In this document: in pieces, positions 1-64,000 of the stretch
Layout: every line of letters begins with the position of its first letter
Numbering within the stretch: the first letter of the stretch is position 1
From: Eudorina sp. 2006-703-Eu-15
Taxonomy: Eukaryota; Chlorophyta; Chlorophyceae; Chlamydomonadales; Volvocaceae
Assembly (NCBI GenBank): GCA_003117195.1
Contig: BDSI01000013.1
Location: 963,146-1,027,145, forward strand
DNA: 64,000 nt
Reading direction: 5' to 3'
The notes under the pieces: model-generated
Databases searched by the model: none
Seen by the model: the letters and a program-made list of their open reading frames with translations, nothing else
What the model was told of the DNA's origin: nothing
Translations under genes and position numbers: made by a program

Positions 1-116
1 TTCATTCTGTGTCCGCGGCGGAGGCTGCTGACTGTTAAACCTTGCAAGCTGAAATATGCTTCCAGATAAGCTGTCCTTTTGCCCATCTCGTCCCTGCTCC
101 GTCATCCGACAATCAG

Positions 117-148
117 TTTTGCCAAACATCACGGCAATCACGGTTTGA
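117..148 (+). CDS. CAP-domain gene 1, terminal exon only (partial, cut by left edge)
   Basis: Only the last exon of a gene lying to the left is present. After an AG acceptor at 115-116, a phase-1 exon of 32 nt reads (V)LPNITAITV and stops at TGA 146-148. This is the same ten-residue tail, same exon length and same entry phase as the last exons of the CAP genes at 10703-12888 and 17518-20525. Bases 1-116 would be its last intron. By homology the protein is a secreted proline-rich CAP (SCP/PR-1) protein, and NIT is a potential N-glycosylation sequon. The call rests on identity to paralogue tails, because the CAP domain itself is outside the window. Confidence 0.75.
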
Positions 149-2852
149 AGCGGACTTGGCGCGCGCAATCAAGTCATGGAAATTCACCGGGGCAGGTAAG
201 CGACCTCAGGCGCCGCGGGCTGCCTAATTGGACTCACCGAGGCAAGGGTGTGGCTAAAGGAATAAAAAGTAGTGTATAGCAAGGCTGCTGCGGACAGGCA
301 AATGATGAGCCGGCGGCGGCAGAGCGGCATCGGTTGCTTGCTTGTCGGCAGGCTCCGGGAGGTTGGGGCTGGGCTGCTGATACATTCATATATATCACCC
401 AGGAAAGGACCAGCTGGCTGGCAGATGTCTTCAGTGTGCATGCATTGGCACAAGCCCAGGCACAACTGACCATAGCATTCCATCCAAGTGCTTGTGGAGG
501 CGTTGATGCGCAATGAAAACCGTGGCTTATTACCTGACTTGGTTGCCCGCCCATCGACCGTGCATTCGCTTTCGTGCGTCCAGACCCACACAGGACACAG
601 CACATAACAAGCGTAGCGCGCCATCCACGCATCCATCCATGCCTCCATACATCCAATTTCTGCTTGCTTTCGATTTCTACCAGCAGGTGCGCGCGGATGG
701 CATGAGCCAGATGCGTGCAACCCCTTGCCAGCAGGTCGGGTAGCTCACGCACGCATGCTGGATAGCGAGGTTCGTTCGCGCGCGGAGCGGTATACGTGCG
801 CTGCAAGCAGCAGCGGCAGCAGCAGAGCAACGGCTTTCTTGATCATATTGCTGGCACTGACTGCTGAATGAGGTTTGGCACCGTGCGTGCCTAGGAGCGC
901 CGGGGAGCTGCTGCTTCTGTATCGACGTGCCACACAACATGCATGCGTGCACGATCGAGTGGTGTTAGTTGAGGAGTCCGTCGTTTGTGTGTGTGTGTGC
1001 GAGGGGGCGGCGGGTGGCGGGCTTTACGCTGCCTTGCCTGGCCTGTGCGTGCTGGATGCGTGGGACCTCCCGTTGGTTACAGGCGGGCCACCCTCGCAGT
1101 ACGATGGTTCGGCGCCGACAGGGCGTGATGAGCGGCTGGCTGATGGCACATCCAGCCATGCATGGCTCGATGACGGTTGCAGCCTGTCGCTTCGCTCGGC
1201 TGCATGCATGCATGGGCCATCCATCCTGTAAGCACAAAGGCGTAACCCGGGATGACTCGGGGCTGTAAGCCTGGCTTACACTTCACATCCACTTTGCCGT
1301 CTGTTGAACGTACGGCAGGTCGCGTAGGTTGCTTGACATACTTACCGTTCAGCTGAAGCAGCATGTGTGAAGGTCGGGACTGTTACCGTACTCGTACCGT
1401 ACTCGTTGTACGATAAGTGCGTGTTGGGCTTAAGGAGGATGGTGTTTGAGTTCATTCTTTGAGCGAGCGCTTGCCAGAAATGGTGGCGATAGATAAAGGC
1501 AAGCGAGGCGGTGGCCCGGGATTGCGCGCGCGGGGAAGGTGGAGCAGTAGTAGTAGTGCCACGTGTTCGGTTGTTTTGTCAGCAGGTGCGTGAGCTGGTG
1601 GCGACGTACGTCGCAGTCCGGCCCTGCCGTCCTGCTGTCCTGTGAGTGTGTTGATGGCACTGCGGATCGGCGGCCGAACCGCAGTTCGTTCGAAGCCACC
1701 ACGCACTGCTTTGCAACGGTAAGATCGAACACGGTTCCGGTGAGTAAGCAAGCATGGAGCCGAGGCAAGGCCTTATTACTCCCGCCGCGCCCGCACATTT
1801 ATTTGGCTCTGGTCTTGTCTTTGACCATGACCCCTCTGCGGATGCGGCTGGGGCTCTGCGTTTTGCCATCCGGCACTACTGTGGCAACGGTGGCGGGGTA
1901 TCTTCATTCAAACGGTTGACGGAGGCTCGTTCTGTCCCTTCACCAAGCAATGTACCGGCATTCTCCCTCCACCCAGCCACCACGAACGGGTTGATGCATG
2001 CCTAGCCCATTCGGCCGTGTCCGCTGCAGTGGTTGGGCGGACTTGTGGCACACATTGCACAGAATCAGCTACTGACATACTGCAAAGCTTGGCTGAGCTG
2101 TCCCGTGCCGCCTCTCGCCGCTTCTCGCCAAACGGCCCCGCTCCGTCCCCGCCGGGAAGCCTCCGGAGCCTGCCTCCCGCGTTTGGAGCCCACCACTGTA
2201 TGATAGCCCCCTTACTTTTGCAGTAATACCAGTACCGTTGTGCCACTAACAAGCTGATGGCAACGCAGCCCGTCCACTTTGGTGTAGTCGTTGCGACACA
2301 TCCATCCATGGGTAGGAGTTGCACTGAACCTCACCGAATGTACTATACTTCGTTACTGGTAAAACTTGCCGACTGGTAAGGTTGAAACTCCGGTGCCTAT
2401 TTGTAACGCTCGCCGTCAGTGGCTATCCAGGTTCCTTGCTTACTGACCAGCTGGCTCGCTACGGAAGCCGTCGACGGCGAGAGTACGCAGCAGCCCTGGA
2501 TCCAAAAATCATACTTTACATAGAAAATATTTTAATACATCAGCCGGACATGCAGTGTAGAAGCTTTTATTTGTGTCAATGAGTGAGAAGAGTGAGGTGT
2601 GACTTCGAGGCCGTTGCAGTCTGTGACCGTTGCCCAGCAGTACCGCTGTACTGGCAAGATGGCAAACACAACGTATTTATTAGGCCGACGCAAAAATGTC
2701 AACACCAACAACTTCAACCATACATCTAGTGATACTTAATTTGCCTATTGTGATCATCCTTAAGTTTCGTTCTTCTGAATTGTTTAGCCTTGGGGACGTG
2801 TGCCACGAACCAAAAATACCAATCAATCTTTACCATAACATTAGCCTAAAAT
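149..2852. other. Gene-poor stretch between CAP genes 1 and 2
   Basis: I recognise no gene here. The first kilobase may be 3' UTR of gene 1. There is a short GT run near 985. From about 2380 to 2850 the DNA becomes AT-richer, as expected for the promoter side of gene 2. Short open frames exist on both strands but none shows a recognisable domain. Confidence 0.5.
1227..1231 (+). terminator. Candidate poly(A) signal TGTAA for CAP gene 1
   Basis: TGTAA is the usual volvocine poly(A) signal. It occurs here and again at 1264-1268, about 1.1 kb after the stop at 148. Volvocine 3' UTRs can be long, but a five-base motif is weak evidence on its own. Confidence 0.25.
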
Positions 2853-4510
2853 ATGACTTTGATGAAACGCTCAGGAGGGAATGTCATCACCGCCGTTCTT
2901 ATCGTCGCCTTCGCGGCGATGACGACACAACAGGCAGCAGAAGCCCACGTCTTACATGACGCCCGATTCAATCGTGAGAACTGATATTATGCTGAAACCC
3001 TATTGCGCAACCCTATACATAGCGAGATCTTTGTCGCTGGTCGTTCGCTCGGTCTGATCGCATCGCGTCGGAGACGGCTCGAGGCATCTGACATCACCCA
3101 AACCCCTGGTCTTACTTGCACAGGTGCCATAAGGATGGGATCTAGAAGACAAATTACAAGTACAGGCGAAAGCCTAGCAGCAAACGACATGCCAGCGGCA
3201 TCCGCCCCGACAACTACTGTGCCACCGCCAAGCTCACCGACCAACCTGCCCAGCGTCCCACAGCCCTCGCCCTCCAACAGCTCATCACCACCACCACCGC
3301 CGCCGCCTCCTCCGCCGGCACTAGGTGGGTAGATTTGCTGCACGTCCGGCCGTCAGTTAGCATTTAACTGGGTACCCACAAAGCAATGCTGAGCAACCAC
3401 GGAGATTATGCCCGCTGGGCGCGGGGGCCGACTTTGTTGACTTGCCGACCGGTTACACGCGTGTGTTTGCAGGTGGCAAATGCCCTGACGCCGCTGCCAC
3501 TCTCAACCTCACGAACGTATACCGCAACCGGCATCAGGCGGCGAACGTGACATGGAGTGACAGCCTGGCCGTCAGCTCGGCCGCCTACGCCCAGAAGCTG
3601 GCCGCCGGCGGCTGCCAGCTGGTTCACTCGGGCGGCAAGGACTACGGCGAGAACCTGATGATGTGGCAGACCTACCCCAAGCCCGATAACTCGTGCGTTG
3701 GCGCGATCAAGAATTGGTACGCGGAGGTCAAGAACTACAACTTCCTCGCCCAGCGGCCATTCTACGAGAACTGGCCCAAGAACGTCGGCCATTTCACGCA
3801 ACTGGTGAGCTGGTTGCAGCGGCAGCTGAATCAGCAATTGCGCTATTCACCGTACAGCACTTGAGACACGCTTTATCGATTATCTTGTATGCTGACGACA
3901 TGTGCCGTACTCGGTCGCTGTTAGGTGTGGCGCGCCTCGACCTCCATCGGCTGCGGCGTTGGCACCGCGGACGTGTCCATGAGCCTGGGCGGCAACAAGG
4001 TCTACCCGGGCGGCTGCAAGGTGGTGGTCTGCAGGTACAAGGTGCCAGGCAACATCGCTGACGACATGTCGTTCCTCAAAAACGGTAAGCACCAACGACC
4101 CGCTGAGCAGTACTACCGGGCACCTCGCTTGAGCAGCCCCCGGCTCACTAATACCAGGGGTATTGTGGTATCGCTGTGCTCCTTTCTGTTATATCTTTCT
4201 GGGCGGGCATAGCACGGAACATTAGATCGATGCTGCAAGTGCTCCTAGCGGGATAGCTCCTGATGCTCATGGATGGCCGACCCCGCGGCCAAGACGAAGC
4301 ACGCACGCGCGCTGTTGGTCTGTGCCGCATACATGCATGGGGCCTCATTGGCTCTGGTTCACGAAACCTATCCCGGCCGGGTAATGCTCGCGCGCGCCGT
4401 CGCTCGGCTTCAACGTTGCCGTGATGACTAAAACCCCTCCCGCCACCGCCCTCGGCCCTCCCTCCTGCTCCGTTACAGTGTTCCGCAACACCACTGCGGC
4501 CGTCGTGTAA
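2853..4510 (+). CDS. Secreted proline-rich CAP (SCP/PR-1) protein, gene 2
   Basis: Five exons: 2853-2973, 3124-3324, 3473-3804, 3925-4084, 4479-4510; 846 nt, 281 aa, all phases joining. Exon 1 gives a signal peptide (basic MKRSGG start, hydrophobic core VITAVLIVAFAAM, likely cleavage after QQAAEA); a second in-frame ATG lies at 2862. Exon 2 is the shortest proline-rich module of the cluster, ending in ten prolines. The CAP domain starts at GGKCPDA (residue 108). It keeps the family's tetrad: His of YRNRHQA, Glu of YGENL, Glu of WYAEV and His of GHFTQL. Six cysteines fit three disulfides. The final 32-nt exon encodes VFRNTTAAVV with an NTT sequon. CAP proteins are extracellular and in some lineages bind sterols or lipids; a wall or matrix role is inferred from the proline module. 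In this copy and gene 3, CAP residues up to GHFTQL lie in one exon. Confidence 0.88.
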
Positions 4511-5293
4511 GAGGATACGGGAATGATCGAGTGAACGCACGAGACACCGGCGGCAGGATCGACGAACGGAAACGCCTGGTTTGCATGGCTGCGTGGGGTG
4601 GGCGCGGATTGACATGCATCATACAACATCTGTCCTTCCTGCACACACATTTCGTCAGATTCATCATATTTATATACGGCAACTTGCGTGACATTATAAA
4701 TGGCTTATCGATGTATGTGCGCATGTATCGATCGATGACATGCCGGCGGGTTGCGCGCTGCTGCTGCTGCTTGGGGTCGTTTAGGGTGCAGTCCAGCCTT
4801 TCATGAGTCCAGCCTTTCATGACAAGGTAGCTTGACACACAGCGTGGGGAGGGGGCACCAGCCCATCAGGGCTAGGCGATATATATACACTGCGCGTGAT
4901 TTGACGCACGCCAGCTTTCGCCAGGTTTTGAGCGAAGTGCGATTGAGAGGAAGCATCTCGGGGTCATGTCCGAAAATTGCTACGCATGCTGGTCGGCTAA
5001 CGGAAGAATCCTGGGGCCATTGAGGGGCGGGCAGGTCTCGGCGCGCGGTGCGCGTTCTTGCGCTGAGGGAAATTAATTAATAAAGTCGAACAGCAGGTTG
5101 ACGTGCGTGGGTGCCGTACATGCATCACCAGGTGGGGATCTGTTCCGCGGGAAGGTAGTGAGAATAGATCTCTCTTGCATTGCCCCACTCGTGTGCATGT
5201 GGTGAAGTTTGCCCGAGGGTTCTATGTGCTTAGCTGTTATGACCAAGCAAGGAAATAAATATATATGTCGTGGTCTCGTAACAGTGTATTAAT

Positions 5294-5357
5294 TAACCGT
5301 TACAAGGTGGACCCGTATCCCGACCAGGTGTTCCAACGGGCCCAGATAGCTCGTAGG
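5294..5357 (+). repeat. Dispersed short repeat R2, copy 1
   Basis: Begins TAACCGTTACAAGGTGGACC and ends AGATAGCTCGTAGG. Near-identical sequence recurs at 37731-37788 (+) and, more diverged, at 26402-26467 (-); a fragment lies at 45043-45060. No coding capacity seen. Confidence 0.75.
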
Positions 5358-6865
5358 TAGTGTATGTGGACAGGCTCCCGGGCCCTACGTATGCATGCAC
5401 ATTATTGTGTACTTCGTTCCACCACTAACAGTGGATGCAGGACGGAGCGGTCAATTTCATTTTCTCGCTTGTTCGTTTCGTGAGTGGACCTTGAGCGTTG
5501 ACAGTCCGTGAATGGAGTTACAAGCGAGCAGGGACGTCGCTTTGCGCGCACGGCGGCAGCGCGCAAAGCCGCCGCGGGCGTTGTAAGCAGGCAGATAGAT
5601 AGAGTGAGCGCCACTTCGCATCATCATCGGCGCCCGGCGGCACCAGGTGTGAATGGGGCTAAATCGCTGTGCAGTCAGCTGTAAGCGCGTATTTACCTTC
5701 CTAGCCTTCGAGCGACAGTCAGGGCTGCACGGCAGATTGAACTGCCCTGGCTGCGGCTGCGTGGTCATCCTGGAAGACGTGAGGGCGGGGCCCCGCTGGG
5801 GTCTCTCACGCACGAGGCAGTGATGATTCCGGTGTCGTGTCGGGATCGAGGTTTTGGGTCCAGCTGTTGGTGTCCACAAAAGTGGGCCTACGAAGACCGT
5901 CCGCTGTAACCTTCTTGCCAATCAAATCTCCTTTCAGATAGGCCGTACACCAGTACTGGAACCCGTCTACCTCTACGATCATCGTCGCCAACCAACCTGG
6001 AACGAAAATGTGCAATTGAAGTAATCTGGCGCGATAGCAATGAGCGATGGACCTTGGGCTACATTGAGTCACTATTGCCGCACTTTGCCGTACTTGGTTA
6101 CATTCAGTTACAACCGCACCCTGTCGTACTTTCAGAATAATGCACACTTTTAGTCAGCAGACAGGGCGACAGGGGGTCAAATTCCATTTGCTTGTCGGCG
6201 CGCGTTCCCCTCAAACGTTTGGGGCTTATAACCAAGGGTTATCAAGTCCCCTCCGTTCGCCCTCATCAGGTCCCATCATCGCGCCCTGAGTGTGATGGAT
6301 GCCCGCTGCTGCGTGCACGCAACCGCACCCCATAGGCCAGCCGCAATCGGCCCGGAACCTCAGCCGCTGGCAGCCCGATCTTCGCCCCGCATGATCAACG
6401 CCCCTTGCCGGAACCGAGCGCAGGCCCGCATCGTGAACAAATGCGCCACACCATGAGGGGCACATTATTAGTGCCCCCGCCCATAGCCATACCAGGAGCA
6501 CCAGCACTCCAGCATACATGATCCGGGGGTCGAACGCCACGGACCCTCAGACGGTTCCTGAGCCCCCCCCCAAACACACACAGTAAGACAGTGTAAGCCC
6601 CACCAACAACCCATAAGACGGTATCAAACGGGCCAGAAGGACACCGATCCCCATCCAGGGACCCTCAGTTGGGCAAACCCATGGCGACAAGCTGTCGCGC
6701 ACTGTGTTCTGCCAACTCCCGTCCAGGCGACAAGGCCGGCACCGCGCGGGGAGCCGCCGAAGGCCCAACGCGAGTCGGTGGCCATAAACCTGCGGTCCGT
6801 TTCCATGGCAGCGATTTGCCGTCAACACGATCAACATTCTCGATCCGCGCCTCCCGCTCGTAAAC

Positions 6866-7065
6866 TGAATGAATGAACGTTACAGCGGACCCCAGAGGGA
6901 TCACCGGTGTATACCAGGGCAAGTCCCAGCAGGCCTCACCGCCAAGGCGGCAAGACACCTCCACACCTCAACGCCGCACCCAAAAAACACACCGGGCCAT
7001 GACCCCACCCAGCCAGACACCGAAGCAAGCAGAGGCGCGCAGCGGGGCAACACTACCAAAGGGAT
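6866..7065 (+). repeat. TIR element R1, isolated left arm (copy a)
   Basis: Starts TGAATGAATGAACGTTACAG and matches, over about 200 bp, the left arm of the 884-bp element at 30657-31540 and the copy at 38016-38185. I see no matching inverted right end nearby, so this is a solo arm or part of a rearranged element. Confidence 0.75.
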
Positions 7066-10000
7066 AGGCACAGCAGAGGGCAGAATCCCCATAAGTGGAT
7101 AAAGCCAAGCACAGGGGAGGTCGCCCACACAGGCACCCCATTACCCAGCTACCACAACCCCTGAGGCACCCAGCGCTGCACCCTCTCGAGGTCTTTGAAG
7201 ACCCACGCCTGGCTCGTGACACTGCCCAGCGACCGCTAGTGGAGTAACCCGCATCAGAAGAAACACCTAGGCCAAGCAATAACATACCAATGGGAGCCCT
7301 GCCTCCTACCCTGCCTCCTACTCTGAGGGCAGGCCAGGTCCTCAACTGTGAGCTGCGTACGACATGTGGCCGTGTCGTCCAGGGAACCGGACATGGGTTT
7401 CGGCGCCCGGAGTTGAGTGGCATGGGCGTGTTCCATCCCTTCCTTGATAACGCTAGCTTTGCGTGCGGTCGCCATCCACTTGTTGAATGACACAGCCTAC
7501 GTGAACAACCGAGACCGACCCCGGGTGCAGGCTGCACCGGTATGTCTGACGTGGTGTTAGGCCGACCTTGCCCTTGCCTGCATGGGCCGGCCCTGCCTCC
7601 TGGACGTCCCGATCCGAACGCACGCAGTGGATCCTCGTTGCCGAAAGGATCCCTTGCCCTATCGATGTTCCCCGGCTGCCAGCCGCTTGGTTTTGGAGCG
7701 GCGCCTGTTGGCGGCTGGGTTGGAGGGATTACTCCGCCCCGCTTGCCTTGGTCCGGATTTTCTCCGGCAGATTCTGGCGGTGTATCGGGGTCGGCCAGGC
7801 CGCGTATTGAAGATGTCTTCTAGCGAGGGTCTCTCTCTCTCTCTGCCCTAATGCCCTTCGGCACCCCGCGACCCCGCTGACCCGCGCATCTACCGATGAC
7901 CACTATCGGCGCCCACTGTTTGGTTTTTTTATCAAAAAATGTCACATGAGTTTATCCGCAACCTGTGCGATGTTCAATCAAGCGGCTGCCAACCGAATGA
8001 GTGATGTTCTGTGCGCGAAATCCTGCGAAGTTGGCAGTGGCGGCATTTCCGCCAGGCAGAGATTGTTCAACATGTGAGCTGTCAGTTTTGGCGGACACCT
8101 GCTGGCATATTGAAAAATAAATTATTGCCAGTTTGGGAACCTGTCGGAGTATGCGACGCGGAACATTTTGCGCGCCGCATTGCCAAGCCTGCGCTTAGCA
8201 TCAGTTTGGATCGCACAAGCCCAATCTCTCGCAAACTGATCCAAAAATTTTGGCACTGGCCTTGCGTCGGCCGGTGGTCTGCTCCGGCCAGTGCAGATGC
8301 GATTTGCACAGGCATTCGTGTACTTCCTCATTCGACAACGACAGAAACAAAAATCTGTGTGTAAGCCCCTTACGTATAGGATTCTAACTTGTTAAAGGGC
8401 TGGACTTGTGAAGGAAAAGTTCGCCACAAGGTAGGAACTGTGGGCGGAAAGTCAAGAAATATCGAAATGTCGCCAGACCCCGATCAAATCTGACAGTGTA
8501 AACCTCATAGTTTCAGCATGACACATGATTTCATATTTCCAGCAAACGTACATCGAAAAGTGGAGATGCCAATCAAAATCTACTATTCACTGTGCCCCAG
8601 TGTCCCATTTTGTATTTCCTGAATACATACCGTATGTCTACAGTGCTAATCCAACATAACGCCAATGCGCGTAGAAGAATCTTGCATGAGTGCCTTTCCT
8701 GTCGACAGGCGTAAACCAGGGTAGGCCCGTAGTACGGGAGTTCCAGAATCAATGTTGCTGAGGCAGAGTAAAAGCCCAAAGCCTGAGATGTCGAAGGAGG
8801 CCACTTCGACGCTCAGATTCGAGTAGATCCTGCCGGTTCCGGTAATCAGTTGGATTCCGGCGTACTGTCTGAAGCTGCCGTAATCGATTCCGACGAAGTC
8901 CACACCATCATGGGCAAACGAACAGACCTTATTCGTAGTTTTCCTAATATTTGGGCGGGAACGCCGGTCACGGGCTGTGCGCACGCCGTTGAGCACTCGC
9001 TAATCCAAGAAGCCATTTCTTGGGCTTCATGAAGCAAACACACGAATATTATCATCCCGGGAATTATTTTGAAGAAGTTTGACGGACGTCAGTGTGTCGC
9101 CAACCTTGCATGGATCAAGGAGCCCCGCGGGCGATCGTGTACGCGCACGCACGGAGGCGGAAGCGTTGTCGGTATCGCAAAGGGCACAGCCCGGTAACGT
9201 TCGCTCCCCTACCACTGTGAGGCCGCCATGAATGCGCGGGGGAACGCCGAGGACACGCGCAGGAAGTTGCAACCGCAACCGTTGGTACGTAGAAACGGGC
9301 GCGCGCGCGCCCGCACTGTGCACTATCAAATGCGCGCCAGACTGGCAACGTTTCGGGTGCAACTCCTGTCCGCTTAGGTGTGCTGTCCTAGAGCGTAATC
9401 GCATCCTGACAGGTTCCGGGTTACCGCAAAAGCAGATTCGACAGGACAACACCGATACATCCTTGCAGCTGCCTCCTCTTTGGCCAGGGCGTGTAGGTTT
9501 TCCTTCTGGGTGGGTGGGTGGACTCACCAGCCTCGATCTATCCAAAGGAAGGAGCGACGTGCCCAACGAACTGGGATCTTAATCCTTGCGGTCGGGATCG
9601 ATGCGCGACTCAAGAAGGAACAGAAAGGCGTCACCTTGAAAGCCGCAGAACTATCGTGGTGCCGTGAAACTCAGATAGTAGGCGATGCGTGGGTCGTTAA
9701 GCCAGATCCGCCCCACGTGCATGTGCCTTGGCTGCAAGTCCCTCGCCAGCGGTCGTCGACCAAAGCGTTTATCAAATGCAATCAGCTTCAACAATGCGAC
9801 AATTGTAATTGGCGCTGCGATCATATGATGGTTTTACCCCGAACGCCCGCCGAGGCTCGTTGGTGAGAGTGCGATTTGTTAAGGGACGGATACAATCGAA
9901 GGTTTCCAGGTGATGAGTTAGGTCTTTTGGTTTCGTTTGGGTATGATGACTCACATGGGACGGCACAGATTTGGCCGCCACTGCAGAGGAACGTGGAGGC

Positions 10001-10702
10001 AATAATTAGTCCATATAAGACAATCAACTTGTGCAGCAGCGTTGGGGTCTACCATTTTTGCGTTGAAGGGCAAATCGACCGACGTAGTAATGCCCACGCT
10101 CGTTACTAATAAAGATACCCTTACACATCCGTGCTGCCATCAGAACACTTTGCACAATAAGAATGATAAACATCCAAGATAGTTATTTCCAATACTGCAT
10201 TGTGATATGTGTTATGCGACGGCCTGCCTTCTGCCCGCCATTATTTTGCACAGAAACGACTGACTCCATAATGAAATATTTTGAGGCAAGAATTTTAGAC
10301 TTTTTGTGGTTTCAAAAGATTTACACACAGGTACGTCAGTATACAAAAGAGATAAATGCAATATATTAAAATTCATTAGCGACCCTGCTTAACCCACTGC
10401 TTAAACAATTAACCGTCACTACGAGATAACTTTTAAGATGCCTGACGCTGCAACTTCACAGAACGCGCAAAGCTAAAAGCGCTTGCATCGCCGTACGCTT
10501 ACGAACCATCTCCATGCATTCCATATAAGAGGTTACAACAAAGCAGTACTTCATCAGTGCTAGGAGGTTTTAGCATGTTTTTTGTGCGAGGGTTAGGAAT
10601 GCGGCTTTCGTTTTGAACCCATGTGCCATCAGATGTGGCACTAATACCGAAATCCATTGACATCTATCGGCTTCATTACCTGAACAGTACATCCATTTGG
10701 AT

Positions 10703-12888
10703 ATGATGCTGCAAACGAGCAGGCCAGTGGGCCGGCTCCTCGCTGGAGCCATCCTGTCGTTGTGCATGATGACCGCGACGATTGCTCTGGCTTCTGAAGA
10801 TGGGCTCCAAAATCGTAAGTCAAGATATAACTGATAATCTATGATATATTTTTTCGGCAAGCCCAACATTCAATGTGATGTTCGCGACGACAGAAACTGA
10901 CGTAATTCTCCTCCCCGCAACTGGCGCGGCTGCGCGTTGATTAGGTCTTGACACGCTACGTGGTGCTCGACGCCTTTTAGATGACGACGATTTGTTTGGG
11001 GATCTCAAGGCGCCGCCGGATTCGCCCGTCGCCCCACCTCCCAAACGCCCAACGCGGCCGCTGCGGCCACCGCGGCGGCCTTCGCCACCTCCGTCACCAC
11101 GGCCCCCGCGGCCCTCCCGTCCGCCTCGGGATTCCAGGCCACCCACTCCCCCATCCCCCCGAGCCCCACCTCCTCCCAGTCCGAACCCGAGGGTCCGCAT
11201 CCTCTCGCCACCCAGCCCTCCGCCATCCACAAGTCTGTCCCCGCCGCCGCCGCCTCCACCACCACCTCCTCCCCCTCAGAACCCGCCTAACCCAGATGCA
11301 CCAGGTTCGCCCCCACCGCCGCGTGCACCAGTGCTGTCGCCTCCTCCTTCGCCACCTCCCTTAAAGCCGCCGCCACCAAAGGTGGTTCCGAAGCCGCCTC
11401 CGCCTCCGCCTCCGCCACGGCTTACCTCTTCGTCACCCCCGCCAGCTCGTGCGAGTGGGGTCGAGGGCGATAACAACTCGTACCCAGGTGCGATGGAATT
11501 ATCAGCAATAAACCCCCACACCTGCTCTCCTACCAGAATGGGGTTCGACCCTGACGCTCATAGAGGGGCTCTGCGGAATGCAAGAACACCGGTCGGGACT
11601 GAGGATCTACCCTGTAATGGTTGCAAAGGTCACCGGACGGGTTACGGTCTACGAACTTGCTTTCTCAGCTTCCCTGCCAAGGCCCTGGCCATACGCGCCC
11701 TGGCCATCAGCATCCTGCTATCAACACCCGGACATCAGGGCCATGCAACCTTCCTCTTTATCCTCGACCCCCGAGATCTGCGATCAACATGTGCAAATAA
11801 TGGCCATTGATTGCAGGGGGAAACTGCCCTGATGCCGCGGCTATCCTCAACCAGACGAACATCTACCGCGCCCGGCACCAGGCGCCGCCGCTGGAGTGGG
11901 ACGCTGATCTAGCGGCTGGGTCCGCCGCCTACGGCGCGAAACTGGCGAAATCGTGCTCGCTGGTCCACTCCGGTGGCTCCAACTACGGCGAGAACCTGAT
12001 GATGGTCCAACAGATGCCCAAGCCGGATAACAATTGCTTGATTGCTATCAGGAGCTGGTACAGCGAAGTGAGGAACTACAACTTCAACACCGTCAACGCG
12101 TACAGCGATAACTGGCCTCGGAACGTGGGCCACTTCACGCAGCTGGTGAGCGGGCGGGTTTTACATTGCTGAGCGCAGGCTGCCATCCAAGCGCCTGTTA
12201 CCTTAGCAGAGGGACGACGACGGGGCGCAACCTTCCCGTGTTGTCGGTTGTCGGTTGGCACATGTTGGTTGGTGTCGTGGGCGCAAGTGACTGGCTGCGT
12301 ACTTTTTTCGCTGGGCGCTGCGCTGAAGTATGACCTGTCGCAGGGGACCATAACTATCCAGCCTCATCGATTATTTCCAATACACGTCTACCGGCCGGTC
12401 TGACTCTTCCATCCGTCACTTGCCTTCGCTCGACGCTGTCTGAATGAAGGTTTGGAAGTCCACAACGAAGGTGGGCTGCGGCTACGGGTTCGCCGACGTC
12501 CCTATGGTGATTGCGGGGCGCCCATTCATGGGCGGCTGCAAGATCATTGTTTGCCGGTATCAAGTGTACGGCAACATCGCCTGGGACCTGTACTTCAGCA
12601 GAAACGGTGAGGGCAATCGCCGGCCGATGGTAGTTGGTAGTGCGTGGTAATTTGTAGTGTTATCGTGTCGATCTTGTTGTTATAGACGAACAGCATGTTA
12701 CGAATGCGGTTCGCAGCGTGGTGCGGTGATGGGGTGTCTGGCACCTTCCTGTGGCCTCCGGGTCTCCCATCAAGGGGCTGATCTGCCCCTGACGACCGTT
12801 CGTCTCTGACCCTGTCTAAAAACCGCTGCTGCGTCATCCCATCCTCATTCTAACAGTGCTGCCAAACATCACGGCGATTACGGTGTGA
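10703..12888 (+). CDS. Secreted proline-rich CAP (SCP/PR-1) protein, gene 3
   Basis: Five exons: 10703-10814, 10945-11487, 11817-12145, 12450-12606, 12857-12888; 1173 nt, 390 aa. Two adjacent ATGs open a signal peptide (core LLAGAILSLCMMTATIALA, cleavage likely after ALA). Exon 2 starts with an acidic patch (LLDDDDLFGD), then about 150 residues rich in PPR, SPPP and PPPP motifs, as in algal hydroxyproline-rich glycoproteins. The CAP domain (from residue 219, GGNCPDA) keeps the His (YRARHQA), Glu (YGENL), Glu (WYSEV) and His (GHFTQL) tetrad and paired cysteines (GCKIIVC). The tail VLPNITAITV has an NIT sequon and equals the tail of gene 1. Closest in structure to gene 2 (no intron inside the first CAP segment). 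A 330-nt intron separates the proline and CAP exons. Confidence 0.9.
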
Positions 12889-13254
12889 GCTTTACGTGGA
12901 CCAGTTTGGGACGTCCGCAGTTACCTTGCAACAGGTGAGGCAGTAATTGCGGTGCTCGGGCACACTCGATGGCATAGTGTGGCGCGCTGGTGAACTGGGC
13001 CGCGTAGGCCGCGAGACAACCTGCAGCACTACGATAGGCGCTGGGCCAAGTTGAAACCCAAGTTTGAACCCAACAGAAGTAAAATCGATGCCGTCCTGCT
13101 GAACATGCTGTCACGATGGTTCATTCGGCCTTCTTAAAGCAAGATACTGACATCTCGTACATCTCCACGTTAAAATGAAGATGCGAGGCTGGCTGCTGGC
13201 TGGGTGTTTTGCTTAACTTACGTTCACCAGGCAGGATTGATCCAAATCCGCTCG

Positions 13255-13259
13255 TGTAA
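13255..13259 (+). terminator. Candidate poly(A) signal TGTAA for CAP gene 3
   Basis: TGTAA lies 367 nt after the stop codon at 12888, a normal distance for volvocine 3' UTRs. Motif match only. Confidence 0.35.
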
Positions 13260-14913
13260 CGTCGCCCGTGTACGTCCCTGCAGGCGGCGGTCATGTTGAC
13301 GTCCATCAGCATCTCGCTGTCGGGTTTCGCGCTGCAAGCAAGCAAGGGTCCTGTGCGCGCTCATCTCGCCACAGGCGCCGATCACCGCTGCTGGCGTTGG
13401 GACACTTTGCAGTGCCAGCACGCAGGTAACTCGTGACACGCACGCGGTGGGCATGGACATGAGCTGACAACAGGTTATTAATAACTGGTATCAAGCCCAA
13501 CTCAATGAGCGCTGGGGCGGTGCATGCGAGCGCAGGGAATGGAAGCAGATGTGCCATGCATTGTATGTGTTCAATGGTTTTTTCTTTTGTAAGGGACGCC
13601 TCGGTTGGATTCTGTTGCTGGGAGTGGGGGTCGCTTCATTTTTAGTACGGGCCGCCATGGCTGCCGCCCGCCGTCTGTCCGTTTGATGTCTGTGTGTGTG
13701 TCGTGTGATGCGTGAATGCGTCTGCTGGTCGGAAACCGGGTTTCTTGGTTCGTTCGCACGTCATGCATGTATGCTCGCGTGCTTGGTCGCACGTGCTGCG
13801 TTCATTTGCGTGACCATCGTTCTACCTCCCATGCACATTGGTTCATACTACTCGTAGTTCATCGAACGCACTTGAAGTTGCAACCCTTTTTCATCGGCTG
13901 CGGCTCTCTCATTTTCATATTGTGACTTATTTAACCAAAGTTATTAGCCTGCGTGGGTCAAGACAGACTACAGCTACAGGAAATGTGTGGTCCTTGTTTG
14001 CTGAAGAAGGCGGCATTGAGCACTGAAGGCCGAAGTGCGTGGAGCTAGCAGAGCATAGGTAGATGACGCTGGCGGGCGGTTGTGGTGTGCACCACCAGGG
14101 AAGAGCGAAGAGAAAGGGCGGTCCAAAACTATGTGCCCATCAATTGAAACGGATTTGCACGACGGGGGGGGCCGGGTGCCTTATGCGTGGGCAGGTGCAA
14201 TGGCGGATCCTGCCTGCTGGGCCCCCGTGCGGTGTCCTAGCGATGCACCTAGTAAGAGAGGGAACACATTCGTGTTCCGGAAGCGAAGGATTTCGGACGA
14301 ACCTCGGCGAAGACTTTGAAGTGTCCTGTGTACTACATGAGGTGCTGTTGTTGGTGGTGACGGTGGTTTCCTCCGAGAACCTGCCGCATGTTGTGTCCAG
14401 ATTTATTTTCGGCGGGAGTGATGTTGTGGATGCGCGTATGGGTTTCTGCGTTCGGAAGGAGTTTAGTTAGCTGTCCAGACCGTGCACGCCTTAACAGGTA
14501 GGAAACGCAAGCCGCCGACAGTAGACAGGCGATGAAGGTTTTATCCGATGCCGGGATGGAAGTGATACATGCCTCTCACAGTCGGCATGCCCGTCGCAGA
14601 GGAGGGCTGAGCCCATGCAGCTCATGTTAGCGGGTACAGGCGGGTACAGGGTAGTGCAGTTCCAGGCAGGTAGGTTAGGCAGTGGCATTTGGAAGGAGAG
14701 GGTACGGAAGCAAGCGAGGGCATTCATGCATGTGAGGCTGTGAGTTGGATGACCATCGATCGAGCGAGTCCCGTGCTTGCCAGCTACGGCGTTTCGGGAC
14801 ACAAGTTGAGCGCCCTGGCCACGTGGCCGCGTTGATGTAACGAGTAGTGTTGTCTCGGCGCAGTGCGTACTGCGTAGCTGGCGCAATGCTACCCAACGCG
14901 AATTGACGGCCAG

Positions 14914-15021
14914 TGCAGCAGGTAGCAGGCTGCCAGCACCTTACATAGGCCTGGTGTGCTGGTGAAAACACAGGATTGGATGGAATTCATGTAAGGTGCT
15001 GGCAACATGCCACCTGCTGCA
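14914..15021. repeat. Long imperfect inverted repeat (hairpin)
   Basis: Arms 14914-14946 and 14989-15021 are 33 nt each, inverted, with three mismatches by eye, separated by a 42-nt spacer. Adjacent bases (around 14941-14956 and 15028-15043) offer an alternative pairing of a second inverted segment. The transcript could fold into an miRNA-precursor-like stem; it could equally be a relic of an inverted insertion. Confidence 0.6.
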
Positions 15022-15682
15022 TCCAATCACCAGGCCTATGTATGCCACGCGATGCCTTCAGGCATTGGCGGCGTAAGGACACAGTTCACGCCTGTGGGGA
15101 GTGCATGGACCTGGGACGTCTCGTGTGACAGCGGCACGGCAACGTCTTCATGGTTCGAAACACCGCAATACGTAGAAATGGCCTTGCGGCGCGGAAGTCG
15201 CTGAGGCAGGGCGTCAGACGCTCTCGTCAGGCCCGACGCCCGAGTAGTGGGACCTCGGGCAAGTCGGCTTCGTAGTCTCGCTCTGACAGAGGGGCCATGC
15301 GGACCGAGTCTGGCAGGCGTACCGAAAGAAGCGGCCATTGCCTCGGCTTGTTCAACATTCAGCCACAGGCAGCCATGAGCTGGTCGTGTTGTATCTCAAC
15401 GCGATAAGAAAGAAGCGGTCGGCGAAAATTCAGCAAGATCGGCGGCCAGGCTGGCTTGGATAGCCTTTTCCACATGAAACGGAGCGGATGGACAGACCTC
15501 CGCTGTCATCGCGCATCAGCAAATCACTGGCAATGCGACGCCCACACCACGCGCAGTTATCGGTCTGTGCACTCATGGCAGTGCAACGCCGCACCTGTTG
15601 CCACATTCTCCTGCGAAGGCCAGGCTCTGCTGCTGCTGCCAAGGTCAGTCTATGCATAGGGGAGCTCCCACGGTGTAGGGGG

Positions 15683-16170
15683 CAGTGTTGCTATCTTTAC
15701 GGGCAAAAAACCCGGATATTTTCTATTTCCCGGACCCCCAAGAAACCTGCGAGATTTCATTTATTTGACGCTGTGGAGAGCCGTAAATCTGTTCTGCCAA
15801 CTATTTTCCAGAGTACCAAAAAGGCCTAGAAATCTGCGGGCGCAGGGAAAATTCCTGCATCGTACACCTGTCTACCGCCAAAACACACTCGAATGCCGTG
15901 TCACCAACTCCTGGTTATCCTCCCATATGCATCCGCGACGCAGGGAAAGCGCACTTCAGGCCTCCATGGACTTAGAATCCCTGTCGTCGCTGTGGTAACA
16001 GTGGCCCTGCTGTCGAAACACGCAGAAATACCGGCCTGCCTCGGAGGTTTTTATTTCCTGGCACCTAGGAAACCCCCCAAAATCTGCCCTGCCAAAGGTT
16101 TTTTGGCTACTGGCGACAGGCCGGAAACCTGCGGAATTCTATTTTCCCGTTTTGGAGGATAGCAACACTG
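15683..16170. mobile_element. hAT-like MITE, 488 bp, intact ends
   Basis: Perfect 13-bp terminal inverted repeats: CAGTGTTGCTATC at 15683-15695 and its complement at 16158-16170. They are flanked by a perfect 8-bp direct duplication GTAGGGGG (15675-15682 and 16171-16178). A CAGTG-type end with an 8-bp target duplication is the signature of hAT transposons. No transposase is encoded, so it is a non-autonomous element that needs a partner elsewhere. The undamaged ends and target duplication suggest a fairly recent insertion. Confidence 0.85.
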
Positions 16171-17517
16171 GTAGGGGGTCCTCAAGCCAGATGTGCTGCG
16201 CTGTGGGCGGGGCTTCGTCAGGAGCGTATGTGGTCCTATCCGGCAAAGACGTTGGGGCCCCGGCACGGTCGGGCTTGCCCCTCAATCGTCCCCTGCACGC
16301 TTTCGCCTTTAAGGCAAGCTTGGATCGACAAGGAATTTGGCTCCCGTGTTACGCACCCAGGGCCTGACAAGGCCTGACGCAGTCAATGCCTTGGACGCTG
16401 CGAGACAAAGGGCGGGTTCCAGAGCTGCCTAAAAATGCTATGATGTCATGCCTATAATGCCGCGCTTGCCAGCAACTTGCGTTTTTGTGTCGGTGTCGGC
16501 GACTGTACTGGCATCTGCTTCAGCCATCATCCATGTTGCCGCGATGTCATGTAATAAATCCGACAATACTCTGTCGTAAGAAGGTCGAAGCAGCGGTTGG
16601 AACGAACCGAGTCGAGTTTCGAGGAGTCGCAGCTACAGCCACACCTCAGCGTGAGCAAAACAGACTGGTTAGACATGTCAGTGACAACGGAGCGGGAAAT
16701 TAAAATTACCCTTTAATATAATTGATTTTGCAATTCTGTGGAGTCATGCATATATCTTACAGTCAGCGAATTTGCGTGCATCCGTCATTATCACTAGTGG
16801 GCCTATCAGGTGGGCAGACATGGGAATTTGATTGCTTGATCTGATTATATTACATTATAATACATATTACAATTTAAACACATGGTTCGTCAGGTTGTTG
16901 AGCCTTTGCGGTACATTTGGTCGTTGATAACTTGTTCCAACCCCATGGATTATATTAAATCATTAACAGATTCATCAGCTGCGATAGATATAGAGACGTG
17001 TAGTTATGAAATGTAGACAATGAACGAGCGCGCGAGCGCGCGACAGCGCGTCATCCCTAGCCTTGACAGGATGACAGCTATGTTTGTTAAGTTATAATGG
17101 TTCATTCGATATATTTTTCGAGTTAAACTTGCGATTGGACTTGGCGGGGTTGTACCGGACGTGACCGACGTCACGACGTCTGGATTTGTATTATGTAATG
17201 CGCAGTAGCAGCGGCGTCTGCCGCTAGCACCCACTACTTACCATTCGTATATCAACATGTAATGAACAAGTGTTCATCTTGTTTTGGCATGGCCGGTCTT
17301 GCCGACCTCCTGTAGTTAGACTATGGTCGGACAACATCTCGGCCATTTAGGACTTAGCACCAGTTGACCCCGCGCCACCCCAGCCCAGCGCAGCTTGCTT
17401 TTGCAAAATCAAAGCAAGTCTGTCGCCTCATCATTATTAGCGTACTGAACTTTTTCCGTTGCACTCATCCCAATCGAGTCAACTGGGTGTCTGCTCGTGC
17501 CTCGGACCAAAGCAGCC

Positions 17518-20500
17518 ATGGGCCGTGCCTCTCATACCAATATATGCCTCACATTGTTCGCCTGCTTGTGGCTCTTCCCATGTTTCCCTATCATGGCGGC
17601 GGCTACTGGGCGGGTCGACGGCCAGTCCAACAACCGTAAGAAATTTGGTTATGCACGACGCCGTACCCAGGAGCCCTAGCCCGGCAAGCCGCAATAAGCG
17701 CGCGACTACAAACAGTCTGACGGTCTGCTTCCGCGATTATTGCCACCGGCTGTAGTTGACACATCCGCCGGGTGGTGCCACCTACGCATCATATGTCCTG
17801 TTCGCTGGTCGCAGGTAGCTGGGGCCACTTCGGTCGTCGTATGTTGTTACAAACGTCACAAGCCACCCCGCTGGAACCAGCAGAACCTGTCGGCCCAGTC
17901 CGGTCAGACCCGCCGCCCCGCCGCCCGCCACCCAGCCCCCGCCCGCCACCCGCTCGCTCGGCCCCGAAAACACCCCCAAGCCCGCCTTCCTCGCCCAGAC
18001 GGCCGCCCACATCCCCACGACCGCCCCCGCGCCGTCCGCCCCCGCGGCCTCCACCTTCGCCCCCGAGGTCACCACCGCCGTCACGAAGCCCGTTGCCGCC
18101 GCAACCAAGCTCTCTGCCGCCGCCACCCAGTTCGCCGCTGCCGCCACCCAGCCCGCCTCCGCCGCCACCTAGCCCCCCGCCGCCGCCACCCAGCACACCG
18201 CCGCCGCCTCCAAGCCCGCCACCACCGCCACCAAGCCCGCAGCCGCCGCCACCAAGCCCGCAGCCGCCCCCACCAAGCCCGCAGCCGCCGCCACCCAACC
18301 CCCCGCCGCCGCCACCAAGCCCGCCGCCGCCTCCACCTAGCCCCCGCCGCCCCCACCTAGCCCGCCGCCGCCGCCTCCAAGCCCGCCGCCGCCGCCACCT
18401 AACCCCCCGCCGCCGCCACCTAGCCCCCTGCCGCCGCCACCTAGGCCCCTGCCGCCGCCACCTAGCCCCCTGCCGCCGCCACCTAGCCCCCCGCCGCCGC
18501 CACCTAGTCCGCAGCCGCCGCCACCCAGCCCGCAGCCGCCGCCACCCAACCCCCGCCGCCGCCACCTAGCCCCCGCCGCCGCCACCTAGCCCCCCGCCGC
18601 CGCCTTCCAGCCCCCGCCGCCGCCACCCAGCCCGCAGCCGCCGCCGCCGCCACCTCGAAGCACGGCGCCGCCACCCAGTCCACCGTGGCTACCATCCAAC
18701 CCCCCTCCCCCACCGTCTCCATCGGCACTTCCCCCAGACGCGCCAGCTCTACCAGCCCAGCCACCGCCCCGCGCATCACCACGTCGGCCACCGCCGCCGC
18801 CGCCGCCGATACCTGCGGAAATCCTGGCAAAGCTGTTCCCTGGTACGGTGGCGAAAACGCTTAATGAAGAGGATTGTTGGCGCTCCCTAAATGCTGAAGT
18901 TTCTATACTGAGGCCGCCATCGTGTCAAGAGTCTTGCTGGGCCCACGGCAGCTCACCTTTTGAGCTGCAGCCACTGGACATTATGCGCTAACGTGCACAT
19001 TGATACACGGACACACACAACCTGCGGGCGGGTCTCTTCTCAAAACACACACACACAACCTGTACCCACGTCCTGATGTAACAAAGAATACTGTGAGTTC
19101 CACAAAAGGGACCATTGATGCCCACCAGAAAGTTACCCTGGTAGGCACCAGAGCATGTTGTGTCGTCCATGCTTCGATTAGGCCACAGATATTTGTGGCC
19201 CAAAGACCGCCGTCAGTTGGCCCTGCCCCGTGCGCAACCCTCCTTCCATGCGGCCCCGCAGGCGGCAACTGCCCGGACGCTAACGACGTATTTAGCGTCA
19301 CCAACACCTACCGCGTTCGGCACCAGGCGCCACCGCTGGTTTGGAGCGAGTCGCTGGCCCGGGACGCCACCGCGTACGCGGCTGCCCTGGCCGCCAAGGG
19401 CTGCCCGCTGCAGCACGCGTCCTACGGCGAGAACCTGATGCAGGTGGACGGGGTCGGGATTGATGTCGTACACACGTGGCAGTCGCACGTTCTCGCTCCG
19501 CTCGACGACCCAGATAGAACGATGCACGGCGCGGCTGCGTGTGTGTCTGTCCCGGGTCCGCTCGCTGCAGCATGCAAGGAACACCACCGCGGAAGCAGGT
19601 TGCGGTGGGGGACGTCATCGGTGACGGCCGCAGGAAACTCACGCCACACACACTGCGTGGCCTGGGTGGTTATGGGGCCCGGGTGGTTATGGGTGGGCTT
19701 CTCATTAAACACACACTGCGTGCGCTGGCGTGCGTGTCTGCAGGTCCAGAGCTATCCCAAGCCAGCGCCCACCTGCCTGGGTGCGATCCAGGGGTGGTAC
19801 TCCCAGGTGCAGTTCTATGACTTCAACGCGAGGCGAGCCTACTCCGACAACTGGCGGCGGGACATCGGGCACTTCTCGCAGCTTGTGAGTGCGGGGCCCT
19901 GGAGGGGCTCGGAATTCCTCGCGGGCAGAGCAGGTCGTCGTGTTCGGTGGTGCTGCTTTATACCCTCCCTTGACGATAAATGGGTGTTGCCAAAGGCGCA
20001 TAAAGAAAGCCCCTGCTGCCGCCGCCGCCATGGCCGCCGCAGGTCTGGAAAGCATCCTCCTTGTTCGGATGCGGCGTGGGGCTCGGCAACGCAACCATTA
20101 CCCTGGGAACCAGGCAGTACCCCGGCGGCTGCAAGATGGTGGTGTGCCGCTATCGCAACATCGGGAACATCGCCTCGGACTTCGAGTTTGCACGCAACGG
20201 TGCGTGTCGTACAGATGCCGTGCACAGCGGTTTCAGGGGTGGTGCTGGCGGGTCTGGTCCCGCTCCTTTTGTAGGGCGTTGTGGGGCCGCGGGTGCTTCG
20301 TTGCCCTGTCGGCGGGGCACCGCCGGGCTTCCTCCTCGTTAGCACCGATCATCTGAGCACTCATGTAAGTTTCGTCCATTCCCTGTCGCATTTAAGATGG
20401 GAGCGCCTGTCGTCGTGCGCTTGTCGTGTTATGTTGTGCCGCTCATGACGCTGTGTGCCCTGCCGCCGGCTGTTGCTGCTGCGCCCCGCGCAGTGTTGCC

Positions 20501-20525
20501 GAACATCACGGCCATCGTGTACTGA
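17518..20525 (+). CDS. Secreted proline-rich CAP (SCP/PR-1) protein, gene 4 (proline exon frame interrupted as read)
   Basis: Six exons: 17518-17635, 17815-18842, 19262-19443, 19744-19884, 20043-20199, 20494-20525. The signal peptide is hydrophobic (CLTLFACLWLFPCFPIMAAA). Exon 2 is extensin-like, with long runs of SPPPPPP-type units. As read, four units are 17 nt instead of 18 (18342-18358, 18551-18567, 18571-18587, 18612-18628), each short of one C. Taken literally, the frame closes at TAG 18567-18569. The four deficits together restore exactly the phase needed by the downstream exon, so I treat them as probable homopolymer errors; with them the protein would be about 553 aa. The CAP domain (GGNCPDA) is split by an extra phase-0 intron after YGENLMQ. 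The tetrad Glu is Gln here (WYSQV, codon 19804-19806). The tail is VLPNITAIVY with an NIT sequon. Confidence 0.8.
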
Positions 20526-23500
20526 GCCAATGACGACGACGATGACGACGCGCAGCACCGCGCCGCACCGCCCACTGCTGAGCCGTCAGGCGTTCCCAAA
20601 ACCCTTACGGCGTCATGACGACCAGGAGCTCATCGATACCGACAGCAGACCAGCCCCGCCCGCCGTGACGTGTGCGGGCGGTGCGGTGTGACTCAACGTC
20701 ACCCGTGCTCCAGTCTAGGGCCGCTGTGGCGGCGCGACGGCGGGAGCTGCGCCACCCTCACGCCCACTTTTGATACGCGCACGTCCCATCGCGGACGAAG
20801 CCAAAACCCATCTGCGCGCCAGAACACACACATATCTGCAGTATTCTTGCATTTATCCATCGATCGATTCTTCCGAATGCTATGTTAGAGAGAGTTCCGC
20901 CGTAGTGGCTGTAGAGACCTGCAGAGGGTCTTGGAACCGGTAGCTGGCTAGGCGAGCTTGCGAGTTGATAGCCGGGAACCCTAAGAGGAGCCCTCTCGCG
21001 ACCACCGAAGCGCTGGCGGGCGGATTCCGCACATCATCGGCTCCGCGGGACAGACTGCTCTAGACTCATGCCGTCAGACGTCATACCGATTCTACCACCG
21101 GATGCATTCACCACGCGCGCGCCCGCAGCAACGCGGGGGCATGCAGTGACTCACTCTCTCATCCACGCAACCAAGTATGTTCTAGAGCGCACGCCAGCGC
21201 GGATAGGTGGTTTGAGAGGTTCAAATGCATTAGTATCCAATGACGGATTGGAGCGCTAGGGTGGACAGTGCAGGTAGGGGCAGACCTCAGAGCGGATTCG
21301 TAACCTCTACAGCCGGGCGCCGGCTGGTGCTTCATACGTATAAGGCCTGTGAGGGAATCTAGGGTGCGTTTACGTGACGTTGTGGATATGCGACGCATCA
21401 TAATGAATATCTATCGGGCTGTGTTTGTTAGTTCGATGGATGATACCGTAAAGTGTTTATGCGGCGAGCGATTGCCCGCAATGCAGCAATGCAATTGGTT
21501 CAGGGGCTCAATAGGTCGGCCCCGGGTCGGTTTTATTTTAGTTCAAGGTGTTTGCGGTTTTAGGTACCAGGTGAACCGTCGTGGTTTTTCGTTGGCGCCG
21601 ATGGCCCTCCTAACGATGCGAGCTGTACGACGCACGACGTGAGCTGTACGAAGCTCAAAACTGAGGTGTCCACTGTAACAGAGCAGAAGATGAGCCCTGA
21701 CCCGCCGCGTCTCTGTACCGTATCTGCTGGTCGTTCAGAATGTGCCGGCGGCAATGCACGGCCGGATGCCCCCCCCCGCCAGGGTGAGGATACCCAATGC
21801 GTGCTGTGAAGTCCTGGAAGTCCCTCGGCGCATGCCGGTTTGTTGGCGGCTGGCGCGTGGAAAGCAGTCAGCTGGAACCCATTATCACCATCACCAGCGG
21901 GCTGTTGGAACCAGCGACTCGGTGTCGCTGGTTCCATGCCAGACTCCGAGAGGTACGGAACTGCACGCACTACTAACGCACAAACCTCTGCACGTGGGCG
22001 AAGCGCAGGGCGGCCACCTGCGCGGAGGCCGACTAGCCTAGCGTGGTCTGGTGTGCAAGGCCGGTCAGCATCATGTGCGGTCTCGGGGAGATGAGAGTGA
22101 CGATGGAACTCCTTGTAACTTACATGCCAAGCCATGAGCTGCGCGCACAGAGACGAGGCTCACCAACGTGTGTGTATTCCAACACTGTGTTTGGTAGCGC
22201 CGCTGGCCTGCGGCCGGACCTCCTGGAGTCCTGCCTACACGAATGCGCGCCAATGGCGGCTGGCCTAACGAACTCGGCCAACCTTAGGAGTGACAGTTGA
22301 TATCCAAAACGGTCTGATGCTCATCGCGCTCACACATGACTAAGTAACCAACGGCCATTCGGCCAACCGACATTTGAAACCACAATAACGGAAACCAGTA
22401 ACGCTCTGTGCGAATCATTTCGTGTGTCACGACGCCGTACACGTTGGCTAACCAAGGTGTGTCGTGCAATGTTGCACAATCCGCCGAAGCCATTTGGCAT
22501 GCCAACTCAATGGCTGCACGACTGAGCCAATATGCTGGCATCCATGGACGGACAGTTTTGCGGAGCACCCCGAAAACCAAGGGAGAGACCCCAAGGGGCT
22601 CCGCCGTCACAGCACCTGAGGCACCCCCGCACCACAACGCTGCGTCAACGCATTCCAGAGGGACGTAACCCTTGCGTCGACGCAACCACACACCCAATAG
22701 TGTTCAAGCAAGGCACCCCTTCTCGGGGGTTAACACATCAATCGCAGGTAGAGTTGCATGACGGGGGCAAACTGAAGGGGATGAATCGAGACCCTCGATG
22801 CCATATGGACATCAAAGTCACGTAGACGGACAGACGCAGACCCTCGACTTTTGCTTTCCTGGACTTAATTGCCATACAGGATGGACCGGGCTAGCCGCTG
22901 GACCGTCCAAGCGTGTCCGCGAGCGCAAACAGCAGTGTGTAAGGACGCAGATGATATGCGCACAACTCTCTCGTCCAACCACAAGCAAACGCTAAAATTA
23001 ACCCGTGCTACCACTCCCAAATTTGGTGAACAAAACGAGTCCGACAGAAATGCCATCGCACGGCAGCCAAGTCAAAATTGTTTGAATTAGACACGTGCGC
23101 AGGCGCGTGCTCCTGGCACGCCAGACTAGCTCGCCATACGCGCTCAAAGCTTCACCCTAAACTCTATGATCTACTTTAAACACATTTTCGACATCATCAG
23201 TAGCCGCTAAGCATGAAAAAACGTTTGCAATGCCAGGCGGACAACATGGGCGGGCGGCGCTGCTTTCCCGCAGCTCCTGCACTTTAAAAATACGAACCAC
23301 AATGCGTTTGGCCGCAAAGTCATAAAAATATATATTCAGAATATCATGGTCTCTGACCCTGCTCTGCCACACGCTTGAAAGCTCATGATCGCGTGCGCCC
23401 CGCGATTCGGCGTACTTGATGAATCCCGATCGTGCCGGATGCCGAGATGGGAACAACAGATATGAAGGACATAATATTAATGAACAGCTTCTACCTCTGG

Positions 23501-23593
23501 ACTTGTTCGCGTGTGTCCAATGTTCGGTCGATTCACTGCATCGGGGCGGGCGCCCCCCATTGTGGTCCCTCATGTCGTGCTGCTAGCTCCAGT
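20526..23593. other. 3.1-kb tail-to-tail interval between CAP genes 4 and 5
   Basis: Genes 4 (+) and 5 (-) converge here, so it should contain both 3' UTRs. A TGTAA occurs at 21674-21678 on the plus strand. A 137-codon minus-strand frame at 22284-22697 has no domain I recognise. No clear repeat or RNA gene seen. Confidence 0.45.
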
Positions 23594-26500
23594 TTATACA
23601 ACGATAGCGCTGATGTTGGCCCTTACTGCAAGATTTGCAAGGAAAGGCGCGCGGGTCGGGGTTATGATGGTCGAGGAGTCAGGTCGACGGGCAACGGTGT
23701 CGAAATACGGTGACGTGCAGGCGGCGCGCGCAAGCCGTTTGCGTTTCCTCCTAACGGGACCTGACACATTCCGTTGTATAACAACCGAAAACGTGCAACC
23801 GTCCTCATCGTACTTATTGGCCACCTGCTCAGGAGGAAAAGTTGAATTGCGGATGATGGCGGTGCTGGAGACGGTGCTGGAGGGTCCCTCCCTACCATCC
23901 GCGGGTTCAGGCCGTTGGAACACACTGACCCCTTACACCCAACCTCCCGGCCCGGCCCGGTCCCGCAATCCAGTGCGAGGCCACCCACCGTTCAAGGCAA
24001 ACATATAATCCGAGGCAACATTCCCGATGTTGCGGTAGCGGCACACCACCATCTTGCAGCCGCCGGGATACTGCTTGGTGCCCAGGGTAATTGTTGCGTT
24101 GCCGAGCGCCACGCCGCAACCAAGACGCGAGCTGTCCGCCCACACCTGCACACCGCCGGAAGCACCCACCCACATCCCTTAGTTACGGAGCGCGAAGGTA
24201 AATCGAGTGGAGGTTTCGTCGCCGGAGGGAGCGAGGGTCACGGTCGCGTGTGCAACGGTTTGCAAACGCAGGCCAACAAGAGCGCGGGATACTATCCTAG
24301 CTCGGGTGTTCGAGACTGTGTTGCCCACACTCACACTCACACCCACACGGGTGTGTGTGAATCGTTACATATCTGCCGGGCCGACACTGGCCGGGGGCGC
24401 TAACCCGCCCCATACGGGAGACCGCCGAAGCACTTTCCCCCGGATACGGGGGATAGGGGCGTAAGGGGCCTCTGTCCCCTCGCTCTCAACCAAGGGCGCG
24501 TGCCCGATCCCCGAGGATCGGTGACCGCTGTGCCCCCTCAAGGGAGTGGGCGAAGGCCCATCCCGGGCAGTCTGCGCCTCGCAGTCCGCTGTTCAACCTC
24601 CTCAAGTCCTTGCAGCACCCAGGGCGCGTTTCGGAGGCGCGCCCCTGCTTGGTGCGGTAAAACTAGCCTGGTCCCGCGTCCCAACCTAATCGTACTAACT
24701 AGGGTTGCACCCTCCGGCAGGCCTGCCTGCCCAGCTGAGCCAGAGCGAGGCGTCTCGCACGCGTCAGGCCTTGCTGGGTCCGGGTATGCAGTCGGGTGCT
24801 CCATGATGGGGCTATGGTTTGCACAAGGCAGCAGGTGTGTTGTCTCGGCATCGACCGTTACTAGGCATTTGGCATGCGTGGCCGTGCGAGGAACAGAGGA
24901 CGTGACTGCTGGACGGACGCGACCGCGCCTCCCCCAAAAGGGCCGTCGGTGTCTATCAGCTACCACCATCACCCCCAGCAGCCACCTCTCTCACCCCCCA
25001 ACAGCCCCCCTCCCCCCCAACAGCCACCCTCTAGCCCAAGGCCCAAGCCGGGGAGCCTCAGCCAGGGGCGTTGGCGCGCGTTGAAGAGCGACTGGTGCTG
25101 CGGATGCTGCTTGACTCCGAAACCAAAAGAGTAGAGACTGACATGTGCAGCTTCCCCGAGTTCCCAGCACGGTGTGCTGGCTGCGACTGTCATGACCCGC
25201 GGGTCCACTGCAGCAGCATCTATGTGATGCGATGTGCCGCAGTTTTGTGTTCCGCAGCCGGTCAAACCCACCAGCTGCGAGAAATGGCCGATGTGACGTG
25301 GCCAGTTGGTCGTGAACGCGTACTTGGCGGTGAAGTCATAGAACTGGACCTGGGAGTACCACCCCTGTATCGCACTCAGGCAGGTGGGGCCGGGCCTGGG
25401 GTAGCTCTGGACCTGCACGACGCGTGCGGTGCGGGAGGGGCACTAAGGAACGGTGGCCGCGGCCGAGGGGCCATTGCGTTCGGTGGCGGGGTATTGCGAC
25501 AGGGCGGTAGGGCAGTGCAGGCAGGACAAGCTAGGCAGGGGCGGTTCCGTCCTCAGGAAGGGCCCCCCGGGCCCCTGGGCCCCTGCAAGGCGAATCTCTG
25601 GTTGGGGCACAGGTGTCGCCGGTCCTTCGTCTGCTTAGAACGGGAATCAGGCGCGCGCCCTTGGTTGAGCGCGAGGGGCGGGAGAGAGGCCCCTTACGAG
25701 GCACGACCCTCTCCCCCGTGTCGGGGAGAGAGTGCTTTGGCGGTCTTTTCTTCAGGGCTGGGTTGGCAGCCATTGACCAGCGCCAGGCCCGGTCAGATAT
25801 TTAACGATGCAGACACGTCAACCCAAACACACACAAAGTCACAGAAGCGCGCGCGCGCCCACCTGCATTAGGTTTTCGCCGTACGACGCGTGTTGCAGCT
25901 TGCACTCCTTGGCGGCTAGGACCTTGGCGTACGCGGTGGCGTCCCGGGCCAGCGACTCGCTCCAAACCAGCGGCGGCGCCTGGTGCCGGATGCGGTAGGT
26001 GTTGGTGACGCTCAGCACGTCGTCCGCGTCGGGACAGTTGCCGCCTGCGGGGCCGGAAGTGGGTGCGGGTTGCGCCATGGAAGGACCGGCGCCGGACATC
26101 GGTGTTGGGCAGGCGCATGCCGGCAGCAGGGGCCCTTGGTGGGCCGGACACACCAACACGAGGTACTCTGACAGCGAACCCCCTTTCGTGCAACTTCCGA
26201 GAAGGAGACACCCGGAAGTCGCTACACGCATTCATAAGCTTGCAGAAATGCGCAGCGTTGATGCCATTGTCCGATTGCACCCGCCCGAGACCCAGGCCGT
26301 TCAGCCGCCACACCACCCCGCACAACCCACAACCCAAGACCTACACACAACCCGCCCCTCCCTCTAAACACACACGCACAGCCACACACACAGGTGAGGC
26401 GCCTACGAGCTATCTGGGCCCGATAGATCCCCCAACCGCCGAGTAAGGGTCCACCTTGCAACGGTTACAGGTAGGGTTCCCGGGCGTTCGTCCGATTGAG

Positions 26501-27693
26501 GCATTGGCGCACCGGGGAGGGTTTCTACTGGAGCCGGCGGCGGCGGCGGAGGAGGAGGTGGGGGAGTAAAGGACGTCCCTGTTGGCGGCAGCTGAGGTGC
26601 CTGCGAGGCCGCGGATGGAATGAGCTGCGGCGCTGGTGACGGAGGCAAAGGTGGAGGGGAACCGGTGGAGGGCTGCGGCGGCTTCGCGGATGGCCCGGGT
26701 TCTGTGGTGTGGGACTGGGGTGGCGGCAAGGGCCCAAGGGTGGAGTCCGTAGTTACAGCTGTAACGGGGTTCGGCGGCGGCGCGCCCCTCAGGCGGAGTT
26801 CCGGGGGCGGCTGCGGCGCGGCTACGCGCGGTGGATTGCGTTGGGGTGGCGGCGGCGACGGCGGCCGCGGTGGCGGCGGTGACAGGCGTGGGGACGTTGC
26901 TGGGGATGGCGGCGACGGCGACGGCGGCCGCGGTGGCGGCGGCGACAGGCGTGGGGACGGCGACGGCGGCGATAGGCGTGGGGACGGTGGAGGCGGTGCA
27001 GCCCGGGCAGGGGGTGGCCGCCGGGTCGGACTGGAGATTGGTTGCGTGCGTGGTGGAGAGGCCGCAGGCGGGCGCCGTGTCTGGGGCGGTCGGACACGAA
27101 CTTTTGCTGGCGAAGATGGAATCGGCGAAGGGAGTGGACTGGGTTTCGTTGGTGGCGGTGGCGGAGGAGCGGGGGGTAGCCGGCTGGGAACAGGCGCCCT
27201 GGGGCTTCCCGTCGAGGGGTAGACTGCAGGCGGTAAGGTAGTACCCGTTGGCAACTGGGACGAGGTCATATGAGGAGGAGGTGGAACGCGTGGCTTAGTT
27301 TGGGCTGGTGGGGGGCTGCGTGTCGGTGGGCGCGGTCGTAGCGGTGGCGGCGGCGGTGGCGGTGGCGATGGAGGCGGTGGGGCGGCGGGCAGTCGCCAGG
27401 AGGTTGGCGGTGACAGCCGCGGCGGCGGAGGCCGCACAGCCAGAGGGGGCGATCGCCAGAAGAGCGACATTTTCACCTCTGCGATGTGCGTCAAGGGAGT
27501 AACCCGAAAGGATCACGTAGAATCACAGCGGGGCGCCGTCCCGCCGCATCGAGCCCACCCGAGCGACACGCAAACGGAGGTCAAGGTCCGCCACGCCGGT
27601 GTCCCGCTTACCGGCGGACAGCGCCTGTCGGTGTATGAGTGACTGAACCAGGATGAATAGCGTATATGACATCATGGGTTTGACTGCGCGCAT
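23594..27693 (-). CDS. Secreted proline-rich CAP (SCP/PR-1) protein, gene 5
   Basis: Six exons on the minus strand: 27693-27612, 27478-26513, 26044-25863, 25412-25272, 24145-23989, 23625-23594; 1560 nt, 519 aa, phases consistent throughout. Exon 1 encodes a signal peptide (MMSYTLFILVQSLIHRQALS). Exon 2 is a 322-codon module rich in PPPP, SPPP and SPRLSPP repeats, ending at ETLP(G). The CAP domain starts at GGNCPDADD and shares with gene 4 the extra phase-0 intron after YGENLMQ and the change of the tetrad Glu to Gln (WYSQV, codon 25350-25352). Six cysteines are kept. The tail VRANISAIVV has an NIS sequon. Closest relative in the window is gene 4. Introns 3 and 4 carry an inverted pair of repeats around the 141-nt exon. 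Confidence 0.88.
24363..24510 (+). repeat. Intronic repeat R4, arm 1
   Basis: Begins CGTTACATATCTG and runs to about CCAAGGGCGCGTGCCCGAT. It matches the reverse complement of 25646-25806 with moderate divergence. It lies in the 1.1-kb intron of CAP gene 5 after the 141-nt exon. Confidence 0.7.
25646..25806 (-). repeat. Intronic repeat R4, arm 2 (inverted)
   Basis: On the minus strand it begins CGTTAAATATCTG and contains GTAAGGGGCCTCT and CTCAACCAAGGGCGCG, as in arm 1. It lies in the intron before the 141-nt exon of CAP gene 5, so the two arms bracket that exon (25412-25272) in opposite orientation. Confidence 0.7.
26402..26467 (-). repeat. Dispersed short repeat R2, diverged copy inside an intron
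   Basis: Read on the minus strand it starts TAACCGTTGCAAGGTGGACC and ends GGGCCCAGATAGCTCGTAGG, matching the copy at 5294-5357. It sits in the intron between the proline exon and the CAP exon of gene 5. Confidence 0.65.
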
Positions 27694-29020
27694 TTCACTG
27701 AGCGTCCGGTGTCGCCCTGCTCTGTTGCCCTAAAGGTGGGCCTTGCGGTTCCTGTCCTTAATTATACATTTGATAATATCTCATGACATGAATTGTTGTA
27801 TAAGGTATGCCGTCTCCGTGATACGGTGAAACTGCGGGCGTGCATGTCATACGCAGGATACGGGACCACAGTAATGAAGTCTGAAGTGTCTGCCTCCGCG
27901 CGCTGCTTAGAACCAACAGTTTTATACCTAGCATTGATGAAAGACAGGGTAACACAGCCTGTAGCCTGACACGGGAGGTAGTCAGTCATGGGATAAATTG
28001 CTAGCGTGGCTGCGCCACAGATCCTGACAGCTAGCACTTGTAAGGTAAGGTCAGTGCCGTGACCGTCGTAGCTTCAGGTGATTACAATAATTCATTCATT
28101 GTCATGTCCAGTCTCCTATCTTTCTTGCAAAGGTCGAAGCTCGGCGAGTTTGGCCGTTCAATTTGCGCTTCGTCGTGTCTTGCCTTGATAGAATGATATG
28201 AAGATGAGCAATGAAAATTCTGCAATAAGATTTGTCATTCCATGACACAAATTGTTCAGTGAAAATTGGATGGGTCTGGATAGATTCGTACTTGTTCATT
28301 TACCGGCTTACGGTTTGGCTATAACCAGCACGCCAAGTCGCAGCGTAATATTTCACATAACTTTAATGGTTCTATTTGGTTGTGTATGAAATCCTTAAGG
28401 AGTAAAGGTGACGTCACGGGCATCCCGTTCCGGCTTAGGGCACTTGCGCGATCCCTGTGTCACAGGGTGTCACCTGCACTAAGCTGCAATCACCAGGAAT
28501 CACCCTATCATCGCTTCCGTGAAATCTGTTACTGCAAATGTACGGGTTGGTGTACGATGGCCAAATCGTAGACGCTCCTCAGTTTGCTGGGCGCCCATTC
28601 TCCTCTTCACAGGTTGCCATGGCAAACAAACGCGGATGCCCCAACATTGTCACACTGGTGGCAAGCGTACGGGCACTGCACATGCGAAATACAATGGGTC
28701 CTTGCTGCGTCATACCCTATTGGGTTGCCATGATGGCGCTGTACTGTGTTGCAAGGTATGCCGCGGATAGGCAGTTCGATCATCTTCCAGCTTAATATGT
28801 ATCCCCAGGTCGAAGGCCATGCTGACGAGGCGTCCATCTGTCGATGGGCGGTGGTGCTCATGGAATTGCCGCGCCGTCATTTGCAACGACGGCCCAGCCC
28901 GGCCACTTCTGCTCGGCGGCCGACCGTGGCCAAACTGAAGCCGATAGAACAGTAGCCTGTGAATCAGACAACCCGAGTACCAGGATACAAATACGCGGTA
29001 TTGCAAACCAGTGCTTTTGG

Positions 29021-29112
29021 GCGTTTTGTTTGCCCTTGGGCCTCCGGCTCGTATGGGTATGTGCAGGTATGGGGTTACGCACCCCCAACCATGTAACACA
29101 CACACACACACA
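29021..29112 (+). repeat. (CA)n-tailed repeat R3, copy a
   Basis: Reads through CCCCCAACCATGTAACACAC into a CA run. The reverse complement of this block occurs at 30381-30540 and 57417-57585. The shared end next to a CA microsatellite in all three copies suggests the 3' end of a retroposon (LINE or SINE). Only a 3' fragment is visible. Confidence 0.65.
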
Positions 29113-30380
29113 AATAGGCGCGCGCGGAGGAGCTAAACGCCACGGTGGTCGCCCAGGCACTGGAGTTCAGGGGGTGATCCGCGTTCAGGGAGTGATCAGC
29201 CCCGCCAACCCGACACCCAACCCCATCGTGGCGGCCATCCTTGCGCAGCGCGCCAGCTTCTTGTCAGCCGTCGACCACCGCGCGCTTTTCGCGTCCCCGC
29301 TGCAGCCGTGGCGGGTCGTCTACGTGGTGTCTTTCTTGGACGCGCCACACCTGGGTTTCTCCCGCCCGCGTGCCCCCGGAGCCTGTTCTTGCCCTTGCGT
29401 CTGTTGTTGCCCCTGCGCCGGTGGTTGCCCCCGCTGCCCCTGCGCCTGTTATTGCCCCCGGTTGCCCCCACCCGCCGCCCAACTGCATCCCCGGCGCGCA
29501 GCATGCACTTGCGCGCTTGGGCTTCCGGCGTAGTGGGGAGCTCTGTGAGAGTCCGCACGCCGGCAGTCCGCAGCATCTGCTATTAGTTCTTTGCCCCTGC
29601 GCTGTGACGGCCGTTGACCGCGTTCGTACCCGGCACAACACTGCAAATTCGGCACCCGCATCTTTGCATTCCATTTGCTTTGCTCGTTTTTTCCTTCTTA
29701 CTAACAGCTTTTAGGACCGTCGCGCTCACGTGTGTCCCTGTCTTGCCATCCGCCTTGCATGTCCTCCGACTTCGCTTCGCTAACCACTGACGGTGCTGCT
29801 TCGCTTGGAGCTCCCGTTTCTGCATTCAGGTCAGTATCTTTTCCTTCTGCACGGGCTGGGACGGTTGTGCCGGGCACTTGCTTGCTGTCGGCATTGCACG
29901 CGCTGTTGACGCATACGCCCTTGCTTTTGCTGCACCTTAGGATCAGTAGGTAGCTTAGTAGAGTTTTCATCTGCATTAGCCTACGACGTCATAGCCGCTG
30001 CTTCTGCTGGCGTCCCGGCGCCCACCGGCGCTCGACAACGATACGGGACGCTGCAGCATCACGGCCTACACCACCTTGGGACTCCTTATGGACGACATAT
30101 TTCGCCCTGGCATATTGGTAACTCTGGTCTCGGTCTCAGTCGTCGGTTGCATTGCTGGACACGGGTCTGCTTATTCGCGGCTCAGCTTTTCTCCTTGATA
30201 ACACACACAAATACGCCGACTGCATCTTTTAGTTGTACGACAACGGTGTCCGTCAGTCAGTGGCGGCCCCTGCAATTTCGCTGCCCCTGTCATCTTCCCA
30301 GTGAATCAGGAGAACTTAGGACACAGTTAAACGTTAGGCGAAGGCTGTCCTAACGCGAGCAGCAACAACATTTAATAACC

Positions 30381-30540
30381 GTGTGTGTTACATGGTTGGG
30401 GGTGTGTAACCCCATACCTGTACAACTACCCATACGAGCCGTAGGCCCAAGGGCACGCAAAGAACGCCTAAAAGCACGTGCATGACGCTGCACAAGCAAG
30501 AATAAGGAGACTACAACCGCCCAAAGGGGAAGATTGAATT
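30381..30540 (-). repeat. (CA)n-tailed repeat R3, copy b
   Basis: On the plus strand it starts GTGTGTGTTACATGGTTGGG and extends about 160 bp, matching 57417-57585 over its whole length (CCTGTACAACTACCC, GGCCCAAGGGCACGCAA, CCAAAGGGGA, ATTGAAT). Orientation is minus if the CA run marks the 3' end. Confidence 0.7.
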
Positions 30541-30656
30541 GCGATGGGCCCACATGCGCCCCAAAAGACTTGCTAACCGGGCCGGGTCCCAGATTATGGC
30601 TTGGAAGTATGGTAGTGAACTGAGGAAAGCCCTCCTCCGCGCGGTTAATGAATGAA

Positions 30657-31540
30657 TGAATGAATGAACGTTGCAGCGGACCCCAAAGGGATCACCAGTG
30701 TATAGCAGGGCAAGCCCCAGCAGGCCCCACCGCCAAGGCGGCAAGACGCCTCAACGCCTCAACGCCGCACCCAAAAAACACACCGGGCCATGACCCCACT
30801 CAGGCAGACACCGAAGCAAGCAGAGGCGCGCAGCGGGGCATCATTACCAAAGGGATGGTGTGACTAATGAGTGATTGTTTAAATGCCGCCGATGCGAATA
30901 CTCAGAACATGCTTGGCACAGGGCGCTTCGGCCTTCGGACCGGGGCTACAGCCTTTTCCCCAGCAATGGCAGCAGATTGGCGGCGGGTTCAGTCGGTTGC
31001 GCGCACGGCAAATCTCGGGCCGGCGTGTAATTTCCCCAACTTGTCGTGACAGCTCGGGAGAGCAGCATGGCAAGGGTACAGAACCCCAGTACATCAGGCG
31101 GCAGAGTCACTGGTGCCTTGCGTCCATGATCGGCACCGATAATCCCGGTACCATTCATCCATTCAAGCCCCATCTCGGGCCGAGCATGGCTTTGCAGCTC
31201 AACATGGAAAATGCGTAAGGCGATGAAGAGTAAACGCCGGGCACAGTATACACCGATCACGCAGTGTGCCTAGACAGTAGTCACCCAAAGTTTTGGTCGA
31301 CTGGGGAAAAGAAACTGGAAGACATCTCACAGTGGCAGCATAAACAAACCAAGCACCCTTCCCATAAAGGGCAAGGCAAATCCATAAAAGCGCCCCTCAT
31401 GAAAGGGGCGCCTTCATGGGGGGCCGCCTTTATGGATTTGCCCAGTTGGGCCTCCCGCGACGTGGGTGGACCTCGGTGGGGCTCGCCCTTTACACACCGT
31501 TGATCCCTTTTCAGGGTCCGCTGTAACGTTCATTCATTCA
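30657..31540 (+). mobile_element. 884-bp DNA-transposon-like element R1 with terminal inverted repeats
   Basis: The left end starts TGAATGAATGAACGTTGCAG; the right end, read in reverse, starts TGAATGAATGAACGTTACAG. Similarity between the ends continues for about 65 bp. No transposase frame is visible, so it is non-autonomous. A target duplication cannot be defined because a TGAA run abuts the left end. A strong hairpin (31375-31442) lies just inside the right end. Left-arm copies lie at 6866-7065 and 38016-38185. Confidence 0.75.
31375..31442. repeat. Nested perfect hairpin inside element R1
   Basis: The outer stem is GGCAAATCCATAAA (31375-31388) with its perfect complement at 31429-31442. 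An inner stem GCGCCCC (31390-31396) pairs with 31405-31411. This subterminal structure is typical of foldback or MITE ends. Confidence 0.75.
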
Positions 31541-32294
31541 TGGCATGATTACAGTCTGGTTAATTAAATGAAAGGAGCTACATTTGAGTCTACCATGACC
31601 TCCATGGAATGGGGAAAAGACATGTGCCGTTGTTTTCCCCCAACAGGTGCGCCTCGCCCATCCGGGTCTATCCGGCAAGCTTGGGCAAGCGATGCCGTGT
31701 ACCCATACGCCAAGTAGAAATAGTAGGATCTAAGACAAAAACAATAGCAACTATGGTTCTGATAGGCTCATTCGCATAATTTCATGTGACGCGGTCGGGT
31801 GCAACGGGTAGACCGACAGTCGGAACTGCCTTCGTGGTCTGTCCCTGTCTGTCAACTGTCTTGTTCACGCGCCGTCGAAGACAACATGCGTCGCCGCGAA
31901 CAGACAAAGTTTTATCATGCATATTTCGCCTGTATCATAGCCTGCGCTCAATGTCGCTTCGTTCTGGCGCCTGCTACAACGAGGGTAGCTACGTGGCTGG
32001 GGTCATTTACTAACTGGATCCGAAATTCCGTTTGAAAGTCGTAAAAGCCGAAGCCACTCCATACTTCTTGGCAGAAGTTAATTTTGTTTATCTTTATAAT
32101 GACGCGACCTCTTTGCACGAAAATGTTGGACCTGACCTGAATGACCTTGGCGACCAACAGACACCGACTTTCACTTTATACAAAGCTTTGGCCTACCTTC
32201 AGAGAAATTTGACCACTGAAGTTAGATCACATATATGTTAACCAATATTTATCAAGTTAAAGCATCAGCACAGTGCAGATCATTCTCTATTAGT

Positions 32295-35222
32295 ATGAGG
32301 CGAGACGCCATGCCCAACTCGTGCCCAAAGCCTGTACTGAGGATATTTACGCACATATATCTTGCATATGTATTCATCGCGACCACCAGAACGGGTAAGT
32401 CCATGTCTTCGTAGCAGCATCGAGCCCGTGACATTTTTACTTGCACGCCTTCGGAAGCACAAGCGCCCGCCTTCAACCACCCAACATTACATTTTTGAAT
32501 CCTTACCTGATGCAGGTACGGCTAGCGCCGGTATGGCGTCGGCTGTCGTCGCCCGTTTGAGGCTGCCGCCGCCGCAGCAGCAGCAGCCGAACCCTAGCCC
32601 GCTCCGGCCAACCGCACCCGGGCCGCCGTCACCGCCTCCACGACCCCGCCAACAGCGACAGCCGCCGTCGCCGTTGCCGCCGTCGCCTCGCCAGCGGCAG
32701 CCTCCGCCCCCACCACATCGTGCTGGGTCCCCGACGTCGCCTCCCCCTCCCTCACCGCTTCCCCCACCGCGCCAGGGCCGCAAGAGGCCCGCGCCACCGT
32801 CTCGCAGGCCCTCGCCCCGATCACCCCCGGCGGTTCCGCCACCGCTGCCGCTGCCGCCGTCGCCTGTTGCCTGGCAAGTCTCCCATCCAGTGGCGTCGCC
32901 GCCGCTGCCGCCTCCGCCGTACCGCTCACGTCTCCCATTAATGTTCTTTCTCACAGCCCCCCGTCTACGAACGCTGCCAGCATCGCCACCACCACCACCG
33001 CCGCCGCCGCCGCCGCGGCCGCCTTCAAACCCGCCTCCGAATGCCCCCGTCGACGCGGGGAGAAGCCAACAGCTGCCCGCCACGCCCCGTTCACCGCAAC
33101 AGCCTGTGGCACAGAACCCATCACCACCACCACCACTGCTGCCTTCCCCGTCGCTGCCATCGCCGTCCCCTGCGCGCCTACCGCCGCCGCTGAGCGTTCC
33201 TGGGCCGTCGCCGCTGATGCCCAGTTCCTCGCTCGACACACGTTCTTCCCAGCTACCGTCGCTTTTTTCACCCACCGAAGGTGGCTTCACAGGTATGTAT
33301 GTGGGCGGTACGGGACCGGTATGTGGGCAGTACGGGACCGGTATGTGGGCAGTACGGGACCGGTATGTGGGCAGTACGGGACCGGTATGTGGGCAGTACG
33401 GGACCGGTATGTGGGCGGTACGGGACCAGTATGTGGGCGGTACGGGACCAGTATGTGGGCGGTATGGGACCCGTCCGCTGTCCAAGTCACCGCCTCCAGA
33501 CTGGGCCTTGGCGCTTCTCAACACAGCACCGGGATGACCGGGCAGCGAATCGGGAAATCTTGCAGAGGGGAGTGAGGGAGGGAGCAGGGAGGCCACAGCC
33601 AAGCAGGACCCAGCTGACCCGGGAACCATACGACAGGAGGGCGACGCCAGCTGCTGCCGCGGCCAATCCGCCCGCGTCCTCGGCGCCCCTCGCCCTCACA
33701 ACAGGCGGCCAGTGCGACGACGCGGAGGAGGTGGTCAACGCCACCAACGTCTACCGTGTCCGGCACCAAGCCAAGCCGCTGCAGTGGAGCTCGGGCCTGG
33801 CGGCCGCGGCGCAGGCCTACGCCGAGGTGCTCGCGTCCCAGCTTTGTGTCCTGAGACACGGCTCCTACGGCGAAAACCTCATGATGGTGGGTCCGTGGTG
33901 CACGATGCATGACGGGGCTTAGCTAACACTCGAGCGACGTGTTAGCCAACTGGGACTTGGTGTGCTTCCGAGCACGAAGGGCGTGCCGCGCTCACCCCCG
34001 TCCCCACCTGGCCCTCTTGTGGCCCTCTTCCCACGCACAGTGGCAGCAGTACCCGCGCCCCAGCGAGTGGGGCAGCTGCCTGGGCGCAGTCCAGGGCTGG
34101 TACAGCCAGGTGGCGATGTACGACTTCGACACGGACCGGCCGTTCACGGTCAATTGGCCTCGCCACACCGGCCACTTCTCCCAAGTGGTGAGTGGGGGAG
34201 TCCTGCTGCTTGCTGGAGTGCCAATACGGCGTTGGGAACACACCGCTGGAAGCGAGACGCATTGGTTGCCGTACATCCTCGGGTAGCGCCCGGGGCGGGC
34301 AACGCTGCCATCCGGCTGCGTGTGTGTTTTGCCGTACGTCCTGGAGGCCCCGCCGTTGCCGGCCGATGGCTGGGGCGTTGTATGGAGGGCCCTCAAGCCA
34401 TTTGCGCTGTATGACTGAATGGATGAATGAATGCTGATGCGGACATCACAGCCAAGTTATCAGTTCCTACCAACGCTGCTGTCTTGGCCTCCCTGAATCT
34501 GCCCCGCGTGCTCTGGGCATGTGGTGCTTCCGTCGGGACCGCTGTTCCGTCCTTTGGCCAGACGTATTACGACACAAACCCCGGACATAATGCTGGTCAC
34601 TGTATCATTGTCGCAGACGCCCTTGTCCACCCCCTATCATCCCTGCCCCGTACCAGGTGTGGGCCAGCAGCTCCGTGTTTGGTTGCGGCGTTGCTGTGGG
34701 CGACTACCCGATCACCCTGGGCAGCAAGACCTACCCAGGCGCCTGCAAGATGGTGGTGTGTCGTTACCAGGCGCCCGGCAACGTCGCCAGCGATGCCCAG
34801 TTCCTCAAGAATGGTGAGGGTCCCCGCTGTGACTGCTGCGCTGGGATTGTGAGGCGCTCGGGCCGGGCCTGTGGTACAGGCGCACCGGGCGTAATGCGCC
34901 ACTACCGTATTACGAGCTCGCACCCCTTGCCTTTGGGACAGGGTCGGAAAGCGTATCCTGTTCATGGGGTGTATCTATCCGGGTGGTGGTGGTGGTGGTG
35001 GTGGTGGTGGTGGTTTCCCAGTGTGCGCCCGCGCTGCGCGGTTAGGGCACACACGCTTGCATCCCACGGAGAGGGCCCCCGGCCCCACTCCTACTCCTGG
35101 AAGTGGCTGCCGCACTTGCCTGAGCTCGCCCTCGTCCCTCATGGTGTGCTCCGGTCGGATTGCCTTCCCGTCCGCCTGCCTCGCCCCCAGTGCGGCCCAA
35201 CATCACCGCGTGTGCGCTCTGA
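32295..35222 (+). CDS. Secreted proline-rich CAP (SCP/PR-1) protein, gene 6
   Basis: Six exons: 32295-32394, 32516-33292, 33705-33886, 34041-34187, 34657-34813, 35191-35222; 1395 nt, 464 aa. Exon 1 is a weaker signal peptide (basic start, core VLRIFTHIYLAYVFIATT). Exon 2 (259 codons) is rich in SPPPP and PPRP motifs. The CAP domain starts GGQCDDAEEVV and, as in genes 4 and 5, has the phase-0 intron after YGENLMM and Gln in place of the tetrad Glu (WYSQV, codon 34107-34109). The other tetrad positions remain (YRVRHQA, YGENL, GHFSQV). The tail is VRPNITACAL with an NIT sequon plus an extra cysteine. The proline-to-CAP intron holds a 22-bp minisatellite, and the last intron an 11-unit GGT run. 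Confidence 0.88.
33297..33472 (+). repeat. 22-bp minisatellite, eight copies, in CAP gene 6 intron
   Basis: Eight tandem copies of a 22-bp unit beginning GTATGTGGGC and ending GTACGGGACC plus one variable base. The copies differ at a few positions only. The array starts four bases after the GTATGT donor of intron 2 and itself contains repeated GTATGT donor-like sites. Confidence 0.9.
34982..35014 (+). repeat. (GGT)11 microsatellite in CAP gene 6 last intron
   Basis: Eleven perfect GGT units between exons 5 and 6 of gene 6. Confidence 0.9.
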
Positions 35223-36397
35223 GTCGCCGAGGCAGGCGACTCTTCGGCCCATGCCAGACCACACGGGAGGCACCCGCCCACGCGCATGGAATGTCGGAAC
35301 CGGCGACCAGCTACAGCGGACTGCGGTGCGGAAGCGACAGCGAGGTAGCAGTGCAACACCTGCCGTGGTTACACTGACCTTGGTGACGCCCAACCTGTTC
35401 AGGCTTGGAACAGTGGAAGAGGGCCGTGGGGGCGTGGGTGACGGACAGTTTTGTTTCCGCGCGCTGCTTGGACAGGAGACAGGGCGGCTGCTGGCGGAGC
35501 ACGGCTGCTCGGCGCTCGCGTGCTTGTGTATGTTTGGTGTTGTAGGACCGCGCCGTGCCGTGCGTGTGTACGACGGCTGAAGGTGGAATGTCCCATGCAC
35601 ATCGTGATAATGCGCAACTGGTTCTGTTGCCTGTGGCCCACGTGACTTCCCTCGTCATGATGACGGTGAATATATTCTTGGTTTCATGACATGAATGATG
35701 ATGCACCTCATCCAGTACTCGCGACTGCAGTACGACTGCAGTACGACATGGAGCTAGCCGCCCTGCAATCCGATAGATCTACGGGCTCGTGGGTCATAAA
35801 TGAGCGAGAGGCGCGTATGTGTGTATGTAAGTATGTATGGTATATATACGACCAGCTTGTGCATGAATGACTGCATGAACGAATGGATTCACGTTTATTG
35901 GATGCATGTTGAGGGTTGGCAACGGTGGGTATAGTAGGGCTTGAAGAACGCGAGGGTGAGATGGGGTTCCAGTTCTTTTTCCACATGCCTTGGTCCCCCA
36001 AGACCACGGACCAGCGGGCGCCATCGGTCACGTGCGGCATGACGCTGTGCACTCTACTACTGTGCGCTCTGCTGGGGACCACGCCGGGTCCCTGGCTCTC
36101 CCGGGTCGCCGCAGCCCGCAGGGGACGGATGCGGGTACGGCTGGCTACCCGCGACGCAAACGCATAGCATGGCCACTTCCCCCCCCAGACCCCGCGCGCA
36201 TTTTTGTTGACTCCATTTTCATCCTCATCCGGGGTTGGTTTCAGGTCGGTCTGTCCTGCAGGCTGTTTCATTTTCATGTATGCACCCAACTACTGTCCGG
36301 GACCTGATTCATCTTGGTGACGAGTGACCTTTTTGCTGGGTATTTTACTCGAGCACGGACCTGTGACCGTTGGCAGGACGTATTGTTGGTGGTTTCC

Positions 36398-36509
36398 GCA
36401 TTTCGCTGCTTGGTGCTCAGTGCGCGCGTGCCGCACGTCTTGACGGGCGTTGCGCATTTCGCTGCTTGGTGCTCAGTGCGCGCGCGCCGCGCGCCTTGAC
36501 GAGCGTTGC
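36398..36509 (+). repeat. 56-bp tandem duplication
   Basis: Two adjacent copies of a 56-bp unit starting GCATTTCGCTGCTTGGTGCT, with a few differences. No gene context recognised. Confidence 0.7.
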
Positions 36510-37730
36510 ATGGCACGTGTTGCCCCGGGTGCAGCGTTTGAAGCATCGCGCGGTGTTGGAATCGTGGTCGTGTCGGGACGCTCGTACGTTACACAGGATA
36601 CCGAAGAGTCCCATGGTCTGTGACCGCGTGCCAGGGCGTGCCATGGCCTGGGACCGAGTCCCGGTGCCTGCTTGCGGCGTTTCCCGACAGGGCAACGAAT
36701 TGTGTGTGAATTAAGCAGGCAGAACAGGAGTGCGTGACATGCGAGGGGCCCAGTGGCGGCCAACAGTGTGTGTATGTGTTTTCCGCACTGCTGAGTTAAT
36801 CCGGTGTTCCAGGATGTGTTGGCGTCGACCGACGGCGTTGATCGCAGTGTTCCCAGAACTCGCCGCCGCCGGTGATTTCGCAACTGCACCGCCCTTCCCG
36901 GCTGCCTCGTTGTGCCCGTTTGGCCGGCTGCGCGTTGTACGATAGCTGGCGGCTGCTGCCACCGGGGCGGCGGCGGAGCTTGTTTGCTGTTCAGGTCTTT
37001 GTGCCGGTTGGGATGAGAGTCGTGCACGTGTAGTGCCGAGTTCCGCCGCAGTTGGCCGGCAGGTACTGTTGTTTGCATTTGGCGATTATCATACAGCTCT
37101 CTTGCTGTCGCCCCCCCTGAGTGCGTTGTCACGGGCTGCCGTACCGGCACCCGCATTGTGGATGGAACACGCCGGCCCACGTGGGCGGCAGGAGAGGTCA
37201 GGACCGAACGGCTTAGGGAGCCTGGGAGGACGATTCTTTCTTTCTCCAGGAGCCAGCCGACCCGCGGGTACCGTCCGTTGGGGTGAACGGAGGTTGTTTG
37301 GGCGACGGAGGACGACCAAGCAGTCCCCTCGGTCCCCGGGAGGTGCTCTTGGTTCTGTGTCTTTTCGTCTAGGTCGCTTCAGCGAGGGTATTGGGCTGCT
37401 TTGCCTGCGCTTGCTAGGTAGCTAGCAGTCGCCCGTTGCCCGTGGTGAACTGTGCTACAAGAGCCCTGCTAGAGGATGTCGAAAGAGCTCGCGGGGAAGA
37501 GCCCCAAATCCACAATATAACAATATACACCCGCGTACAGTGAGGCCCCAAGGGCTCCCGTGAGGTGACCCTGGTTCAAATCCCGGCCCCCTCCCCGCCA
37601 TGTGATTCGGCGGGTCTGGCGCGGTGTCAAGGAAAAGCAATCCTGGCGCGCGGGTAAGCTTGTGTGTAACCACACTGCTGTTCACTGGGGCAAACCGGGT
37701 GAGGAGGAAGCCACAGGTAGAATGAACCTG

Positions 37731-37830
37731 TAACCGTTACAAGGTGGACCCGTATCCCGACCGGGTGTTCCAACAGATAGCTCGTAGGTGCCTCGTCAGG
37801 ATGAATGTGAACCGTGGGGTCCACTGTAAC
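37731..37830 (+). repeat. Repeat R2, copy with possible short inverted ends
   Basis: Bases 37731-37788 match the copy at 5294-5357. The left side GTTACAAGGTGGACCC and the right side GGGGTCCACTGTAAC (37816-37830) are imperfect inverted repeats, so the unit may be a roughly 95-bp miniature element. It lies about 185 bp upstream of an R1 left arm, which also begins with a GTTACA..GGACCC motif. Confidence 0.55.
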
Positions 37831-38015
37831 AAAGACAAGTCCACGCGAGGCTTTGTGTTGCGCAGCAGTCGATGTCCGCACCTTCCCTCTCGTTGTAATC
37901 GTGCATGTGCCTTGACTGGCTCTGGTCCTGCATCCTGCCGTACTGTGTCTTTGGTAGGGGCCTTACTTTTACTGGGTTGCCAACTCATACATCAAATTTC
38001 CAAATACAAAACTTA

Positions 38016-38185
38016 TGAATGAATGAACGTTACAGCGGACCCCAAAGGGATCGACGGTGTATACCAAGGCAAGCCCCAGCAGGCCCCACCGCCAAAGGCG
38101 GCAAGACACCTCCACACCTCAACCGCAATAAACAGACACATCGGGCCATGACCCCACCCAGACAGACCCTGAAGCAAGCAGAGGC
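38016..38185 (+). repeat. TIR element R1, left arm (copy c)
   Basis: Starts TGAATGAATGAACGTTACAG and follows the arms at 6866 and 30657 for about 170 bp before diverging at 38185. No matching right end seen. Confidence 0.75.
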
Positions 38186-41098
38186 CGTGGGTTGTGGATG
38201 TTACAAAGGAGCCCGTGGGTTGTGGATGAGAGCCGAAGCCGGTGGGACGGACCAGGACGGACAACAGCAGGACGGAACCAGGGGTCGGTGGTCAGAACGG
38301 TCCGTCTTAGGGGGTTGCGGTATGGCGCAGCAAGCAAGGTACGGTGCAGAGTCTGCCAGCGCAGGGGCCTGAATGCAGAGGTTGGCCCACCCTCTTGCAA
38401 TCAGGGGGCGGGAGTCGACGAAACCCTGCCAGCCGTCGAACACGCATTGCTTGCATGGGGCTTCATCGCGTGAGGCTACGTGGTGGCACCTGCCAGACAT
38501 CGATGCGTGTGGCAGTGATGTCCTGGTGATGTCCTGGTGTTGGTGTGGGTAAACCCTAAACCCTATACCTGAAACCTGTGTGAGGCTACACCCTTGTGAT
38601 GCGTAGCCCTGCCCCGGCGGCCCGTCCCCCGGGCCCCCCGAAAGGGTTCCGTTCCAGTACCGTGTGACTGTGGCCATGGACCAGTTTACCGGCATGTACC
38701 GCCTGTGCGTGATGGCCACGCTGCTGCAAGCCGACCGCTCGACGACCCCGTTGCTGGATGGCGAGGATGACTGGTGTCGTGGCGCATCGCGGCGGGACCC
38801 GAAGAAGCCGGTGGCTGGGTGCACAGTACCTTCCAAGGTACTGATGACGGTGCACCTGACTGACCCCAACCCAATCTCAGTGGGGGCGCACCCGAACACG
38901 ATTGTTACAATACTGTGTGCCAAAGGCCCTTCCATGTTACCATGAGATATTGTGGAAGTGCGCAAGGCCCTCCGTTCAGGTGTGCTTGTGCAATACTGTT
39001 ACTCCCTGCACCCTGCTAATCCGCCTATACTGCCCAAATGGGTGATAATTAATGGAGCAATGCAAAAAGACAATCATATGTGAAGCGCGACCGTGCGGAT
39101 GAATGCAGGCAATGTTTCTGAAGCTAACCTCGCTTTATAAATAGATACGATTTCACAAGTGCGTGACGACTAACAACCGTGATGAGGAACATTGCTTGCG
39201 TCGTCATTATCTGTGCGATACGAATAGAAAATAAGAAGCAGGACAGCAGTATGCCTCCCGTTTCGACAAAGGGTCACATTCACATATTCCGATAAAGGAA
39301 AGGAAAGGATTTATGTGCGACACATGGTACGACACGCCCGTGACACGACAGCACAGACGTTGCATGTGTGAGTTGTGTGGCATTTCGCACACAACCAAAC
39401 CACCTGCACACAATGACGCACATCCCAAGTCACCGCTCAAGAGAAAACGGCATTTGGCCTGTTGTACAAAGATAACACGCCAGTAACTCGGCCAAGGTGT
39501 CCACAGATGAATGCGCATGACCATGAACGTCATTTTCCACATCTCCTGTTGGGAGGCCATCATCATTCATTTGACGGTTCCTTTCCACGTCCTTTCCAAG
39601 CCTTGCCTTGGCAAACCCAGCCGAGACCACGACCCGCGCCACATCCCCGCGTCTCAGTCCGCGCCGCCGGGAAACCCCCATGTCCCCCGCCCCGTGTCCC
39701 CCCACTCAGTGCCGCGCTCCGATGAATTTGCTTTGCATCCGGCAGCAGTCGTGACCACAGCACCGACACGCGATGCCGAGGGAGTCCGCACAAACAAGCA
39801 AGCTGGTTTGGGGCATGCGAGCAGCGCAGCCTGAGACAGCCCGCGGGCACCCCACGCACAGGGCACAGCCCCCGCGAAATTAAAACATCAACGCGCCACC
39901 CCTAAGGCAGGAGCAACAACAACGCATTGGGATGTATGACCCCTCAGACCCGATCTCGATTCTCAGCCGGCACACAAGCCGGGAGGTGGCGTACATACAT
40001 ACCGGTGGGGCCCTGTGGCCCCACGACAGTGCACCGACTAACCGCGCGACCCTAGAAAAATCCCCTCCGCTAAAAAATAGCGTCCAAACATGTCATGCTC
40101 GTACAGTGGCCGAGCGCCTTTGCAATGGGATTGGGAGTATGTGTACGGTACTTGTGTGCTCGTACGGCGTATCCACACGCGGATCCATACCTGCCTGCGC
40201 CGCTCCTCTGACGTCCGCCCCATGACCACCATGCACACCCGACAGGAGGAAACAAGTAAACAAATCTGTGCTCTCAAACAAAGGATTCATGTATGAAAGA
40301 TCCGTACAAGGACTAGCGTTCAACGGTGCGCGGCTGTCGGTGCGCAGCCGACCAGCAGCCTCAAGCCCCCTCCGGCCCGACACCAGCTACACCGCCCTAC
40401 CCGTCCTCCACCCACCCACGACATGTATCCGCCCACGCGGCCGCGCGACGTAATGTTGTACGACATAACGTACGATGTGGTCACACGCGACGTGCACATA
40501 GGCCTTATCGGCGAGGACCCGCTGGGGCCTCTCCTGGGCTGCGCCGCCGATCGATCCTTTTTTGTGATCCCGATGTACACGAGCCATTCAGTCATTGGTT
40601 AATTGGTTCATTTATTCATTCACACATGCATACACACACATTCATATGCATTCAGACCTTTGTTGGGCGCTACCGCGCCTCTCACACGACCCGCACACCG
40701 CCTTGCCTGCCGATGATCACACCGCATGTATGCGGACACATGACCCTACATCGCCCCCCCCACAAGCCCCTACATCCCCCGGAGTCCTATCCCAGCCAGC
40801 ACTGAGCCAACACACAGACAAACACGGCCCCCCGCCCATCCGCCCTGCCCGCGAAGATTGCGTCCGTTCCGCCGTGTCCCGGTGCAGCATAGCACTGCAT
40901 CCCGGAACGTACGGGCAGCCATAGCGGGGCGGGTGCCGTACTCCGGATGGCGACAAGTAGTGGGCCCGGTACGGCACGCGACCCCCTCCCCACCGTGGCC
41001 ACCTGCAGCCTGTACCCCCTACGTGGGTTCCGCTGTTACACTACGTGGGTGCAGTCAAACCCTAGCCGCCCGCCTAAACACACCCTCGCCTAGAACCC

Positions 41099-41103
41099 TT
41101 ACA
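41099..41103 (-). terminator. Candidate poly(A) signal TGTAA for CAP gene 7
   Basis: TTACA on the plus strand is TGTAA on the minus strand, about 256 nt past the gene 7 stop at 41359. A second one lies at 41036-41040. Motif match only. Confidence 0.35.
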
Positions 41104-41358
41104 CCTTCCCCGTCCCCCATCTCGTCCCTGCTTCACGGATCTGTGGAAGGCGGACCCCTCAGCCTGACCCAACCCGACCCGATCACGCACCGTCGCCCGT
41201 CCGCATCCCGGCGATGCGACCAGCCAGCGGCCCGGAGGCCAGCGCCGAGGCCAGACAGTCCCCCGCGGCCCGGCCGACGGGCAGCAACCACGCGGGGACG
41301 GCCGCGCGCAGAGGTCGGGGCTCCGGCAGCGCCACCGGCAGTGCCGGAGACGGACTCG

Positions 41359-44268
41359 TTACTCGTCTGGGGGCGCACTGAGAGGCAAGACAGAGTCGGC
41401 CTCCACCACGGAGGGCTCCCCGGCTGTGGCGAACCTCATGTCGTCCACATCTTGGTCGCTCAGCTGGAAGCTGGGCGGGTCGCCGCCGCCGTCCCCGACG
41501 GAGGCGGAGCCGGAGGGTGAGGGGGCGGGTGAAGGTGAGGAGGAGCTCGGATCGGCTGCATCCGCGGCTTTGGTGGATAGGGAGCTCGGCGGCAGCGGCT
41601 GCAGCACTGCGGGGCATGGATGGCCGGGAAGCCGGGGAGGTACGGCAGGGAGGAAGTAATACGATGGGGACACGGTAGGCGCCACTTCTCAGTTAACGGG
41701 TGACGGCTGGGCCCACGTCTGCCATTACCGCCACCACCACCCGGTGGCGATGGCGGTGCCGGTGGTGGCGGTGGTGGCAGACAGACATCGCAAGTCGCCT
41801 CACCGTTCTTCAGGTAGTCTATGTCCGTCTGCCAGTTGCCGGGAGGCTTGTAGCGGCACACTATGACCTTGCAGCCCGCCATGGTGACCTTGCCATTGAA
41901 CAGCGTGAGGGGCGAATCCGCGGTGGACATGCCGCACCCGAAGCTGCTGGTGCCCCGCCACACCTGAGAGCGGGGCGGGCGGGCCGGGACAGGCCGGGAC
42001 GGGCCGGGGCGGGGCGGGGCGGGCGATACAGCGGAACAGGTTCAAGGTGAGTAGGTGACAAGCTTACGACGGAGCTTTGAGGATATAAGGATCATCGATG
42101 ACAACGTATGACGGAGGATACGGCAACCCCCAGGCATGTCCCCGTAGTGGCCGCTAACCCTCTGGCCTACGGCCAGCAGTAGTAGCAGAAGTAGCAGCAG
42201 CAGCAGCAGCAGCGACGGCAGCACGCTGACGCGCCCTCACCAGCTGCGTGAAGTGCCCGGTGACCTGCCAGTTGTTGTTGAAACAGGGCATCGGCACATT
42301 CCACTGGAAGAACTGCACCTCCTCGTACCAGCTCTGTACGGCAAACGCGCAGTTCGTCCAGTTGTCCGGCCGGGGGTAGCGCCGCACCTGCCGACACCCA
42401 CACATCCAGTCACACATCCAGCCACCCACCCATGGCCGGGGGCGGTTCACGTCCGTTCTGTTAGGTGCCGTGACAGGTGGTTCGGGGGACAAACAGGCAG
42501 GCAGGCAGGAAGATCGGTTGCTTCAAATCTGCCGTACGCACCAGTATGAGGTTCTCGCCGTACGTCTTGCCCCCCGAGTGCACCAGGGTGCAGTTTGCCG
42601 CGAGCTTCTGCGCATACTGCCGGGAGGCGTTGGCCAGGACCTTATCCCACACCAGCGGCTCGGCCCGGTGGATGGCGCGGTAGTAGTTGGTGGCGTCGAT
42701 CACCGCCCGGATGTCCGAGCAGCCCGACACTGCGTGTTGGTGCGCGTCAGCCAGTTAGTTGGTTTGGAGGACCGAGAGAGGGAGCGTGTCGTGTGCGAGG
42801 GCTGCGTGTGTGCGATGGGGCGGGGCGGGGAACAGGGGAGCAGGTACGGTATGGTGGCTCCGAAGCCCATGTTGTAAGGGGCATTAGGAGTTGGGAGACT
42901 GGGTGGCACGGCACGGAGGCAGCCGTCGCCGCCTCAACAAACACCGTACGGCATTAAAGGGCCCAACAGACGTCGGGTAGCACAGGGCCCCCGGTGAGCA
43001 GGCCGGGCCAATATATCAGCCCGCCCGCGGAGCCACCCTTAATGTGACCGCTGACCATTATTACGGTCTAACTTTTGTGGGCAACAGCCGGAGTCTGCCG
43101 GAGTCTCGGTATGTACGACATGGAAGTGCGCGTCGGTACGATACCGTACCGTTGATTAGAGGTAACGTTGCGTTGTCTGCTGGCGGCGCCGGCGGCGGTG
43201 GTGGCGGCGGCGGTGGCCTGGGGACAGGTGGCGGCGGCGGTGGCGCCGGCGGCGGCGCCGGCGGCCGGGGCGGTGGCGGCGGTGGCGACGGCGGCATAGG
43301 AGGCCGGGGCGGTGACGGCGGCGGCGGGGGCGACGGCGGCGGGGGTCGCGGTGGTGGCCGCGGTGGCGGCGACGGCTGCGGCGGCCGGGGAGGCGGGCGA
43401 ATGGGCGGCGACGGTGGCGGCGGCCGCAGTGACGGCGGCAACGGCCGGGGAGACGGTGGCAGCGGCAATGGCCGGGGCGACGGTGGCGGGGGCTGCGGTG
43501 ACGGTGGCGGCGGCCGCGGCGATGGTGATGGCGGCGGCGGCCGTGGTGACGGTGGTGGCGGCGGCGACGGTGGCGGCGGCGGCGACGGTGGTGACGGCGA
43601 TGGAGAGCTCGGTGGTTGCCGAGGTGAAGGACGCGGCGGCGGCGGTCGGGTGGGACCTGGCGGCGGCCGCGGAGGCGGCGGCGGCCGCCGCGGTGGCGGC
43701 GGCCGCGCCTGCTGCAGCATTCGCGCTGCCCTAGCGCCCAGATCTACGGACGACATGGCCGCATCTGCGAGTCTGAGCCGATGCTGCGCAGCAGTCGCAG
43801 CAGCGGCAGCGGCCGCAGACTGTCGGTCGGAATGGAGCAGCCGATCGGCCGCTTGCCGGAGCTGGGCAAGCGTGTTTCGCCCTTGGTTTCGGAGGATCGC
43901 TGGGTCGATGGTCGTTGCTGAGGTGCGACTGGTGCGACTGGTGCGTGAGGGGTCCTGTGATGGCCCCCCTGAGAGGCGTCGGAGGCGAGGTCTGGCGTCC
44001 GTCACGGTTCCTGCAGAGTACGACAACAAGGCGGAAGCTCAGAGGCGCATCGCCATCAAGCTTAGTCGCTGTTATTGTGCCGGAATGAGAAATCAGTTTA
44101 CAAAATGCGATTCGGCCGATCGATGAACAGATGGGCCGTTGCAGCCTTGCTGGAGCAAAAGCCAAACGTTTGCAACTTACGGTCCTCGGCGCTCGTAAAA
44201 GAATATCCTGTGAGTAGTAGTAGTATGAAGGGGAAAAACATGGCCTGAGTGGTTGCGCAGCGAGTCAT
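41359..44268 (-). CDS. Secreted proline-rich CAP (SCP/PR-1) protein, gene 7, with acidic C-terminal tail
   Basis: Six exons on the minus strand: 44268-44181, 44010-43150, 42729-42542, 42387-42241, 41963-41804, 41606-41359; 1692 nt, 563 aa. The signal peptide is clear (FFPFILLLLTGYSFTSA). Exon 2 starts with a helical, Ala/Arg-rich stretch (QLRQAADRLLHSDRQS, RMLQQA) before about 180 residues of SPPPP/PRPP repeats. The CAP domain (SGCSDIRAV) is the most diverged: the tetrad is kept with Glu (WYEEV), an extra Cys appears (MPCFNNN), and the phase-0 intron follows YGENLIL. Instead of the ten-residue NxT tail, the last exon starts VLQPLPPSS and runs 81 residues through Ser/Pro to an acidic end (QLSDQDVDDMRF, APPDE). 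A competing acceptor near 41377 would give a different frame; I prefer the longer exon because its start mimics the paralogues' VLPN. Confidence 0.82.
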
Positions 44269-46273
44269 CGTCGAATCAATAGAGGTGTATGGTAGATACA
44301 GACGTCAGCCAGTCACATCTATCGACGGGGTATAAAGATAAAATAAATTTACATATGTTATAATACAACACGACAACCCTGATCAGTTGTCCGCACTAAA
44401 TGAGCGCAGCATCTGGAGACCTGTCGGCTGAGACTACAGCCTGGAGTAAATCAACTAAGAAACTGCAACTTGAAAGAAACCTACGGGTTGCTGTTCGTAC
44501 GAGGTACACGGAGCTACGAGCTGTAGCAGTCCTTGGATCCCGCTGGCTGCAACCAAAACGCTGATGGACGAGTTTTTGATGTGATATATGTATAAGTTCA
44601 CCCTACGTTCGGCAAAATTAGAAAACGGGTTTGCACGTCTACGATGCAGTCGGCTGGACTTGATCTGCGCAGGTCTGCGCAGGCCAAGCTGCATTTCACA
44701 GTATCGGATCGGTTTAAATCATATCAAATGTACAAGCGGCACTTTTTTCATTTCGGTGGCGTGCCCGTCGAATGCGCAAAGCGCAGATTAGGCCGCTGCA
44801 ACGCCCGATTGCAGCATAGCTCATCGCGGAGCGAGCGTTTTTTATTTTTGCAATAAGCTGCCTCTAGGATTTTCGTCAGTGGACATTGCCAAGAAGATGG
44901 CCGCCGGAGGCAGCCTGTCTGACTGGCCGCCGGATCGAAATTTCGACCTCCGCACCGTACTTGCCAACCACACGTCGCACTCGTCGCTGGATATGCTGTT
45001 GATATCTAGTTAGATATCTTCCTCCCAGTAGTCTTTCGTTTGCAACCGTTACAAGGTGGATGCGATAGTCTGCGAAGCCCGATGAGCAGACGATACGTGG
45101 CCCCGTGCTTCACCTCTGCTGTCCATCCTTCTCCTCGCCGTTTGTTTGATTTCGTTTGACCGGTATCTTCTGCATGTCGCCAAGAGCCGCTTCTGGAAAT
45201 TCCGCACCACCAGCTTTAATAATCATTAATATTAAGGATATACACTGCGCCCTCACGAACGAGGCGTTCGTGCGGGGTCCTTTGTCCTTTGTGGCTGCAG
45301 CGGCTCGAAACCCCCGACTAAGGTATCCCTTAGGCCGGAGCCGCCACGCGGCCATGGCCCCCTGACCCCATCGGCACCTGGGGCCCTTCGGCACCAGAAC
45401 CTCCTCACAACACGCGACGTGTCCCGCCACGTCCCCCATCCGGGGTAGGGAAAAATGTGCCAGCCCCGCCTCGCCGTACCCACACGTGCCCGTCTCCCTT
45501 GCGCTGCCAAGCCCCCCAACAGGAATGACACAGGGCGGCTTAGGGAAGGCAAAGTAGGCCACACGCAAGCCCGCCAAGCGCCAACCATTCGAAGACGGAT
45601 GTGGCGCCGCGGGAACGAAGGGGGGAAAAGGGTTTCCAGCAAGTCGCGACCCCCGTGAACGTGCAAACAAAAACAAAAACACGACCCGGCCGTCTCAGGC
45701 CGCGAGAGCTGCTAGCGCGTGCAGGTCAGGTTGGCAAGCTGCCCTGGAGCTGAGTGGCAAACAGCAGGGGAGGAGCAAACCCTCCGGCAGCACGCCGCGG
45801 CTGCCACCACCAGAACACAGGCACCGCGAACAGGAAAGGGGGGGTTGCACAGCCCGCCGGCCTGCCTCGGCGTGTTTCGCCCTCCACGTGCCGGCACACG
45901 ACATACGCGTACGGCAGTACGGCAATCGCCCACGTCGGCCAATACCAACACGATAAGTCCCGCACACCCGCTGTGGAGACGCCCGCTCGCGTAATGCATG
46001 TACGGCAACCACGACATTACGGTGCCGTATTTCCATCAACCAGTACAACTCTGCATCCAACCAAACCAGCAACACACAACCAGCACAACTCTGCATCCAA
46101 CCAAACCAGCAACACAACACCAGTGCGCTTCAGCAACAACACCTCCCATGAATGCAGTATACCGTGCATACCAGTGCGGTGAGGGGTGCCAAACTCGTGT
46201 GTCTATGGTGAGTCTTTCTGTATGTGTGTCAGTACGGCAGTGTAGAAGCGGTGTACGGTGGTCGACCCATCGG
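44269..46273. other. 2-kb interval between CAP gene 7 and the helicase
   Basis: The left part is the promoter side of gene 7 (AT-rich near 44330-44360). A fragment of repeat R2 lies at 45043-45060. A 190-codon minus frame (45110-45682) shows no domain I know. A direct duplication of about 43 bp lies near 46040-46110. The right part should hold the helicase 3' UTR. Confidence 0.45.
45043..45060 (+). repeat. Dispersed short repeat R2, fragment
   Basis: CAACCGTTACAAGGTGGA matches only the first bases of the R2 copies, after which similarity stops. Confidence 0.5.
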
Positions 46274-49200
46274 TCACGCCCCCACCTGCGGCCCCTCGCC
46301 TCGTCCCGGTGGTGGTGTGACCGGGACAGGGCGGGCCGCCTGCCGCACCTCCCGCTGTTCCGCCAGCTCTAGCACCTGACGGAACACAGTCGCCCCCGCG
46401 CAGTGGCGACACAGCGGCCGGCCCCGCCACCACACACCCGGCAGCTCCCGCTGCTGCTGCGCCCCCGCCGCCGCTTCTGCCGCCGCCGCCGCAGTCCCAG
46501 CCGTCCCTCCCACCTCCCTCGACTTGCAGACTGCACATGTCTGTCCGTCGGCCACCCGCGGCGGCGGCGGCGCCGCCGCTGCCTGGGGCTGCGAGCCCGC
46601 CGCCGCCACCGCCGCCGCCGCCGCCGCGGCGGCGGCGGCACCGGCTTCCGCCGCAGCTGCGGCCCTGATGCCCGCTGCCTTCGCCGGGCTCTCCCACAGA
46701 TATCTGCGGGGTGACTTGAGAGCGGCCGCGTCGTCATCGGGCACGTCACGTGTGGCAGTAGCAGTAGCAGCAGTAGCGGCAGCAGCAGCAGCACCCGCAG
46801 CGGCGGGTACCGCGTCCGCATCTGAATCCTCCTGGGAGCGGGGGCGGCGGCGGTCACCGCCGCCAAGTCCAACGACCAACGACCCGGCGGCTCCGGAACC
46901 GGGCGCCGTCGGCTGGGTGCTCGGCGGCGTGGCGGGAGCAGCTCCTGGCACCGTCGTGGACAACATGCCGGACGGCAAGGCGGAGGGCGAGCCGCTGGCG
47001 ACTGCGGCAGCGAAGGCGGGACGCAGCTGGCGGACAGGCGTCCTCGGCTCGCCGCCGCCGCCGCCGCCGCCGTCGCCGCCGCCGCCGGCGTCGCTGCCGC
47101 TGGGACCGACTGCAGCCGGCGGCGGGCTGCGGGGCGGCGAACCGGAAGGTGACCGCTCCTGCCGCTGCTGCTGCTCCTGCTCCTGTCGCTGCTGCTGCGA
47201 CGGTACCGGCTGCTGAGGCGGTTGATGTTGTGCAGGAATCTGTTATTCCACGAACCATCGGAAGTTCGGAACCACACGCACGCAGGCAGGCAGGCAGGTG
47301 AAGTAAACGGCGGACGGGGGGCAGCGGTGCACACTGTGTTGGTTCACGGATTTGGTGTGCCTTGGTCACGAGCGGGATGGGGTGGAGGGTTCCAGGAAGC
47401 GGAGCGGACAAGAGGTGTGTAGCACGTCGCCATTCCCACCCCTGGGTGCGGGTGCGGGTGCGGGGGGTTGCCACCCACAGTGCCCAGAAGACCGTTGTCC
47501 TGTCCGGTTTAAGAGGGGCAGGTTCAATTGGCTCCCACCTTTGACCCCCCGTTGACAAAACACCGAACACCAAACCGAGCAAGCTGTACCCCTCCGACAC
47601 ACACCGGGGCAGCGCCCCGCCTGGACCGAACTGCGCTCTCCTCGCCGCCCCACGCACCCACGCACCACCCACCTGTTCTTCTTTTCAACACACACCCGTC
47701 CCCAACATACAGACCCGCAACCGCCCACAGGCACCCACGCAGCTACAGTGCTACCCACCTGCAGCTGCACGTGCTGGCGGTGCAGCCCCAGCATCAGCCG
47801 CGACAGGTCCCGGTTGAGCAGCAGCACCCGCTTGGCCCGGCTGGCGGCCACGTAGACCGCGTTGAGCTCATCGACCAGGGAGGGCGAGTTGCGGCAGCGG
47901 GACAGGTACTCGATGCCCGCCGTGTCGGTGGGGCTCTGCGCAGGCCGCAACCGCAGGGGAACACCCAGGCGCGAGGGGGCAGCGGCACCGGCACCGCCGC
48001 CACCGCCATCGTGACGCCGAGGGGGGGAGAGGAGGGCAAGGCGGACGTCGCAGGGCGGGCGGGTGGGTGGGTGGGTGGGTGGGTGGGTGGGTGGTATGGG
48101 AAGTTAATAAACCCGGACGGGGTGGGGGTTGCGCCAAGGGTGTTGCTCTGTTATAACGTGCTGCTGTGTGGACAACGGCACTAAGTGACCGAGCAGCAAG
48201 GACCGATTTCAAAGACAAGCCAGCCCCAGACGAAGAAGCGGCGCCCGGACGACCCGGCTTCGATCCCCGCCGGGAGCGGCTCGTCGGTCGCCACGTCCAT
48301 TCCCACGTACGGTAACTCCCAACAACCCACCAGCTGCACGAAGTCCTCGGCCAACTGTACGACATCCCCCTCCCTGCCCTTCATCTTGTGAGCGGTGGTC
48401 AGGTAGTAGTCGGCGTCCCGCCAGGAGGGGCGCTGCGGGGCGCGGGGGGCGGGGGAGGGGAGGGGAGGGGCGGGGGGTGGGGAGGGGAGACGTGGTTGTG
48501 CGTGTGTCTTTCGGGTGGTGAAGTGAAAACGGCCTCAGACACACCCAGCACGGGGGAGGGGGCGAGAAGACGGGCGACGGGGTCAAACCCTAGACCCATG
48601 TTAGTCGCGATATCCTTTCCTCCAACTCTCTACCCAGTCGCCCCCGCCCCCTCTCCTCCTCCTCCCGCCCCTATCCCCTCCCCCTACCCCCTCCTCCCTC
48701 CCCTATCCCCTCCCCCTACCCCCCCTACTCCCGCCCCTATCCCCTCCCCCTCCTTCTCCCCCTCCCCCTCCCTCTCCCCCCTCCCCCCCTCCTCCCGCCC
48801 CCCCCCCTCCTGGCCCTCACCAGCCCCGTCCTGATGGTCTCCACGATCCGGTGCACATCCGCCCGCGGGTCCTCACCGCGGAGGTCGTCCACCTGCGGCC
48901 CCCGGTGCCCGTCAGGAAGGAAGGAAGGAAGGACCGGGGGGAGGGGGGAGGGGAAGGGGAGGGGGAGGGGTGCAAGGAGGGCAGGTCGCGCTGTCTTAAC
49001 GGACATCACGGGCCGGGGCCGGGGCCGGGCAGCAGCACAGCACTGTAGCAGGCGGGGGTGGAGTAGCTCTGGAGACCACCCGCCTGGAGGGCGGTGTTGC
49101 CTGTTGCGGCGCCGGAAGGAGCTCGCGGCCACAACACGTCGGCGGCAACTGCCTGCGGTTGACGCAGTGGCCCTCCTCCCTGGGGCGCTACCCCACGCGG

Positions 49201-52200
49201 CACCCCGCTGCCCACCGCCCGTGCCCCCCCCCCCGAGCCCCGACCCACGGGTTATTTCAGGTGGCAGACGCACCAGCTGTACGGCACTCCCCAGCTCCGG
49301 ATCCGCGCCCGCCTCTATCAGCTCATGCAGCTCGTCCATGTTCTGTACGTCAGCCAGCACGTGGGGCTCCCGGAAGTCCCGCCGATCCAGGAACCTGCGT
49401 CGCGGCGGCGGCAGGGAGGGGGGCGGGCGCACGGGGCGGAAGGGTCAGGGAGGTACGGTAAGGAGGATAGGGTTGCAGGGGGGCTACAGTTGGTCGGGGT
49501 GGCGAACGGAGAGGGGCGGTAGCCGGTGTGCTTGCGGTCCTGCGCTGCCGGGAGGTCCGAGTGGCGGGATGGCGGGATGGCGGGCTGTTGACCCGACGGA
49601 GACGGCACTCCGCCCTCCCCCACGTTTTCCCTCGCCTTCCCAGCCGCCCGCCCGGGGCCGCCCCAACCCCCCACCCAGTGCCCTCCACCACCCACCCACC
49701 CACCCCCTCCCCTCCGAACCTCGCACACGGTCCTCACCGGAAGTCGTACACGTCCTTCATGCGCTGCAGCAGCGGCGGCAGCCTGACCTGCGCCGCCCCC
49801 CTTGCCCCCCAGCCTCCTCCTCCTCCTCCTCCTCCGCCGCCGCCGCCCCCTTCCCCCTCGGCCTCCTGGAACGACGCGCACACGGACTTGCCCGCCGCCA
49901 CCAGCCGCATGGCCAGCACCACGAGCGTGGCGTTGCGGCGCGCCACGATGGTCACCCGGGGGCGCGGCTGCGGGGCGCCCCCCGCCTCACTGGCCGGCAG
50001 GAGGCCGCCCGCGGGGACCACCACGGCACCGACTGCGGCGGAGACGAAACGGGTGCGGAGGGGGGTAGATACTTGGGGTTGAGCTAGGTTGAGTTGGGCC
50101 GCTGGTATGGAGCTGGTTTTGATGATTGGGGCTTGCCTTCGCCTGTCTGCCGCCCTTGCCTGCCTCCTCCCCCCCGGGTCACGGTGTGTGCCTCCTCCGC
50201 TCAACTCCCTGCCGCCGCCCTTCCCGCCGCCCCATATTAAACCCCGTCCCCGACCCCCAGTCGTACATGCGGGGTTTGGCGCCACCAGCGGCAGCTCCAG
50301 GGGGTACTCAGGGTCCGGCTGGTCGCCCCGCAGGGGGCACTGCAGCACCCGGAAGGGCCGGTCGGGCGCCTGGTCCAGCCGGAAGAGGCGGGAGACGGGG
50401 GGCACGGCCAGGTCGTCGGCGGTGACGGAGGTCAGGTCGCGGTCCTGGGGGAGGCAGACGTACACCACGCCGGGGTGGATGACCCGCGGGTCGCCGGCCT
50501 GCGTACGACAGGGTGAGGTGGCGTACGGGTGGTGGGGCGGGGGGGGGGGCGAGGGGGTAGGTGGGGTCGGGGGTGATTAGATATTTGAATGGTCAAGAGG
50601 AGTAATCAAGCACGCGGGTCGTTACGGGAACAGGCCGAGGTCCTCGATGGCTGTCCGGAAACCCCCCAGGATTCTTTGACCGGTGCGTGTGTTGTGTGTG
50701 TGGGGGGGATTGGGTAGTGTGCAGGGCCAAGAGGGCCCCCCTCAGCCTTCATCCTGTGCAGGCAGCGGCATCACCGCACGGTGTGGTACAGGTACGGCAT
50801 GCCCGTCGTGTCGTACCAGCTGCTCTCGGCCGATGAGAAACTCCGGCTCGTCGAAGGCGCCCTTGAGCACGGCGTTAACCGCCGCCGCGATCTCGGGTCC
50901 GAAGCGGAAGGTCTGGCGGAGGGCGAGCTCCGGGCCCAGACGCGCGGGGTTCCGGAGCCGCCTGTGGGGTGCCGTACGTGCACACGTGGGCATGTGGGGT
51001 CACACGAGCCCGGAGAAGGCCGAGCCAAGGAGGAGCCAACTGTCAACCACCAACGACCAACAGCACCAACCACCATCAGAGCGCCAGCACTCACTCGCGA
51101 CCGGCCATGAGACCGCAGGCGTGGTTGAAGGAGTAGATCTACGACAGTACGGCGGTACGGATGAATTTGACGGGGCAGGAAAGGAGGTCAGTGGGGTGGG
51201 GAAGTAAAAGGAGGTGGGGGACTGGGGCTGGTCGGGGAGGAACAGCAACAGCACTTGCATGCCGGAGGTGGCATGCCGTACATTGTACACCGTATAAGCC
51301 GTACTCTTGCACGACAGCATCCCTCACTCATCGTCTCATGCCGTACCTGCTGGTGTTTGTCGCCCAGAAGCAGCACGTGCTTGTCCTCCTGCGGCACCCG
51401 GGGACAGCGGGTGCGGCCAACAAGCGTTTCATGAAATCGACCCTCCGACCATTGATAACGCACATCGACCAACCATGTCGCAGCCACTCCCCACCTACCA
51501 TAGAGCACAGACATTGCGACGCCAGTACAGAAGATATCATGGCCGTACAGCCTACCGGCGCAGCGCAGGGACCCCAGATCGTCATTGCGCAAGTTTCTAA
51601 TGAAAATGTCGTACGACATTCCCTGTACGGGCACGTGACCACGTGTATCGTGTGCCCCGCCCACCTGCAGGTCCACGAAGATCTGCTTGGTGACGCTGTT
51701 GATGTCCTGCGCCTCGTCGATTAAGATCACGTCGTAGCCGCTCTGGGGCCGACGACGAAGAACACGCGTCCGGGTGGGGGGCCGCGGCAAGATTTTCAGT
51801 CTTCCAGCGGTGCAGGCGGCGGGCGTGGGCGGCGGTCCCCGGCTTCCCTGCCCCAAATGCCGGCGCACCGCACTCCCTCCACAAACATCCCCAGGGGTCC
51901 GGGTTCGTTCTTCGGGTTTATTTCTTTTTCTCAATTTAACCCCCAGGGGCAACCCCTTCCCGACCGCACCCCAGCCCTCGGGCCCTCAAACCCCCTCGCG
52001 CGCGCGGGGCACATCCATCGCCCTCTCTCGCAGGCTTGCACCGGCCCCATCCCTCTCCCTCTTTTCCCGTTTGACAACCCACGCACCAGCCGCGGCTTCT
52101 CCAGCGCAAACAGCTTCAGGTAGGCGTTGTGTGGCAGCGTGAGCTGCGTCGAGTGCGGCGACCTGACCTCGTCCCACACCCTCCTCGCCGCATCCACCAG

Positions 52201-52615
52201 CAGCTCCACCACCTGGGCGTCGGAGGCCACCTGGTGCGCCCGACCGCGCCGCACCATCAGCTGCCGCAGCGCCGCCACCACCTTATCTGAGAGGGGGGAG
52301 TGGGGGGGAGGGGCGAGGAAGGGGCGATGCAGAGCGCGCGCGCGTGTGTGTGTGTGTGTATGTGTGTGTGTTTAGAATTGCAACCCGCCCGCCCGCCCGA
52401 TCCCAGGTGGCAATATACTTACCATAGAACCTGCGAGGAATAACTTACCATATGCAGGCGCGCGGACAAGGCAGCCGCGCCACCACCGCAAGACAAATCA
52501 TACCGCAAATACTAAATACGGAGACGCACGACGCACGCAAACGGATTGGTTACCGACCTGTAAAATGTATGACGAATATATGGTGACGGTCCCCACGGAA
52601 GCAGCGTCGGTCGTC

Positions 52616-52654
<39 letters not shown>

Positions 52655-55600
52655 AAGAAACCCGCCCGACCGTGTGTATGTGCGTGTGTGTTTTACTGCG
52701 CACCCCCGCAGGCCCGCACCCGACGCGTCGTGGCTCCAAGGGGGTGGGCGCCCGAGCCAGTGGGTGCGAGGCCGCCGTGTGTCGGGGTCCGTGTCACTTA
52801 CCTCCCCCCCCTGGCACCATCACACACGCATACACATGTTGCACAGCCTTCCCACACTATGATTCCTTTCTAGGCTGAACACCGGTCTCCTCACACACAT
52901 TCAACATGCCAAGTTTGGATTGGGTGGGCAGAAAAGTACAAACGGAGGAGCACACAAACGCAACCCCCCCCACACACACACACGCGGCCCCGCCTCGCGG
53001 CCCCGGCCCCCTCACCCAGTTTAGCCACGAACAGGTGCTGCTCCGACAGCGCCTCGTCGGCGGAAGCCATGAAGTAGTTGACCGTGTCCCGGACCGCCAA
53101 CACGATCGGGGATCTGAGGTCGCGTTTGTCGGCGGGCTGCCACAGCGCGGCCAGGAACTTGCGGACGTCGGCCACGGACAGGTTGCTGCACCGGGGGGGG
53201 GGGGAGACATGGGGCACGTGGTCGGAGGCGACTCCGGGGGGAGGCTCGGTCCGGGCGGCGTGGTTTGGGCCGGCAGCGTGATTTGGGCCGGCGGAGTGTT
53301 GGGATGGGGTTTGGCTACAGACGCTGCTCCACGCGCGCGTGGCCGACGGAGGTTATTCACTGAAGCGGTGAGGCCAAGACGCGTCCCCTGGTGGTGAGCT
53401 TGAGCTCGGGGGGGCTGCTGAGGGGCCGCTCCCCGGAGTCCGCGCCCCTAAAGCAGGTATGAGATCTGATACCGCGGTCGCTTCCCCGAGGGCCGCCCTC
53501 AAGGGTACGGCCCTCACAGGTACTGCCGTACCCGTGTACTGCCCTCACAGGTACGGCACTCACGAGATCTTGCGACCGGCGAAGCGCTGAGACACGCCCA
53601 GCCCCCTCCAGGCGAGACTGTGGGTGGTGAAGACCTGGAAGTTGTGCTCACCTGCGGGATGGCGCGTGTGTGGTTTTCGGTGTGTGTTAAGGGGGGACAT
53701 GTTTGTGGGGCGCGGGGCGCTGGTGCCGGGCGCGTGGCGGACCGGGGTGGGTGCGGGGACCGGGGTGCGGGGAGGGAGAAGGGGGAAGGGGAGGGAGGTG
53801 GGGAGACACAAGAGCGATGTGGCAAGAGCGGTGAGGCCGCCCGGGCACGCGGGCAGTCGAGGCACGCTGCCGCATGCGTGCAACAGCAGCGGGCCAGGGG
53901 CTGCTTCCCAACTGCCGGCCCGACCCATGGGTCACCCCACGGCCCAGGGCCATCCGCGCACCTCGCATGGCCGCCCGGTCCTGACCCATGGCCAGCTCGG
54001 CCTCTTTCTGGACACGGACCGCCACCGCCACCACCCGACCCGACCCGCGGTGCGCGCATCGATGATGAGGACAGGGCGGGGCGGGGCAGGGGAGAGCAGG
54101 GCAGGGGGGAGCAAGGAGCAAGGGGCAAGAAAGGGCGGGACACGGAGCAGAAGGGAGGAGGCGAAACGTAAAAGGCGAACGGGGGAACTTCGAAACCCCT
54201 AGGATGGCAGTCCCCGGGGAACGCGGCCGAGCCCGGATCCGATGGATGGCGCAACTGGTCAGATTATCACGCGGGTATTGCATTTCGGCATGGCGTTGCG
54301 GGGCGTGCTCCAAAACCAGCTCCAATCAGCATCGGATAACCTCATACGGCGAGCCAAGCCCCGGTACAAGTACACGGGGCAACACCACGACTTACTTCTC
54401 TCGGCCTTCTCCTTTCAACCAGGACAGTGAAAGGGCCCACCGAACCGAAAACCGCCGCACCCCTGCCAGGAAGCCTCTTGCCTGCCTGCCTGCCTGTTTT
54501 GTGTTCTTCCGTTTCTCCAACTGATCAGCCGCCCTCGACCAGCCGCCCCCACCCACCTGCATGGCTTTGTTGTACACGACGTACAGGAACTGCAGGTGCC
54601 GCAGCCCCGCCACCACGGCCCGGGCGGTGGTGGTCTTGGCGGTGCCCGCGAAGGCTTGCACACTGCGGGCGTACAACAGTGGGTCATCGCGTTCGCTTCA
54701 CACGAGGCCGCTCCAGGGAGGCCACCTGTCGGGTGGAGAGCGCTCCAACCCACACCGCTGGAGGGCACCAAGGGCCGCTCCAGGGAGGCCACCTGTCGGG
54801 TGGAGAGCGCTCCAACCCACACCGCTGGAGGGCACCAAGGGCCGCTCCAGGGAGGCCACCTGTCGGGTGGAGAGCGCTCCAACCCACACCGCTGGAGGGC
54901 ACCAAGGGCCGCTCCAGGGAGGCCACCTGTCGGGTGGAGAGCGCTCCAACCCACACCGCTGGAGGGCACCAAGGGCCGCTCCAGGGAGGCCACCTGTCGG
55001 GTGGAGAGCGCTCCAACCCACACCGCTGGAGGGCACCAAGGGCCGCTGCGGGCAGCGACTCCAGGCGCTTCGACCCTGGGGTAGGAGGCGGGAGGGGGCC
55101 GCACCCCGCCACCCACCCCGCCACCCACCCACCTGCACACCAGGGGCTCCCGGTGCCGTACTCTCACGTGCTCCACCACCGCGCACTGCTCGGGGGTCAG
55201 GCTCAGGCCGCCCAGCTGCCAGCCGCCCCCGAGAGGTGGCGCTCCGTTGGGCTGCGCCTGCAGGCCCCGAGTGTACAGCAGGTACGCCTGCTGGGGCACA
55301 ACGCGGCACGACAGGGATCTCACACAGCCCCGCAGCGACGGAGGGGAACAGAGCGGCGCCGTGAGGCTTTCGTTCCTTTCGGTGGCCTGGTTTCGGAGGA
55401 GTGCCCGGACCAACCGCGACCCCATGGGTCACTGGGGCGCCCCAGCGTGTTGCCTTGCACGGTGCCCGTCAACCCCATCATCCCAATCCGCTTGTGTGGT
55501 ACGGCATCCCCGTCCGTACCCGAGTCGGCAGAAACCCGTCAAAACAGCCGTCCTCAGGCTCCTCTCCAAGCACATGGTAGGCGCGACGCCAGGCCTTTGC

Positions 55601-55924
55601 TCGGCTCACGGCCTGGGCCCCCCCCCCGGTGAGGCATCCCCGCGCTTCCACCCGCGGCGGCTACACCACCTCTCAGCACCCGCAACCCACCCCCGGCAGG
55701 CCCGACCGACGCACCCTCCCACCTGCTCCTCCCCCAGGATGGCGTTCCTCAGCGGCGCCATGAACTGCTGCTGGGGCGGGCAACACCCCGGCATACGACA
55801 CAGGTCGACCAGGGTTGCCAGGAACTGCCGTACGACATCCCGGTCCAACAACGGTCCGCCACCACCGCCGGTCCCGCCCGCCGGACCGTTGACCTCAAGC
55901 GGGGGCCCCCCCTGCAGCAGGCAC
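46274..55924 (-). CDS. FBH1: UvrD-family (FBH1-type) DNA helicase, 5' end not resolved
   Basis: Exons (minus): 55924-55723, 55287-55133, 54662-54557, 54007-53986, 53651-53564, 53185-53016, 52286-52087, 51742-51665, 51388-51347, 51138-51095, 50961-50817, 50498-50267, 50032-49738, 49394-49274, 48892-48821, 48432-48331, 47935-47759, 47239-46274; about 1071 codons. Superfamily-1 motifs appear in order: LTPEQCAVVEH, AFAGTAKTTT (Walker A), FTTHSLAW, ILIDEAQD (Walker B), LLLGDKHQQIYSFNHA, RQTFRFGPEIA, TTAHKMKGREGDVVQLAEDF, NAVYVAASRAKRVLLL. FLYVVYNKAMQ, FMASADEALSEQH and a C-terminal CAVC..LCRHC zinc pair match the FBH1 family, which unwinds DNA and restrains Rad51 recombination. No F-box is visible. 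The 22-nt exon and the end of exon 50961-50817 are least certain. A minus frame at 56018-56587 could hold upstream exons. Confidence 0.82.
48058..48092 (+). repeat. (GGGT)n microsatellite in helicase intron
   Basis: Run of GGGT units, C-rich on the transcribed strand, in the intron between exons 48432-48331 and 47935-47759. Confidence 0.85.
52617..52651 (+). repeat. (GT)n microsatellite in helicase intron
   Basis: About 17 GT units in the intron between exons 53185-53016 and 52286-52087. A shorter TG run lies near 52340-52370 in the same intron. Confidence 0.85.
54707..55041. repeat. Five tandem copies of a 67-bp unit in helicase intron
   Basis: Copies start at 54707, 54774, 54841, 54908 and 54975, each beginning GCCGCTCCAGGGAGGCCACC; a truncated sixth starts at 55042. 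The copies are essentially identical. The unit contains short inverted segments (CTCCAG/CTGGAG, CCACC/GGTGG). Because 67 is not a multiple of three and the array falls between good splice sites (55132-54663), it is intronic although each frame stays open. It lies just before the Walker A exon. Confidence 0.92.
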
Positions 55925-56541
55925 CTGCGTCAGCGGAAAGGGGGCACGTGCAAGGGCAGTATGCAACAGGACCGGGGCATCCTAACCGCGGCATCCTTCA
56001 GGGAAAGGCGCGGTCAGTCATGTCATCGGCTGGCAGCAATCTCCATTTTTGCAAAGCCGTTGCCCGCATGCCCTGCCATTGCTTTGGCACACGCTGGGCT
56101 TGACCCACATGACCCACATGGGCAAAGGGGTCATAAACGTCGATAGGCAGTATGGGGCGCTGGGAGTTCCGCCGTTGGCAGTTGACACTCGCCTGATGAG
56201 ACGGGGCACACCCCGCCCGCAGTCGGAGAGCACTAATGCAGCGAACAGAAGTGCGGCGCCCCGGTCAACATAGTCAGCCAGCGGTCCTATGCCTGCCGGG
56301 CCGGCCGGGGCGGCGGCGCAACCGGCCCTCGCAGTTTCCGCCGTCCCTGCTGCTGCGTCGCTTGAGCAGTCGGCTGTAGCTGGGCCGCGGGAACCTTGGG
56401 CCGGCTGCTCGCCGGCGGGCGCAGGACGCAGCTGTGGAAGTAGGTCCACAACGTACAACGCCGTATCCCGCACTGGTGACGCGGATGACGGTTGTTTGGA
56501 CGACGCGCCAGTAAGGATGGATGGTTGGCAAATATCAGTAC

Positions 56542-57114
56542 TCAGTGGTGTACGTCCGTGTTGGTGATCTTTGGGAAAGGCGCGCACGAGAACAGCAGGA
56601 TATTTACCAGGACTGATGACCCAGGTATGTTTGACCCACCATGATGTCCTAAATATTCTTCAATTATTTTCAAAACATGCTGCTCAGTTAGTGGAGCGAA
56701 TACTGATGCGAACCTCTGTTGCACTAACGAAACTGCCGACACGAGGAGGAGACGACCCTGAGAAGGTAAAACCCAGGAAGCTTTATCAATATATTTTACA
56801 GGAAATATTACTCTGGCAGATATGGTTCTTACAGTGTTTCCCTTACGGGTCTGGTCCATGTCAGCGAAGCACTCGTGAAAATCAACCATATCGTCTGATT
56901 CGGCATGAGTCCTGATATTCAGCATTAAAAGGCGGGTGACCCACAAAGTAATGGGGCCTGGGGGGACTTTGCCTTCATTGCCCTTAAGATGGCGTACATA
57001 AAACGGGTGATAAGGAAACCTTGCGAATTCAGGACAGATCAGAAGTATACATGAATATGCGAGAGGACTGAAGGTCAATCTGCTAAACGCACCAGTCGTG
57101 GTGGCATCTGCCAT
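56542..57114 (-). other. Unrecognised 190-codon open frame, AT-richer than neighbours
   Basis: An uninterrupted ATG-to-stop frame upstream of the helicase: starts MADATTTGAFSRLTF, includes DMVDFHECFADMDQTRKG, and ends ITNTDVHH. The amino-acid mix looks protein-like (HVLKIIEEYLGHH), and codon choice is far less GC-biased than in nearby genes. I recognise no family. It could be an N-terminal piece of the helicase locus, a remnant of a mobile or viral gene, or chance. Its 3' end overlaps another frame (56018-56587) in a different phase. The rest of 55925-58052 holds repeat R3 copy c and nothing else I can name. Confidence 0.3.
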
Positions 57115-57416
57115 GCCATCCCGTGAAGCACGCCAGAATCCCGGCGCCGTACACTGCCTTATAGACCCATTAGCCCAGGCGTCGCGGAACCCGTCACACC
57201 GCTAACCAGCGTTCCCTGCGCCAGAACTTGTGAAGGTTGGTGATAGCAACATTCGTGAGCGACTGTCGCAAATGGAACCCGACATGATGCTCCACAGCCA
57301 TGCGCATTGTGGCTGTACAATCAGGTTATCCGTGTTGGTGATCGCGACGTTAATGTGCCAAAATGATGTGATGGCTGCCGAAATACGCTCTGATACCCTA
57401 ACTACTATGCTGGCGA

Positions 57417-57585
57417 TGTGTGTGTGTGTGTTACATGGTTGGGGGTGCATAACCACATACCTGTACAACTACCCGTACGAACCGTTGGCCCAAGGGCACG
57501 CAATAACGCCTTAAAGCACGCGCATGACCATGGACTAGCAGAAGAAAAAAGGGGACTACTACCGTCCAAAGGGGACAATTGAATG
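57417..57585 (-). repeat. (CA)n-tailed repeat R3, copy c
   Basis: On the plus strand a TG run leads into TTACATGGTTGGGGGTGCAT and about 150 bp shared with 30381-30540. If the CA run marks the 3' end, the element points to the minus strand. Confidence 0.7.
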
Positions 57586-57997
57586 TTGGCGAAGTGCGTG
57601 GGCATGCTGGCGAAGCGCGTGGACATCGCGCGAAGTGGTTTGAGCAGGTCTGAGCACGTCGCGAACCATTAGTGTGGCCTGACACCGTGAGCAAGAGGTT
57701 TGTGAAGGCGCGTTACAACTGGCGCAATGCCATTCCGTTCCCCTCAATACACATAACACTCAACTGAACACATTTTACCAGCACCGGCACATACCAGACC
57801 CGAGGCAACCTACAACAAGAAGCCTGGTTATAGGATGGTCTCCCGCAAGGGTGAGACAAGGGGGACAAGCAATTAAGCTGCGCGCGCCGTACAGGACTGA
57901 TCATCCTACCCCAGGTTGTACCCGGTGACAACAGCCTGATCCTGTACGGTCTGGTACGGTAGCCCATCAAAAACAAATCTCATCGTCTTGAGTGGGT

Positions 57998-58013
57998 GGT
58001 GTTGAGAAACACC
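57998..58013 (-). terminator. Histone 3' stem-loop of H2B
   Basis: On the minus strand GGTGTT-TCTC-AACACC forms a perfect 6-bp stem with a 4-nt loop, 40 nt past the H2B stop. It is identical to the hairpin after H2A. Such hairpins replace poly(A) tails on replication-dependent histone mRNAs in volvocine algae. Confidence 0.9.
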
Positions 58014-58052
58014 GGAGTTTTTTCGGATGTGTGACTGAGCGCCGACATAGCT

Positions 58053-58541
58053 TTACTGCGAGGTGAACTTGGTGACGGCCTTGGTGCCCTCCGACACCGC
58101 GTGCTTCGCCAGCTCGCCCGGGAGCACCAGGCGCACCGCGGTCTGAATCTCGCGGGACGTCACGGTGGGCTTCTTGTTGTAGCGGCTCAGCTTGGAGGCC
58201 TCAGTAGCGATCTTCTCGAACAGATCATTGATGAAACTGTTCATGATGCTCATCGCCTTCGAGCTGATGCCCGTGTCGGGGTGCACCTGCTTCAGAACCT
58301 TGTAGATGTACAGCTTGTAGGTCTCACTCTTGGCGACCTTGGCCTTCTTCTTGGCCTTCTTCTCGCCCTCCTCGCCAGCAGCCGATGGCTCCTTCGCGGT
58401 CTTCTTGGCCGGCGCCTTCTTCTCCTTCTTCGGCTTGGCCGCCTTATCCTTGGCAGGCTTGGCCTCAGCCTTGGTCTCCGGGGCAGCCTCGGCCTTCTCG
58501 GCGGCCTTCTCCTCCTTCACGGACTTGTCCTTGGGTGCCAT
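58053..58541 (-). CDS. H2B: Histone H2B
   Basis: Single-exon gene, 162 aa. The first roughly 70 residues are a Lys/Ala/Glu/Pro-rich tail (for example [12 protein letters not shown]), longer than in animals as is usual in green plants. The histone fold follows from [20 protein letters not shown], with [40 protein letters not shown] and the C-terminal helix [19 protein letters not shown]. The Lys in AVTKF corresponds to the ubiquitinated C-terminal Lys of H2B. It pairs with H2A in nucleosomes. Transcribed divergently from H2A over a 305-bp spacer, with no introns and a 3' hairpin, all typical of a replication-dependent histone gene. Codon use is strongly GC-ending, as in highly expressed genes. 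Confidence 0.98.
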
Positions 58542-58846
58542 TTCAAAAATAGAAGCACGATCTGGTGAGGTTGAGAGTACAGCGACTTAAGGTGACAAAA
58601 TTCGATTGTATTACGGAAACATATTCGCCCGGAAACAGCCTTTGTAGAGTTGCTTTGCTGACACCGTTACCCCGGCGATCCGAACTCCGTTCGTCCAACG
58701 GCTCCAACTGTCATTCACGACATGACGTTTTTCGGCTTGTTAAGTTAAAAGCTCGTGATTAGATTGTATGATCTATCGGCTTACATACGAAATACATCTT
58801 CTAACCTTCCTTTGAGCATTCGCAACTATCACCTTACAACCCAACA
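58542..58846. promoter_or_regulatory. Shared bidirectional H2B/H2A promoter
   Basis: 305-bp spacer between the two start codons, AT-richer than either gene. It contains TGACGT at 58723-58728 (complement of the plant histone hexamer ACGTCA) and CCGTT-N5-AACGG at 58687-58701 (AACGG is the core of plant MYB-type cell-cycle elements). I see no clear TATA box. Joint S-phase control is expected from the arrangement; the motif assignments are tentative. Confidence 0.7.
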
Positions 58847-59239
58847 ATGGCTGGTCGTGGCAAGGGCAAGACCGCTGGCAAGAAGGCCGTGAGCCGCAGC
58901 TCTAAGGCCGGGCTGCAGTTCCCTGTTGGCCGCATCGCCCGGTACCTGAAGAAGGGCAAGTATGCCGAGCGCATCGGTGCTGGTGCGCCCGTGTACCTGG
59001 CTGCCGTCCTCGAGTATCTGACTGCTGAGGTGCTGGAGCTGGCTGGTAACGCTGCCCGTGACAACAAGAAGAACCGCATCATCCCGCGTCACATCCAGCT
59101 GGCTATCCGCAACGACGAGGAGCTGGGCAAGCTGATGGGCGACGTGACCATCGCCTCGGGCGGTGTGCTGCCCAACATCCACGCTGTGCTTCTGCCCAAG
59201 AAGTCGAAGGCGGGCAAGGGCGAGGAGGAGGCCGCCTAA
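58847..59239 (+). CDS. H2A: Histone H2A (canonical)
   Basis: Single-exon gene, 130 aa. It starts [20 protein letters not shown] and carries the H2A fold: [75 protein letters not shown]. Residues EYLTAEVLE and NDEEL form the acidic patch. The C-terminus ([12 protein letters not shown]) has no SQ phosphorylation motif, so it is neither H2A.X nor an H2A.Z type. It forms the dimer with the divergently transcribed H2B. There are no introns, and a histone hairpin follows 35 nt after the stop. Confidence 0.98.
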
Positions 59240-59274
59240 GCTTTTGCATGAGGCGTTGCTTTCAAACTCAATCC

Positions 59275-59290
59275 GGTGTTTCTCAACACC
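59275..59290 (+). terminator. Histone 3' stem-loop of H2A
   Basis: GGTGTT-TCTC-AACACC, a perfect 6-bp stem with a 4-nt loop, identical to the H2B hairpin on the other strand. Confidence 0.9.
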
Positions 59291-59719
59291 ACCTCGTTCG
59301 AGACTTGGTCTTTCTATTATAGTGTCCCAGTTGTAATCGGTCTTGAGTGACCCTGAAAGAGCTTTATGGATAACGGCCCCTACCGGCAATTCCATGACAC
59401 CCTGTCCTGCGTCAAGTAGCGCATCGAGCCGCCGCAATGGTCGAACGAACGCATGGTCATAACGGCCGAAAGGATGCATCCCACCTTCATGCAGTCAGGC
59501 TGACATTTGCGGTCTTTATCACCCGACACGTGCAGTCTTTATCCTAGCATCGCATGAAAGATCGGTGCATCCTTCACAGCACGGGTACGCGATAACCTGG
59601 ACTACTGCGATCCTCCCAACGGTCACGCACCCAGCCGGGCCCACCGCACCCATCTACGTCCATCCTACAACTCGGGGTCTGCGACTGAACCACCTCAATC
59701 CTGTTTTCATGTACACCGC

Positions 59720-62700
59720 TCACAACTTGGCTGGCCCCTGGATCTGCTGTTGGAAGCTCTTGAACCCGCCGCTGACGTTAATCGCATCGAAGCCGCGCTG
59801 CAGGAACTGGCGGGTGGCCACGTAGCCGCGGAGGCCCACCTGATAGCAAGAGGGGGTGCAGCCCTTAGTACGAATTACTGTAGCCAAGAAGGCTTGACCG
59901 GACCATGCTTGTGGGGGTGAGTGTGCAACGGTGCGCAACGGTGTACGAAACGGGTCGAGGGCCGCAGTGAGCTGCGAGGCGGCAGGCCTGTGCGACGGTA
60001 CCAGGGGAGGGCCAGGATACCAGTACGGCACACGCGGGCACCGCACGAGCACTCGGGCGCTTAAGCAGGTGCCGTGCCCTGGCCCCTGCGCGCCAGGTTG
60101 AGACAGCCCCCCAGGTGGCATCGGCGTTGCCGCGAGGAAGGAGAGGACCATGGGGCACTGATGGTTGACAAACAGGTACACTCTGCGGCGTTCCGGAACG
60201 AACGAGAAACGAATCGCCACACCCTGCTTTTACTCGTGTACGGCATGCCCTACCTGGCAGTACACGTAGTATTTTTTGTCCTTGTCCTGCAGCTTGGCCA
60301 GTTGTTGCCTGAGGGAGGACAGGGGCATGTTGACGGCGCCGTCCACCTTGCCGACTTTCTCCAGCTCGGGCGGCTGCGGGGAGTACAGAGGCGGAGGGGC
60401 AGCGGGGTACGGTAAAGGCGGGGCTGGGATGCGCGCGATTGGCACGTGATGAACCGTGGAAGACGTAGGGTCGCACGTGATGGCAACGGTAAGTGCGGCC
60501 ACCCCGGCAGCGGCGGAGGGGAGTCCCTTACGGGGCGAGGGGAGGAGGAGCGGCCGGCGCCCGGACACGACCACCCGTGTAGGTACCAGCCCCTTCCCAC
60601 GCGGACACCCGGGGCCCGGTGCGACGTGCCCACCACTCCGACATCCATCGCAAGGCATTGCCCTCCTCCTCCTCCTCCTCCTTGTGCTCCTCTCCAACCC
60701 CCAAGCCGCAACTCTCTTCTCCTGCTCCTTGGGGCCCCGGACCCCCCCCCACCTCCCGCACCCCCGCCCCTCACCTCCCGCACGTCCACCAGCACGGCAC
60801 TGGGGTCGGCCAGCAGGTCGGGCAGGTCCAGCACATCCCAGGTGGTGAGGGGGTGCTCGCCGCGCACCACATTGGCCGCCACCATGCCCGCCATGTTGAC
60901 CGGGTCCTTGGCGCTGCCGAACTGGGGCGCATAGCACAGCTCGGCCTGTGGGGGAGGGGGGGAGAATCCAGGGTGGGCGAGGAGGCATGGGGTGGCGTCG
61001 AGTGGGGAGGCGGGCGGCGCCGAGGGTAGTCGGGCCCCGACTACTGTCGGGGGCATGGGGCTGCACACCCGCCAAAGCAACACAGCCGCAACCGCACACA
61101 GCTACATGCGCGCAGCGACCTTAAGACAACGCAGCCTTTTCAATTACTGCATGGGTCGGGCAGTGGGTGCATTCTGTACGCAAACGGCCAACGTCTTGGG
61201 CAGTGCTCTGCCCGGTGCGTGTCACGCGCTCCTGCTCTGCTCTGCCTGGTTACGAACACAGCTGCATGCAGCTCAACGAACACACCCCTCTCCACAACCT
61301 GGTTCTCGGTCGACTCTGGGCCGGGTCGGCGCCCCCCTCCTGAAAGCCCCTCGCCCCCCTCTCTATCCTCTCCTTCAGCGCTTCTCCTTCCGCCCTTCCG
61401 CCCCTCAGCCCTCACCTCCTCCAGGTCGAACACGGTGCCGCCCATCTGGATGGCCATCGCCACCACATCCACCCGCTTCTCCACCCCCTCCTCGCCCGCC
61501 GCCTGCATACCCAGGATCCGACCGTCCTGAGGGGGCAGGGAGCAGGGGGCAGCGGGACCAGACGGGAGTGGGGAAGAAATTGAACAAGAAAGAAACCCGA
61601 AACTAACCGGAGAGGGGGAGAGGGGTTGAGGGGGTGAGAGGAGAGAGACAGGCAAGGGCAGCGGTTCCGTCACTTGTCACCGATGGGGTTGCAACCGTGC
61701 CGTGTTGATGTACTGGCGAGTGGCTGCGGCAGGGCACACTGTGACGGCGGTGCGGTTGCTTGGCTGGAGCCGTACTGACAGCGTGGCAGGTCACACACGG
61801 CTTGGGGGGAAGAGAGAGAGAGGGAGCTTGGCTACGCTGACCGCCTCTTAAAAGCCCGTCTCCCCCTCGCTCCCCCTCCCCCTCCCTCGGGCACCTTGGG
61901 GTCGAAGAGCAGCTTGATGTCGATCTGCTTGGCGCCCGGGTAGTACCCCGCGTGGTTGTTGATGTGGAGGTAGACCTTCTGGAAGGGGCGGCCCAGCCGG
62001 CGGAGGGTCTTCTCGGAGGCGCCGGTGGAGGCCAGGGTGAGGCCGAACAGCCCCACCACGGAGGTGCCCTGGCTGCCGCGGAAGCTGCTGGGCTCACTGC
62101 GCGGGGGGAGTGAGGTGGGGTGGGGGCGGGGTCGGGCGTTGTGGGGCAGTGGAGCAGGGAGGCAGTTGGGGGGGTTTTGGGGGTATACGGCACCGCGTTC
62201 CACCAGCCTATCCCGTCCCATGCTCCCCTCCCCTTCCCCCCCGCACCAAGTCGGTGTCCCACGGGTCAGCTGTCCGACATCAATCTGCCCCCGCGGTAGG
62301 GCCCATCCCCCACCCGTGGGGCAGGGTGGGAAGCGCGTTACAGGAAGCCGCCCGGGGCCCCGTTGACGTCCCCCCACCACCACACACACACACACACACA
62401 CACACCCTCACACTCTCTCTCTGTCCCTCGCGTGGCACGCACTCCTGTTCTGCCTGCTTAAATAACACACCCCGGGTCGCATGGCTTACCTTCCGGTGAT
62501 GACGTCCGCCACGATGCGGCCCTGGCGGTTGGCGGGGCCGGCCAGGGGTATGAGCGTCTGCTCGCCCGTGACGAAATCCTTGACCTGCGGGATTAGGCGG
62601 GCGATGGTGGTGTCGGTGGGGTGGTGGAGTCCGTGGACTGTGGGTGGTGCTGCTGATGGTGGTCGAGGAAGGGGAAACCCTGCGCCCTCTCACCGTCCCT

Positions 62701-64000
62701 GACCCGCGTCGTACAGACACATTTCGGCCGTACAGGCACGCATCGGGTCGGGCGGGTTCCCCATCCGCCGATTCCCACACCTGCCATAAAAGTCCAGCGC
62801 GCTCTTCCCCCTCCCCCGCCCCCGGCCCCCCTGTTCTTTACAACCCCCCCCCCCGCCCCACCTACCTCCGCCGCGTCTCCCACCGCAAAGATCGCGGGGT
62901 CTGAGGTGCGCATGTGCTCGTTCACCTTGATGCCACCCCTGGAGCCAAGCTCCAGCCCCGCCTGGCGCGCCAAGGTGGTTTCGGGGCGCACTCCGATCGC
63001 CTGCGTTGGTTTCGGGGCCGGGGTGCAGCACAAAAAACGGGGAAGGTCGGTGCAGCACAAAAGGGGGGGCCGAGTCGGTGCAGCACAAAAGGCGCTTGAA
63101 TCACGTGTGTTTCGAGAGCCGCAGGGGGGCATCGGACCGGGTGGGAGCTGCGACTCGGTACACGACCAGAAGGTGCGAAGGCAGCAGGACAGACCCATGG
63201 GACCGCCGTCTGCCTGATGGCTCGCGGCTCAGTGCCAGGCGCGGGAGGCCTGACCCGTGGGTCCGGTCCCGGCCTCCCACGCATCCCTGCAGCGGTAGGG
63301 ACACCTAGCAGCAGCAGCAGCAGCAGCGGTGCCCCCAGATCCAGATCCGCCGGTGCCCCTCCCCGGACCTGCAGCCCCATATAACCCCGATAACCCCCGT
63401 ACAGCTGAGTGCCCAATGCAGCGACCCAACCGACTTACCAAAACCACCAGATCCGCACTGTAAGACTTGCCGGCCTGCGTCCGTACGACAAGCCCGCCGC
63501 CGGGCGCCGCCTCGAAGCCCGCCACACCATCTCCCAGGTGCAGCTCCACGCCGGCAGCGCGCAGCCGGTCGTGTACGGGCTCCACGACCTCGGGGTCGTA
63601 CGGCGGCATCACCTGGTGCCGTACACAAGGTACCCGTCAACGGAATGCTCGCGACGATGCGGTACGGTACGGCGAGTACAGGCGGCGGCCGAGCACCATT
63701 CCCCAGTTCCTGCCGAAGCGACGATACCGATACGCGATCTTCTCGTTCCTTAATGTTAATACACGCCTTCATGTTAATACACGGAAGCTTCGTCCTTCCT
63801 CCCGTGTCTCATCGTGTGAGCTTTTGATAGCTGCGCCCAGATCCGCGCGAGGCGCTGGATCCACGCTGCCGCGTCGTGACCTGCCGTACCCGCGCCGTAC
63901 AGCCGTACCTGCGGCAGCATCTCCACCAGCCCGCACTTGAGGCCGCGGTGCACCAGGTTCTCCACCATCTCCAGACCGATGAAGCCGCCGCCCACCACCA
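59720..64000 (-). CDS. FAD/NAD(P) disulfide oxidoreductase (CoA-disulfide-reductase type) fused to rhodanese, 5' truncated
   Basis: Exons on the minus strand: 64000-63909 (cut by the edge), 63612-63439, 63000-62866, 62584-62490, 62096-61895, 61526-61416, 60945-60775, 60373-60254, 59839-59720, all in phase. First comes the NAD(P)H-binding glycine motif (VVGGGFIGLEMVENL). Then follow the end of that domain (SYSADLVVL, AIGVRPETTLARQAGLELG), the second FAD motif (SDPAIFAVGDAAE), a PLAGPANRQGRIVADVITG segment and the dimerisation domain (GTSVVGLFGLTLASTGASEK, DGRILGMQAAGEEGVEKRVD). The last exons form a rhodanese domain (VLVDVRE, GAVNMPLSSLRQQLAKL) with its active-site loop Cys intact (YCQVGLRG). 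The fusion suits thiol/persulfide redox chemistry. The N-terminal FAD motif and redox Cys would lie beyond the window. The gap 59240-59719 shows nothing but presumed UTRs. Confidence 0.88.

What the first reader, a model, noticed from the sequence alone, without database searches (positions are those of the whole stretch)
1..44268. Cluster of seven secreted proline-rich CAP (SCP/PR-1) genes in 44 kb
Seven paralogues with the same exon plan (signal peptide, proline-rich rod, CAP domain, tiny tail exon) fill the left two thirds of the window in mixed orientation (+,+,+,+,-,+,-). CAP proteins are widespread secreted proteins, and proline-rich rods are the hallmark of volvocine matrix proteins. 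A tandem family combining both looks like a matrix or wall toolkit expanded by local duplication. The first copy is cut by the left edge, so the cluster continues outside.
Basis: partly seen in the sequence, partly recalled or inferred. Interest (0 to 1): 0.8.

Follow-up and report, generated by a model that had tools for sequence, protein, structure and literature searches.

The report
Algal rod-and-head wall-type protein genes
A colonial green alga carries a row of related genes, each predicted to make a secreted protein with a proline-rich stalk and a CAP (PR-1-like) head, and neighbouring genes seem to have swapped heads and stalks; it is a real and little-studied family of a known kind, not a new kind of system.

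Summary
The window carries six complete CAP domains plus the tail exon of a seventh gene, in the stated orientations. The array on this contig has 14 CAP genes over about 91 kb; the window holds its right half. Usual plan: signal-peptide exon; exon with a basic GRRxL-type motif and the proline-rich rod; two or three CAP exons; a 10-residue tail exon with an N-glycosylation sequon. Exceptions: copy 3 (rod not modelled), copy 11 (rod changes frame in a repeat), copy 14 (no tail exon found). Proteins annotated in Volvox carteri, V. africanus and V. reticuliferus have the same architecture, with near-consecutive locus tags in the last two, so the family is in databases as 'SCP domain-containing'; my paper searches found no description of it. 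Head pairs show purifying selection. New here: heads and rods have separate histories. Copies 2 and 9, 42 kb apart, share a nearly identical head block between dissimilar flanks; copy 8 is a copy-7-type gene whose head exons are mostly copy-10-like; copy 6 shares a rod start, but not a head, with 7 and 8. Gene conversion is the simplest account. Secretion, wall location and ligand binding are inferred; no transcripts or proteomics were available.

The parts
117..148 (+). copy 8: tail exon (rest of the gene lies left of the window)
   Evidence: identical tail peptide in copies 7 and 10
2853..2973 (+). copy 9: signal-peptide exon
   Evidence: model, no transcript
3124..3324 (+). copy 9: exon with SRR motif and short proline-rich rod (66 aa, 30% Pro)
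3473..4084 (+). copy 9: CAP exons 3473-3804 and 3925-4084
   Evidence: 98.2% and 96.2% identical to copy 2
4479..4510 (+). copy 9: tail exon VFRNTTAAVV*
10703..10814 (+). copy 10: signal-peptide exon
10945..11487 (+). copy 10: exon with ARRLL motif and proline-rich rod (180 aa, 44% Pro)
11817..12606 (+). copy 10: CAP exons 11817-12145 and 12450-12606
   Evidence: head exons largely shared with copy 8
12857..12888 (+). copy 10: tail exon VLPNITAITV*
17518..17635 (+). copy 11: signal-peptide exon
17815..18842 (+). copy 11: GRRMLLQ motif and proline-coding stretch with a 21-bp repeat; reading frame changes several times, so no continuous rod was modelled; the end is a candidate donor only
19262..20199 (+). 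copy 11: CAP exons 19262-19443, 19744-19884, 20043-20199
20494..20525 (+). copy 11: tail exon VLPNITAIVY*
27612..27693 (-). copy 12: signal-peptide exon
26513..27478 (-). copy 12: proline-rich rod exon (321 aa, 42% Pro)
23989..26044 (-). copy 12: CAP exons 26044-25863, 25412-25272, 24145-23989
23594..23625 (-). copy 12: tail exon VRANISAIVV*
32310..32394 (+). copy 13: signal-peptide exon (weak hydrophobic stretch)
32516..33292 (+). copy 13: proline-rich rod exon (258 aa, 38% Pro)
33705..34813 (+). copy 13: CAP exons 33705-33886, 34041-34187, 34657-34813
   Evidence: second acceptor corrected
35191..35222 (+). copy 13: tail exon VRPNITACAL*
44181..44268 (-). copy 14: signal-peptide exon
43150..44010 (-). 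copy 14: proline-rich rod exon (286 aa, 44% Pro)
41804..42729 (-). copy 14: CAP exons 42729-42542, 42387-42241, 41963-41804; 3' end unresolved

Best explanation
A tandem family of secreted glycoproteins. Each is predicted to have a signal peptide, a short basic stretch (a possible processing site), a proline-rich rod probably hydroxylated and glycosylated like other volvocine rods, and a C-terminal CAP head with six conserved cysteines and a His/Glu tetrad. The rod most likely fixes the protein in the wall or colony matrix and the head binds a ligand there (lipid, glycan or peptide), much as wall-bound yeast Pry3 acts through its CAP domain. The array grew by local duplication, and heads and rods were then exchanged between copies, most simply by gene conversion. 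Shown by sequence: the array, CAP identity, the recurring exon plan, purifying selection on heads, mosaic histories, the same architecture in Volvox. Inferred: secretion, wall location, hydroxylation, ligand binding, conversion as the mechanism.
Against: No transcript, protein or localisation data. The strict sterol-loop motif and the CAPE signature are absent. Four of 14 heads (3, 11, 12, 13) carry Gln for a tetrad Glu, so not all heads need have the same activity. Copies 3, 11 and 14 do not fit the whole plan. The CAP1 exon of copies 7 and 8 taken whole (89.7%) is about as alike as their introns 1 and 2 (89.8, 89.4%), so that part of the mosaic case rests on CAP2 (84.7%) and on the pattern inside CAP1, not on whole-exon identity. 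Two stray copy-7-like sites occur inside CAP2 and one inside the copy-10-like part of CAP1, with a further one at the end of CAP2.
Confidence: 0.6

Rival explanations
1. Defence proteins: the heads act like plant PR-1 against oomycetes, chytrids or other attackers, and the rod only keeps them near the cell. Copy number and head exchange would reflect an arms race.
For: CAP heads are PR-1-like; multi-copy arrays with exchanged heads; PR-1 acts on sterol-auxotroph oomycetes according to PMC10189770 (passages).
Against: No sign of positive selection in pairwise averages (dN/dS 0.22-0.44; this does not exclude single sites). CAPE signature absent in 14 of 14, sterol-loop spacing not met in the loop in 14 of 14.
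Confidence: 0.2
2. Sexual or cell-contact role: a wall-bound CAP head tunes gamete interaction, as over-expressed Pry3 does in yeast.
For: Pry3, a GPI-anchored wall CAP protein, inhibits mating through conserved CAP residues, E96 and H113, independently of lipid binding (PMC7340583, abstract and passages).
Against: No expression data; the analogy is to an over-expression effect, and loss of Pry3 did not alter mating.
Confidence: 0.1
3. The mosaic pattern is an assembly artefact or uneven divergence, and the array is an ordinary set of tandem duplicates.
For: Similar arrays are hard to assemble; the frame changes in copy 11's rod show that errors or decay are possible.
Against: Copies 2 and 9 lie 42 kb apart with dissimilar flanks, and even their shared block differs at several sites, so they are not one stretch assembled twice. 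In copy 8 the switch from 7-like to 10-like lies inside an exon and the intron start stays 7-like. I could not look at reads.
Confidence: 0.1

Closest known systems
'SCP domain-containing' proteins of Volvox (VOLCADRAFT_86230; Vretimale_15470, 15477, 15482, 15483, 15487; Vafri_20690, 20700; VaNZ11_015305, 015307)
   Same: Signal peptide, rod, CAP head and similar C-terminal tail in the full-length ones; heads 47-65% identical to the queries used; tail sequon in 8 of 10 and tetrad Glu in 10 of 10.
   Different: No 1:1 partners except a possible old pair (copies 11-13 with Vafri_20700 and Vretimale_15487, support 88/77); Vretimale_15470 is partial, Vretimale_15487 ends differently and VaNZ11_015305 lacks the sequon.
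Yeast Pry1/Pry3 and human GAPR-1 (CAP superfamily)
   Same: Best solved relatives by sequence (Pry1, 3.4e-17) and by fold (GAPR-1 1smb, Pry1 5jys); Pry3 is also wall-bound with a CAP head.
   Different: Rod is proline-rich and N-terminal; longer loop before the second tetrad His and a longer last strand region; no GPI signal was looked for.
Plant PR-1
   Same: CAP domain, secreted.
   Different: Plant PR-1 entries matched here have no rod; CAPE signature absent in 14 of 14 heads.
Pherophorins
   Same: Secreted volvocine proteins with a proline-rich rod and globular parts, multi-copy with species-specific branches (PMC9818292, passages).
   Different: Globular part is CAP; Pfam reported only CAP in the six proteins scanned.

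Membership tests
CAP superfamily (PF00188) | Match to the CAP profile above the curated cut-off | tested here: met
   6 of 6 window proteins
CAP superfamily (PF00188) | CAP fold | tested here: met
   AlphaFold2 model of relative Vretimale_15483, not of a window protein; head blocks mostly pLDDT 85-98; Foldseek best hits GAPR-1 and Pry1
CAP superfamily (PF00188) | Tetrad of two His and two Glu (as described in PMC10189770) | tested here: inconclusive
   Complete in 10 of 14; second Glu is Gln in copies 3, 11, 12, 13. Positions were assigned by alignment from my knowledge of GAPR-1/Pry spacing, not by structure superposition
Sterol-binding CAP (caveolin-binding loop) | Aromatic pattern OXOXXXXO in the loop between helices 3 and 4 | tested here: not met
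   0 of 14 in the loop (spacer longer by one or more residues); one match in copy 1 and one in Vretimale_15477 lie elsewhere
Plant PR-1 | C-terminal CAPE signature PxGNxxxxxPY | tested here: not met
   0 of 14 and 0 of 10 relatives
Hydroxyproline-rich glycoproteins | Long proline-rich rod after a signal peptide | tested here: met
   12 modelled exon-2 products with 22-50% Pro, 39-321 aa; short and weak in copies 2, 4, 5 and 9; copies 3 and 11 not modelled
Hydroxyproline-rich glycoproteins | Hydroxylated, glycosylated prolines | not testable with these tools
   needs proteomics
Pherophorins | Pherophorin domains joined by the rod | tested here: not met
   Pfam reported only CAP in six window proteins; copies 9 and 10 were scanned full-length, copies 11-14 as heads only

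The most novel reading that the evidence does not exclude
The array works as a cassette system in which heads and rods are recombined between copies, partly from spliced templates: in copy 8 most of both CAP exons became copy-10-like while the start of the intron between them stayed copy-7-like, as expected if a spliced cDNA was the donor. The alga would thereby hold a changing set of head-on-rod combinations for its matrix, including heads with an altered metal site (Glu to Gln, probably arisen twice) that may act differently.
Probability: 0.15. Interest if true: 0.65.

Novelty: new variant of a known kind. Interest (0 to 1): 0.45.

Why it matters
Matrix proteins are central to how volvocine algae became multicellular, and the papers I saw deal mainly with pherophorins. 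A multi-copy CAP-on-rod family present in the Volvocaceae sampled is a candidate matrix family that can be tagged in V. carteri, where one member (VOLCADRAFT_86230) was found. The module exchange shows a way to make new head and stalk combinations from existing genes.

Tried and rejected
Pherophorin membership: not supported. Sterol-loop motif and CAPE peptide: not met, so no function was assigned on those grounds. Positive selection: not seen in pairwise averages of the 11 pairs computed; site-wise tests were not run. Pseudogene array: not supported for the heads (all 14 translate without stops; dN/dS below 0.5); left open for copy 11's rod. Rfam: no match in the window. Chlamydomonas or Gonium relatives: none listed by the three protein searches, which are limited by shared words and by length, so absence is not proved. 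NCBIfam: no family for four relatives. Descriptions of CAP/SCP/PR-1 proteins in volvocine walls: none recognised in search listings nor by term searches inside PMC6313938, PMC5704591, PMC9818292 and PMC12377771; only open-licence papers are held. Pfam on 30 other ORFs of the window: one match above its cut-off, Pyr_redox_2; rhodanese, New_glue, Adeno_PV and UvrD matches stayed below theirs. Rod figures are wrong for many rows because my pattern missed the CAP start; those replace them. In one search the first 115 bases of the CAP intron of copies 7 and 8 scored only 84.1% because copy 8 has a deletion after base 80; one search counts the first 80 (1 mismatch). Species: 181,203,499 bases in 3033 contigs is close to the published female Eudorina assembly (184,032,255 bp, 3180 contigs; PMC6123790, passages), but identity was not established.

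Full report
What is there. The window lies at C13:963146-1027145 of a 181-Mb genome. A Pfam CAP search of that genome gave 49 matches; 14 of the 49 are the copies of one array on C13, and tblastn with head-exon pieces found both CAP exons for each of the 14. From the start codon of copy 1 (916576) to that of copy 14 (1007413) the array spans about 91 kb. Copies 9-14 have their CAP domains in the window, and copy 8 reaches in with its tail exon at 117-148.

Gene models. I built models with scripts and by eye; there are no transcripts behind them. Exon 1 encodes a hydrophobic signal peptide and ends in phase 1 in the 13 copies where it was modelled (all but copy 3). Exon 2 starts, in copies 1, 2 and 4-11, with a basic motif such as GRRxL, GRKLVQ, GRQL, SRRQI or ARRLL; copies 12 and 13 show none and copy 14 has RLRRL. 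It runs into a proline-rich stretch: the 12 modelled exon-2 products have 22-50% proline and 39-321 residues, so in copies 2, 4, 5 and 9 the 'rod' is short. In copy 1 the rod is fused to the first CAP exon. The CAP domain lies on two exons in copies 1-10 and on three in copies 11-14. A tail exon of 32 bases (41 in copy 6) was found in 13 of 14 copies, each with an N-glycosylation sequon. All 54 modelled introns are GT-AG (the first intron of copy 11 was left out, and one acceptor of copy 13 was corrected there). This is partly by construction, because signal-peptide, rod and tail joins were chosen among GT and AG sites; the CAP1-CAP2 joins (14 of 14) were placed by homology and only then seen to be GT-AG. 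Copy 3's rod, copy 11's rod and copy 14's 3' end are unresolved.

Identity of the head. Pfam CAP matches 6 of 6 window proteins. The closest solved sequence is yeast Pry1. Six cysteines are invariant in the 14 heads; of the four tetrad positions three are invariant and the fourth, Glu in WYxE, is Gln in copies 3, 11, 12 and 13. Copy 3 groups with copies 1, 2 and 9, while 11-13 form another group, so the change probably arose twice. By its spacing to the next tetrad His in Pry1 (17 residues, alignment) this Glu should correspond to Pry3 E96, which is needed for Pry3's effect on mating; that correspondence is my inference. The caveolin-binding loop spacing and the CAPE signature, as given in PMC10189770 (passages), are not met. 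An AlphaFold2 model of the V. reticuliferus relative has a confident head and a low-confidence N-terminus (mean pLDDT 79.6), and Foldseek ranks GAPR-1 and Pry1 first.

Relatives. Three protein searches listed relatives of this family in Volvox carteri (1), V. africanus (4 entries from two annotations), V. reticuliferus (5, one partial) and Pleodorina starrii (2 models without a rod). Nine of the ten Volvox entries have rod, head and N-terminus in the same order; the tenth is partial. In 8 of 10 the tail sequon is kept. Tags 15470-15487 on one contig, 20690/20700 on another and 015305/015307 point to clusters in those species. These gene models support joining rod and CAP exons; I did not check whether they rest on transcripts. 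Two more distant proteins, Vretimale_10304 (P0009) and a Pleodorina one (P0015), also combine a proline-rich stretch with CAP. In the head tree (26 rows, 7 of 23 inner branches starred, 8 open) most groups are species-wise, but copies 11-13 group with Vafri_20700 and Vretimale_15487 at 88/77, which suggests at least one subfamily older than the species split.

Histories of head and rod. dN/dS of the 11 head pairs computed is 0.22-0.44. Copies 2 and 9, 42 kb apart, are 98.2% (CAP1), 90.8% (intron) and 96.2% (CAP2) identical, while upstream, signal-peptide exon, intron 1, rod, intron 2, intron 4, tail and downstream segments are 38-63% identical, against 39-46% for shuffled sequence. Copies 7 and 8 are recent duplicates (upstream 96.9%, signal-peptide exon 98.4%, introns 1 and 2 about 89.5%, rod 96.0%), but CAP1 is 89.7% and CAP2 84.7%, though coding sequence should be better kept than introns; their intron 3 is 73.9% over 153 aligned bases, intron 4 62.5% and the downstream 300 bases 64.6%, figures pulled down by large insertions or deletions. 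CAP2 of copy 8 is 96.8% identical to copy 10, and CAP1 95.0% over 300 bases. Within CAP1 copy 8 is copy-7-like up to base 118 and copy-10-like from base 139 on, with one exception; CAP2 is copy-10-like with three exceptions. Of 85 informative sites (36 like 7, 49 like 10) the longest copy-10-like run is 22, reached in 1 of 100,000 shuffles (sites unique to copy 8 or with three states were dropped before the test, and neighbouring sites are not independent, so the figure is only a guide). The intron between the CAP exons starts copy-7-like: 1 of 80 mismatches with copy 7, 51 of 80 with copy 10 ungapped. Copy 6 shares the first 110 bases of exon 2 with copies 7 and 8 (87 and 86%; two other pairs give 50%), but its signal-peptide exon is 52-53% and its CAP exons 59-62% identical to theirs. 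Gene conversion is the simplest account. A spliced template for copy 8 is possible, but two separate DNA tracts, or an intron too different to be copied, would leave the same picture.

Elsewhere in the genome. CAP genes also occur in small clusters on C18 (three), C184 (five) and other contigs; at least two of the C184 genes have proline-rich sequence after, not before, the head.

Function. Secretion and a wall or matrix site are inferred from signal peptide and rod. The closest functional analogy is Pry3 (PMC7340583, abstract and passages). I judge a matrix-fixed binding head most likely; defence and mating roles are less likely but not excluded.

Verdict. A real, well-kept gene array of a family that databases hold under a domain name only and that my searches did not find described.

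Noticed in passing
G000:C184:12162-21304 (L022, L023): Five further CAP genes in tandem; in the two whose downstream translation was printed the proline-rich stretch follows the CAP domain.
   Followed up: partly
G000:C18:1095480-1107805 (L015, L016): Three CAP genes, head exons 40-45% identical to copy 10 over the first CAP exon and with a similarly extended second exon; possibly the sister group of this array.
   Followed up: partly
window 60233-63228, minus strand: ORFs with a Pyr_redox_2 match (8.9e-14, above cut-off) and, nearby, a rhodanese match just below its cut-off; perhaps one oxidoreductase-rhodanese gene.
   Followed up: no
window 54706-55047: 67-bp tandem repeat, 5.1 copies, 100% matches.
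   Followed up: no
window 6866-7065, 30657-30856, 38016-38185: Dispersed repeat, three copies 87-94% identical, between CAP genes.
   Followed up: no
window 33297-33471: 22-bp tandem repeat, 8 copies, starting within a few bases of the splice donor after copy 13's rod exon.
   Followed up: no
window 18075-18645: 21-bp proline-coding repeat of copy 11, 27 copies, across which the reading frame changes.
   Followed up: partly
window 41804 and downstream, minus strand: Copy 14 has no recognised tail exon; reading past the predicted donor gives a further short proline-rich stretch, so its 3' end may differ.
   Followed up: partly
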